In this document: piece after piece, positions 1 to 64,000 of the stretch
Layout: the number at the start of each line of letters is the position of its first letter
How positions within the stretch are numbered: the stretch's first letter is position 1
NCBI GenBank assembly: GCA_022376925.1
Contig: JAIOJX010000025.1
Location: 94,205,608 to 94,269,607, forward strand
Reading direction: 5' to 3'
Origin: Tragulus kanchil
Taxonomy: Eukaryota; Chordata; Mammalia; Artiodactyla; Tragulidae
DNA: 64,000 nt
The notes under the pieces: model-generated
Seen by the model: only the letters and a program-made list of their open reading frames with translations
What the model was told of the DNA's origin: nothing
The model's database searches: none
Program-made: the position numbers and the translations under genes

Positions 1-111
1 TCTCCCCTCTTGACAGTTCACTTATTTCAATGCAAAAATGCATTTTAAGTATGTACTTTGTAAAAGTAAAAACCACATAACAACACGGAACACAAAAAAA
101 CAGAACCATAC

Positions 112-223
112 CTGTTCTAGAATCATGGAGTGCTGAGAGTTCATTAACTTCTCAAATAACACTCTAGTCGAGTTCAGATCAATTCCAGGGATTTTTGGAC
201 TTGTTTTAAAATGCTCATCAATT
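112..223 (-). CDS. HERC3: HERC3 exon A (linker towards HECT domain)
   Basis: 112 nt. The exon starts after a ttgtttag acceptor (AG at 225-224) and ends with CAG before a GTATGG donor (111-110). It begins with the last base of a lysine codon, then reads IDEHFKTSPKIPGIDLNSTR and ends SMILEQ in phase 0. This is about residues 444-481 of HERC3, in the linker after the propeller. It is the most 3' exon of the gene in this window; the next exon is off the left edge. The in-frame residues beyond EQ are intron. Confidence 0.93.
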
Positions 224-1193
224 CTAAACAAAAAGAAAAAAAATTAATAAAAGAAAACAAAGTGAACACTCTGAGAGGGAGGAATTATAAAGAGGCCATC
301 AAAATAGTCTGTACATACTGATCAGATTTAAATTTGACCTGGCAGACAAGATGCACACAAAAAACTTTGGGAAAACCTGATAAAATAAATCTCTAAATCA
401 CTTTTTCAAGACTATCCTAAAATTTTCAAGTCTTTTTTCCCTTCAAGTACAAAGATCATTATTTCACTTTGAGGGTCTCTTGAAAGGTGTATACAGTGTT
501 ATGATTAGCTCGTGCATTTTTGCCTCTATCCATTGTGGTAATGCTGATACAGATAATGGGCCTAGGTGCAAAAAATATCTCTGTGCAAACTAGCCCACTC
601 ATCAACAAATGCCAAATTCAAATCAAGTATTTAAAAAATATCAGATCTATTATTAATATAAATTAGTGTATTCCTCAGTTAACACAAGGGATTCACTCAA
701 GGACTAATTTCACTGCTACTGCTTTTAACTTCCTAGCAACTAATCATTTTTCTAACCTTTAAATAAACTCTTGGCCTTTTAGAGACTTAAAGACTGGCTC
801 TTTTAAATTCCCACTCTTAACATACCATGCCTACTAATCACAAAAGAACTATTTGCAAAACAGGTTTCTGTTTATGCATAACAGATATACTTAGTTTTAA
901 TACCATCTGACAATGGCAATATTACAATTTATAAAAACATCAGCAGAGTTTCTAACATTTGAAAAAATTATAATGATATAATTATATGTATCAGAACCTA
1001 CATCAAGAGGAGATACTTGGGCTTTGTTTGTTGGTCTTTCGTTACTGTTGTTCTAAAAATAAATTGACCCAAAACACAGAAATTAATATCCCATATGCAA
1101 CTTTCCATAGGCTAAGAAGTACCTTCTGTTATGCTGTTAGAATAGCCAAAACACTTTATATATATGTATTTATGCTTTGCTAAACTGGCTTTC

Positions 1194-1417
1194 AGGAATT
1201 CCTATGTGGCTCAGTGGTAAAGAATCCACCTGCCAATGCAGGAGACCAGGGTTCAGTCCCTGGGTCAGCAAGATACCCTTGAGAAGGAAATGGCAACCCA
1301 CTCCAGTATTCTTGCCTGGGAAATCCCATGGACAGAGGAGCCTGGCAGGCTACAGTCCATGGGGTCGTAGAAGTGTCAGATACAACTTAGCAACTAAATA
1401 GCAAAAACAACAACAAA
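1194..1417 (+). mobile_element. Bov-tA-type SINE
   Basis: A tRNA-like head (tggctcagtggtaaagaatc, B-box-like ggttcagtccc), then the ruminant body with ccactccagtattcttgcct and gacagaggagcctggcaggc, ending in a CAA-rich tail. Confidence 0.9.
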
Positions 1418-1544
1418 CTAGTCTTTATTATCACTGGTTTCCTATGATATGTATTTTTATTAAAGCAGAAAGAGCAAAACTTTGGACAGCACCAAAGTCC
1501 ATTCAAAAAAAAAAAAAAAGTTTTATCGCAAATCTACAGAATTC

Positions 1545-1745
1545 AGCTTCCCTTGTAGCTCAGACTGTAAAAAAAAAAAAATCTTCCTGCAATCCAGGAG
1601 ACGGAGGTTCGATCCCTGGGTTGGGAAGATTTCCTGCAGAAGGGAATTGGCTACCCACTCCAGTATTCTTGCCTAGAGAATACCAAGGACAGAGAAGCCT
1701 GGCAGGCAACAGCCTATGGGGTCACAAAGAGTCAGACACAACACA
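1545..1745 (+). mobile_element. Bov-tA-type SINE, diverged
   Basis: Same body as the previous element with an A-run (1569-1580) inside the tRNA-like head. B box ggttcgatccc is intact. Confidence 0.88.
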
Positions 1746-1827
1746 AACTGAAGTTGGATAACCTAACAAATCTGGCCAAGAGCCATTCCCAGTTTTCAGA
1801 ATAAAGTTCTCCTAGAATAAGGTTTCT

Positions 1828-2038
1828 TCAGCCTTGGGACTACTGACTTCTGAGGTCGACATAGGTGATTCTTTGTTGAGAGGGTAGAATCGTGAGATAC
1901 ATAGCAGCACCCCAAGCCTTTGCCCACTACATGCCAACAGTACACTCTCCATCACTGTAACAACCAAAACTTGTCACTAGACAACTGCTGAATGTCTCCT
2001 GGGAAGATAATCAGCCTGGCTGAGAACCACTGTTCTAA
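1828..2038 (-). mobile_element. Old MER-type DNA transposon relic (hAT-like)
   Basis: Resembles the mammalian-wide short DNA element ending in gagaaccactg-type termini, with the characteristic ctactgacttctgaggtcg and gttgtcact-like stretches in diverged form. Family assignment is from memory and uncertain. Confidence 0.45.
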
Positions 2039-2923
2039 AAAACCAGCATCAGCACAATACAAAATATTTTCCCCTAGAGGAAAAGACTAAGCATTGACTC
2101 TGAAATTAATTGGATGAGCTCATTTCAGTTGCCCTAATGATATAAATGACTTTGCAATCTTTAACTATAACTGAACAGAGTTTTTGAGGCAACCTCTTGC
2201 AACCCAGTTAGGAACAGAATTGGGTGGGAGTCGAGTGGGATGGGATCAGGGTCAGATTCACAAACAGAACTGAAGTCTACATCTTTGTGGATCTCATGAG
2301 CCTTGTCACTGACAGGAAAAGGATGGAGAGAAGGGCAGGACTTGGGATCACTGAGGATCAAAACCCACAACAAGACCCTTCTGCCGCAGCAAGTTTCTGA
2401 GGGGGATGTTTGCAGATGGGATAAGGTCTAGTGAGGAAACACTATTTATAACCTCAGAATTTAGGCCAAACGCAATCTCCTGGTACGATGGGCTGGTCCA
2501 GAGGCCAAGGAGTCCCCAGAACGTTTCTCCTTGGAACTTTCCCTAAATTTACTCTTTTATGAGTAAAGAAAAAATAAAGGAAAGCATGCCAAAGAAACAC
2601 GAAGATTATCTAAAGAATTAAGAATTTAAGAACCAAATATTATTAGCATTTTGGGATACCCTAAGAACTCTTACCTTTGATTACACCAACCCTTTCTGAG
2701 ATACTGTTCCTCTTGGTAATCTGCTTCTCTGCCAACCAGGCATGACTCAGCATTGCCTTCCCTGATGTCCTCTCATTTATCATCATTAGGCACTCTTATT
2801 TCTGCACAAGCCATAAGCTTACCCACTGAAAAGGTCAACCAACATCGAAAAAATGTCTTTCTCAGCCTTTGCTGAGTAAGTATTTGCATCACATGTGGGT
2901 ATTTTAAGATTTAAATCACTTAC

Positions 2924-2983
2924 TTTTTCTCAAGAAAACTTCCATTCCAACAGGCTGCAGAAGATAGTATCTGAACAACGCCA
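2924..2983 (-). CDS. HERC3: HERC3 exon (linker, 60 nt)
   Basis: A short exon too small for simple ORF detection. The acceptor is GAGCAG (AG at 2985-2984) and the donor GTAAG (2923-2922). It opens with T, completing an asparagine codon begun as AA in the previous exon, then reads GVVQILSSAACWNGSFLEK and ends with AA, completing a lysine with exon A. Phase therefore agrees on both sides. It lies in the linker between propeller and HECT domain. Confidence 0.92.
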
Positions 2984-4797
2984 CTGCTCAGAAAGAAAAA
3001 TGGGAAAGAAGCCTTTAATAATTATAAATAAATGGCTACTTAAGCAATAGATTAGTCCTTTATTTCATAGTTTCTTTTTTTCTGGCCTCTTTTATTTATA
3101 TTTATTTTCATTCATCTTTTTATTCTTGGCATGTGTGGGCCTCCCATTGCAGTGGCCTCTCTCACTGCAGACCACCAGCTCTGGGCACATGCACTCCAGA
3201 GGGCTGGCTAGTAATTGGACACACAGGTCCAGCTGCTCCGTGGCACGTGGGATCTTCCCGAGCCAGGGATCGAACGGGGACCCCTTGCACTGCAAGGCAG
3301 ACTCTCTAACCACTGGACCACCAGGGAAGCCACACAGTTTCTTTCATAGCTGCTCTTTCTTACCCAGTAAACCTTGGAAAACACTGTGCCATATCTCAAA
3401 AGAACGTAAGCTACCCATAAATCATGTTAAAATAAAAAGTGTATCAAAGCTATGAAAAGAAAACTCTTGGGCCTAATAATAATGACCTTGAACTTTCCTC
3501 CCACCAACCACCTAAAACACTCGAAACCTCATCAAATAAAACCAAAAAAGATAAGCTGAGCTGTTATTTACCAAACATAGAAAGTATCCTTACAAGTTCA
3601 TAACTGAACAAATTCTTCCTTCTGTTTTGTTGCCCATCTGAGAAAAACTACAAATGAGTGAAATAAGTAATTATTCCTATTACCTACATTACATAGTTTC
3701 TGGGGAAATGGCTAATTTCTGAGTACCCAGAGTGATCCTGCACGTCAGGAATCTTGGACCCTCTTACTTAGTATAAGGAAAAGGGAAGGAACAAAACAAA
3801 TACACGGTGAGGAGGGGTTCACAGCAACTCCTATTAATCACAGGATCCGGGTCAGGAATGATCTTTAGAGATCATTGCTTGCATCCCATCAAGTATAAAT
3901 CAGAAAACTGAGAACTAACTAGTAAAGTGTCAAGGTCCAAGCCAAGGGAGTCTCAGTTCCCCCACTCCTCCCACAGTGAGCCTAGGTCCCCAGCCCAAAC
4001 CCTGCCCACTTCTAGCGGAACTCCCAGGCAGAGTCACCAAGGTTACGGGGCTTCCAAGGAATATCACGTAGGTGCTGTAGGGCATTCCCGATGATCTCCT
4101 ACTCAAAAGGCTGCTACCTGGTGTGCCCAAAGTTTAGGGTTCTGGGCATTTGCTCCTCTACAATCTATACCATAAGCAAGAGGCTTTATATACGTTTCTG
4201 GGAACAACCACCACCTAGTACACAGTCTGACTCATTCATTCCCAAGAATCAGACTGCAGAAAAATGGAGAAACTGAAGGACAATAAAATGTGTAAGAATG
4301 TTAAAAAAAGAAAAAAGAAAAAAAAAAAACCTTTAAGAATGAAACAAACTTCTTGAAAGGCCTCAATGCTTTAACTATACTTTTTTCTCTATTTCAATGG
4401 ATCATTTTGAATATGAAAATTCTAAGTTCCTCTGATTAGGTAAAATACGCTTACATTCGGAATGCTTTGGAATATGAATATGAAGAAAACTCTTGGAGTT
4501 AAACAACAATAACATAGAGCTTTCTTAACAGAAAGGCCAACTCTGGTCAGGGTTTTTAAAGTCCAGACAAAGCAGACTGTGGAATACACTCTACGAGAAT
4601 ATGGGGTAACAATCTATTATGCTTTATTTCGGGCTAAGGCACCATACCCTGAATAAACGTGTACCCCAAAATATGATTCTCTCAAATGCAAAACCCTATT
4701 TATATTCACAACCTCAACATGGAAGTAGGGAAAAAAATCACTAAGCTAGGAAGTTCCAATACATTTTGGAAAAAAGTGAAAACAAGCAACCACATAC
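2984..4797 (-). other. HERC3: HERC3 intron between exon B and the 60-nt exon
   Basis: Contains one antisense-oriented CHR-like SINE (about 3080-3331). The rest, 3335-4797, is AT-rich with an A-rich tract near 4303-4330. I see no gene or recognisable repeat there. Confidence 0.75.
3080..3331 (-). mobile_element. CHR-like tRNA-derived SINE, antisense
   Basis: On the plus strand it runs from the tail (catctttttattcttggcat) to the reversed tRNA head ending ccaccagggaagcc. Same family as the elements at 13724 and 46913. Confidence 0.88.
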
Positions 4798-4922
4798 TTG
4801 ATTGTATTTGCATTGTTGTGTTCTGAGAGCTTTTGTCTCCAAACGGCTATGGTTTCATCATTTATTAAACTGGTGTAATGTGCTTGGTTCATTGTTCTGA
4901 AGTCAACAGCAGGGGAAGAATT
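4798..4922 (-). CDS. HERC3: HERC3 exon B (linker, 125 nt), complete copy
   Basis: The acceptor is CAATCCTTCAG (AG at 4924-4923) after a T-rich tract; the donor is GTATGTG (4797-4796). The exon starts in phase 0 with NSSPAVDFRTMNQAHYTSLI, continues NDETIAVWRQKL and ends NNANTI plus AA. That is 41 codons plus two bases, matching the 60-nt exon that follows. From memory, human HERC3 has tyrosine where this reads the first serine. Its 5' three-fifths recurs at 6013-6088. Confidence 0.93.
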
Positions 4923-7180
4923 CTGAAGGATTGAACATGACAGTAAAAAAAAGAAAAAAAAATTATGTAATAGCATGGCTTTTTTCTTCAACTCCCTCTC
5001 TCCACATAGTCCCCACTTTGTGTGTCACTTATGTACAGGAGCTAGGGTGCACTGTCCAGATCCTCCCACCCTTCAGAACGGACCACTCATACCCTCCTCA
5101 GCTGCCTCAGTGTAAGCTCCAGGCCTACCCTGGCTACGCTGGCCTCCAGGATACTCCCTCGCCTCTGGTTTCACTTCTTTCTTGCCCAGAGGCAGGTGCG
5201 GTGTGGAGCCAGGGCCCAGCTCCTCTGCCTCCAGTAGGATTTAAACCTGGGAAGCAGACTCTGAGCCTGAGATTTGTGTTCAGAAATTGGGGTGGGAGAA
5301 GTTCTAGAACAACATTTCCTTAGGGATGGAGGAAGTAGGACCAGGAAGAAGGGGAAGCTGAACTGCAGCTCAGTGCTCAGTGGTCCCCCTGGGGGGCTCT
5401 GCCTCTGGAGCTGGCATGGCCCTTCAGCGCACTCCCCAGAGAAACCAAACCAAGAGGACTGCTTCAGACTTCTTTCCTCCTCTGCTTTGAATCGCCACTT
5501 CAAGGCTTTTAAGTTACTAATCATTTGCCTTAACTGTTCACCAAACTCCAACAATATGTATTACAAAAAGTCAGGGTTCAGTGACAATCTATACTGCAAA
5601 TTGTCTATGAAAATGTAATGCCTCAATGTTTTGCTCGAAGTATACAGCTATAAATTTATAAACAAGGTAACAAAAAACATATGTAAATAATGACCCTGAA
5701 AATCCCAAATGCTGCCCAGCACTGTAATGTGTACAGCCTTTATTCAAAGAGACTTAAATATAATAATATAAGCACTTTTATTTCCTAAAATTGCTATTCT
5801 TCGAGTTATTTCTCCCCAAATCTATTTGTGATCTAGAACTACAGGAAAGTTTAAAGTACTTTATGTCTCCTATATGTGTCACTGGAAGAAAGGAAAAAAG
5901 CAATATTAAAACATTAACCAGATGATTTTTTTCTCCTTTATACTAACACATGAAAACACAACTTTCGAAATGGTTTTAAATGAATTAAGACAGCTTTAAA
6001 AAAAGTTTTATTCTATGGTTTCATCATTTATTAAACTGGTGTAATGTGCTTGGTTCATTGTTCTGAAGTCAACAGCAGGGGAAGAATTCTGAAGGATTGA
6101 ACATGACAGTAAAAAAAAGAAAAAAAAATTATGTAATAGCATGGCTTTTTTCTTCAACTCCTCTCTCCACATAGTCCCCACTTTGTGTGTCACTTATGTA
6201 CAGGAGCTAGGGTGCACTGTCCAGATCCTCCCACCCTTCAGAACGGACCACTCATACCCTCCTCAGCTGCCTCAGTGTAAGCTCCAGGCCTACCCTGGCT
6301 ACGCTGGCCTCCAGGATACTCCCTCGCCTCTGGTTTCACTTCTTTCTTGCCCAGAGGCAGGTGCGGTGTGGAGCCAGGGCCCAGCTCCTCTGCCTCCAGT
6401 AGGATTTAAACCTGGGAAGCAGACTCTGAGCCTGAGATTTGTGTTCAGAAATTGGGGTGGGAGAAGTTCTAGAACAACATTTCCTTAGGGATGGAGGAAG
6501 TAGGACCAGGAAGAAGGGGAAGCTGAACTGCAGCTCAGTGCTCAGTGGTCCCCCTGGGGGGCTCTGCCTCTGGAGCTGGCATGGCCCTTCAGCGCACTCC
6601 CCAGAGAAACCAAACCAAGAGGACTGCTTCAGACTTCTTTCCTCCTCTGCTTTGAATCGCCACTTCAAGGCTTTTAAGTTACTAATCATTTGCCTTAACT
6701 GTTCACCAAACTCCAACAATATGTATTACAAAAAGTCAGGGTTCAGTGACAATCTATACTGCAAATTGTCTATGAAAATGTAATGCCTCAATGTTTTGCT
6801 CGAAGTATACAGCTATAAATTTATAAACAAGGTAACAAAAAACATATGTAAATAATGACCCTGAAAATCCCAAATGCTGCCCAGCACTGTAATGTGTACA
6901 GCCTTTATTCAAAGAGACTTAAATATAATAATATAAGCACTTTTATTTCCTAAAATTGCTATTCTTCGAGTTATTTCTCCCCAAATCTATTTGTGATCTA
7001 GAACTACAGGAAAGTTTAAAGTACTTTATGTCTCCTATATGTGTCACTGGAAGAAAGGAAAAAAGCAATATTAAAACATTAACCAGATGATTTTTTTCTC
7101 CTTTATACTAACACATGAAAACACAACTTTCAAAGTAAATTTTATTGGCTATTTTCTCAGAGTTATGAATTAAGACAGCA
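4847..7180. repeat. Tandem direct duplication 1 (unit about 1.17 kb)
   Basis: 4847-6012 is repeated from 6013 to about 7180, offset 1166 then 1165. One C is lost after 4990. The last 45 bases of copy 1 (5966-6012) are a garbled, shortened version of 7130-7180, sharing tgaattaagacagc. It truncates HERC3 exon B in the second copy. Confidence 0.95.
6013..6088 (-). pseudogene. HERC3: Partial second copy of HERC3 exon B (no donor)
   Basis: This copy keeps the acceptor and the first 25 codons of exon B (NSSPAVDF to NDETI). It is cut off at the duplication junction at 6012/6013, after which the frame stops. There is no splice donor, so it could not be a working internal exon. It is best read as the start of an untrimmed overlapping contig and not as a biological exon duplication. 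Confidence 0.85.
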
Positions 7181-7275
7181 TTATAAGGAGAAAAGAAGAG
7201 GGCATGTAACAAACGACAGCTGCCAAAGTTTACCATCATTTCGCTTTTGACAATTATTTTATATATATTTATATA

Positions 7276-7395
7276 ATTGGACAAAGGGGTCCAGCTGCTC
7301 CGCGGCATGTGGGATCTGCCCAGGCCCGGGATGGAACCAGTGCCTCTTGCACTGCAAGGCGGACTCTCCACCCACTGGACCACCAGGGAAGCCCC
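7276..7395 (-). mobile_element. CHR-like SINE, truncated
   Basis: Only the head half is present (gtccagctgctccgcggcat to ccaccagggaagcc). Confidence 0.85.
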
Positions 7396-8362
7396 AGTTT
7401 ATTTTTTTTATCTTACATTTTTTAAAGCATATAACTCTTCCACAGTTGTCTAAACTTTAACCTGCCCTGTTTCTACAGCAAGGTGCTACTTTCACTTCCT
7501 TCTCATCAATGTGTTGTTCTCCAGTGCTACCAACATTAGTTACAATAAATTTAAAATCCAACTACATGCATCAAGTACCGTATTTACAAAAGGAAACTAA
7601 GTTTTATGCTGAATTTCACAAGAAAATTAAAGTTGGTTAAGCAAACCAGTTTGTTAGCAAAATGAATACTTTAAACTCTACTACTTATGGACACGAAGTT
7701 ATTATCCTACAGGGATTCAGGGCTTTTCATATTTTGCTTTATTGGCATGTAAAAGAAAGAATAGTTTTCTCAAGGTTTCTCTGTGAAGCACTGAAGCACA
7801 GCCTAAAATAGGTCTGAAGCAACAGCTCCAACTCAGCCCAGATGGCTGTACTCAACAGAACCTTCTCCAGCATCCTGACCTGCAATATATCTGACTCTCA
7901 GACTCAGCTGTCCAACCTGCAGTCCTCCACCACGACTTTCTGCAATATTCTGACTAGAAAATCCCAAATGCTACTGTAATGTGTACAGCCTTTATTCAAA
8001 GAGACTTAAATATAATAATATAAGCACTTTTATTTCCTAAAATTGCTATTCTTCGAGTTATTTCTCCCCAAATCTATTTGTGATCTAGAACTACAGGAAA
8101 GTTTAAAGTACTTTATGTCTCCTATATGTGTCACTGGAAGAAAGGAAAAAAGCAATATTAAAACATTAACCAGATGATTTTTTTCTCCTTTATACTAACA
8201 CATGAAAACACAACTTTCAAAGTAAATTTTATTGGCTATTTTCTCAGAGTTATGAATTAAGACAGCATTATAAGGAGAAAAGAAGAGGGCATGTAACAAA
8301 CGACAGCTGCCAAAGTTTACCATCATTTCGCTTTTGACAATTATTTTATATATATTTATATA

Positions 8363-8482
8363 ATTGGACAAAGGGGTCCAGCTGCTCCGCGGCATGTGGG
8401 ATCTGCCCAGGCCCGGGATGGAACCAGTGCCTCTTGCACTGCAAGGCGGACTCTCCACCCACTGGACCACCAGGGAAGCCCC
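8363..8482 (-). mobile_element. CHR-like SINE, truncated (duplicate copy)
   Basis: Second copy of the element at 7276, offset 1087. Confidence 0.85.
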
Positions 8483-9420
8483 AGTTTATTTTTTTTATCT
8501 TACATTTTTAATGCATATAACTCTTCCACAGTTGTCTAAACTTTAACCTGCCCTGTTTCTACAGCAAGGTGCTACTTTCACTTCCTTCTCATCAATGTGT
8601 TGTTCTCCAGTGCTACCAACATTAGTTACAATAAATTTAAAATCCAACTACATGCATCAAGTACCGTATTTACAAAAGGAAACTAAGTTTTATGCTGAAT
8701 TTCACAAGAAAATTAAAGTTGGTTAAGCAAACCAGTTTGTTAGCAAAATGAATACTTTAAACTCTACTACTTATGGACACGAAGTTATTATCCTACAGGG
8801 ATTCAGGGCTTTTCATATTTTGCTTTATTGGCATGTAAAAGAAAGAATAGTTTTCTCAAGGTTTCTCTGTGAAGCACTGAAGCACAGCCTAAAATAGGTC
8901 TGAAGCAACAGCTCCAACTCAGCCCAGATGGCTGTACTCAACAGAACCTTCTCCAGCATCCTGACCTGCAATATATCTGACTCTCAGACTCAGCTGTCCA
9001 ACCTGCAGCCTCAGACTCCACCACGACCTTTTCTATCAAAGTCAGAGAATGATTCTGACTAGAAGGCAAGAATATCGTGTACTGAGAGATGGCACAGTAT
9101 GTGAGTTACAGAGAGTTTCCAGCACCAACAGGGCCCCTGGCGTCCACAGAACCTCATTTTTCTTCCCAACCTATTCTGATTCCTTTGTCATCACTAGTCC
9201 TTCCCTGCTCCTCCAGGGGGAGGTCAAAGATCAATGCACTACCTATGGCTGATCCTCCCTAAGCACTGACTAAATAAAGAAGGGCGGATAGGGGAAGGGG
9301 GGCAAGGCAGAGAGGAGCATAAGAGCAGTGGGGTGTAGAGGACAGCAAACACACCTGTGGTGCTCACTGCAGACTGATTTTTCTCATCCAGTATGAGGAG
9401 AATGAATTAAGCCCTGTCAC

Positions 9421-9533
9421 AGACAGCATCACCGACTCAAAGAACATGAATTTGAGCAAACTCCTGGAGCCAGTGCTGAGGTCCACTGGGTTGCAAAGAG
9501 TTGGACACAAATAGCAACTGAACAACAACACAG
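9421..9533 (+). mobile_element. BovB 3' tail fragment
   Basis: Matches the end of BovB: agcatcaccgactcaaagaa, a gagtttgag-like stretch, then gcaaagagttggacac and an aactgaac-type tail. Confidence 0.7.
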
Positions 9534-10510
9534 ATACCTGAGAAAAATGTCATTTTTCCTGCTTACCCATCACAGGAATATAGGAGACAACCTGAGGGAA
9601 ATTTTAGTGAGGTTTCATGCCCAAATGATAAATAATAAAGGATATCTGAACACTGTGGCACCTCACATTCACTATATACTCAATCACATCAAACAAGTCC
9701 AGCAATTTCTCAAACACTTAGCATTTGTTGCTGCTTATCAGGGAAGGAAAGAATGGAAAGTCAAACAATCTCAAAGTAAGTATGAATTCTCTGAGGTTTT
9801 TCCTTAAATCCTTTTTTTTTTAGAACTCTGTGAAAAAAAATTATCCAGCTATAGTAATACTTAAACTACTTATGGACGAAGTTATTATCCTACAGGGATT
9901 CAGGGCTTTTCATATTTTTTGCATGTAAAAGAAAGAATAGTTTTCTCAAGGTTTCTCTGTGAAGCACTGAAGCACAGCCTAAAATAGGTCTGAAGCAACA
10001 GCTCCAACTCAGCCCAGATGGCTGTACTCAACAGAACCTTCTCCAGCATCCTGACCTGCAATATATCTGACTCTCAGACTCAGCTGTCCAACCTGCAGCC
10101 TCAGACTCCACCACGACCTTTTCTATCAAAGTCAGAGAATGATTCTGACTAGAAGGCAAGAATATCGTGTACTGAGAGATGGCACAGTATGTGAGTTACA
10201 GAGAGTTTCCAGCACCAACAGGGCCCCTGGCGTCCACAGAACCTCATTTTTCTTCCCAACCTATTCTGATTCCTTTGTCATCACTAGTCCTTCCCTGCTC
10301 CTCCAGGGGGAGGTCAAAGATCAATGCACTACCTATGGCTGATCCTCCCTAAGCACTGACTAAATAAAGAAGGGCGGATAGGGGAAGGGAGGCAAGGCAG
10401 AGAGGAGCATAAGAGCAGTGGGGTGTAGAGGACAGCAAACACACCTGTGGTGCTCACTGCAGACTGATTTTTCTCATCCAGTATGAGGAGAATGAATTAA
10501 GCCCTGTCAC

Positions 10511-10623
10511 AGACAGCATCACCGACTCAAAGAACATGAATTTGAGCAAACTCCTGGAGCCAGTGCTGAGGTCCACTGGGTTGCAAAGAGTTGGACACAA
10601 ATAGCAACTGAACAACAACACAG
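10511..10623 (+). mobile_element. BovB 3' tail fragment (duplicate copy)
   Basis: Second copy of 9421-9533, offset 1090. Confidence 0.7.
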
Positions 10624-11153
10624 ATACCTGAGAAAAATGTCATTTTTCCTGCTTACCCATCACAGGAATATAGGAGACAACCTGAGGGAAATTTTAGTGA
10701 GGTTTCATGCCCAAATGATAAATAATAAAGGATATCTGAACACTGTGGCACCTCACATTCACTATATACTCAATCACATCAAACAAGTCCAGCAATTTCT
10801 CAAACACTTAGCATTTGTTGCTGCTTATCAGGGAAGGAAAGAATGGAAAGTCAAACAATCTCAAAGTAAGTATGAATTCTCTGAGGTTTCCTTAAATCTC
10901 TTTGGGACAAATCCAGCTATAAGTAAATAATTTTCAATTATAAATTAGAACTCTGTGATTAAATACCAAGAAAATTACTGGCACTTCAAGGAAACACAAT
11001 GGAGATTACCTCAAGGTTTAGTTGGCTTATTTCAATAATATAAAATTGGCAGAAACAAAGAGTAATGTTGCTCTCATGTACTTTTATCTGTTAAAATAAA
11101 TATTGATTCACCATTATTCCAGCCCCAAGATAATAGTGAAACGAAAAATTTAC

Positions 11154-11230
11154 CTCATATTTGGAGCAAAGTACAAAAGTCTGGTCTCCTCCAGAGAAGA
11201 TCTGCTTAACAATATGATATTTAAAGCGAT
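11154..11230 (-). CDS. HERC3: HERC3 exon C (end of RCC1-like domain, 77 nt)
   Basis: The acceptor is TTGACAG (AG at 11232-11231), the donor GTAAAT (11153-11152). It begins with AT, completing an aspartate from the previous exon's final G, then reads RFKYHIVKQIFSGGDQTFVL and ends CSKYE in phase 0. The FSGGDQTF pattern is a typical RCC1-type blade strand closing the propeller. It lies only about 30 bases from the start of a tandem duplication at 11261 but is itself single copy. Confidence 0.93.
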
Positions 11231-12235
11231 CTGTCAAGAAATTTTCAAGAGCTTATTTTTCAACAATTGAAGTTTTTCCTTGACCCCCTTTTCTAATATT
11301 CCAAAATATGCTTCAGAGTGGTTTCCTATCCATTTAATTATGCCGGAGAAGTAAGAAACCTCCTCTCCTGGCTCTCTTCCCAGGACTGTTTCTACTTCAG
11401 TTAAAACTAAATATATAAAACTCTATCTTCCACTCTAACCCTCTCTCCCTCTTGCCAGCTACCGGCTAGTCCTGACCCTGTTTCTATTTTTCATTCTACC
11501 TCTGTCATGCCCTGAACTGAAGTTTAAAACGGTCACTACTATAAACCGTAACATGTGCTAACATATCACTGAGTATCTGACTGCGGTGGTCTGCAGCCCC
11601 TTCTGGATGAAGCTTACCACAGAAGGACTTTCTCGTCCTGCTCCTGCTCTGCCTCCCATCACATCGTGTCCACAGTGACACTCTCACGCCACCGCCTCAC
11701 TTATTTCTAATATACCACACTACCTGGTACCTCAATGCCTTTCCTCTCTACCACTCCCAGAGCACACTGCGTCTCCACGAATGGCGCCCTCTAGAGCATG
11801 GCTGGAAAGGTGCTCCTGGAATCCAGCAGTTCAAAGGTACTCACCACTGCTCACCCGCCCATGCTGCTCTACCTGGCTGACTCCAAACCATCCCTAGGAT
11901 ACAGCTTAAACTTCCCCTCTTGGGAATTCTGTGCTCCCACACTACCATGAGGGTTCCTGAAACCACAGTATTTACATAACAAATTGAAACTCACCTACTT
12001 ACATTATAAGTTATGCAGTAATTAAACTTCAAAAAGTTTGTGGTTTAAAATTAACCTGTATACTGCAGCTTTTTTTTTTAATTGGTATATTTCCTAGATA
12101 TATACTTTCCTAACGTAAGTACAATGTCTTAGAGAAAAAGAAAGTTACAAATGATAGAGAAGAGTATGCCCAGCCATTTTTCCACTTTCAGGACCATCAC
12201 CAAACAAAACCAAGTTCCACTACACTTTTAAATGC

Positions 12236-12365
12236 TCATATATTCATTTCATAAATATTTACTGACTGAGAAGTTTGTGCCAGGCCCTGTGCTATATGCC
12301 AGGTTTACAACAAAGAAATGACTCTGTCCCTGTACTTAAGTTTCTCATAATCCAGTAGGGAACTT
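12236..12365 (-). mobile_element. L2-like relic
   Basis: The reverse of the L2 3' end, with aaatatttactgactgagaa and gtgccaggccctgtgctat. Confidence 0.6.
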
Positions 12366-13354
12366 AAAATTGTTATTGTTCAACAATTGAAGTTTTCCTT
12401 GACCCCCTTTTCTAATATTCCAAAATATGCTTCAGAGTGGTTTCCTATCCATTTAATTATGCCGGAGAAGTAAGAAACCTCCTCTCCTGGCTCTCTTCCC
12501 AGGACTGTTTCTACTTCAGTTAAAACTAAATATATAAAACTCTATCTTCCACTCTAACCCTCTCTCCCTCTTGCCAGCTACCGGCTAGTCCTGACCCTGT
12601 TTCTATTTTTCATTCTACCTCTGTCATGCCCTGAACTGAAGTTTAAAACGGTCACTACTATAAACCGTAACATGTGCTAACATATCACTGAGTATCTGAC
12701 TGCGGTGGTCTGCAGCCCCTTCTGGATGAAGCTTACCACAGAAGGACTTTCTCGTCCTGCTCCTGCTCTGCCTCCCATCACATCGTGTCCACAGTGACAC
12801 TCTCACGCCACCGCCTCACTTATTTCTAATATACCACACTACCTGGTACCTCAATGCCTTTCCTCTCTACCACTCCCAGAGCACACTGCGTCTCCACGAA
12901 TGGCGCCCTCTAGAGCATGGCTGGAAAGGTGCTCCTGGAATCCAGCAGTTCAAAGGTACTCACCACTGCTCACCCGCCCATGCTGCTCTACCTGGCTGAC
13001 TCCAAACCATCCCTAGGATACAGCTTAAACTTCCCCTCTTGGGAATTCTGTGCTCCCACACTACCATGAGGGTTCCTGAAACCACAGTATTTACATAACA
13101 AATTGAAACTCACCTACTTACATTATAAGTTATGCAGTAATTAAACTTCAAAAAAAGTTTGTGGTTTAAAATTAACCTGTATACTGCAGCTTTTTTTTTT
13201 AATTGGTATATTTCCTAGATATATACTTTCCTAACGTAAGTACAATGTCTTAGAGAAAAAGAAAGTTACAAATGATAGAGAAGAGTATGCCCAGCCATTT
13301 TTCCACTTTCAGGACCATCACCAAACAAAACCAAGTTCCACTACACTTTTAAAT

Positions 13355-13487
13355 GCTCATATATTCATTTCATAAATATTTACTGACTGAGAAGTTTGTG
13401 CCAGGCCCTGTGCTATATGCCAGGTTTACAACAAAGAAATGACTCTGTCCCTGTACTTAAGTTTCTCATAATCCAGTAGGGAACTTA
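13355..13487 (-). mobile_element. L2-like relic (duplicate copy)
   Basis: Second copy of 12236-12365. Confidence 0.6.
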
Positions 13488-13723
13488 AAATTGTTATTGT
13501 TAAAATTCTGATTAAGCCATAACTGTGCCACTTTATAGTCCTCAAAACCAGTTATTTTTTAGAAAAAGTTATTAAATCACACTTCTTTATAATGACTCTC
13601 CATCTCCCTTTAAGCTTCTGAATTTATTATGTCAAGTCACTCTTACTGAATGACGGCCTTAGTTTGGTTTCCAGTGAAATGAACACTGTGCTATTTACCT
13701 ATTTTTTAAGAAAAGAAAAATGG

Positions 13724-14059
13724 GGGCTTCCCCTGGTGGTCCAGTGGGTAAGGACACCGCCTTGCAGTGCAAGGGGCGCCGGTTCGATCCCTGGCCTGGG
13801 AAGATCCCACGTGCCGGGGAGCGGCTAGACTGATGTGTCCAATCACCGAGCCAGAGCTCTGGAGTGCCTGCACCCAGAGCCGGCGCTCTGCAACAACAGA
13901 TGCCACCGCGATGGGAGGCCCGCAGGAGCCAAAAGAACAAAGACGGATGAAAAACAGAGAAATGAAAGACCAATAGAAGTGGCCCGCCCACTCCCCTCCC
14001 TCCCCAACCTGACCCCACCAAAAAAATAAATAAATAAATAAATCTTTAAAAAAAAAAAA
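13724..14059 (+). mobile_element. CHR-like SINE, full length with target-site duplication
   Basis: A complete element from ggcttcccctggtggtccag through the B-box-like ggttcgatccc to an (AAAT)n and poly-A tail. It is flanked by 16-base repeats aagaaaagaaaaatgg at 13708-13723 and 14060-14075, so this is a recognisable retroposition event. Confidence 0.93.
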
Positions 14060-14139
14060 AAGAAAAGAAAAATGGCATGAAAAAATAATTGTGTCATATT
14101 GTTACCAAAATAGCAATCATAAAGGAAAGGTACCACAGT

Positions 14140-14560
14140 TCAAGCATTAAGAGTACAGGCTTTAAGACTCACAAACTGGTGGCTACCAGTAGCAGGTGAG
14201 GGGGAGGAGGGTGTAGGACAGGGCTGAGGGGTGGCAGGTACACTCTACTGAGTGTGAGACAGGCTACAAGGAACGGTTGTCCAACACAGAGAATAGAGCC
14301 AATATTCTGGGATACCTACAAATGATGTGTAACCTTTAAAAACTGTGCAGTTTTTTTTCTTTTTTTAGAAAGAGGCAGACTTGGGTTTAAATTCTGCCCC
14401 CAGAATCCACATCATCTTGGACAAGTTACTTAACCTCCTTAAGACTCAGTTTCCTCATCTCCTACGTGGGGATAATAACCACTAGTTCTTAAAACTGTTT
14501 TCAGTGCTTGGCATGGTAATGGAACTTGGTTAAGCCTTCAATAAACGTGTACTTTCATTA
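14140..14560 (+). mobile_element. MIR, split by an L1 3'-end fragment
   Basis: MIR parts: ttaagagtacaggcttt before about 14165, and ggcagacttgggtttaaatt through ttcctcatctcc to about 14560. The insert at about 14166-14360 resembles a ruminant L1 3' end (gccaatattctgggatacct, gtaacctttaaaaactgtg). Confidence 0.6.
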
Positions 14561-14746
14561 TCAGCAACAGTAAATAAAATGCATATACTATTATCAAGGT
14601 CCTAAGGGCCAAAATTAGTTTTTGCTTTATTCTCTAGGATCTCAACCATAGAGCGAGCTTTGTGCATAGTCAATACTCAAATACTTGCTGACTGACCATT
14701 AGAAGAAAATACCCCACACTTTTTCCCTCCAAAAGACCTGAAGGTA

Positions 14747-14774
14747 AATATATATATATATATGTATATATATG
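14747..14774. repeat. (AT)n microsatellite
   Basis: A TA-dinucleotide run with one TG interruption. Confidence 0.9.
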
Positions 14775-14837
14775 TTCTATAAACAAGTGTTTTTAGCATT
14801 TAAAACATCACTGAATTTCACTAAACATCCATCTTAC

Positions 14838-14998
14838 CAGTTCTGGCTGAAAGCTGGCCACTGTGAGCGGCCCAGTAACCTTTCACAGGAGATGGGCACT
14901 TGATGTTACAAGTGTGTCCAGTTCCTAATTGACCTCTGGCTCCACAACCAAATGCATAGATGAGTCCAGAAGAAGGCACAAAGGCTAGGGTGTGTTGT
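14838..14998 (-). CDS. HERC3: HERC3 exon D (RCC1 repeat, 161 nt)
   Basis: The acceptor is TTTTCCCCCAG (AG at 15000-14999), the donor GTAAGATG (14837-14836). It starts with A (completing arginine CG|A), then QHTLAFVPSSGLIYAFGCGA and the RCC1 signature RGQLGTGHTC, ending SGQLSART plus G. This is the most HERC3-specific exon in the window; HERC4 differs through here as I recall it. Human HERC3, as remembered, has valine where this reads isoleucine in CNIKC, and alanine where this reads threonine in SART. Confidence 0.95.
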
Positions 14999-15552
14999 CT
15001 GGGGGAAAATAACATAAATTAACCCATCAGGATTGTTTCTACTGAACATGAAAGAGTACACATTCTGACTTTTAACTTCCACATGTGAGCACAGCAATTT
15101 CTACAGGTGACCCCAGAAACCTACCCCCTTCCTGTTTACATGTGCCTCATGTTTACCCCCTCGTATCTGCAGTGCTGGGTCTTCATAATACTGTCCTTCT
15201 CTGATACCCCAGGTCATTGTAATGGTGATAAGACTTAGAGTTTAAGGGCCTTCCGCATTTGCGATGAATCGCAAGAGGCAGGATGAACCAGCAAAATTTC
15301 CAAGATGTTTTCCCTACATCATGCTATTCTTTATCCCCAAAGAAGCATACTGGCTCCATGTTGCTTTGCTTCTCTAAAACCCTTCCTTGCCACACCCTGC
15401 TCAAACTGGACTCCTCCAAATTTCCACCACAGGTGTGCATACAGTTAAGATTTCTGAAAATGGTTGGGTCTGGCCACATTCTCCACCACTACAAAGACAA
15501 GATCTGTTTCTGAGTCTTAATAGATAATGCAGAAGTTCTGAGGGACACTCAC
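14999..15552 (-). other. HERC3: HERC3 intron between exons E and D
   Basis: A short intron of 554 bases with no repeat or gene that I recognise. Splice sites at both ends are consensus. Confidence 0.85.
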
Positions 15553-15683
15553 CGGCCGCAAGCAATTTGAGTGACTTCACTGCCCATCAGCTCCAGAACT
15601 CGTCTTGGATTAACCTCGTCATTCATGGAATCATGTCCCAGTTGCCCACAGGAGCCAGCACCAAAGGTAAACACACCTCCACT
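15553..15683 (-). CDS. HERC3: HERC3 exon E (RCC1 repeat, 131 nt)
   Basis: The acceptor is CTTGTTAG (AG at 15685-15684), the donor GTGAGTG (15552-15551). It starts in phase 0 with SGGVFTFGAGSCGQLGHDSM, continues NDEVNPRRVLELMGSEVTQI and ends ACG plus CG. That is 43 codons plus two bases, joining exon D as CG|A. It contains the blade signature FGAGSCGQLG and the strand TQIACG typical of RCC1 repeats. Confidence 0.95.
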
Positions 15684-16456
15684 CTAACAAGGAGCAAATA
15701 CCACATGACTGCACTGTGTCTCAGAGTTGGGTCCTCTCCTCTAACTTCTGTCTACAAAATCCATGATCACGACAGACTGGATCAGAACACTATGCTCACT
15801 TGCCACTGAGCCAAATCACTTTTTTGGAATGTTCACTAAACAGAAAAATAATTTTAGAAAAGAATTTAAACTTACATCTTTAAGGAACAAAGACAGTGCT
15901 GCTCAAGGAATGTGTGCCATCTATATATAAACTTCAAAAGTAGTTTAAAAGTACAATGATGTGTTAATAAAAAGGAATACAAAAAAAAAAAAGGAAGAAA
16001 AGGTAGGTGAAATGAAGTGACTTTACATAACCTTTCATATATAAGAAATTAAATGCTCCACAGATTCTTTAGTAAGATTTTTTTTAGCAGCTGTACTTCA
16101 AAAAGCACTAAAGCATTTTATTAAATTGAATCTATAACAGTCTGATAGACATGAAAATATTTTTTATTCTCTCTAGATGTGACTGCTTTAGAGGCAAAGA
16201 AAACAGGCTGAATAATTTTAAAATGTTAATTACACTGTTCTTTTTTTTTTTTTTACCTATGTTTAAGTGGCTTGCCTTAAAGGAACATAGAGTACTGCTA
16301 AATATATCTCAAGATAGTATGTTCTGAACTATTTTTTAAACACTGTCCTTACTCTCTTTAAAAGACTCTATCATAAACAATCAAGCAATGGTAACCATTC
16401 ATATTATAACAGCACCACAGTGCCACAGAATAAATCAGAACACTCAAGTCCCTTAC
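15684..16456 (-). other. HERC3: HERC3 intron between exons F and E
   Basis: 773 bases, AT-rich, with A- and T-homopolymer runs (about 15980 and 16240). No gene or clear interspersed repeat seen. Confidence 0.85.
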
Positions 16457-16548
16457 TTTTGTAAGAACTGCTGTATGTTCTTCTCCACAACTGATATAGA
16501 CAACTTTTTGTGTTCGCAGGAGCTTCACATGGCAAGGAGACTCTCGAT
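16457..16548 (-). CDS. HERC3: HERC3 exon F (RCC1 repeat, 92 nt)
   Basis: The acceptor is CTTTTTCTAG (AG at 16550-16549), the donor GTAAGG (16456-16455). It starts with AT, completing aspartate, then reads RESPCHVKLLRTQKVVYISC and GEEHTAVLTK, ending in phase 0. The ISCGEEHTAVL strand is the conserved core of an RCC1 blade. It lies in its own short intron pair between exons G and E. Confidence 0.94.
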
Positions 16549-16959
16549 CTAGAAAAAGAGAAATATCAGAACGTCAGTATCACCTGCTTTTGAGATGAAA
16601 TATGCACAGCTGTCTTAGCCCAAATTTCGGGTACCCCTGAATTCCTGATTCTCCTCTTCAGCTTCCTGGTTGCACCTCCACTTGGATGTCTAACAGACAT
16701 CTCATTTTTGATGTATTTAAAGCCTAACTCATGGCTTCCCATACTCCTCGACCCTGCCCACCTCCTCCCTACCCTACACATACAGTTTTCCTCATTTTAT
16801 AAACTCAGCTTTACCCTTTTACTTTTTTTGTCTCTTAATTTCGAAGTACACATATCCAACAATGAAGAAACAGCCCCACCTTCAGAATATATTCAAAATA
16901 CGTCTTTATTCTCACTGCCTCCAAACTGGTCTTCCAGTTTCCCCAGAGACTGACTCGAC

Positions 16960-17470
16960 GCAAAGTCAAATCAGGTCTCTCTTCTCCTCAGCACCCTCAG
17001 TGTCTTCCCCTTTCACTGAGAGAAGCCACAATCTTCACCCAGCCCTGTACGACCTGCCTGCGCTGTGTGGCCCCCCTCCCCCTGTGTGCTCCAACTCTGC
17101 TGCTCCTCCCCTTGCTCCTCCCACCCGAGTCCACCACGCACCCTCCCACAGCAGAGCCTCTGCATCCCCTGTTCCCCCTGGCTGGACCAGTCTTCACCCA
17201 GGTCATCTACACCTCTCCTTTTCTACTTGACTTCCTACAGGGCTCTGCTTAAACATCTTATTCATGAGGCCCTCCCTGGGGACCTTATATATAAAATAAA
17301 TAGGCATAAACAAGAAAACTTTCCTCTCAAACCCTCTGACATACTGTAAACATACTAGTTTGTTGTTTGGGTCTGCCCACTAGCACACAATCTCCACTAA
17401 GCCAAGGGCATTAACTGTGTCAGTCCTTGCTTGCACCCTGACACAGTGCCAGCTCAGACGCTCCTCAGGA
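16960..17470 (+). mobile_element. L2-like relic
   Basis: C/T-rich stretch with the L2 3'-region pattern gggctctgcttaaacatctt, gaggccctccctggggacct, and later acagtgccagctcag. Old and diverged. Confidence 0.5.
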
Positions 17471-17509
17471 AGCACATCCTAAACAAACGAAGTTAAGAGG
17501 ACCACATGA

Positions 17510-17814
17510 TGGCTTCCGTGGTAATCCAGTGGGTGAGGACACTGCCCTGCAGTGCAGGGGGGCGCCGGTTCAATCCCTGGCCTGGGAGGATCCCACGTGC
17601 CATGGAGCAGCTGGACAGATGTGTCCAATTACCAAGCCAGAGCTCTGGAGCGCATGTGCCCAGAGCAGGTGCTCTGCGACAACAGAGGTCACTGTGATGA
17701 GAGGCCCACACGGGCCAAAGAACAAAGATGGATGAAAAGAGATAAATGAAAGACCAATAGAAGTAGCCCGCCTGCCCCATTCCCTCCCCAACCTGCTTCC
17801 CTCCCCCTAAAAAA
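17510..17814 (+). mobile_element. CHR-like SINE next to exon G donor
   Basis: Diverged element from ggcttccgtggtaatccag to a short A-rich tail. It is flanked by agaggaccacatga (17496-17509) and agagggccacatga (17815-17828), 13 of 14 matching. Relative to HERC3 transcription it is antisense and lies just inside the intron after exon G. Confidence 0.88.
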
Positions 17815-17841
17815 AGAGGGCCACATGAAGACATCACTCAC

Positions 17842-18063
17842 CTTTCTCATCACTGAGCCCCAGCTGCCCCGCATTATTCATCCCCCAGCCAAATACAGCT
17901 CCTGATAGTGACAGGGCAAAGCTGTGGGCCCCTCCTGCAGCCACCTGTGCCAGCGGGATCCCTTCCAGGGACCTCACCCTCTGCGGGCTGGCTTGGGAGG
18001 GGAACTCCTTCCCTAGGCCCAGCTGCCCATGGCTGTTTCTGCCCCAGGTGAAGAACTGGCCAT
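17842..18063 (-). CDS. HERC3: HERC3 exon G (two RCC1 repeats, 222 nt)
   Basis: The largest exon here. The acceptor is GATTTCAG (AG at 18065-18064), the donor GTGAGTGATG (17841-17840). It starts with AT (completing aspartate), then [20 protein letters not shown], continues through [20 protein letters not shown] and [14 protein letters not shown], and ends with G. It carries two blade signatures. It is GC-richer than its surroundings. A CHR-like SINE with target-site duplication ends about 12 bases from its splice donor, yet the donor still reads as consensus. Confidence 0.95.
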
Positions 18064-18895
18064 CTGAAATCAGAAGAAAATAACTGGTGTGACCAGAAAG
18101 ATACGAGTTCCATTCACAAAATAACCTTGTTAGAATGATGGAGCTGCCCAGAGGCTCATTTTTTAGTTACCCCACACATACACACCCAAGAGAAAGGGAG
18201 GAGACACACTTCATGGTGTGAGACTCCCACAATCAAAACCCCTACTTGTCATGACAACACAGAGCTCAACACCCTTCACAGGTTATTTAGGTAAAGCAAA
18301 AACCTAAATGTTTAGGTCAGTTCAGGGTTGAAAAGGTCAATTACCAAGCTTAGATCCACTAAGCAAGGGGAACTAGTTCTGATCATACGAGAACAATAAG
18401 AGACCTGGGACCTCATGGGGTCCAGCTATGACCTGGATGACTCCACAGGGAATCAAGCAGGATGTGTAAGCACTGACATGATAAACTTGGGGAGAACAAG
18501 CTTATCCTAACAAAATATAGCATTAGTTGTTGGCTTAGGTTTTTCTAACTCCTTTTACATTTATTTGGGCACTTTATGGTTGAATAGTCACATGAGCTGT
18601 AGCTAAGAAAAGCCAGTCCTCTGCTCAAGTACACTGATGTACAGTCCTGCTTCCTGCTCACTTTTCCCGAGACAGAGAGCTGGAACAGCTATGATGACCA
18701 CCTTCTTCAGCATCCACACCCTGCGAAAAGTATGAACCTCATCAAGGCTATCTGAGAACTGCCACTGTCCAACAGGAATGCACAGAACCTAACTAGTTAG
18801 TTCAAGGTATCCAGTTACATAATATCACATAAAAATGCAGAGAGAAATGGTTCCCAAATTAACACAACACTAGATAGATTTTAACATTATATTAC

Positions 18896-18972
18896 CAGCT
18901 GCAAGAGCCAAGCAATGCCAGTTGCCACAGGAAACTTGTAATATTGTCTGCTGGTTCAGCTTTTGTATTAAC
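18896..18972 (-). CDS. HERC3: HERC3 exon H (RCC1 repeat, 77 nt), copy 1
   Basis: The acceptor is GTTTTAG (AG at 18974-18973), the donor GTAATA (18895-18894). It starts with G, completing arginine AG|G, then LIQKLNQQTILQVSCGNWHC and LALAA plus G, which completes aspartate with exon G. VSCGNWHCLAL is a blade core. The exon lies inside a tandem duplication and recurs unchanged at 20069-20145. At 77 nt it is not a multiple of three, so including both copies would shift the frame. Confidence 0.94.
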
Positions 18973-20068
18973 CTAAAACAGAAAAGACTTTCCTCTTAAG
19001 AAGGGCATTCACAATCATCAGAAATTATATCCAACGAAATAAAACAGCCATAATAAACAACATCTTTCATAAAATACTTTTTAAAATCAAATATATAATC
19101 TTACATAATTCTGTTAAGCCTTTCACTAACCTCTGCCTCTTAGGTAGTTACCACTTAAAAGAAAGAAACCCTGGTCTTCACTTAAATGCACAACCTTCTG
19201 TTAATTTCTACCTTGTTATCTTCAATTCAGGGACAAAAGGAGTAAACTATCAAAGAAATTGCTAAGAACATGGCTAATATCTAAATGGATTTCAAATGAG
19301 AGCAATGACATGATCCAGCAATCTCACCTATCCAAGCAGTGAGTTTCTAATCATTCTACTAAGAGAAAGGGAGGAGACACACTTCATGGTGTGAGACTCC
19401 CACAATCAAAACCCCTACTTGTCATGACAACACAGAGCTCAACACCCTTCACAGGTTATTTAGGTAAAGCAAAAACCTAAATGTTTAGGTCAGTTCAGGG
19501 TTGAAAAGGTCAATTACCAAGCTTAGATCCACTAAGCAAGGGGAACTAGTTCTGATCATACGAGAACAATAAGAGACCTGGGACCTCATGGGGTCCAGCT
19601 ATGACCTGGATGACTCCACAGGGAATCAAGCAGGATGTGTAAGCACTGACATGATAAACTTGGGGAGAACAAGCTTATCCTAACAAAATATAGCATTAGT
19701 TGTTGGCTTAGGTTTTTCTAACTCCTTTTACATTTATTTGGGCACTTTATGGTTGAATAGTCACATGAGCTGTAGCTAAGAAAAGCCAGTCCTCTGCTCA
19801 AGTACACTGATGTACAGTCCTGCTTCCTGCTCACTTTTCCCGAGACAGAGAGCTGGAACAGCTATGATGACCACCTTCTTCAGCATCCACACCCTGCGAA
19901 AAGTATGAACCTCATCAAGGCTATCTGAGAACTGCCACTGTCCAACAGGAATGCACAGAACCTAACTAGTTAGTTCAAGGTATCCAGTTACATAATATCA
20001 CATAAAAATGCAGAGAGAAATGGTTCCCAAATTAACACAACACTAGATAGATTTTAACATTATATTAC

Positions 20069-20145
20069 CAGCTGCAAGAGCCAAGCAATGCCAGTTGCCA
20101 CAGGAAACTTGTAATATTGTCTGCTGGTTCAGCTTTTGTATTAAC
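20069..20145 (-). CDS. HERC3: HERC3 exon H, copy 2 (probably false duplicate)
   Basis: Same 77 bases as 18896-18972, 1173 bases further on, with both splice sites intact. Only one of the two can belong in a normal HERC3 transcript. The most likely explanation is that both represent one genomic exon in an untrimmed contig overlap. Confidence 0.85.
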
Positions 20146-20483
20146 CTAAAACAGAAAAGACTTTCCTCTTAAGAAGGGCATTCACAATCATCAGAAATTA
20201 TATCCAACGAAATAAAACAGCCATAATAAACAACATCTTTCATAAAATACTTTTTAAAATCAAATATATAATCTTACATAATTCTGTTAAGCCTTTCACT
20301 AACCTCTGCCTCTTAGGTAGTTACCACTTAAAAGAAAGAAACCCTGGTCTTCACTTAAATGCACAACCTTCTGTTAATTTCTACCTTGTTATCTTCAATT
20401 CAGGGACAAAAGGAGTAAACTATCAAAGAAATTGCTAAGAACATGGCTAATATCTAAATGGATTTCAAATGAGAGCAATGACA

Positions 20484-20984
20484 TGATCCAGCAATCTCAC
20501 CTATCCAGAAGAGCTGAAAGCAGGGTCCCAAAGAGATATTTATACATCCACATTCATTGAAGCATTACTCACAAAAGCCATAGGTGGAAGGAACCCAAGT
20601 GTCCATCAACAGATGACCAGACAAACAAGTGTGGTATATACGTTTGGAATATGTATATAATGGAATATTCATCACCTTTAAGAATGGAAACTCTACACTG
20701 CTACAATGTAGATGAAACTTGGCCATTATGTGAAGTGAAATAAACCAGTAACAGAAAGACAAATCCTATTTCCATTTATGTCCTAGACATATCTAGACTA
20801 GCCAAATTCATACAAAAGTCTAATGGTATCTGCTAGAGGAGGAGAAATGAGAAGTTTTCTTTTAATGAGTGTAGAGTTCTATTTCTACAAGATAAAAAAG
20901 TTTTGGAGACTGTTCACACAACAATGTGCATATACTTAACAGTACTGGACTGTAGACCTAAAATGGTTAGGATGGTAAATTCTT
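20484..20984 (+). mobile_element. L1 3'-end fragment
   Basis: Contains the conserved L1 stretch: agaagagctgaaagcagggt, caagtgtccatcaacagatg, gaagtgaaataaaccagtaa, ending near gtagacctaaaatggttagg. The coding capacity is gone. Confidence 0.85.
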
Positions 20985-21368
20985 TTAATTTTTTATTTGT
21001 TTTTGGCTGTGCTGGATCTTTGCTGCTGGGCAAGCTTTTCTCTAGCTGCAGTGAATGGGGGCTCCTCTTCACAGCGGTGCTTGGGCTTCTCACTGTGGCA
21101 GCTTCTCTTGTTGTAGAGCACAGGCTCTAGGCACACAGACTTTTTAGCAGCTGCCATGCATGGCTCAATGGCTGCAGATCCTGGGCTCTAGAGCATAGGG
21201 TCAGTAGTTGTGGCCTATGGACTTAGCTGCTCCATGGTATGTAGATTCTTCCTAGATCAGGGATCTTATCTGTGGCATGTGGGATCTAGTTCCCTGACCA
21301 AGGATTGAACCCAGGCCCCCTGCTTTGAGAGCACAGAGTCTTAGCCCCTGGGCCTCCAGGGAAGTTCC
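20985..21368 (-). mobile_element. CHR SINE, antisense
   Basis: Runs from tttttggctgtgctggatct to the reversed tRNA head at gggcctccagggaagttcc. Inserted at the end of the L1 fragment. Confidence 0.9.
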
Positions 21369-21404
21369 AATTAAAAAACAAACAAACAACAAAAAAAATA
21401 CTTC

Positions 21405-21508
21405 AGGCTTCCCTGGTAGCTCAGTGGTAAAGCGTTCACCTGCCAATGCAGGAGACATGGGTTTGATCCCTGATCCGGGAAGACCCACATGCTGAGGAAG
21501 CATAACCC
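21405..21508 (+). mobile_element. CHR SINE, cut by duplication junction
   Basis: Begins ggcttccctggtagctcagt and breaks off at the junction near 21509. The uncut version is at 22492. Confidence 0.88.
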
Positions 21509-21570
21509 ATCAAAGAAATTGCTAAGAACATGGCTAATATCTAAATGGATTTCAAATGAGAGCAATGACA

Positions 21571-22071
21571 TGATCCAGCAATCTCACCTATCCAGAAGAG
21601 CTGAAAGCAGGGTCCCAAAGAGATATTTATACATCCACATTCATTGAAGCATTACTCACAAAAGCCATAGGTGGAAGGAACCCAAGTGTCCATCAACAGA
21701 TGACCAGACAAACAAGTGTGGTATATACGTTTGGAATATGTATATAATGGAATATTCATCACCTTTAAGAATGGAAACTCTACACTGCTACAATGTAGAT
21801 GAAACTTGGCCATTATGTGAAGTGAAATAAACCAGTAACAGAAAGACAAATCCTATTTCCATTTATGTCCTAGACATATCTAGACTAGCCAAATTCATAC
21901 AAAAGTCTAATGGTATCTGCTAGAGGAGGAGAAATGAGAAGTTTTCTTTTAATGAGTGTAGAGTTCTATTTCTACAAGATAAAAAAGTTTTGGAGACTGT
22001 TCACACAACAATGTGCATATACTTAACAGTACTGGACTGTAGACCTAAAATGGTTAGGATGGTAAATTCTT
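21571..22071 (+). mobile_element. L1 3'-end fragment (duplicate copy)
   Basis: Second copy of 20484-20984, offset 1087. Confidence 0.85.
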
Positions 22072-22455
22072 TTAATTTTTTATTTGTTTTTGGCTGTGCT
22101 GGATCTTTGCTGCTGGGCAAGCTTTTCTCTAGCTGCAGTGAATGGGGGCTCCTCTTCACAGCGGTGCTTGGGCTTCTCACTGTGGCAGCTTCTCTTGTTG
22201 TAGAGCACAGGCTCTAGGCACACAGACTTTTTAGCAGCTGCCATGCATGGCTCAATGGCTGCAGATCCTGGGCTCTAGAGCATAGGGTCAGTAGTTGTGG
22301 CCTATGGACTTAGCTGCTCCATGGTATGTAGATTCTTCCTAGATCAGGGATCTTATCTGTGGCATGTGGGATCTAGTTCCCTGACCAAGGATTGAACCCA
22401 GGCCCCCTGCTTTGAGAGCACAGAGTCTTAGCCCCTGGGCCTCCAGGGAAGTTCC
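22072..22455 (-). mobile_element. CHR SINE, antisense (duplicate copy)
   Basis: Second copy of 20985-21368. Confidence 0.9.
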
Positions 22456-22491
22456 AATTAAAAAACAAACAAACAACAAAAAAAATACTTC

Positions 22492-22840
22492 AGGCTTCCC
22501 TGGTAGCTCAGTGGTAAAGCGTTCACCTGCCAATGCAGGAGACATGGGTTTGATCCCTGATCCGGGAAGACCCACATGCTGAGGAGCAACTAAGCCCATC
22601 AGTCACAACTATGAAGCCTGTGCTCTAGAGCCTCGGAGCTGCAACTATTGAGCCATGTGCCCCAATTATTGAAGCCCGTGTGCCCTAGAGCCCGAGTTCT
22701 ACAACAAGAGAAGTCATCCCAACAAGAAGCCTGCTCACCTCAACTACAGAGTAGCCCCCACTCCCTGCAACTAGAGAAGAGCCTGCAGCAGCAGTGAAAG
22801 CCCAGAATAGTCAAAATAAATAAACAAATAAAACTTTAAA
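22492..22840 (+). mobile_element. CHR SINE, full length
   Basis: From the tRNA-like head ggcttccctggtagctcagt through the body with repeated gcaacta/gagcc segments to an (AAAT)n-like tail aataaataaacaaataaaac. Confidence 0.9.
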
Positions 22841-22851
22841 CATCTTTGTTT

Positions 22852-23160
22852 CCTTATTTTTGGCTGTGCTGGGTCTTTGCTGCTATGCAGGCTTTTCTCT
22901 AGGTGCAGCCAGCAGGGGCTACTCTCCAGCTGCAGTTTGCAGGCTTCTCACTGCAGTGGCTTCTCCTCTTGTAGAACACCAGCTCAAGGATGCACCGGTC
23001 TCAGAAGCTGCAGCTCCTGCGCTCTGGAGCACAGGCTAAATAGCAGTAGTGCATGGGTTTAGTTGTTCTGCAAATGTGGGCTCTTCCCAGACCAGCGATC
23101 GAACCTGTGTCTCCTGCACTGACAGGCAAACTCTTTATCACTGAGCCACCAGGGAAGTCC
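22852..23160 (-). mobile_element. CHR SINE, antisense
   Basis: From tttttggctgtgctgggtct to ccaccagggaagtcc. Together with the element at 22492 it forms a near-adjacent inverted pair. Confidence 0.9.
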
Positions 23161-23313
23161 AGGAACCCACTATTTTTTTTTCTCCAGAAACCCACTATTT
23201 TTTAAAACTGAAAAAGAGTAATCCTACCTTAGAGGCCAACGTGTCAGAACCTTATGCAACAAGAACCCTTTTTCCTGGCCAGTTTCCACTCAAATCCCCC
23301 ACATTTCTCCCTT

Positions 23314-23567
23314 TAGAGCACAGGCTCTAGGCACACAGACTTTTAGCAGCTGCCATGCATGGCAATGGCTGCAGATCCTGGGCTCTAGAGCATAGGGTCA
23401 GTAGTTGTGGCCTATGGACTTAGCTGCTCCATGGTATGTAGATTCTTCCTAGATCAGGGATCTTATCTGTGGCATGTGGGATCTAGTTCCCTGACCAAGG
23501 ATTGAACCCAGGCCCCCTGCTTTGAGAGCACAGAGTCTTAGCCCCTGGGCCTCCAGGGAAGTTCCAA
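23314..23567 (-). mobile_element. CHR SINE, third partial copy
   Basis: Head-side part of the element at 22072, cut at the junction at 23314. Confidence 0.88.
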
Positions 23568-23601
23568 TTAAAAAACAAACAAACAACAAAAAAAATACTT
23601 C

Positions 23602-23950
23602 AGGCTTCCCTGGTAGCTCAGTGGTAAAGCGTTCACCTGCCAATGCAGGAGACATGGGTTTGATCCCTGATCCGGGAAGACCCACATGCTGAGGAGCAAC
23701 TAAGCCCATCAGTCACAACTATGAAGCCTGTGCTCTAGAGCCTCGGAGCTGCAACTATTGAGCCATGTGCCCCAATTATTGAAGCCCGTGTGCCCTAGAG
23801 CCCGAGTTCTACAACAAGAGAAGTCATCCCAACAAGAAGCCTGCTCACCTCAACTACAGAGTAGCCCCCACTCCCTGCAACTAGAGAAGAGCCTGCAGCA
23901 GCAGTGAAAGCCCAGAATAGTCAAAATAAATAAACAAATAAAACTTTAAA
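23602..23950 (+). mobile_element. CHR SINE (duplicate copy)
   Basis: Second copy of 22492-22840, offset 1110. Confidence 0.9.
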
Positions 23951-23961
23951 CATCTTTGTTT

Positions 23962-24270
23962 CCTTATTTTTGGCTGTGCTGGGTCTTTGCTGCTATGCAG
24001 GCTTTTCTCTAGGTGCAGCCAGCAGGGGCTACTCTCCAGCTGCAGTTTGCAGGCTTCTCACTGCAGTGGCTTCTCCTCTTGTAGAACACCAGCTCAAGGA
24101 TGCACCGGTCTCAGAAGCTGCAGCTCCTGCGCTCTGGAGCACAGGCTAAATAGCAGTAGTGCATGGGTTTAGTTGTTCTGCAAATGTGGGCTCTTCCCAG
24201 ACCAGCGATCGAACCTGTGTCTCCTGCACTGACAGGCAAACTCTTTATCACTGAGCCACCAGGGAAGTCC
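23962..24270 (-). mobile_element. CHR SINE, antisense (duplicate copy)
   Basis: Second copy of 22852-23160, offset 1110. Confidence 0.9.
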
Positions 24271-24569
24271 AGGAACCCACTATTTTTTTTTCTCCAGAAA
24301 CCCACTATTTTTTAAAACTGAAAAAGAGTAATCCTACCTTAGAGGCCAACGTGTCAGAACCTTATGCAACAAGAACCCTTTTTCCTGGCCAGTTTCCACT
24401 CAAATCCCCCACATTTCTCCCTTTACGGGTCACCATTACCTTTATCACAACCTTCACAATCACAGTCACACAAAAAGAAAGCAGGTCAAAAGAAAGAAGA
24501 CAAATAATAAGAAAGTGTACCATAAGATGGGGACATATATGCACAAGCGTATACTGTGTTTTACCTATT

Positions 24570-24735
24570 CATCCTCCCAAAAACTTTGTAAAGGTACACA
24601 ACACTACATAATTTCATTTCTAAGTTAGGAAACTAAGACTCAGGTAAGTTAAATAATTTGCCCAAAGTAACTCACCTAATACAAAATAAGAGTCAGGACT
24701 GGAATCTGAGGCTGTGTGACCTCAAAGCTATGTTA
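24570..24735 (-). mobile_element. MIR relic
   Basis: Reverse-orientation MIR core: aggaaactaagactcaggta, aataatttgcccaaagtaac, ggaatctgaggctgtgtgac. Confidence 0.7.
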
Positions 24736-24791
24736 CTTTCCACAATACCAAGGAAGGAATTGATGAATTTATTTTAAGTTATAAAATTATG

Positions 24792-25006
24792 TGGACTTCC
24801 CTCGTAGTTCAGTCAGTACAGAATCTGTCTGCAAAGCAATAGACCTGGGTTCTACTCCTGGGTCAGGAAGATGCCCTGGAGAAGGAAATGGCAACCCACT
24901 GCAGTATTCTTGCCTGGACAACTCCATGGACAGAGGAGCCTGGCAGGCTACAGTCTATACGGTTGCAAAGAGTTGGACACAATACAGCGACTAAACCACC
25001 ACCACT
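24792..25006 (+). mobile_element. Bov-tA-type SINE
   Basis: Head gacttccctcgtagttcagt, body with gcagtattcttgcctggaca and gcaaagagttggacac, short ACC-rich tail. Confidence 0.9.
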
Positions 25007-25830
25007 GTAAAATTATATACAAACTAAAGCCTCATGGAGTCAGCCATAATTTAGGAATACCTACTGAAAATAATAAACTACTACTCTAACACAGTTTACT
25101 TCATTTTTAGAAATGAAATGCCACTAATTACTTGAGTATCTGGTCATCAACAAATGAATATTTTTGTCATTAATGCTATAAATCTTTTCTTTATTATATA
25201 CAGTTTCACTAAAAGCATCCCTCTTTTAAATTTTCCCTCACCTTCTTCTCTCAAAATTAAATTAATTTTTGTAAGTAATGAACCCAAGACATTACCTCTT
25301 CTAACTCAGGAAATGAATCCAATCACTCTTACCTCTGTATTCTTTTCCCTAAAACAGCTTTTGATTAAAGGAGACAAAAATCTAAGAATGGCGAAAAAGA
25401 ACAGGAGGAAGAATGTACTGTGTTTTATAAAGGACAATAACTGGGCAGGGGTGGGGAGGCCATTTGTTAACGAGACCTGTACTGAACACTGCATGTACTA
25501 GAGCACCCTCAGCAAAGGTGATGCTAAAATGAATAATCCAGGCCTCCTGGCATCAAGAGCTCCCAGTTTTATACTAAAATTAGTTATCAAGAAATTAAAA
25601 ATCGCAATGAATGTGACTAGCACTGCAATAGAAGAAAGTTGAACATTTGTACTACAAAGGAATAAGAATTAAATTAAGGAAATAAACCAGTGGCCTCTTT
25701 GATCATTAAGAACCATCAACAAACAGAGATTCCACCCCCAAAATGTCCATCTGAGAGCAATTTCTGTTCTATAGACATTTTCTTGATGGTGAAGCATTTG
25801 TTAGATACTTAGCCAAATCATCTAAGGTCT

Positions 25831-26034
25831 TGTTTAGTTGCTAAGTTGCATCCGACCCTATGGACTGTAGCCCACCAGGCTCCTCTATCCATGGAATTTT
25901 TCCAGGCAAGAATACTGGAGTGGGTCGTTAGACCCTCCTCCAGGTGATCTTCCCCAGCCAGGGATCGAATCTGAGTCTCCTGCATCTTCTGTGTTGGCAG
26001 GTAGATTCTTTACCACTGAGCCACCATGAAGCCC
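25831..26034 (-). mobile_element. Bov-tA-type SINE, antisense
   Basis: Reversed body (tccaggcaagaatactggag) and head (attctttaccactgagccac). Confidence 0.9.
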
Positions 26035-26382
26035 TTCACTGAAGATTCAGAATTAAGTTAACACTTAAGGGACTAAAAACCATTGCGTTAGTACTTCTGT
26101 GTTCAAGAACTTATAACATGTATTGAGCTCCAAATACTACCAGCAACAGGCTACTGGAATAAAGGATAGTTCTTGAAAGGCTCACTTTACTTTTTTTTAA
26201 CTGGAGATAAACACTTCTATAAATAATTTCAACTTTGGGGACAAGTGTTGTAACAGTATAAGGCATTACAGTGACTCAAGGGAAAGAACAGTTATTAATA
26301 AAAGAAGAAAGCAGAACCCAAACCAAGGACTCTTAACAACAACAACAAAAAAACTAGCAGGAAATAACCTTTACATTCTTAC

Positions 26383-26542
26383 CTGGGTACTGCCACAGAA
26401 TCCTCAATGGTCATGAGTCCTAGCTGACCATCACTCCCTGCACCCCAGGAAAACAGCTGACCCCGGTCACTGAGGGCCAGACTGTGGGACTCGCCACATG
26501 CCACATGGACAATGTGCTGATCTGCCAAAGCTCCAATTTGCT
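26383..26542 (-). CDS. HERC3: HERC3 exon I (RCC1 repeat, 160 nt), copy 1
   Basis: The acceptor is CTTTTTCAG (AG at 26544-26543), the donor GTAAGAATG (26382-26381). It starts with AG completing glutamate, then QIGALADQHIVHVACGESHS, LALSDRGQLFSWGAGSDGQL, GLMTIEDSVAVP, and ends with AG, completing arginine with exon H. It holds the blade core VACGESHSLAL and the signature WGAGSDGQLG. This is the most 5' HERC3 exon recognised in the window. It recurs at 27506-27665. Confidence 0.95.
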
Positions 26543-26954
26543 CTGAAAAAGAAAAAAGGAAAATGTAAAGCCCAGAAACAGGAATTACACAGAATTAGCT
26601 TCCTAGGAAGCAGTGGTTTTCAAAGAGGACCAATACACCTGTATAGAGATTTATAAATTTTCTGTCTCTGAAAGCTACCAATTTAGACCCCCAGCTATAC
26701 TGGGTAGCACACACGCCTGGAGCAGCAAACCTTCCCCCGTCCCCGCACAGATGTTCTCTCCTGAGTCTGGTGCTTCTCCCTGATGCCTGAAGGTTCAGTA
26801 TTTGGAGATGCAAAACCAGAGAGGCCTCGATGTGAACAGGAGTGAGGCTTGTCACTAAAGCAGTGGGCTTGAGGGAAGCTCTGCCCAAATTTTTATAGAC
26901 ATTTTCTTGATGGTGAAGCATTTGTTAGATACTTAGCCAAATCATCTAAGGTCT

Positions 26955-27158
26955 TGTTTAGTTGCTAAGTTGCATCCGACCCTATGGACTGTAGCCCACC
27001 AGGCTCCTCTATCCATGGAATTTTTCCAGGCAAGAATACTGGAGTGGGTCGTTAGACCCTCCTCCAGGTGATCTTCCCCAGCCAGGGATCGAATCTGAGT
27101 CTCCTGCATCTTCTGTGTTGGCAGGTAGATTCTTTACCACTGAGCCACCATGAAGCCC
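26955..27158 (-). mobile_element. Bov-tA-type SINE, antisense (duplicate copy)
   Basis: Second copy of 25831-26034. Confidence 0.9.
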
Positions 27159-27505
27159 TTCACTGAAGATTCAGAATTAAGTTAACACTTAAGGGACTAA
27201 AACCATTGCGTTAGTACTTCTGTGTTCAAGAACTTATAACATGTATTGAGCTCCAAATACTACCAGCAACAGGCTACTGGAATAAAGGATAGTTCTTGAA
27301 AGGCTCACTTTACTTTTTTTTAACTGGAGATAAACACTTCTATAAATAATTTCAACTTTGGGGACAAGTGTTGTAACAGTATAAGGCATTACAGTGACTC
27401 AAGGGAAAGAACAGTTATTAATAAAAGAAGAAAGCAGAACCCAAACCAAGGACTCTTAACAACAACAACAAAAAAACTAGCAGGAAATAACCTTTACATT
27501 CTTAC

Positions 27506-27665
27506 CTGGGTACTGCCACAGAATCCTCAATGGTCATGAGTCCTAGCTGACCATCACTCCCTGCACCCCAGGAAAACAGCTGACCCCGGTCACTGAGGGC
27601 CAGACTGTGGGACTCGCCACATGCCACATGGACAATGTGCTGATCTGCCAAAGCTCCAATTTGCT
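27506..27665 (-). CDS. HERC3: HERC3 exon I, copy 2 (probably false duplicate)
   Basis: Same 160-base exon as 26383-26542, shifted 1123 bases, with intact splice sites. Including both copies would change the frame (160 is not a multiple of three). It most likely reflects the overlap artefact at 26895. Confidence 0.85.
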
Positions 27666-28249
27666 CTGAAAAAGAAAAAAGGAAAATGTAAAGCCCAGAA
27701 ACAGGAATTACACAGAATTAGCTTCCTAGGAAGCAGTGGTTTTCAAAGAGGACCAATACACCTGTATAGAGATTTATAAATTTTCTGTCTCTGAAAGCTA
27801 CCAATTTAGACCCCCAGCTATACTGGGTAGCACACACGCCTGGAGCAGCAAACCTTCCCCCGTCCCCGCACAGATGTTCTCTCCTGAGTCTGGTGCTTCT
27901 CCCTGATGCCTGAAGGTTCAGTATTTGGAGATGCAAAACCAGAGAGGCCTCGATGTGAACAGGAGTGAGGCTTGTCACTAAGAGCAGTGGGCTTGAGGGA
28001 AGCTCTGCCTGGGAACAAAGACTTCCACCATCCAGAAAAGCACCTTTCTCTCCTCAGTTCTGTAACATACTCTGTCTACATATCTACCCACGAGGATTTC
28101 TCTGAGAAAACTGGCCCAAAAGAAAAGATCCACAGCTACTGGTATTTCTGCATCCCCCAATGAAATGTCCAGCTTCCCATTAGTTAACAAGTCTTTCCCA
28201 TAGACTGCTCCACTTGGCCAACGACATTCAAATATGTGAGAACAATTTA

Positions 28250-28898
28250 ACATAAAAGTTAAACAGCAAACAAAATGAATTCTGAAAAAAAATGATCACG
28301 CAGGGAACAGAAGAAAATTTTTCAGACAAGAAACATTCCAACATTCGAAAACAAACAAAATTACCTTGGAAAATGAAAACACGACAGCATGTATTTAAAG
28401 GTAAAACCTTCAGAAGCAGGATGGGAAATAATAATTGAAACTTTCTAAGAAATAGAACAAAAAGACAAAGAGCAAAAGAGGTAGAAAAACAAGAAAGAAA
28501 TGAGATTATTCCAAGAGACTCAACAATGGATAAATAAGAACTCCCAAAACAGAATGGAAAAAAGTAGAAAATTTCAAAATAGACAAGATTGCTCATTACT
28601 GAAAGACATAAGTTTCACACCAAAAAGATCTATTTAAAACTTCATAACAAAAACTGAATTAAAAAAAAAAACCTACTTCAGAGCAAGAGCACTACAGCTT
28701 GAAATTTCACAACACCAAAAATGATTCTAAAATTTTCTAGAATGGAAAACAGTTTATATACAACCAAACAGAGATTAGAATGGCATTATATTTCTCAAAA
28801 ACAATATTGAGAGCTAGAAAGACAATGGAGCAGTGTCATCACAGTTCTGACAGAAAATGATTTTCAACAGAGAATTCCATATTTAACCAACCAAAAAG
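28250..28898 (+). mobile_element. L1/HAL1-like fragment, copy 1
   Basis: Resembles an old L1 or HAL1 ORF1-downstream region: tttctcaaaaacaatattga, gagctagaaagacaatggag, gaaaatgattttcaacagag. No open frame survives in the sense direction. Confidence 0.65.
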
Positions 28899-28995
28899 TC
28901 TTCCCTGGTGGCTCAGTGGTAAAGAATCCACCTGCCAATGCAGGAGACATGGGTTTGATCCCTGGGTCAGGAAGATTCCCATAGAGAAGGAAATG
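28899..28995 (+). mobile_element. Bov-tA-type SINE, cut by duplication junction
   Basis: Head half only; the complete element is at 29979. Confidence 0.88.
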
Positions 28996-29329
28996 GTTCA
29001 GTATTTGGAGATGCAAAACCAGAGAGGCCTCGATGTGAACAGGAGTGAGGCTTGTCACTAAGAGCAGTGGGCTTGAGGGAAGCTCTGCCTGGGAACAAAG
29101 ACTTCCACCATCCAGAAAAGCACCTTTCTCTCCTCAGTTCTGTAACATACTCTGTCTACATATCTACCCACGAGGATTTCTCTGAGAAAACTGGCCCAAA
29201 AGAAAAGATCCACAGCTACTGGTATTTCTGCATCCCCCAATGAAATGTCCAGCTTCCCATTAGTTAACAAGTCTTTCCCATAGACTGCTCCACTTGGCCA
29301 ACGACATTCAAATATGTGAGAACAATTTA

Positions 29330-29978
29330 ACATAAAAGTTAAACAGCAAACAAAATGAATTCTGAAAAAAAATGATCACGCGGGGAACAGAAGAAAATTT
29401 TTCAGACAAGAAACATTCCAACATTCGAAAACAAACAAAATTACCTTGGAAAATGAAAACACGACAGCATGTATTTAAAGGTAAAACCTTCAGAAGCAGG
29501 ATGGGAAATAATAATTGAAACTTTCTAAGAAATAGAACAAAAAGACAAAGAGCAAAAGAGGTAGAAAAACAAGAAAGAAATGAGATTATTCCAAGAGACT
29601 CAACAATGGATAAATAAGAACTCCCAAAACAGAATGGAAAAAAGTAGAAAATTTCAAAATAGACAAGATTGCTCATTACTGAAAGACATAAGTTTCACAC
29701 CAAAAAGATCTATTTAAAACTTCATAACAAAAACTGAATTAAAAAAAAAAACCTACTTCAGAGCAAGAGCACTACAGCTTGAAATTTCACAACACCAAAA
29801 ATGATTCTAAAATTTTCTAGAATGGAAAACAGTTTATATACAACCAAACAGAGATTAGAATGGCATTATATTTCTCAAAAACAATATTGAGAGCTAGAAA
29901 GACAATGGAGCAGTGTCATCACAGTTCTGACAGAAAATGATTTTCAACAGAGAATTCCATATTTAACCAACCAAAAAG
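29330..29978 (+). mobile_element. L1/HAL1-like fragment, copy 2
   Basis: Second copy of 28250-28898. After the SINE it continues to about 30600 (ctctcagaatatttaacctc, ccatgcctgtctcagttaca). Confidence 0.65.
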
Positions 29979-30190
29979 TCTTCCCTGGTGGCTCAGTGGT
30001 AAAGAATCCACCTGCCAATGCAGGAGACATGGGTTTGATCCCTGGGTCAGGAAGATTCCCATAGAGAAGGAAATGGCAACCCACTCAGTATTCTTGCCTA
30101 AGAAATCTCATGGACGGAGGAGCCTGGTGGGCTGCTGTCCACGGGGTTGCAAAAGAACTGGACATGGATTCACAACTAAACAACAGTCAA
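29979..30190 (+). mobile_element. Bov-tA-type SINE, complete, inside L1/HAL1-like sequence
   Basis: Head ttccctggtggctcagtggt, body cagtattcttgcctaagaaa, tail aactaaacaacag. Confidence 0.9.
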
Positions 30191-31295
30191 CCAAGAATCT
30201 GCAAGGAGATGGGGAAAAAAGAACTATCTTCAAGGGATACATCAGACTCTCAGAATATTTAACCTCCCATGCCTGTCTCAGTTACATAAGATCATGCTTC
30301 CAGAACAACAACAAAAAAAGATTTAGGATTCAGGGAAGAGTGAAGAATATTTCCATGACAGCTATGTAGCAGCCAGTGAAGGAAAATTTGAACAAATGTG
30401 TCCAAAGTGAAAAATAACATACAATCTGATGAGTTTGTACTACTACGAGTTTTACAATTCTGTCAGAGAACAAAAATTATCATGCAAATGAAAAAAATGA
30501 AATAATTAACTCCAGGAAACACTAAATATTTTAAAGGAAATAAGAGCAATCATGGCACACAAAGTCATAATAACCAAAGAAATATAATTTACATAGTTAA
30601 ATTTGTGATTTAATTTCAAACAATCAACTATATGGGAAAAGATGAGAATTTAGGGATAAGAAAGAGGAAAGGTAGGTAGGGAATATAAAAGATTCCCAGT
30701 ATGAATCCTCTAGATCATGTCCAATATTAAAAAAAAATCAAGAAATAGCATTATGAGCACCTCATTTCTAAATATAAAGGTAACCCCCCCACATCCAAAA
30801 AAAAAGTTTTAAGAATTGAAAGTGATGACTTCTGCAAGTGAGACTCAAGGATGAGGACAGAAGAGGTAAGGAGTTGTTATTTAACCTGAACAGAGCTGAT
30901 ATATATATTTTTTTCTTTTTAATTAAGCATCTGAAACATGTTCATGTCAGAGACATCTCCTGAATAACCTGTTATTCTCAGGACTCTCTTCTCTACCCTC
31001 TACTCATCATTAAGCCCTAACTCCCAACTCAGCCTCGTCCTCTACACTAAGAACAGTCCTGCATTTACTTTGGAAAAACTAAGAGACTCCTACCAAGGTA
31101 GCCCAGGTAAATCAGACTCTTCTTTCACCAAATTTCCACACCGTACCATAGTTCTAGGACTTGGGCAGCTTTTACATTCTCTTGGGCCTGAGTGCCAGCT
31201 CTGATACCTCAGCCAGAACTGAGACCTGCTCCCCAGTACCTGACCTTCTAAGCCAAGTATTAGCCTTTACTGCCTGGAGATTAGTGTGCAGCCTT

Positions 31296-31925
31296 GTTAT
31301 TGTTGTTCAGTCACCAAGTCATGTTTGACTCTTTGCGACCTCAAGGACTGCAGCACACCAGACTCCCCTGTCCCTCGCCATTTCCCAAAGATTGCTCAGA
31401 TTCACGTCATTGAGCCGGGGATGCTATTGAACCACCTTATCCACTGCTACCCCTGTTTTCCTTTTGCCTTCAGTCTTTCCCAACATCAGGGTCTTTGAGT
31501 CAGCTCTTTGCATCAGGTGGCCAAATACTGGAGCTTCAGGTTCAGCATCAGTCCTTTCAATGAATACTCAGGGTTGATTTCCTTTAGACTGGTTTGATCT
31601 CCTTGCTGTCCAAGGGACTCTCAAGTGTCTGTTCCAGCAAAGCAGTTCGGAAGCATCAATTCCCTGCCAATCCTGATGAAACTGGAGACTTTACTGATGA
31701 AGTAAGTAAGCGAAGTCCAAAGTCAAGGCACAACAAGCTCATCTCTAAACTTGGAAAGGAGCAATTATGTCAGACTTCTTCATGGTCCAACTCTCACATC
31801 TGTACATGACTACCAGAAGAAAATCACAGCTGTGACTATACCGATTCCTGTGTCAGCAAAGTGATGTCTCTGCTTCTTAATATGCTGTCTAGGTTTGTCA
31901 TAGCTTTTCTTTCAAGAAGAAACCC
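31296..31925 (-). mobile_element. BovB fragment, antisense, copy 1
   Basis: Contains the typical reversed BovB 3' part: ttgttcagtcaccaagtcat, catcaggtggccaaatactg, ccaagggactctcaagtgtc, and gcaaagtgatgtctctgctt near the end. The part at about 31670-31830 is less clear. Confidence 0.8.
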
Positions 31926-32468
31926 CTAGGAAAATAAATTCTCTCATCACATATCAGCCACCAAAACAGACACAAAACCCCTATCACTACAACACAACTT
32001 GCAGCCCCAAAGGCAGAGGTACCATTCAGTAATGCAAAGATGTGTGGAGAATTAAAGACTAGTTGTATCAAGTCCAAGTTATTTTATTTCTCCTAGCCAG
32101 AAACCCTAGCTCATCTGATTCATACTAGGGATCTGTTACAGTGAAATTTTAATTCCTCTTCTGGAATCTACTCCCTCAGTCAATTGAGAATGCTTTGTTC
32201 ACACCTCTCACTGAATACACCCCTGCCTCAGTTGGGAACGTTCAGGCTGCAGTGCACACTGTCACATGTAATCTCTTCTGATTCATTCTTTCAAGACTGT
32301 ATGCTATATTTTGCAGATCATGACAGAACCTCTAGTCACAAGTTGAAAAAATTTAACACATTAAGAAAATATTGGGCAAAATTTTTTTTCTCATCTTTTT
32401 AAGTCCTAGAACTGAGACCTCTAACCTGACCTTCTAAGCCAAGTATTAGCCTTTACTGCCTATGTTCA

Positions 32469-33090
32469 TTGTTGTTCAGTCACCAAGTCATGTTTGACTC
32501 TTTGCGACCTCAAGGACTGCAGCACACCAGACTCCCCTGTCCTGCCATTTACCAAAGATTGCTCAGATTCACGTCATTAAGCCGGGGATGCTATTGAACC
32601 ACCTTATCCACTGCTACCCCTGTTTTCCTTTTGCCTTCAGTCTTTCCCAACATCAGGGTCTTTGAGTCAGCTCTTTGCATCAGGTGGCCAAATACTGGAG
32701 CTTCAGGTTCAGCATCAGTCCTTTCAATGAATACTCAGGGTTGATTTCCTTTAGACTGGTTTGATCTCCTTGCTGTCCAAGGGACTCTCAAGTGTCTGTT
32801 CCAGCAAAGCAGTTCGGAAGCATCAATTCCCTGCCAATCCTGATGAAACTGGAGACTTTACTGATGAAGTAAGTGCGAAGTCCAAAGTCAAGGCACAACA
32901 AGCTCATCTCTAAACTTGGAAAGGAGCAATTATGTCAGACTTCTTCATGGTCCAACTCTCACATCTGTACATGACTACCAGAAGAAAATCACAGCTGTGA
33001 CTATACCGATTCCTGTGTCAGCAAAGTGATGTCTCTGCTTCTTAATATGCTGTCTAGGTTTGTCATAGCTTTTCTTTCAAGAAGAAACCC
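32469..33090 (-). mobile_element. BovB fragment, antisense, copy 2
   Basis: Second copy of 31296-31925 with small deletions. Confidence 0.8.
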
Positions 33091-33859
33091 CTAGGAAAAT
33101 AAATTCTCTCATCACATATCAGCCACCAAAACAGACACAAAACCCCTATCACTACAACACAACTTGCAGCCCCAAAGGCAGAGGTACCATTCAGTAATGC
33201 AAAGATGTGTGGAGAATTAAAGACTAGTTGTATCAAGTCCAAGTTATTTTATTTCTCCTAGCCAGAAACCCTAGCTCATCTGATTCATACTAGGGATCTG
33301 TTACAGTGAAATTTTAATTCCTCTTCTGGAATCTACTCCCTCAGTCAATTGAGAATGCTTTGTTCACACCTCTCACTGAATACACCCCTGCCTCAGTTGG
33401 GAACGTTCAGGCTGCAGTGCACACTGTCACATGTAATCTCTTCTGATTCATTCTTTCAAGACTGTATGCTATATTTTGCAGATCATGACAGAACCTCTAT
33501 TCACAAATTAAAATAATTTAACACATTAAGGAAATATTTGGCATTTTTTGATTATAAAAGTATATTTTATCTCATCCTTTCACAAGAAACAATTTAAGGT
33601 ATTTAGAAGTCTTCAGCAAGGTTATCAACTCTGAATGAGCCAAGGTAATAGGGCAGAACAGCAGCAAATGTGGAATGATGCTTAGAGAAAGCAGCAGGTC
33701 CACTGCACTCAGGTTATTAAGATTACTGATAGCTGGCTTTTGAGCCCATCATAATTTTTTAATATGTTTTCAAATTAATAGTAAGCTGGGCAGTGAACTG
33801 CCATAGGGCAGTAATAGAGAAGGATAATAATATGAGCCTGGAGGGTAGATGGATGCTGC

Positions 33860-34025
33860 TGATATGAACTTAATCCTTGCAATAATCTTGCAAGGTGCCA
33901 CCTCTCTAATAATCCCCTGCTGAGAAAAAGTGTGTTATCTGGTCAGAGTTCACACTCAATGACTTGTCAGAGGTCACACTAAATGAGAGCCAGGACTGGA
34001 TCCCAGGTCTTTCTGACTTCCAAAT
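33860..34025 (-). mobile_element. MIR relic, copy 1
   Basis: MIR-like reverse core: gaacttaatccttgcaataa, agaggtcacactaaatgaga, gccaggactggatcccaggt. Confidence 0.6.
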
Positions 34026-34971
34026 CCACTATATCCACAAGTCTGTATCATCTTCCCTTGTGGATGATGAGGAAGACAACCAGGTGGATTTTAAATCAGT
34101 ATCAGTGACTACTCTTACTGTCTGTACCAATGAGAAACGTGTCAAGTTGCTTACAGTTAACAGGATGAGCAGTTGGGTGGAAGGTATACAAAATATACAA
34201 AATTAGTAATCCATATTTGGTACTAAATCTATCATAAAACTTCAAGTCAAATGTCAGCAGTCAGTATGACAAAAGGGATTAAACTTTCATCACTTAGATG
34301 TCTCCTTTCTGAGTTGCCCCAAACTATCTACACTTTCAATTTAATAGTAGAAAATAAAGATAGAATCCTACTGTTGGAAACCCTAGCTCATCTGATTCAT
34401 ACTAGGGATCTGTTACAGTGAAATTTTAATTCCTCTTCTGGAATCTACTCCCTCAGTCAATTGAGAATGCTTTGTTCACACCTCTCACTGAATACACCCC
34501 TGCCTCAGTTGGGAACGTTCAGGCTGCAGTGCACACTGTCACATGTAATCTCTTCTGATTCATTCTTTCAAGACTGTATGCTATATTTTGCAGATCATGA
34601 CAGAACCTCTATTCACAAATTAAAATAATTTAACACATTAAGGAAATATTGGGCATTTTTTGATTATAAAAGTATATTTTATCTCATCCTTTCACAAGAA
34701 ACAATTTAAGGTATTTAGAAGTCTTCAGCAAGGTTATCAACTCTGAATGAGCCAAGGTAATAGGGCAGAACAGCAGCAAATGTGGAATGATGCTTAGAGA
34801 AAGCAGCAGGTCCACTGCACTCAGGTTATTAAGATTACTGATAGCTGGCTTTTGAGCCCATCATAATTTTTTAATATGTTTTCAAATTAATAGTAAGCTG
34901 GGCAGTGAACTGCCATAGGGCAGTAATAGAGAAGGATAATAATATGAGCCTGGAGGGTAGATGGATGCTGC

Positions 34972-35137
34972 TGATATGAACTTAATCCTTGCAATAATCT
35001 TGCAAGGTGCCACCTCTCTAATAATCCCCTGCTGAGAAAAAGTGTGTTATCTGGTCAGAGTTCACACTCAATGACTTGTCAGAGGTCACACTAAATGAGA
35101 GCCAGGACTGGATCCCAGGTCTTTCTGACTTCCAAAT
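34972..35137 (-). mobile_element. MIR relic, copy 2
   Basis: Second copy of 33860-34025. Its last part appears a third time from 36179. Confidence 0.6.
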
Positions 35138-35924
35138 CCACTATATCCACAAGTCTGTATCATCTTCCCTTGTGGATGATGAGGAAGACAACCAGGTGGA
35201 TTTTAAATCAGTATCAGTGACTACTCTTACTGTCTGTACCAATGAGAAACGTGTCAAGTTGCTTACAGTTAACAGGATGAGCAGTTGGGTGGAAGGTATA
35301 CAAAATATACAAAATTAGTAATCCATATTTGGTACTAAATCTATCATAAAACTTCAAGTCAAATGTCAGCAGTCAGTATGACAAAAGGGATTAAACTTTC
35401 ATCACTTAGATGTCTCCTTTCTGAGTTGCCCCAAACTATCTACACTTTCAATTTAATAGTAGAAAATAAAGATAGAATCCTACTGTTGGAAACCCACACT
35501 CTGAGCTGCCATTCTATGAATTCCAAGTCCTCATATTCACCCCAATTCTGACTTTCATTTCTTACTCAACTCTCACTCTAGTCCACATCTTGCCTTCTGC
35601 TGCTATACTCTGTTCTTCCTTGACAGTTTATCTCCAAAGTACTATCAATCTAGTCTGAGGGGTACAGCAGGCTTTTACTGAATGTTTGAGATACTGGAAA
35701 TAAACTTTATCTCAGCAAACCACTCAAAACAGAATATAACTAAGCTCCCTGCAAATCCCAACAAAGAAAATTCCCTAGTGCCCATCTTTCCTCCTGAAGG
35801 ACCCTGGCTGGCTTCCCATAACTTAGCAAGATTCTCCTTCATTTGCTTTGTTTTTATGTCTGAAAGGCCTTATTTCCAAGTCATATTCCAAGTACTTTCT
35901 AAGTTTCATCTAAATAGCTTTTGG

Positions 35925-36178
35925 AGGCTTCCCTGGTGGTCCAGTGGGTAAAGAGTCCCCCTTGCAGCACAAGGGGCACCAGTTCGATCCCTGGCCTGGG
36001 AAGATCCCACGTGCCGCAGAGTGGCTGGACTGGTGTGTCCAATTATGAGCCAGCGCTCTGGAGCACACGCGCCCAGAACCTGTGCTCTGCAATAAGAGGC
36101 CACTGCAATGGGAGGCCCACACAGGCCAAAGAACAAAGTTGGATGAAAACAAATAAATGAAAGACAGACCAAAAAACA
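35925..36178 (+). mobile_element. CHR-like SINE, copy 1
   Basis: From ggcttccctggtggtccagt to aaacaaataaatgaaagac. It ends at the duplication junction. Confidence 0.9.
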
Positions 36179-37004
36179 GAGCCAGGACTGGATCCCAGGT
36201 CTTTCTGACTTCCAAATCCACTATATCCACAAGTCTGTATCATCTTCCCTTGTGGATGATGAGGAAGACAACCAGGTGGATTTTAAATCAGTATCAGTGA
36301 CTACTCTTACTGTCTGTACCAATGAGAAACGTGTCAAGTTGCTTACAGTTAACAGGATGAGCAGTTGGGTGGAAGGTATACAAAATATACAAAATTAGTA
36401 ATCCATATTTGGTACTAAATCTATCATAAAACTTCAAGTCAAATGTCAGCAGTCAGTATGACAAAAGGGATTAAACTTTCATCACTTAGATGTCTCCTTT
36501 CTGAGTTGCCCCAAACTATCTACACTTTCAATTTAATAGTAGAAAATAAAGATAGAATCCTACTGTTGGAAACCCACACTCTGAGCTGCCATTCTATGAA
36601 TTCCAAGTCCTCATATTCACCCCAATTCTGACTTTCATTTCTTACTCAACTCTCACTCTAGTCCACATCTTGCCTTCTGCTGCTATACTCTGTTCTTCCT
36701 TGACAGTTTATCTCCAAAGTACTATCAATCTAGTCTGAGGGGTACAGCAGGCTTTTACTGAATGTTTGAGATACTGGAAATAAACTTTATCTCAGCAAAC
36801 CACTCAAAACAGAATATAACTAAGCTCCCTGCAAATCCCAACAAAGAAAATTCCCTAGTGCCCATCTTTCCTCCTGAAGGACCCTGGCTGGCTTCCCATA
36901 ACTTAGCAAGATTCTCCTTCATTTGCTTTGTTTTTATGTCTGAAAGGCCTTATTTCCAAGTCATATTCCAAGTACTTTCTAAGTTTCATCTAAATAGCTT
37001 TTGG

Positions 37005-37258
37005 AGGCTTCCCTGGTGGTCCAGTGGGTAAAGAGTCCCCCTTGCAGCACAAGGGGCACCAGTTCGATCCCTGGCCTGGGAAGATCCCACGTGCCGCAGA
37101 GTGGCTGGACTGGTGTGTCCAATTATGAGCCAGCGCTCTGGAGCACACGCGCCCAGAACCTGTGCTCTGCAATAAGAGGCCACTGCAATGGGAGGCCCAC
37201 ACAGGCCAAAGAACAAAGTTGGATGAAAACAAATAAATGAAAGACAGACCAAAAAAAC
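37005..37258 (+). mobile_element. CHR-like SINE, copy 2
   Basis: Second copy of 35925-36178, followed by the natural downstream sequence. Confidence 0.9.
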
Positions 37259-38869
37259 ACAAATGAGCTACAAAGACATTTAAAAAAAATAGTTTTTGAG
37301 ATCTGGGCTATGTTTAGTGGGATCTCAACTCTAACACAACTCACTCTAAAGTGACTATCCTCTCCCATAAGACAGTTATTACCATAGAAGGAATTCTACC
37401 TGTTCCTGAGCCAGAGCACACAAACTAGAGTCAGCTCTAAAATTTAATTATCATACAGTAAAATTATCATATAATAAAAGACAGTATACTTTCATAGTAT
37501 ACAATTGTATGAATTTAAGCACATGAAGTCAGTGCCACAGTCCCCTAGACTGTTACCCCTTAAGTCATTCTCTCATCTGGTGACCACTGATCTACTTTCT
37601 ATCCCTACAGTTCTATATTTTCAATAATGTCACATAATAGAATCATACAGTATCTAACCTTTTGAAACTGTTTCTTTCACTTGTTATGACAATTCGGAGA
37701 TTATCCAAGTTGTCATATGTATCAACAGTTTATCCCTTTTTATTAATATTAGTAGTATTCCATTGTATTATGGAGGTACCACAAAGGACTTTCAGTTTTA
37801 AGCTATTATAAGAGATGCAATAAACATCCATGCACAAGTTATTTTGTGAGAATAAGTTTTCATTTCTCTGGAGTAAATACCCAAGAGTGGGCATTTTAAC
37901 TTTCCTGTATGCTGTTGGGTTATTTTAAAAATCTAATATAATGATATCTGGATTATTTTGTTTAGACTATTTATATTTAAAATAATTATTGATATGTTTG
38001 AATTTGTGATCTACCTTTTTGTTATTTGCTCTTTCTTCCCTGTTTTTCATTGCTCTTTTTCTTCATTTCCCCCTCTTTTTACATTAAACATTTTCTAGTG
38101 TTCCACATTTATTTATTGACTTTTTATTATATTTCTTTGTATAGTTACTTGTGACTGCTCTACAGATTACAATAGCTAGCTTTTCAAAGTCTAATTAGAA
38201 TCAATAATTTACTATTTCAATGGAATTTAGAAACTTTACTACAACATAGCTCTCATCATCCTTCTTTCCTTTGAGTTACAGCAATCTTAAATATTACATC
38301 TGTGTACACTGAAAACTCCGTAACAATTCTAATTTTTTAATCATCAATGTATTTTTAAAGAATTCAAGAAAAGTCCATTATATTTATCCACATATCCACT
38401 ATTCTGTTGCTCTTCCTTCATTAATGATGTTCCAAAATTCCTTCGGGTAGCATTCCCCTTCTGTCCAAAGAACCTCCTTCAAATTTTACTTAGTAGAGGC
38501 AGGCTGACTGTAAATTTTCTGCCTTTTCCCTTACCTGCAAATGACTTGTCTTACCTTCATTTGGCAGGGGGTAGTTTGAATACAGAATTCTATGCTGATT
38601 TCATTTCTTTCAGCACTTAAACACTGCCACTTAGGGCCTCCAAAGTTTCTGGGGTGAAGCCCACATTCCCCTATAGGTAATATGCTGTTTTTCTTTGGTT
38701 CATTTCAAGTATTTATGCATTTTTTAGAAGTTTGATTATGATGTCATGGTATGGATTTCTTTGGATTTATCTTACTTAGTAACCTGCATATTTATGTCTT
38801 TCGCCAACTTTGGAAAATTTTCAGTTTTTGTTATTATTTTTTTTTTGGCTACTTCTGTTGGTCCCATCT

Positions 38870-39170
38870 TTTTTTTTGCGGGGGGGAGTTGGGGAGGGAG
38901 GGGGACAGGCAGGCTACTTCTATTAGTCTTTCATTTATCTATTTTCATTCATCTTTGTTCTTTGGCCCGTGTGGGCCTCCCATCACGGTGGCCTCTGTTG
39001 TCGCAGAGCACCGGCTCTGGGTGCATGCGCGCCAGAGCTCTGGCTCGGTAATTGGACACATGGGTCCAGCCACTCCACGGCACGTGGGATCTTCCCAGGC
39101 CAGGGATGGAACCAGCGCCCCTTGCACTGCAAGGCGGTGTCCTTACCCACTGGATCACTAGGGAAGCCCC
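38870..39170 (-). mobile_element. CHR-like SINE in L1, copy 1
   Basis: From the G-rich tail side (38880) to gatcactagggaagcccc. Confidence 0.88.
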
Positions 39171-39320
39171 TTTATTATTTTTAATACCACATTCTTTTGC
39201 TTGTCTCCTGCTAGGATTCCAATGACATGAATGTCAGACCTTCTGTTCTTCCCCGACAAAGACCCTGAACTCCTGTTATTTTCTTCCTGTCTTTTTAAAA
39301 TCTCTCCCCGCATCATGCCT

Positions 39321-39545
39321 CCTTTTTTTTAAAATTTATATTTCTTTTCATCCATCTTTTTTATTCTTTGGCATGTGTGGGCCTCCCATTGCAGTGGCCT
39401 CTCTCACTCCAGAGTGCTGGCTCATCATTGGAAACACCGGCCCAGCTGCTCTGTGGCAGGTGGGATCTTCCCAGGCCAGGGATCTAACTGGTGCCCCTTC
39501 CACTGCAAGGCAGACTCTTTACCCACTGGACAACCAAGGAAGCCC
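39321..39545 (-). mobile_element. CHR-like SINE in L1, copy 1
   Basis: Second, shorter element: catgtgtgggcctcccattg to caaccaaggaagccc, lacking part of the body. Confidence 0.85.
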
Positions 39546-39963
39546 TCCTCTTTTAATCTTTGTTACTCAGTTTGCATCATTCCTCTTGATCTATCTTCAA
39601 GATCACTGATTCTATCCTCTGTCATCTTCACTCTGCTACTGAAACCATCCAGGTCTTCATTTATTATGGTATTTTTTCCCCTCAAACTTAGGGGCCTTTT
39701 TCTTTCAGCACTTAAACACTGCCACTTAGGGCCTCCAAAGTTTCTGGGGTGAAGCCCACATTCCCCTATAGGTAATATGCTGTTTTTCTTTGGTTCATTT
39801 CAAGTATTTATGCATTTTTTAGAAGTTTGATTATGATGTCATGGTATGGATTTCTTTGGATTTATCTTACTTAGTAACCTGCATATTTATGTCTTTCGCC
39901 AACTTTGGAAAATTTTCAGTTTTTGTTATTATTTTTTTTTTGGCTACTTCTGTTGGTCCCATC

Positions 39964-40264
39964 TTTTTTTTTGCGGGGGTGGTTGGGGAGGGAGGGGAGC
40001 CGGCGGGCCACTTCTATTAGTCTTTCATTTATCTATTTTCATTCATCTTTGTTCTTTGGCCCGTGTGGGCCTCCCATCACAGTGGCCTCTGTTGTCTCAG
40101 AGCACCGGCTCTGGGTGCATGCGCGCCAGAGCTCTGGCTCGGTAATTGGACACATGGGTCCAGCCACTCCACGGCACGTGGGATCTTCCCAGGCCAGGGA
40201 TGGAACCAGCGCCCCTTGCACTGCAAGGCGGTGTCCTTACCCACTGGATCACTAGGGAAGCCCC
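39964..40264 (-). mobile_element. CHR-like SINE in L1 (duplicate copy)
   Basis: Second copy of 38870-39170. Confidence 0.88.
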
Positions 40265-40414
40265 TTTATTATTTTTAATACCACATTCTTTTGCTTGTCT
40301 CCTGCTAGGATTCCAATGACATGAATGTCAGACCTTCTGTTCTTCCCCGACAAAGACCCTGAACTCCTGTTATTTTCTTCCTGTCTTTTTAAAATCTCTC
40401 CCCGCATCATGCCT

Positions 40415-40639
40415 CCTTTTTTTTAAAATTTATATTTCTTTTCATCCATCTTTTTTATTCTTTGGCATGTGTGGGCCTCCCATTGCAGTGGCCTCTCTCA
40501 CTCCAGAGTGCTGGCTCATCATTGGAAACACCGGCCCAGCTGCTCTGTGGCAGGTGGGATCTTCCCAGGCCAGGGATCTAACTGGTGCCCCTTCCACTGC
40601 AAGGCAGACTCTTTACCCACTGGACAACCAAGGAAGCCC
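40415..40639 (-). mobile_element. CHR-like SINE in L1 (duplicate copy)
   Basis: Second copy of 39321-39545. Confidence 0.85.
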
Positions 40640-40649
40640 TCCTCTTTTT

Positions 40650-42943
40650 AATCTTTGTTACTCAGTTTGCATCATTCCTCTTGATCTATCTTCAAGATCA
40701 CTGATTCTATCCTCTGTCATCTTCACTCTGCTACTGAAACCATCCAGGTCTTCATTTTTATTATGGTATTTGTTCTTGGCAAAGAATTTCATTTGTACAT
40801 TTGTTTCACAACAGTTTGAGTCAGCTTTTTGGAACATGTGTACAACAGCTACTATAAAGTTTTCAGATAATTCCAGTATTTATGTCATTTCAGCATCTAT
40901 GTCATTTCAGCATCTACTGTCTCTCCATGTTAGTGGAGATTTTCATGGGTTTTCAGATGCTGAGTACGACTGTATTATGACCATTTTGAGTATTATAAGA
41001 CTCTGGGTCTCAAATCTTCTAGAGAATGTTAACAATTTTGTTAATTTTCAAAGTCTGCGTGCAAATTGGGTTGCATCCAGTGTGCTCCACATAGTGGTCA
41101 GTCTGAAACCTGAGTGGTGGTCTATTTGTTAGGTAAGTTCTCAAAGTCATTTATACGCTAAGTAGGATCAATTTCACACATACAGCCCAGGGATGGGCCC
41201 AAGAGTTCATACCTAACTATATGGAGTTGCTTTCCCAAGCTCCTCCTCTTCTGTGATCTCTGATACTTCCAGGCTTCCTGGGGCTCTCTTTTTCAAGTCT
41301 CCAGCCTCCAGTAGTGCTTCAACAACTGAGTGTGCCTCAGGGCCAAATAGCAAGAGGACCAGAGGAGAAAAATGGTAAATTCACTGCCAGTTCAATGGTA
41401 TTTTAAATTCTGACCTTCTTTCCCAATGCACCTACCATCATTTGCTTTTCAGAGTCATCAAGTGGCTCTATGCATTCTGTCCAGGTTTTATAGTTGCACT
41501 CAGTAAAAGCAACAGGAAGGAAGGTACTTAGTCTGTGAACAGGAACTGGAAACCCAGAGTCTGACTTTTAAAATAACATTTTTCGCCCCACTATGTGTGT
41601 GTGTGTCCACAAACTATCTTTGTTCCACTTGACTAAAATTAAAAATATATATATATATATATTGAAGGCACAGCTCTCCCACCAATGTCCCACCTACAGT
41701 TGTGTTTAACCTAAAAGCTTGATTCCCAGAGGCAGACAGTATCTGTGAGCAGTTGATGCTTCATTTAAGTTATCTGAGCATATCACTTATTTGTGTAATC
41801 TTTGTTACTCAGTTTGCATCATTCCTCTTGATCTATCTTCAAGATCACTGATTCTATCCTCTGTCATCTTCACTCTGCTACTGAAACCATCCAGGTCTTC
41901 ATTTTATTATGGTATTTGTTCTTGGCAAAGAATTTCATTTGTACATTTGTTTCACAACAGTTTGAGTCAGCTTTTTGGAACATGTGTACAACAGCTACTA
42001 TAAAGTTTTCAGATAATTCCAGTATTTATGTCATTTCAGCATCTATGTCATTTCAGCATCTACTGTCTCTCCATGTTAGTGGAGATTTTCATGGGTTTTC
42101 AGATGCTGAGTACGACTGTATTATGACCATTTTGAGTATTATAAGACTCTGGGTCTCAAATCTTCTAGAGAATGTTAACAATTTTGTTAATTTTCAAAGT
42201 CTGCGTGCAAATTGGGTTGCATCCAGTGTGCTCCACATAGTGGTCAGTCTGAAACCTGAGTGGTGGTCTATTTGTTAGGTAAGTTCTCAAAGTCATTTAT
42301 ACGCTAAGTAGGATCAATTTCACACATACAGCCCAGGGATGGGCCCAAGAGTTCATACCTAACTATATGGAGTTGCTTTCCCAAGCTCCTCCTCTTCTGT
42401 GATCTCTGATACTTCCAGGCTTCCTGGGGCTCTCTTTTTCAAGTCTCCAGCCTCCAGTAGTGCTTCAACAACTGAGTGTGCCTCAGGGCCAAATAGCAAG
42501 AGGACCAGAGGAGAAAAATGGTAAATTCACTGCCAGTTCAATGGTATTTTAAATTCTGACCTTCTTTCCCAATGCACCTACCATCATTTGCTTTTCAGAG
42601 TCATCAAGTGGCTCTATGCATTCTGTCCAGGTTTTATAGTTGCACTCAGTAAAAGCAACAGGAAGGAAGGTACTTAGTCTGTGAACAGGAACTGGAAACC
42701 CAGAGTCTGACTTTTAAAATAACATTTTTCGCCCCACTATGTGTGTGTGTGTCCACAAACTATCTTTGTTCCACTTGACTAAAATTAAAAATATATATAT
42801 ATATATATTGAAGGCACAGCTCTCCCACCAATGTCCCACCTACAGTTGTGTTTAACCTAAAAGCTTGATTCCCAGAGGCAGACAGTATCTGTGAGCAGTT
42901 GATGCTTCATTTAAGTTATCTGAGCATATCACTTATTTGTGTA
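40650..42943. repeat. Tandem direct duplication 14 (unit 1147 bp)
   Basis: 40650-41796 recurs from 41797 to about 42943, differing by a T-run length near 40756. Confidence 0.96.
41151..42943 (-). mobile_element. Probable continuation of old L1, with duplicate of the preceding block
   Basis: 41151-41796 (acttccaggcttcctggggc, gagtgtgcctcagggccaaa) looks like more old L1 internal sequence. 41797-42943 repeats 40650-41796. GT and AT microsatellites are at 41592-41606 and 41644-41662, again at about 42740 and 42790. Confidence 0.5.
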
Positions 42944-44222
42944 ATCTTATGTTTGCCCTAGTGTAAGCAATAATTAAACCAAATAGTCTTAACTAAAGAC
43001 AGGAAAGAAAGATTAATTATAATAGACTTCAGTGTAGTCGTTCTCATTTCAGGACCTTTAATACTGGGCTTTAATATTCACATGCAAAACCTGAAAACAC
43101 ACCCTATGAAACGTGTTTAAGAATAGGTTTTTTTAAAGCCATAATTTCAAGTTTGTCATAGATGTTTTTAGATTAAAGAAGCTAAAATCACTGACTAAGT
43201 CAATTAAAACATATGGAGGCCTGTCACAGGCGATGGGAGGGGAGAAGACTGAGTCATCAGCACTTTACTAGTCAGAACAGCATCAGCTGCCAAGAGTGAC
43301 TCAGTTATTTTCAGGAACTCAGCCTTACCAATCACAGCATAATCTGAAGCTGTAGAAGAATTTTAATAGAGAAAGACTGTAAATTAGGAAACTACCTGAC
43401 CGCTCTGAAAGAGGGAATCCTAAAAGAACGAACCACTGCAGTGGGGAGACAGCGTGTGTAACGTTGTGTAGTTAAATGCCTAAGTCTTCCAGTTGATAAC
43501 TAAAGAGCTCTGTAAGAAGACTGAAATTTTAATCCTCAGCTGAAAATATTATCAGTCTCTCAAAATTCAGCACACAATTTTCATGGATGCTTTCTGTTTT
43601 ACAAAATATTTAGGCACCAGAGCATCTGTTTGGGTACCTACAAGAATTAAAATATAAGCTCTAGGAAGACTGTCTCTCACTAGAGAAATGGTAGGAAACA
43701 CTTGTTGAATAAAGTCTCAGGTATCCAAATGCAAGGTCAGGCTTTAAGATGTCTCAAATGACCAAAAAATTACAAATTCTGGTGCTGTGGTTCCTATTAA
43801 AGGAAGGGGAAACAGAATAGTTATTTCAAATTATTAGTGGACTTCAGGGATATTTCAAAGCATCATGGGGGATGGAGAAATTAAAATATTTCAAAAGATA
43901 CATGAATCAGAGAAGTGACAGAACCAAGACAGATTCGAAAAAAATTAATCTGCACTTGATTCATTAAACAAAATATTTTTAAGAAAACACAGCCTCACGC
44001 CCACTGCCAGCCACTGCCCTCTCAGGCCTAACCTGTATGTCTTCTTCACTAATTGATCACCTATGTGTGATCAATTATGACACCTCCATTTCCAGGCCCT
44101 CTCCCCTCTGGAGAATATGGGGTGGGCTAAAAATTCCAAACCTCTAATCCTGACTGGGTCATTCTGGTGACCAGTCCCTGCCCAGGAGACCAACCAAAGC
44201 CACCTTATTAGAACAAAAGATG

Positions 44223-44330
44223 GGCAGTTCCCTGGTATCCTATTGGTAAAGATTCCAGGGGCCCAGGTTCAATCCCTTATCAGGGAACTGAGATCCTTCA
44301 AGACATGCAGCATGCGACCCAACCCCCAAC
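44223..44330 (+). mobile_element. SINE fragment (CHR/Bov-tA head), copy 1
   Basis: cagttccctggtatcctatt, ggcccaggttcaatccctta and cagggaactgagatccttca are a diverged tRNA-like SINE head. Confidence 0.65.
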
Positions 44331-44403
44331 CCTCAGTAGCCTAGAACTCCATGATCACGTAGAAATTTACAAGGGTTTTAGGAGCCTTGTGGAAGGAACA
44401 GGG

Positions 44404-44580
44404 CCATGTGGGTGGGTGGGTGTGTGCACACACACAAATGGAGATTATATGTATAACAGAGTTTTATATATTATAATATATAGGATTGTAAAATTATATT
44501 AGGATTATACATATAATTCTATTATATATTATATAATAAGATTTATACATATAAAACATCCATATATATACTAAAAACAT
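44404..44580. repeat. GT/CA and AT-rich simple repeats
   Basis: gtgggtgggtgggtgtgtgc with cacacacaca, followed by a long TA-rich stretch (44455-44580). Repeated at about 45605-45780 with shorter GT/CA runs. Confidence 0.85.
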
Positions 44581-45423
44581 TTATATAAAGCATTCTTACA
44601 TGCACAAATCCTATTATCTCACAAACATTCTCATCCTCCCAATTTTCACCACATACTTTTAAACACAAGGACTATTTCACTCTTTAGAGCTCAAATATTT
44701 TAACTTAATACAAAGACAACCAAAACCCATGGATAATCCAAAAGAGAATTCAAAAAGACCTTCTACATGAAATCACAAAATACACTGAGAAGTTGACATG
44801 TTTTAACTGTACAACCACAACAAAATACTTTCCACTCCACTTCTTTTCTGAGAAGCTATGTTAAAAGTCTCTATTGCTTACTCACCATTTAAACTATAGT
44901 AAATGTAAAAACTATCTTTGATTAAATCAAAATTATACAGATAAGTTGATCAGCTTTTCGGAAGAAAATGAAGGACCAGAAAATCAAAGTTATGACGCAA
45001 ATCCAGTTTATACCTCCAAAAAGTAAACAACAGACACCTCAAGTTAGTATACTAATTTCAAAGCATCATGGGATGGAGAAATTAAAATATTTCAAAAGAT
45101 ACATGAATCAGAGAAGTGACAGAACCAAGACAGATTCGAAAAAAATTAATCTGCACTTGATTCATTAAACAAAATATTTTTAAGAAAACACAGCCTCACG
45201 CCCACTGCCAGCCACTGCCCTCTCAGGCCTAACCTGTATGTCTTCTTCACTAATTGATCACCTATGTGTGATCAATTATGACACCTCCATTTCCAGGCCC
45301 TCTCCCCTCTGGAGAATATGGGGTGGGCTAAAAATTCCAAACCTCTAATCCTGACTGGGTCATTCTGGTGACCAGTCCCTGCCCAGGAGACCAACCAAAG
45401 CCACCTTATTAGAACAAAAGATG

Positions 45424-45531
45424 GGCAGTTCCCTGGTATCCTATTGGTAAAGATTCCAGGGGCCCAGGTTCAATCCCTTATCAGGGAACTGAGATCCTTC
45501 AAGACATGCAGCATGCGACCCAACCCCCAAC
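45424..45531 (+). mobile_element. SINE fragment (duplicate copy)
   Basis: Second copy of 44223-44330, offset 1201. Confidence 0.65.
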
Positions 45532-46912
45532 CCTCAGTAGCCTAGAACTCCATGATCACGTAGAAATTTACAAGGGTTTTAGGAGCCTTGTGGAAGGAAC
45601 AGGGCCATGTGGGTGGGTGGGTGTGCACACACAAAATGGAGATTATATGTATAACAGAGTTTTATATATTATAATATATAGGATTGTAAAATTATATTAG
45701 GATTATACATATAATTCTATTATATATTATATAATAAGATTTATACATATAAAACATCCATATATATACTAAAAACATTTATATAAAGCATTCTTACATG
45801 CACAAATCCTATTATCTCACAAACATTCTCATCCTCCCAATTTTCACCACATACTTTTAAACACAAGGACTATTTCACTCTTTAGAGCTCAAATATTTTA
45901 ACTTAATACAAAGACAACCAAAACCCATGGATAATCCAAAAGAGAATTCAAAAAGACCTTCTACATGAAATCACAAAATACACTGAGAAGTTGACATGTT
46001 TTAACTGTACAACCACAACAAAATACTTTCCACTCCACTTCTTTTCTGAGAAGCTATGTTAAAAGTCTCTATTGCTTACTCACCATTTAAACTATAGTAA
46101 ATGTAAAAACTATCTTTGATTAAATCAAAATTATACAGATAAGTTGATCAGCTTTTCGGAAGAAAATGAAGGACCAGAAAATCAAAGTTATGACGCAAAT
46201 CCAGTTTATACCTCCAAAAAAAGTAAACAACAGACACCTCAAGTTAGTATACTAGCAAACAGTATAAACTGTAAGGCAAGCATTTTGACAATGACAGAAA
46301 CTTTAGAATTGTGCATATTCATTGATCCAACACTCAAATTTCTAAATGTGTCCTAAAGAAATACTATATACTGCATTGCTACTAACAACAACAACAAAAA
46401 TTTGGTATACACTGTTAATTGAAAATGTAGCTATTAAAAAGACTGATATAAATCAGTGTGAGTATCATGGGAAAATATTTATGACATATTAAGTGGAAGA
46501 GAAAGTTACAAAGAAGTACTGTGATGTAACTCCATTTGAAAATTACACTGATGTTTAAAAATATTTGAACGATACATTTCAAACTAATAACAATTTTTTT
46601 TGTTGTTCAGAGTGATAGAATTAAAGAGTAAAATACTCTACTTCTCTTTCCTTATGGGTATTTAAACTGAGAGCAATAACATGATTACTTTTATAATATG
46701 GAAAATTTTTAAGCTTTTATAAAAGGACTTTTTACCAATTCCCTTTCTTATTCATATCTTTTTTCAATAACACTCTTTTTTATTCAGTGTGATGCAGCAA
46801 CAGGAAACCATTTCCAAGACTGCTGATGGCGTACTATTTTAGACTATATGCTACCTTATAAACAATATCACTTTCTAATCACAATGCAAGAGGCAAGATA
46901 AGGTGTTTCTGG

Positions 46913-47252
46913 GGGGCTTCCCCTGGTGGTCCAGTGGATAAGGACACCGCCTTGCAGTGCAAGGGGCGCCGGTTCGATCCCTGGCCTGGGAAGATCCCAC
47001 GTGCCGCGGAGCGGCTGGACCGATGTGTCCAATCACCGAGCCAGAGCTCTGGAGCGCATGTGCCCAGAGCTGGCACTCTGCGACAACAGACGCCACCGCG
47101 ATGGGAGGCCCACAGGAGCCAAAGAACAAAGACGGATGAAAACGGAGAAATGAAGGACCAATGGAAGTGGTCCGCCCACTCCCCTCCCTCCCCAACCCGA
47201 CCCCCTGCCCAAAATAAATAAATAAATAAATAAATCTTTAAAAAAAAAAAAA
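46913..47252 (+). mobile_element. CHR-like SINE, full length with target-site duplication
   Basis: Nearly the same sequence as the element at 13724. Tail is (AAAT)n then poly-A. Flanked by perfect 13-base repeats aaggtgtttctgg at 46900-46912 and 47253-47265. Low divergence suggests a relatively young insertion. Confidence 0.94.
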
Positions 47253-47614
47253 AAGGTGTTTCTGGAGAGGCTTCCTAAGCATACTAAACCCTACTAGATG
47301 TTTATAGATTCAGGCAAAGTATCCCTGCACTGAGATCAATCTACGAAATTGTAGCCCTCTGTCTACAGGAAACAATGAATATCATCCTGGATAAAGAATG
47401 ATATTTCATTATGTTAAAATGAACAATTCCTCAAGAAGATATGAAGATCTTAATTGTGTGAACACCCCAAAAAAGAGCTTGAAAATACATCTAGCAAAGC
47501 TCAGTCAGAAGAAATTAGCAAATCAGCAATGACAGTCAAAATTTCAACACTATTCTCTCAGTAATTGATAAAAAGTAGAACTTGCAGGGGGAAGGAAATG
47601 CTTGGGGACTTTGG

Positions 47615-47845
47615 GAAAGTCATGTACACACTTCCATATCTGAAATGGATAACCAGCAAAAATCTACTGTATAACACATGGAACTCTGCTTAATGTTATG
47701 TACCAGCCTGGATGGGAGGAGGGCTTGGGGGAGAATGGATGCATGTATATGTATGGCCAAGCCCCTTCACTATTCACCTGAACCTATCACAAAATTAAAA
47801 GGCTATATCACAATAAAAATGTTTTTGGTATATATAAAAAAAAGT
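47615..47845 (+). mobile_element. Ruminant L1 3'-end fragment
   Basis: Typical 3' end: atggataaccagcaaaaatc, ctactgtataacacatggaa, ctctgcttaatgttatgtac, ending in an aataaaaatg-type signal. Confidence 0.75.
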
Positions 47846-47849
47846 AAAC

Positions 47850-49860
47850 CACAAAATCAATAAATATACAGAAGACCTTAACACTATCAACCAATTTGAT
47901 CTGACACTATAAAACACTATCCATCAACAACAAAATACACGTTCTTTTCAAATGCACAGAGTATTTACCAAATTAGACCATATTCTGGGCCATAAAACAA
48001 GTCTTAATAAACTTAAGAGGCCTGTATAAAGTATAAAGTATGTACTCTGCGAGTATTCAATCAGAAATTAACTAACCAAAACATATCAGTAAAATACCTA
48101 TATATTTGGATACTAAACTACATTTAATTGGTCCATGGGTCAAATAAGGGAAACTATTACAAAACATTTTGAACTGAATAAAAATAAAAACATCCTACGA
48201 AAATTTGTGAAATACACCTAAAGTTATGCTTAAAGGAAAATGTTTAGCATGAAATGCTTATTAAAATATAAATGGCACATCAGTGATTTAAACAAAGTAG
48301 AATAGAGTTCAGCACAAAGTAAACATAAGAAAATATTAATAACAAAATCACAAATCAGTGAAAGAGAAAACAAAAAAAATATTAAAATCAATCATTGAAA
48401 CCAAAACTTTTTCCTTGAAAATAGTGATAAAACAGACTAATCTTTAGCCAGTCTCACCAGGAAACAGAGAAAATATTACCTATAACAGAATTATAGGTAA
48501 ATTACCTATAACAGAAAAGTAAATCTTATAGACATGAAAAGGGTAATAAGGGAGTAATAAATACTTTTTGCCAATAAATTTGACAACATAAGTGAAGTGG
48601 ACAAATTCCTTGAAAGATACAAACTATGAAAATTCACCTAAGATGAAATAATCTTAACTAGTCCTACATCTTTTTTAAAAAGTGAAATTATAAAAGTGAC
48701 CACACAAGAAAACTGTAGCCTCAGATGCCCTTACTAGTGATTCCACTAATAATTTAAATGAAAAATAACCTATATATAATATAAACAAACTCTTCTGTAT
48801 TATATGGAAGACAGAACACTTCCCAACTCATTTTATAAGGCTAGCATTACCCACATAACAAAACCAAACACACTACAAGGAAACAATAACCCTTACGAAT
48901 ACAGATGCACAAATCCTTATTACATTCTTAAAAATCAAAATCAGCGATACAGATAAATTACCAAGTGTGGTTTAGTCCATGAGTGTGAGGTTGGTTTAAT
49001 ACTCAAAAATAAACAATGTAGTTTACCACCATAAAAGACTAAAAATGAAAAGGAAAAAAAGAGAGAAAATAGAAAATCACCTTGACAGATTCAGAATAGC
49101 ATTTAACACAATTCAACACTCGTAACTTTTTTTACATATATCACATCAGTAACTATCAGACAGCTTTCTCAATTTCATAAAGGGAATTCAAGAAAAACAC
49201 ACTGCTAACATTATATTTAATGGTTAAAAACTAATGCTTTATCTCTAAAATAAGGAACAAGGTAAGTATGTCCTTTTGAACAACCACTGTTCATCATTAT
49301 ACTAGAGTTCATTTAGTAAAATAAGGCAAGAAAATAGAAGACATACAGATTGGGAAGGAAGAAATAAAACTGACGATAAACATTATCATTTATGTAGAAA
49401 TTCCTAAGGAGCTACAGAAAACTTAACTAGGACCATAAAGAGAATTTAGCAAGGTGATTCAAGATCAATACACAAATATTAACTGTATTTCCATAAACTA
49501 CAAAAAGATAGAAACTATTTCAAAATACTATGTATTACATCAAAATAATATAAATTTAGAAATAAACTATGTGTAAGACCTGTATACTGAGAAATTAAAG
49601 TTTTGCTAAGAAAAACTAAAGATTCTCCCAAAATGTAGAATAAAAAAGTTCATAAATCACACAATTCAGTATCATTAAAATGTCAATTCTCCCCAAACTA
49701 AACTACAGATTCAAGGTAATCCTAAAGAAAATTCCAAGTCTTTCTGACAGAAACGGAAAAGGTGATTCTCAAGTCTATATGCAAAAGCAAAGGACCTAGC
49801 ATAGCCATAACAGTTCTCAAAAAGAAAAATAAAGTTAAAGGATTTATATTCAAATGGACA
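47850..49860 (+). mobile_element. L1 ORF2-region fragment, degenerate
   Basis: Sense L1 order is recognisable (accatattctgggccataaa, aattaactaaccaaaacata, aggtgattcaagatcaatac). It has many stops and frameshifts, so no protein can be made. Confidence 0.8.
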
Positions 49861-50790
49861 TGGAACAACAAATTGGCTACAAACTGGGCAAGGAGTACAT
49901 CAAGGCTGTATACTGTCATCTTGCTTATTTAATACATATGCAGAGTACATCATGTGAAATGCCAATGAAGCACAAGCTAGAATCAAGACTTCTGGGAGAA
50001 ATATCAATAACCTCAGGTATGCAGATGACACCATCCTTATGGCAGAAAGCGAAGAGGAACTAAAAAACCTCTTGATGAAGATGAAAAAGGAGAGTGAAAA
50101 GGCTTGCCTAAAACTCAACATTTAAAAAATGAAGATCATGGATCCGATCCCATCACTTCATGGCAAATACATGGGCAAATGATGGAAACAGTGACAGACT
50201 TCATCTTTTTGGGGCTCCAAAATAACTGTGGACAGTCACTGCAGCCATGAAATAAAAAGACACTTGCTCCCTGGAAGAAAAGTTAGGACAAAGCTAGACA
50301 GTATATTTAAAAGCAGAGACATCACTTTGCAGACAGAAGTCCACACAGTCAAAGCTATGGCTTTCCCAGTCGTCACGTATGGATGTGAGAGTGGGACCAC
50401 AAAGAAGGCTAAGTGCCAAAGAAATTGATGCCTTTGAACTGTGTTGTTGGAGAAGACTCTTGAGAGTTCCTTGGACTGCCAGGAGACCAAACCAGTCAGT
50501 CCTAAAGGAAATTAACCCTGAATATTCATTGGAAAGACTGATGCTTAAGCTCCAATACTTTGGCCACCTGATGTGAAATGACAACTCATTGCAAAAGACC
50601 CTGATATTGGGAAAGATTGAAGGCAAAAGGAGAAGGGGATGACAGAGGATGGTATGACTGGATGGCATCACTGAGTCAGTGGACATGAGTTTGAGCGAGC
50701 TCCAGGAGAGAATGAAGGACTGGGAAGCCTGATATACCCTAGTCCATGGGGTTGCAAAGAGTCAGACACAACTGAGCTACTGAACTAACT
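49861..50790 (+). mobile_element. BovB 3' part nested in L1
   Basis: The reverse transcriptase active-site box YADD is encoded at 50018-50029 (tatgcagatgac). Downstream are the BovB landmarks tttggggctccaaaataact, gaagactcttgagagttcct, ccaatactttggccacctga, and the tail gcaaagagtcagacacaac, actgagctactgaac. It is 5'-truncated with several frame breaks. L1 resumes on the right at about 50795. Confidence 0.88.
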
Positions 50791-51431
50791 ATATACTCTG
50801 AAGATTTACCAAAAAGCTACATAATCAACATAGTGTAGAACTAATGATAGACATATACATTCAAAGAATAAAAGGTCTAGAGAGATAGACCACCACACAT
50901 ACAGTCAATTAGTTCTCAAAGGTTCCAAAGTAATTTGGCGTAGGATTAAGTCTTTCCAACAATGATCCTCAAAACTGGATATCCATAAGCAAAAAATGAA
51001 CACTGACCATTATTAAAATAGGTCACAGATCTAAATTTAAGAGCTAAACTATAAAATCTGAAGAAGAAAACTTAGGAGAATAATCAGTATAATCTTGAGT
51101 TAGGAAAACTTTAGGACATAGAAAGCATTAGTTATAAAACTAATAATTGAACTTCATTGAAATAAAATTTTTGCTCTTCAAAAGACACTTAAGAATATGA
51201 AAAGGAAAACCACTAATTGAAAGAAAGTATTTGTAAAATATCTCTGATAAAAGACTTGTATACTGAATAAGTATACAACAAAATTACATCTCAAAAATAA
51301 GACAAGCAATTTGAGTTTTTTCTAGTGAGTCTTAAACAAATTTACCCAAGTAAAGCTCTTAAAAGAATGGCTGGTAGATAGAAGCAGCAGTGTAAATGTT
51401 CATTATTCTCCCCCACTGGCAATTTGACTTT

Positions 51432-51657
51432 TTTATTAAACTTTGGCCGCTTTTATTGGTATTTTATTTATTTCCTCAGCCTGTGCGGGCCTCCCATTGC
51501 AGTGGCCGCTCTCATTGCAGAGCAATGGCTCTGGGTGCATGCGCTCCAGAGCGCAGGCTTGTAACTGGAGCAGGAGTCCAGCTGCTGCATGGCACATGGG
51601 ACCTTCCCAGGCCAGGGATGGAACAGACTCTTTACCCACTGGACCACCAGGGAAGCT
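51432..51657 (-). mobile_element. CHR-like SINE in L1, copy 1
   Basis: ctgtgcgggcctcccattgc to ggaccaccagggaagctc, with an internal deletion near the head. Confidence 0.87.
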
Positions 51658-52486
51658 CTGATTTTTTTTTAAACAGGCAAATAACTTGGCCAAAAACAAA
51701 ACATACAAATGGCTGAAAACAAGCACATGAGATGTTGCTCAAAATCATTAGTCATCAGCAAAATGCATATTAAAATTACAAGGAGATTTAATTATATATT
51801 AATTTGAATAGCTAAATTAAGAAGATTGCAGGGATATACATATTTGTAAAAATCTAAGAAGATTTACCAAAAGCTACATAATCAACATAGTGTAGAACTA
51901 ATGATAGACATATACATTCAAAGAATAAAAGGTCTAGAGATAGACCACCACACATACAGTCAATTAGTTCTCAAAGGTTCCAAAGTAATTTGGCGTAGGA
52001 TTAAGTCTTTCCAACAATGATCCTCAAAACTGGATATCCATAAGCAAAAAATGAACACTGACCATTATTAAAATAGGTCACAGATCTAAATTTAAGAGCT
52101 AAACTATAAAATCTGAAGAAGAAAACTTAGGAGAATAATCAGTATAATCTTGAGTTAGGAAAACTTTAGGACATAGAAAGCATTAGTTATAAAACTAATA
52201 ATTGAACTTCATTGAAATAAAATTTTTGCTCTTCAAAAGACACTTAAGAATATGAAAAGGAAAACCACTAATTGAAAGAAAGTATTTGTAAAATATCTCT
52301 GATAAAAGACTTGTATACTGAATAAGTATACAACAAAATTACATCTCAAAAATAAGACAAGCAATTTGAGTTTTTTCTAGTGAGTCTTAAACAAATTTAC
52401 CCAAGTAAAGCTCTTAAAAGAATGGCTGGTAGATAGAAGCAGCAGTGTAAATGTTCATTATTCTCCCCCACTGGCAATTTGACTTT

Positions 52487-52712
52487 TTTATTAAACTTTG
52501 GCCGCTTTTATTGGTATTTTATTTATTTCCTCAGCCTGTGCGGGCCTCCCATTGCAGTGGCCGCTCTCATTGCAGAGCAATGGCTCTGGGTGCATGCGCT
52601 CCAGAGCGCAGGCTTGTAACTGGAGCAGGAGTCCAGCTGCTGCATGGCACATGGGACCTTCCCAGGCCAGGGATGGAACAGACTCTTTACCCACTGGACC
52701 ACCAGGGAAGCT
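52487..52712 (-). mobile_element. CHR-like SINE in L1, copy 2
   Basis: Second copy of 51432-51657, offset 1055. Confidence 0.87.
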
Positions 52713-54310
52713 CTGATTTTTTTTTAAACAGGCAAATAACTTGGCCAAAAACAAAACATACAAATGGCTGAAAACAAGCACATGAGATGTTGCTCAAAAT
52801 CATTAGTCATCAGCAAAATGCATATTAAAATTACAAGGAGATTTAATTATATATTAATTTGAATAGCTAAATTAAGAAGATTGCAGGGATATACATATTT
52901 GTAAACAAAACTCTGCAAAAGTAAAGAGTAAAATAAAAATAATTATATAAAAAAGATTGATGATACCAAGTGATGGTGAGAATGGGAGCAATTCTTACAA
53001 ACTCCTATTATGAATGTAAAATGGTATAGTCACTAGAAATCTGAGTTCCTTATGAAGTCAAACATACACTTATTATATGAACCAACAATCCTCATTCTAG
53101 GAAACTTCCAGAAAATGAAAACATATGTCTACACAAATATTTGTACTCAAACATTCATAGGAATTTTACTCAAAAGAGCCCAAACCTGGAAAACACCCAA
53201 ATGTCCATCAACTGGTTAATGGATAAACAATGTTCTATGTCCCTAACATGGAACAATACTCAGCAAGCAAAAGTACTGAAGCAACAAGGCAGAAAGAATC
53301 TCAAAAACATCATTCTAACAAGCCAGACACAAAAGCCTACTTAATGCATGATTTCATTTATATAAAATTCTAAAAGTGTCAAAATTAGGGTGACAATAAA
53401 GCAGATATATGGAAAGTACTTGGTGTGGAAATGGAATAGACTACAAAGGGCATAAGAGACGTTTTGGTGGATGAAAAAATATCCTCTATCATGACTACAG
53501 TGGTGGTTATTTGATTCTCTGACTTCAAAACGCATTAAATTGTACACTCAAAATGGGTGAATCCTACTGTATATAAATGATATTTCAACAGAGCTGTTTA
53601 AAGTATACCAGAAAAAAAAATGAGGTCATAAAAATCGTTTTAGATATCAGGTATCAAAAAAAAGTAGGACTCCTTTTAGCACTCAAGTTCACTCTGACTG
53701 AAGAGGCAAATGAGGCACATGAACTGATACTATACCACAGTATGGTGAATGACACATGTGCAGACTGCTGAAAGCAGCCCATGTGAGAAGTATTCAATTC
53801 AGCCTCAGCGCTGGGGAGAGTTAGGGTAAGTTCCTTGGAAGAGGTAACATCCAAGATATGCCCTGAGCAATAAAGAGCTAGTTACTTAGTCATTCACCTA
53901 CCCATTCGAAGTGATCCAAAGTCTGTAACAGCAGATCTGAAGACTATATTATAATGAACTTAAAGTCCAAAGACAAATGAGTAAAGCATAGTATGCGAGA
54001 ATAAAAGATGAGTAAACAAAACCAGCCTGAGAGGGCCTAGGGAAAACTTCTTGGAGTAAACACTCAAGAGTCTCTAAAGTGATTGAAGTGATTAACAGAA
54101 AATAAGCAGCTGAATCCCTTAGAAAACTTTTAAACACATATACCTGTGTCCATTCCAGTTTCCAGAATCAGAAAATTTAGAGAAGAACAGACATCTGTTA
54201 TTGTTCTTTTATTTTTTTAATTGCCCAGGTGATTCTGATATTAAGAAACACTGCATTGAAAAGCTTCACAACACCAGATTTGGCAACAATTTCTTGGTTA
54301 GGACACCAAG

Positions 54311-54513
54311 TGTTAGGTGTTCAGTCATCTCCAACTCTTGGCAACTTCGTGGATCATAACTTGCCAGGCTCCTCTGTTGATGGGATTCTCCAGGCAATAA
54401 TACTGGAGTGGATTGCCATTCCCTTCTCCAGGGAATTTTCCCAACCCAGGGATCAAACCCAGGTGTCCTGCATTGCAGGCAGGTTCTTTACCATCTGAGC
54501 CACCAGGGCGGCC
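54311..54513 (-). mobile_element. Bov-tA-type SINE, antisense, copy 1
   Basis: Reversed body aggcaataatactggagtgg and head ttaccatctgagccaccagg. Confidence 0.9.
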
Positions 54514-54802
54514 ACAAAGACAGAAGCGACAAAACACAAAAGAGACAAATTTAAGTATTTTGTGCATCAAAAGATACTATCAACAGAGTGAAAAGACAAA
54601 CCACAAAAATGAGAGAAAATTTTTCCAACTCACATATTTTAATAAGGGAATAATATTCAAAACACATACAGAACTTCTAAAATTCAGCAAAAAACCTAAT
54701 TCAAAAACTGACAAAGGACTTAAATAGACATTTCTCCCAAGAACATATACAAATGGCCAATAAACGTATGTAAAGATTCTCAGTATCACTAATCACTGCA
54801 TT
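54514..54802 (+). mobile_element. L1 ORF2-region fragment, copy 1
   Basis: ttttgtgcatcaaaagatac, tcaacagagtgaaaagacaa, gacatttctcccaagaacat are sense L1. The copy is at 55609-55897. Confidence 0.78.
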
Positions 54803-54947
54803 CGTGCTCAGCCACTAAATTATGTCTGACTCTTCGGATCCACGGACTGTAGTGCACCAGGCTCCTCTGTCCATGGAATCTTCTAGGCAAGAATACTGGA
54901 GTAGGTTGCCATTTCTTCCTCCAGGGGATCTTCCCGACCCAGGAATT
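54803..54947 (-). mobile_element. Bov-tA-type SINE, cut by duplication junction
   Basis: Tail and body only; the head is missing because duplication 17 restarts at 54948. Confidence 0.87.
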
Positions 54948-55405
54948 AAGATATGCCCTGTGCAATAAAGAGCTAGTTACTTAGTCATTCACCTACCCAT
55001 TCGAAGTGATCCAAAGTCTGTAACAGCAGATCTGAAGACTATATTATAATGAACTTAAAGTCCAAAGACAAATGAGTAAAGCATAGTATGCGAGAATAAA
55101 AGATGAGTAAACAAAACCAGCCTGAGAGGGCCTAGGGAAAACTTCTTGGAGTAAACACTCAAGAGTCTCTAAAGTGATTGAAGTGATTAACAGAAAATAA
55201 GCAGCTGAATCCCTTAGAAAACTTTTAAACACATATACCTGTGTCCATTCCAGTTTCCAGAATCAGAAAATTTAGAGAAGAACAGACATCTGTTATTGTT
55301 CTTTTATTTTTTTAATTGCCCAGGTGATTCTGATATTAAGAAACACTGCATTGAAAAGCTTCACAACACCAGATTTGGCAACAATTTCTTGGTTAGGACA
55401 CCAAG

Positions 55406-55608
55406 TGTTAGGTGTTCAGTCATCTCCAACTCTTGGCAACTTCGTGGATCATAACTTGCCAGGCTCCTCTGTTGATGGGATTCTCCAGGCAATAATACTG
55501 GAGTGGATTGCCATTCCCTTCTCCAGGGAATTTTCCCAACCCAGGGATCAAACCCAGGTGTCCTGCATTGCAGGCAGGTTCTTTACCATCTGAGCCACCA
55601 GGGCGGCC
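55406..55608 (-). mobile_element. Bov-tA-type SINE, antisense, copy 2
   Basis: Second copy of 54311-54513, offset 1095. Confidence 0.9.
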
Positions 55609-55897
55609 ACAAAGACAGAAGCGACAAAACACAAAAGAGACAAATTTAAGTATTTTGTGCATCAAAAGATACTATCAACAGAGTGAAAAGACAAACCACA
55701 AAAATGAGAGAAAATTTTTCCAACTCACATATTTTAATAAGGGAATAATATTCAAAACACATACAGAACTTCTAAAATTCAGCAAAAAACCTAATTCAAA
55801 AACTGACAAAGGACTTAAATAGACATTTCTCCCAAGAACATATACAAATGGCCAATAAACGTATGTAAAGATTCTCAGTATCACTAATCACTGCATT
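55609..55897 (+). mobile_element. L1 ORF2-region fragment, copy 2
   Basis: Second copy of 54514-54802. Confidence 0.78.
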
Positions 55898-56100
55898 CGT
55901 GCTCAGCCACTAAATTATGTCTGACTCTTCGGATCCACGGACTGTAGTGCACCAGGCTCCTCTGTCCATGGAATCTTCTAGGCAAGAATACTGGAGTAGG
56001 TTGCCATTTCTTCCTCCAGGGGATCTTCCCGACCCAGGAATTGAACCCACATCTCCTGCATTAGCAGGCAGATTCTTTCCCACTGAGCCACCTGGGAAGC
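55898..56100 (-). mobile_element. Bov-tA-type SINE, antisense, complete
   Basis: The uncut version of the element at 54803, ending gagccacctgggaagc. Confidence 0.9.
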
Positions 56101-56631
56101 TGTCATTAGTCATTAGGGAAATATAAATCAAAACTACAATAAGATACCACTTCACATTCATTAGGACAGCTACTATCAGAAAAACAGAAAATAACAAGTG
56201 CTGGTAAGACTATGGAGCAATTGGAATCTTTGTGCACTGGTGACAAGAATGTAAACTGTATAGCCCCTAAGGAAAACAGTATGGTAGCCCCCACCAAAAT
56301 TAAAAATCTCACAATTCCACTTATAGGTATATACCTAACAGAAATGAAAGCAGGGTCTCCAAGAGATTTGTATATACATGTTCTGGATGGTATTACAATA
56401 GCTAAAAAAGAGAAAGCAACCCAAATGTCCACTGATGGATAAATGGATTTTAAAAATGCAGTATATCATAGACGACTATTGTTCAGCCTTAAAAAGGAAC
56501 TTTTGACACATGCTACAACATAGCTCATATGAAGTAGTTCCAGTGTTCAGGGACTGGTGGTTGGGGAGGAAGTCAGGAGCTACTGTTTCAGTTCTACAAA
56601 CTGTAGAGTTTAGGTGGCAGATGATGGTGAA
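56101..56631 (+). mobile_element. L1 3' fragment
   Basis: aaatataaatcaaaactaca, taccacttcacattcattag, gaaatgaaagcagggtctcc, cttaaaaaggaacttttgac follow normal L1 order after 54514-54802, so the SINEs between are insertions in one L1. Confidence 0.83.
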
Positions 56632-56820
56632 AGTCACTCAGCCAAGTGCGATTCTTTGCAGCCCCATGGACTGTAGCCTGCCATCCTCCTCTGTCCATGG
56701 GATTCTCCAGGCAAGAATACTGGAGTGGTAGCCATTTCCTCCTTCAGGAGATCTTCTTGACCCAGGGATCGAACCCAGGTCTCCCACACTGCAGGTGGAT
56801 TCTTAACCTGAGCCACCAAG
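56632..56820 (-). mobile_element. Bov-tA-type SINE, antisense, inside L1
   Basis: ccaggcaagaatactggagt and gggatcgaacccaggtctcc in reverse orientation. Confidence 0.88.
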
Positions 56821-56883
56821 TACCACAACACTATAAATGTATTTAATGCCACCAAACTGTACACTTAAAGATGGCTAAGGTGG

Positions 56884-57159
56884 GGGCTTCCCTGGTGGTC
56901 CAGTGGGTAAAGAGTCCACCTTGCAGTGCAAGAGGTACCAGTTTGATCCCTGGCCCAGGAAGATCCCACGTGCTGCAGAGCGACTGGAATGGTGTGTCCA
57001 ATAACGTGCCACCACTCTGGAGTACACACACCCAGAGCCAGTGCTCTGCAATGAGAGAGGCCACTGCAATGGGAGGCCCACACAGTCCAAAGAATGAAGA
57101 TGGATGAAAACAAATAAAAAACCAATAAAAGAGGCCAAAATTTAAAAATACTTTAAAAA
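56884..57159 (+). mobile_element. CHR-like SINE with target-site duplication, inside L1
   Basis: From ggcttccctggtggtccagt to a tail of A-rich sequence. Flanked by perfect 13-base repeats atggctaaggtgg at 56871-56883 and 57160-57172. These are L1 3' sequence, so the insertion split an L1. Confidence 0.93.
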
Positions 57160-57294
57160 ATGGCTAAGGTGGTAGAATTCATGTTGTTTATATTTTAGGA
57201 CAATGAAAACAAGTTATCACTGTACTGATTTTGAACTTGCTATATACAAGGAGTACCAACTGTATCAGTTACAGTAAAACAGCCAGCATTTACT

Positions 57295-57400
57295 GCTTCT
57301 TGTGGATCAGGAACTGTTTTCAGTGTTTTATATGTTTTATCTCATTTAATCTCCACAATAACCCTAGTGATCAGGCACTCTTAGGAACAGATTTTTACAA
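57295..57400 (-). mobile_element. MIR relic
   Basis: tatgttttatctcatttaat and ccacaataaccctagtgatc match the reversed MIR 3' part. Confidence 0.55.
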
Positions 57401-58035
57401 AACTCTCAGACCTTCATACACTACTAGCAAGAATGCAGAATGGTGCAACCACTTTGGAAAATATGGATAATTGGCAGTTCCTCCAAAGGTGAAACACAGA
57501 GTTAGCCTATAACTCAACAATTTCACTCCAACGTATGTATCTAAGAGAAATGAAAACATAGACCAACACAAAAGCTTGTGCACAAGTATCCATAGCATCA
57601 ATCAATTGATGAAAGTATAAACAAAATGTGGTATATTTATACAACATTGTCTGGCAATAAAAAGGACTGGAGCACAGATACAAGCTACAACACTGATGAA
57701 CCTTGATAATATCACGCTCAAAGAAGACTATCACAAAAGACCACGTACTGTATGATTCCATTATCTGCACATGAAAAGTCCATAAAAGAAAAATCTATAG
57801 AGAACAGAAAGTAAATTAGAGCCTGCCTAGGGGGAGGGGTTGGGGGAAAAGAGCTGTGTGACTGCTAATGGGTATGGATTTTATTTTGGAGTGATGACAA
57901 TGTTCTAAACTTAACTGTACAACTCTGTGGATATAATTTAAAAATAAACAAACCCTGATGAACTATATGCTTTAAGTAAGCAAACTGTTTAATATGTGAA
58001 TTATGTCTCAATAAAGCTATTACAAAAAAGCAAAA
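57401..58035 (+). mobile_element. L1 3' fragment
   Basis: aatggtgcaaccactttgga, cacaagtatccatagcatca, aatgtggtatatttatacaa, tgtatgattccattatctgc, then the gggggaggggttgg region, ending near gtctcaataaagctattac. Confidence 0.83.
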
Positions 58036-58242
58036 ATACCTCAGGGTAGCAGATGGGTCCAAACTTCAGTCACAGGCTGTCAGAACAATTATCTACTACA
58101 AATGCTATCATATGGCTTCTCATTCTGGAATACTTACCATTTTAGGATTACAAAAGAAGCTTCAGACATATCTGGATAAGGGAATTAAAACACTGTAGCA
58201 TATCCAAGGTCAATATATTTAGGTCCCTAACACCAACAATAT

Positions 58243-58350
58243 GAAGGGGGAAATGGCTACCCACTCCAGTATTCTTGCCTGGAGAAGCCCATGGACAGAG
58301 GAGCCTGGTGAGTTACAGTCACAAAAAGTCAGACACAACTGAAATGAGTA
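58243..58350 (+). mobile_element. Bov-tA-type SINE, 3' part only
   Basis: cccactccagtattcttgcc and gacagaggagcctggtgagt; the head is missing. Confidence 0.82.
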
Positions 58351-58699
58351 AGCATCTCATGGCACCAACAGTGTGTCTGAAACTGATTCACAAATACTTC
58401 AGACTCTCAAAGCACATCTGGTAAACCTGATGCAGGAGAGCACGGCGGGTTTCTAGGGGTGACTTTCTGTCTCAGGTCCTTCACATGTGAGGACATGCAG
58501 ATCATTACAGCCACCAGGCAAATGTATGGACAGCTGAAGCTGTGCGAACCTACCTACAACAAATGAATCACACACAGCAGCCACCGGAAGGGGAAATGAG
58601 AGGTCCATAGTTCATTAAAACAAAGTATGGGCTTGACTTTATTTGTACAAGAAAGAGATTCTACACTCCTTAATTACTATACTCCTTAATTAACTCTTT

Positions 58700-58830
58700 T
58701 TTTCACAGTACAGTCATTTATTCAAACAATAATTACTAAAGATTGTGTTTATTATGTGCAATATACCATTCTAAGTACTGAAGATACAAAAAAACAAAGC
58801 TATGACGCTCATGGAGCTTAAACAAATATG
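58700..58830 (-). mobile_element. L2-like relic, copy 1
   Basis: cagtcatttattcaaacaat, gtttattatgtgcaatatac, gctcatggagcttaaac are the reversed L2 end. Confidence 0.55.
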
Positions 58831-59783
58831 AAGGAGAGATGGGATATAAACAAATATGAATGTAGTATATCAGATAGGGATAAACTGTGAAGAAAAACAA
58901 AGCAGGGATTAAAAATAAACAGATGCTGGGGGAGGGAGCAAGTGTAGGCAATACACAGGGTAGTAAAAGGAGGGGAGGGGAGAAGGAGCACAGATGACTT
59001 CCAAGGTTTTGGCTTGAAGAATAGAACTGCCATTTACAATAAGAGAAAAACGAAATGAGGAGTAGGATTAAAGGAAAAAAATCAGTTTGGTTTGAATATG
59101 TTAAATTTAAGATGCCAATTATACATCTAAGTGAAGATTTTAAGTGGACATAAAGCCTGAAATGCTGTTATGTAGAGGCTGGAAATAATTGGTGAGTCAA
59201 CAGTGTAAAGACATACTTAAAGCTTTACCTGTGACTATCCATAATTCAACCTATTCCCTAGAGGATGAGTAAGCTGTTTCTGCTATTTTGCCACTAAAAA
59301 CAATGCTGCAGTAAGCATCCTTAGAAATAGTTCCTTATGCTATACACCGACATTTTCATTTGAGTAAGGAAGCTTCCTAAAATGGAACTGCTGATTCAAA
59401 AGGTATGACCATTTTAAATTTTATTAAAACAGCCAGTTGATTTATAAAAGGGCTGTAGAAGCTCACACCTCCTAGCAATGCCTCAGACTCTCAAAGCACA
59501 TCTGGTAAACCTGATGCAGGAGAGCACGGCGGGTTTCTAGGGGTGACTTTCTGTCTCAGGTCCTTCACATGTGAGGACATGCAGATCATTACAGCCACCA
59601 GGCAAATGTATGGACAGCTGAAGCTGTGCGAACCTACCTACAACAAATGAATCACACACAGCAGCCACCGGAAGGGGAAATGAGAGGTCCATAGTTCATT
59701 AAAACAAAGTATGGGCTTGACTTTATTTGTACAAGAAAGAGATTCTACACTCCTTAATTACTATACTCCTTAATTAACTCTTT

Positions 59784-59914
59784 TTTTCACAGTACAGTCA
59801 TTTATTCAAACAATAATTACTAAAGATTGTGTTTATTATGTGCAATATACCATTCTAAGTACTGAAGATACAAAAAAACAAAGCTATGACGCTCATGGAG
59901 CTTAAACAAATATG
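59784..59914 (-). mobile_element. L2-like relic, copy 2
   Basis: Second copy of 58700-58830, offset 1084. Confidence 0.55.
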
Positions 59915-60270
59915 AAGGAGAGATGGGATATAAACAAATATGAATGTAGTATATCAGATAGGGATAAACTGTGAAGAAAAACAAAGCAGGGATTAAAAAT
60001 AAACAGATGCTGGGGGAGGGAGCAAGTGTAGGCAATACACAGGGTAGTAAAAGGAGGGGAGGGGAGAAGGAGCACAGATGACTTCCAAGGTTTTGGCTTG
60101 AAGAATAGAACTGCCATTTACAATAAGAGAAAAACGAAATGAGGAGTAGGATTAAAGGAAAAAAATCAGTTTGGTTTGAATATGTTAAATTTAAGATGCC
60201 AATTATACATCTAAGTGAAGATTTTAAGTGGACATAAAGCCTGAAATGCTGTTATGTAGAGGCTGGAAAT

Positions 60271-62453
60271 AATTGGTGAGTCAACAGTGTAAAGACATAC
60301 TTAAAGCTTTACCTGTGACTATCCATAATTCAACCTATTCCCTAGAGGATGAGTAAGCTGTTTCTGCTATTTTGCCACTAAAAACAATGCTGCAGTAAGC
60401 ATCCTTAGAAATAGTTCCTTATGCTATACACCGACATTTTCATTTGAGTAAGGAAGCTTCCTAAAAATGGAACTGCTGATTCAAAAGGTATGACCATTTT
60501 AAATTTTATTAAAAACAGCCAGTTGATTTATAAAAGGGCTGTAGAAGCTCACACCTCCTCAATCATGATACAACTGCCCATTTCCCAAGACCAGTAAGCA
60601 GTGAATATTACTCTTAAATTTTTTGCCAACCAAATGGTTGAAAAAGAAAAAAAAAATGATACCTTGTTATAATTTCACTGAACACACTTGCATATATTCT
60701 TTGGTTATCTGCAAGCATTCCTGTGTAAAATGTTCATTTTACAGAGCTGCTTATCTTTTCAATTTGAAGATGCACTGGTATTATCAGAAATATAAAACCT
60801 TTATCTGGTAGTTTGTGGCAATTATTTTCCCAGTCTGTGACTTGTCATTTCACTTATGAATGCCTTATATCATAGAAAAAAATTTATGTTCATGCAAATC
60901 TGCCGATCATTTACTTTATGACTTCTAAACCACTTGTCTCACTTTAGAAGCCCCAAGCTTCTAAATACATTCTCCTATTATTTTTGTTGTTTTACCTTTG
61001 ACATTTATGTCTTTCGTACATTTGGAAGTTACTTTTGATTATAGAATAAGTTAAGGGGTCTAGGTGTGTTTAGAGGTGCCAGTTATCATATGCCTGACTT
61101 GTCTGTGCAGCCATGCAGTTTTGACCAGAAAATATTCTTCTTAAAAACCTAAGGAAAGGCAAAGTGTCCCAGTACTTTATATAATCAGGCAAATCATACC
61201 GAAATGTAAAATTCAGAGGCAAGAATGCATTCAGGGAAGGGGAACAACAATAAAAGTGAAAGACGACAAGCACAGCTTTCTCTTGACTTGTGGCTCTAGC
61301 CTCCATGATGATCCATCCAAAGCAAGCGACAGAAGGCAGGCAAAAAGCAGAAAAGATCCCCTAATTGGTGAGTCAACAGTGTAAAGACATACTTAAAGCT
61401 TTACCTGTGACTATCCATAATTCAACCTATTCCCTAGAGGATGAGTAAGCTGTTTCTGCTATTTTGCCACTAAAAACAATGCTGCAGTAAGCATCCTTAG
61501 AAATAGTTCCTTATGCTATACACCGACATTTTCATTTGAGTAAGGAAGCTTCCTAAAATGGAACTGCTGATTCAAAAGGTATGACCATTTTAAATTTTAT
61601 TAAAAACAGCCAGTTGATTTATAAAAGGGCTGTAGAAGCTCACACCTCCTCAATCATGATACAACTGCCCATTTCCCAAGACCAGTAAGCAGTGAATATT
61701 ACTCTTAAATTTTTTGCCAACCAAATGGTTGAAAAAGAAAAAAAAAATGATACCTTGTTATAATTTCACTGAACACACTTGCATATATTCTTTGGTTATC
61801 TGCAAGCATTCCTGTGTAAAATGTTCATTTTACAGAGCTGCTTATCTTTTCAATTTGAAGATGCACTGGTATTATCAGAAATATAAAACCTTTATCTGGT
61901 AGTTTGTGGCAATTATTTTCCCAGTCTGTGACTTGTCATTTCACTTATGAATGCCTTATATCATAGAAAAAAATTTATGTTCATGCAAATCTGCCGATCA
62001 TTTACTTTATGACTTCTAAACCACTTGTCTCACTTTAGAAGCCCCAAGCTTCTAAATACATTCTCCTATTATTTTTGTTGTTTTACCTTTGACATTTATG
62101 TCTTTCGTACATTTGGAAGTTACTTTTGATTATAGAATAAGTTAAGGGGTCTAGGTGTGTTTAGAGGTGCCAGTTATCATATGCCTGACTTGTCTGTGCA
62201 GCCATGCAGTTTTGACCAGAAAATATTCTTCTTAAAAACCTAAGGAAAGGCAAAGTGTCCCAGTACTTTATATAATCAGGCAAATCATACCGAAATGTAA
62301 AATTCAGAGGCAAGAATGCATTCAGGGAAGGGGAACAACAATAAAAGTGAAAGACGACAAGCACAGCTTTCTCTTGACTTGTGGCTCTAGCCTCCCCATG
62401 ATGATCCATCCAAAGCAAGCGACAGAAGGCAGGCAAAAAAGCAGAAAAAGATC
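60271..62453. repeat. Tandem direct duplication 19 (unit 1.09 kb)
   Basis: 60271-61362 recurs from 61363, offset 1092 then 1091. The A-runs and C-runs near 61350/62440 and a CC near 62395 differ. It overlaps duplication 18, so about 290 bases starting at 59187 occur three times. Confidence 0.96.
60300..61080 (-). mobile_element. Probable old L1 3' sequence, antisense
   Basis: acaatgctgcagtaagcatc, aatggaactgctgattcaaa and tctgtgacttgtcatttcac read like a reversed old L1 3' region. Related sequence is at 59220-59470 and 61390-62170 because of duplications 18 and 19. Confidence 0.5.
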
Positions 62454-62879
62454 CCCCTATCTTGAAGTCGTTGGCTCCCTTCAGGCTCTTGTGTCACAAA
62501 GTTTTCACCGGTTGGTTTCATCCATATGCACTAAAGCGTGAAGCCCGCCTCCGCAAGACACATGAGAATGAGTCCCACGAGTCCTAAGAAGGTCTGGCTG
62601 CAACGCATGTGTCACTTCACCAGTGCGAAAGTTAACTCTTTCTTTAAACTATGGACAAACTCAAAATAAGTGGTCTTTCTGACACTAAATGTCTAAACCG
62701 GGTCAGTTAAATGGTATTCATAAAGTGATTTAACAAAGAGATAGCAGTGAAGAGATGAAATAGAGTTTGGTTTTTCTTGGTTTATCACGAAATGATAAAG
62801 AAAAATCTGTAGGTCAGGGGTCCTGCCCAATGCTGGGTGAAATGAACGGGCACTCTCCCCACATTCAACCTATGTCTGA

Positions 62880-62990
62880 TAATTGTGCATGTATGTGGTA
62901 GAGAGAGGGAAAGAGAGACAGGGAAAAACAGTGCAGATGAAGTGGGAGGAGAGAGAGAGAAAAAGGCGGCAGAGGAACAGAGAAGTATCA
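62880..62990. repeat. Purine-rich (GA) low-complexity stretch
   Basis: Repeated GAGA-type purine tracts such as gagagagagagaaaaagg. Confidence 0.8.
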
Positions 62991-63063
62991 CTCATTGCTC
63001 TGGTCCTCCCCTTCTCACTTCTTATCACATTTTCTCAAGTTAGATATTTAAAAAGCAGCTATC

Positions 63064-63170
63064 AGGAATTCCCTGGCAGCACAGTGGTTAGGACTCTGTG
63101 ATTTCACTGCCAAAGCCCCAAGCTCAAAGAGATACCACAAGCCCTGTGGCATGGGGCAGGGACCACCAAC
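63064..63170 (+). mobile_element. SINE fragment (CHR head)
   Basis: aattccctggcagcacagtg, gttaggactctgtgatttca resemble a tRNA-like SINE head; the rest is degenerate. Confidence 0.6.
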
Positions 63171-63520
63171 AGCTATTTACAAAACCTATTTTTTTTAAAA
63201 GAACTAAAGATTACCCTTCCCCCATTTGAAACACTTTAGAATGTATCAAACTAGTAAACAGGAAAAGAGACACAACGGAGCTAGCCTGAATGATACCCTC
63301 AGTAACCAATGGGAAAGCATGAAGTTCTAAGATATTGCTAAAAGAGTATCTCTGCAATGCATACACTAAATGCATTCACCAAAGCTTTTGTTACTTGAAT
63401 GGAAGAATGAAAAACAGAGGCTGAGTAAAACATGGGCTAACACTCAAAAGATATCACAAAATTTCCAACTTCTTACCTAAGACTTCCTAGTCTGAGGTCT
63501 CCCTATCATATGCTGCTGTT

Positions 63521-63725
63521 GTGTGTGTGTGCTCAGTTGTCCAACTGTGTGCTACCCCATGGTATAGCTCGCCAGGCTCCTCTGTCCAGGATTCTCCAGG
63601 CAAGGATACTAGAGTGTGTTGCCATTTCCTACTCCAGGGGATCTTTCCAACCCAGAGACAGAACTGGTGACTCCAGCGTCTCCTGCATTGGCAGGTGGAT
63701 TCTTTACCACTGCACCGCCTGGGAA
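63521..63725 (-). mobile_element. Bov-tA-type SINE, antisense
   Basis: Starts in a TG run, then ctccaggcaaggatactaga and gcaggtggattctttaccac. Confidence 0.88.
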
Positions 63726-64000
63726 CAAGGGATCATATGCTATCTCACAGTAAATAAAAACACTCCACAATTACCTTAGCCTTCTTTCCTTCATATGCAG
63801 AGAACAGAGCAGCTGACTGGTACCTCCGAGTGAGATCGGCGTGAGTGCTTTTCTGCAGGTTCCAGGGTTCTCTTCCCTCCTCCTGCTTCCTGACATTCTA
63901 GCTTTCAGCTGGGCCCAGACAAGCTGGCTCCGCCTCCTTGAAAGAAGCCAGGGGATTTGCTGCCCAAGGGCATCAAGGTTCCACCCTCCCACACTTAGAC

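Follow-up and report, generated by a model that had tools for sequence, protein, structure and literature searches.

Tandem repeats of 1.1 kb in a Tragulus kanchil genome assembly are very probably an assembly artefact

The 64,000-base stretch of the Tragulus kanchil assembly analysed here (the window) carries exons of the HERC3 gene, and a Pfam scan of seven of its reading frames gave a match at E <= 0.1 for the HERC3 frame only. It also carries a series of direct tandem repeats, of which an initial annotation had listed nineteen, with periods of 1058-1203 bases. Using exact 25-mer seeds, base-by-base comparison of the copy cores and self-blastn, we found all nineteen; the blastn periods span that same range, and each second copy starts within 8 bases of the junction that had been given for it. 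In window coordinates, the first and second copies lie at 4847-5969 and 6013-7134 (unit 1), 6863-7939 and 7957-9030 (unit 2), 8766-9814 and 9865-10903 (unit 3), 11253-12383 and 12373-13504 (unit 4), 18188-19334 and 19361-20507 (unit 5, identical copies containing a HERC3 exon), 20416-21512 and 21503-22601 (unit 6), 22201-23315 and 23314-24425 (unit 7), 25767-26885 and 26891-28009 (unit 8, also containing a HERC3 exon), 27915-28996 and 28995-30076 (unit 9), 31215-32387 and 32408-33549 (unit 10), 33265-34383 and 34377-35495 (unit 11), 35098-36176 and 36178-37256 (unit 12, identical copies), 38604-39678 and 39699-40775 (unit 13), 40649-41806 and 41796-42953 (unit 14), 43852-45054 and 45055-46254 (unit 15), 50800-51850 and 51858-52905 (unit 16), 53853-54947 and 54948-56042 (unit 17), 58393-59473 and 59477-60559 (unit 18), and 60270-61361 and 61362-62456 (unit 19). 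Copy identity by self-blastn is 98.5-100% for eighteen of the units and 96.3% for unit 10, the most strongly frayed of all; base by base, the cores are 99.06-100% identical, with zero differences in 5 of 19. Chance is not an issue, since the 26 direct self-matches of at least 97% identity at E <= 1e-20 are all accounted for, as 18 units and 8 pairs whose period equals two neighbouring periods added together; in inverted orientation, self-blastn found no match of at least 97% in the window.

Collapsing the repeats removes 21,168 of the 64,000 bases, in agreement with the surplus of about 21 kb estimated earlier. The list of nineteen was sound in every entry, but it had missed three things. A twentieth unit straddles the left edge, its first copy at -1554 to -417, left of the window, and its second at -412 to 727, of which 1-727 falls within. 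Both the 25-mer seeds and self-blastn revealed neighbouring overlaps that overlap each other and so give triple copies. Finally, degraded sequence of up to 133 bases lies between the copies in 16 of the 19 units; for 12 of these 16 spacers the fit to the flanks beats all of 60 random placements, and for the other 4 it is no better than chance.

Four of the ten HERC3 exons in the window, all on the minus strand, are doubled, one of them truncated mid-exon. The exon for residues 76-129 stands at 26382-26543 and again at 27505-27666, and the exon matching residues 122-154 at 18897-18995 and 20070-20168. The exon for residues 378-427 lies at 4788-4937, with a partial copy at 6014-6103 that stops after residue 407, at a unit boundary; that for residues 444-486 lies at 97-225, its other copy being left of the window at C8:94204568-94204702 on the same contig. 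A whole-genome search with HERC3 returned 11 groups of doubled matches spaced 1071-1172 bases apart, and over the whole gene seven exon matches are doubled, while the ruminant HERC3 orthologues compared have each doubled segment once. A single HERC3 residue is shared with Cervus, but a true deer was rejected as the source. Four mitochondrial insertions matching cytochrome b are likewise doubled, at spacings of 1082-1151 bases.

The fault is present in every chromosome-scale contig sampled and is not confined to one locus. We examined 14 stretches of 10 kb, one on each of 14 large contigs of chromosome scale in the window's own 3.17-Gb assembly, and all 14 contain the same repeats, with 35 junctions in 140 kb and second copies making up 24.5% of the bases. 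The 104 kb around the window holds 30 junctions. Taken together, the 65 periods from these 15 places average 1114.7 bases and range from 1058 to 1203.

Differences between copies are concentrated at the unit ends. Moving inward from the ends, the 19 window junctions show difference rates of 13.4, 9.7, 4.4, 3.1, 1.5, 0.5 and 0.17%. When the analysis was repeated without fitting the junction, the rate fell from 20.3% at the ends to 0.18% inside in the window, and from 20.6% to 0.22% at 36 junctions outside it; overall, then, copies differ by 13-21% in the outermost 10 bases of the units vs about 0.2% in the interiors. The fraying is uneven, with a single difference at 5 of the 19 window junctions and none at 3 of the 36 outside. 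It represents the poorly supported termini of separately made consensus pieces. For a biological tandem duplication, the difference between copies would be expected to be independent of the distance from the breakpoint, which is contrary to what is seen here.

Because the repeats recur at 14 of 14 loci, differ increasingly toward the unit ends, double and truncate exons and double mitochondrial insertions, we conclude with high confidence, from sequence comparison, that they are an assembly artefact and very probably absent from the animal, as the initial annotation had proposed. That real tandem duplications arose independently at very many sites with a single unit size is so improbable as to be negligible. 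The deposited sequence does contain the copies, and old mutation might explain a few of the single-base differences, but such duplications would have to share one size range at 65 of 65 junctions over 15 places, with a difference rate that tracks the distance from the unit ends, with breakpoints that cut exons, and with ruminant HERC3 orthologues that hold single copies. Nearly as implausible is a heterotype duplication, in which two haplotypes were laid side by side: some mismatches between the copies could reflect heterozygosity, but the cores of 5 of 19 units are identical, and both the fixed size and the concentration of differences at the ends would be left unexplained.

The best account is that the assembly was built from separately computed consensus units, each sharing about 1.1 kb with its neighbours. 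Many joins would have kept this overlap uncollapsed, with the units written one after another, so that a shared stretch is present in two copies, and in three wherever adjacent overlaps run into each other; the degraded sequence at each junction would then be the weakly supported ends of both units. The earlier suggestion that pieces overlapping by about 1.1 kb had been joined untrimmed is supported, with the refinement that the pieces look like consensus units inside an assembler, smaller than contigs, since the step from one overlap to the next (the distance between overlap midpoints in collapsed coordinates) is only 0.7-7.5 kb, or precisely 701 to 7520 bases, 701 being the minimum of 43. 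The idea that a scaffolder or gap filler placed overlapping contigs end to end without trimming would give the same outward result, and is known to do so near contig boundaries according to the available part of PMC8081667, but it seems unlikely: steps this short demand very small contigs throughout, a common length is not expected of ordinary contig overlaps, and scaffold joins usually leave gaps, while neither the window nor the sequences L001-L020 contain any N. Homotype false duplications are one close comparison; the available text of that source (Rhie et al. 2021) describes them as about as long as reads and situated close to contig boundaries or where sequence was under-collapsed. They too consist of near-identical stretches doubled by assembly that can be mistaken for exon or segmental duplication, and near-identical adjacent copies of unique sequence are what is found here; a likely difference is that here they come every few kb inside chromosome-scale sequence without N, and are about 1.1 kb long.

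As to the software step, the near-fixed overlap, a shortest step of 701 bases and the way the steps modestly favour multiples of 256 lead us to think that it was probably a failure to merge graph nodes in wtdbg or wtdbg2. In these programs reads are divided into bins of 256 bases and a node covers 1024 read bases; nodes overlap one another by at most 256 bases, so that their starts are separated by no less than about 768 read bases, and nodes common to successive edges should be merged by the consensus program. Given a difference of about 9% between read and assembled length, the minimum step agrees with the spacing of about 768, and the weak unit ends are a further likeness. The overlap tracts, at 1049-1203 bases (mean 1108), are near the 1024-base node, yet longer. 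Junction-to-junction lengths showed no 256-base unit, 67-94% of jittered sets fitting equally well, and the midpoint step was adopted after that failure, so the steps outside the window carry the most weight. The preference for 256 has P 0.001 in 34 steps and P 0.0026 in the 19 outside the window; within the window alone it is weak (P 0.10 with n=15, 0.13 with n=18), and in a wide scan a unit near 204 fits the window steps better. The unit expected beforehand was 256 multiplied by a factor of unknown size, which makes the P values for 256 itself somewhat lenient; the cautious ones, 0.03-0.06, are those with the unit left free, among them 0.059 (n=19) and 0.027 (n=25) for the outside steps.

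A possible, if rather unlikely, source is software other than wtdbg that splits or corrects sequence in pieces of set overlap and then pastes these together again. It predicts the fixed overlap and frayed ends equally well, and the 256-base signal is modest, but the variation of the steps from 701 to 7520 bases does not fit plain windows of fixed length. Against unmerged wtdbg nodes stands the fact that the programs normally merge them. In the available portions of the benchmarks, wtdbg2 assemblies of human PacBio data total 2.76-2.77 Gb and contain 158-251 structural errors (PMC8590762), and duplicated BUSCO genes stay at 0.4-1.4% (PMC13251582), figures that show no inflation, so duplication of this kind is not usual wtdbg2 output. 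No account of this artefact was found in the available parts of the literature on wtdbg and on assembly duplications. We lean toward a class of false duplication below the contig level for which we found no earlier account. In it, shared nodes left unmerged at a large proportion of joins would make roughly one quarter of the 3.17 Gb surplus, along with many exons, and the period, the frayed junctions and the 256-base steps would jointly identify the program behind it.

The repeats tell us nothing about the animal, and serve as a moderate warning to users of this assembly. With the sampled 140 kb taken as typical, about 0.8 Gb of the 3.17 Gb would not exist. Doubled or partial exons may be read as exon duplications, break gene models, produce false differences in copy number and render mapping ambiguous. 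The signature, a single period with frayed junctions, is easily screened for in other assemblies. Another ruminant genome was assembled with wtdbg 1.2.8, according to the available text of PMC10372904.

The nineteen direct tandem repeats that the initial annotation had placed in the window, each of two copies of about 1.1 kb, were recovered at the same coordinates from exact 25-mer seeds, core comparison and self-blastn. Compared base by base, the cores of the 19 units are 99.06-100% identical, and blastn extension towards the junctions, where the second copies begin, gives 98.5-100% in 18 units and 96.3% in unit 10. Self-blastn found 26 direct matches of at least 97% in the window, of which 18 are units and 8 correspond to two periods (copy-to-copy distances) added together, and no inverted match within the window at that threshold. 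Three copies are present wherever adjacent overlaps themselves overlap, a 20th unit straddles the left edge, and collapsing the repeats removes 21,168 of the 64,000 bases. Apart from the tandem repeats and their sums, the most similar sequences in the window are two interspersed-repeat copies, at 13722-14061 and 46912-47253, which are 92.7% alike.

The window corresponds to C8:94205608-94269607 in its assembly, which comprises 3,167,203,957 bases in 32 contigs, 16 of them longer than 50 Mb, in agreement with the Tragulus karyotype of 2n=32. We sampled one 10-kb stretch from each of 14 chromosome-scale contigs, with C31, C32 and the small contigs outside the sample, and found repeats in all 14 stretches (35 junctions in 140 kb, some clipped by stretch ends), second copies making up 24.5% of the sampled sequence; the contiguous 104 kb surrounding the window holds 30 junctions. 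The 65 periods average 1114.7 bases (range 1058-1203). With direct matches at 2.0-2.45 kb excluded as sums of two periods, the sampled stretches and the 104 kb contained no further match of at least 94% and at least 100 bases. An arbitrary 20-base pattern had only two exact sites, 1,071 bases apart. Were the sample representative, the real genome size would be about 2.4 Gb, an estimate resting on 140 kb.

The differences between copies lie mainly at the unit ends. When the end of one unit was aligned to the start of the next and differences were binned by distance from the unit end, the 19 window junctions showed 13.4% differences within 10 bases, then 9.7, 4.4, 3.1, 1.5, 0.5 and, beyond 150 bases, 0.17% (27 of 15,599 positions; 12 substitutions and 15 indels). 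Because the split point in this measurement had been fitted, it was repeated with a plain midpoint, and the window junctions then went from 20.3% down to 0.18%; at 36 junctions outside the window the values were 20.6, 11.6, 2.2, 1.2, 0.9, 0.4 and 0.22%. The first figure is raised by this method, since a midpoint can assign some bases to the wrong copy. Fraying is uneven, with a single difference at 5 of the 19 window junctions and none at 3 of the 36 outside. Twelve of the 16 non-empty spacers, the degraded bases between copies, match their flanks better than 60 random placements; those of units 1, 5, 6 and 12 fit no better than such placements. Such a concentration of differences is what consensus pieces produce when they are built separately and their ends have little support, and not what duplicated DNA produces. 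The spacers at 9800-9920 and 32335-32467 carry odd homopolymer runs of A or T, for example eight to ten bases long, that are not in the matching flanks, as if a consensus program had padded weakly supported ends. Unit 13 has a G-rich cluster deep within the unit (38885-39003 versus 39980-40097) with nine differences, mainly substitutions, in roughly 120 bases; it has no counterpart in the other units, and perhaps one copy was mis-polished separately.

The repeats also cut across a conserved gene. One minus-strand frame of the window matched RCC1 repeats. In the protein search, long RCC1-repeat proteins of a different type scored best, but identity was highest, mostly 94-97%, with mammalian HERC3; by sequence comparison, the minus strand is identified as carrying HERC3. 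Ruminant HERC3 proteins placed ten exons (residues 76-486) on the window, of which four are wholly or partly doubled. On the minus strand, residues 76-129 occur at both 26382-26543 and 27505-27666, and residues 122-154 at 18897-18995 and 20070-20168; the exon for residues 378-427 (4788-4937) is partially doubled, its second copy at 6014-6103 stopping after residue 407, and a fourth exon, at 97-225, is doubled by a copy immediately left of the window. Every doubled segment is present once in three ruminant HERC3 orthologues. A whole-genome search, in which 42 of 175 candidates were scored, gave at least 43 HERC3 matches, 23 of which form 11 same-strand groups on C8 (the window's contig), C6 and C2 that repeat one protein stretch 1071-1172 bases apart, the C2 spacing being derived from residue numbers. 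One group is triple (residues 834-899). At C8:94170923-94173388, residues 853-899 occur three times, with spacings of 1127 and 1141 bases, the arrangement to be expected from two overlaps that share sequence.

The 1.1-kb repeats are thus not a biological feature. The proposal that they are untrimmed overlaps of contigs or read chunks is supported and now reaches every sampled chromosome-scale contig. Homotype false duplications, as described by Rhie et al. (PMC8081667), occur near contig boundaries, are about read length and have been taken for exon duplications; the present repeats are an error of this type on a smaller scale. In the open-licence literature, as far as it was covered, no account of such duplication was found for wtdbg.

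This assembler, a likely candidate for the program behind the repeats, works with nodes of 1024 bases and bins of some multiple of 256, an expectation set down before the steps were tested. Junction-to-junction lengths gave no sign of a 256-base unit. The 43 steps between neighbouring overlap midpoints, in collapsed coordinates, have a minimum of 701, with nine at 701-830 and five at 984-1030, and this lack of short steps fits nodes allowed a one-bin overlap. For the 34 steps below 2600, P was 0.001 for a unit of 256 and 0.03 when the unit could vary. Window steps alone were weak at 256 (P 0.10, n=15; P 0.02, n=9), and in a wide scan a unit near 204 fitted better; steps outside the window gave P 0.0026 (n=19) and 0.03 (n=25) at 256, and 0.059 and 0.027, respectively, with the unit free. 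Overlaps longer than 1024 might stem from reads extending past the node, and fraying would then follow too. In a published benchmark, wtdbg2 assemblies made from human PacBio data were not inflated (PMC8590762), so if the program made the present assembly, its node merge would have to have failed here.

Cytochrome b insertions are doubled as well, with 4 pairs among 24 matches at the same spacing as the repeats. A near-complete insertion (C30:123080310-123081480) shares 96% identity with Tragulus javanicus, against 92% or less with each of the remaining 119 among the best 120 of 7,995 matches, in a comparison that scored the 7,999 candidates with most shared words. The animal is therefore probably a mouse-deer, although a nuclear copy may not reveal the exact species. 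Long insertions lie in nuclear contigs C30, C4, C5 and C2 (seven matches above 230 bits); as TGA is the sole interruption of their frames, they are open in the mitochondrial code, which points either to recent insertion of mitochondrial DNA or to mitochondrial sequence misplaced in the assembly.
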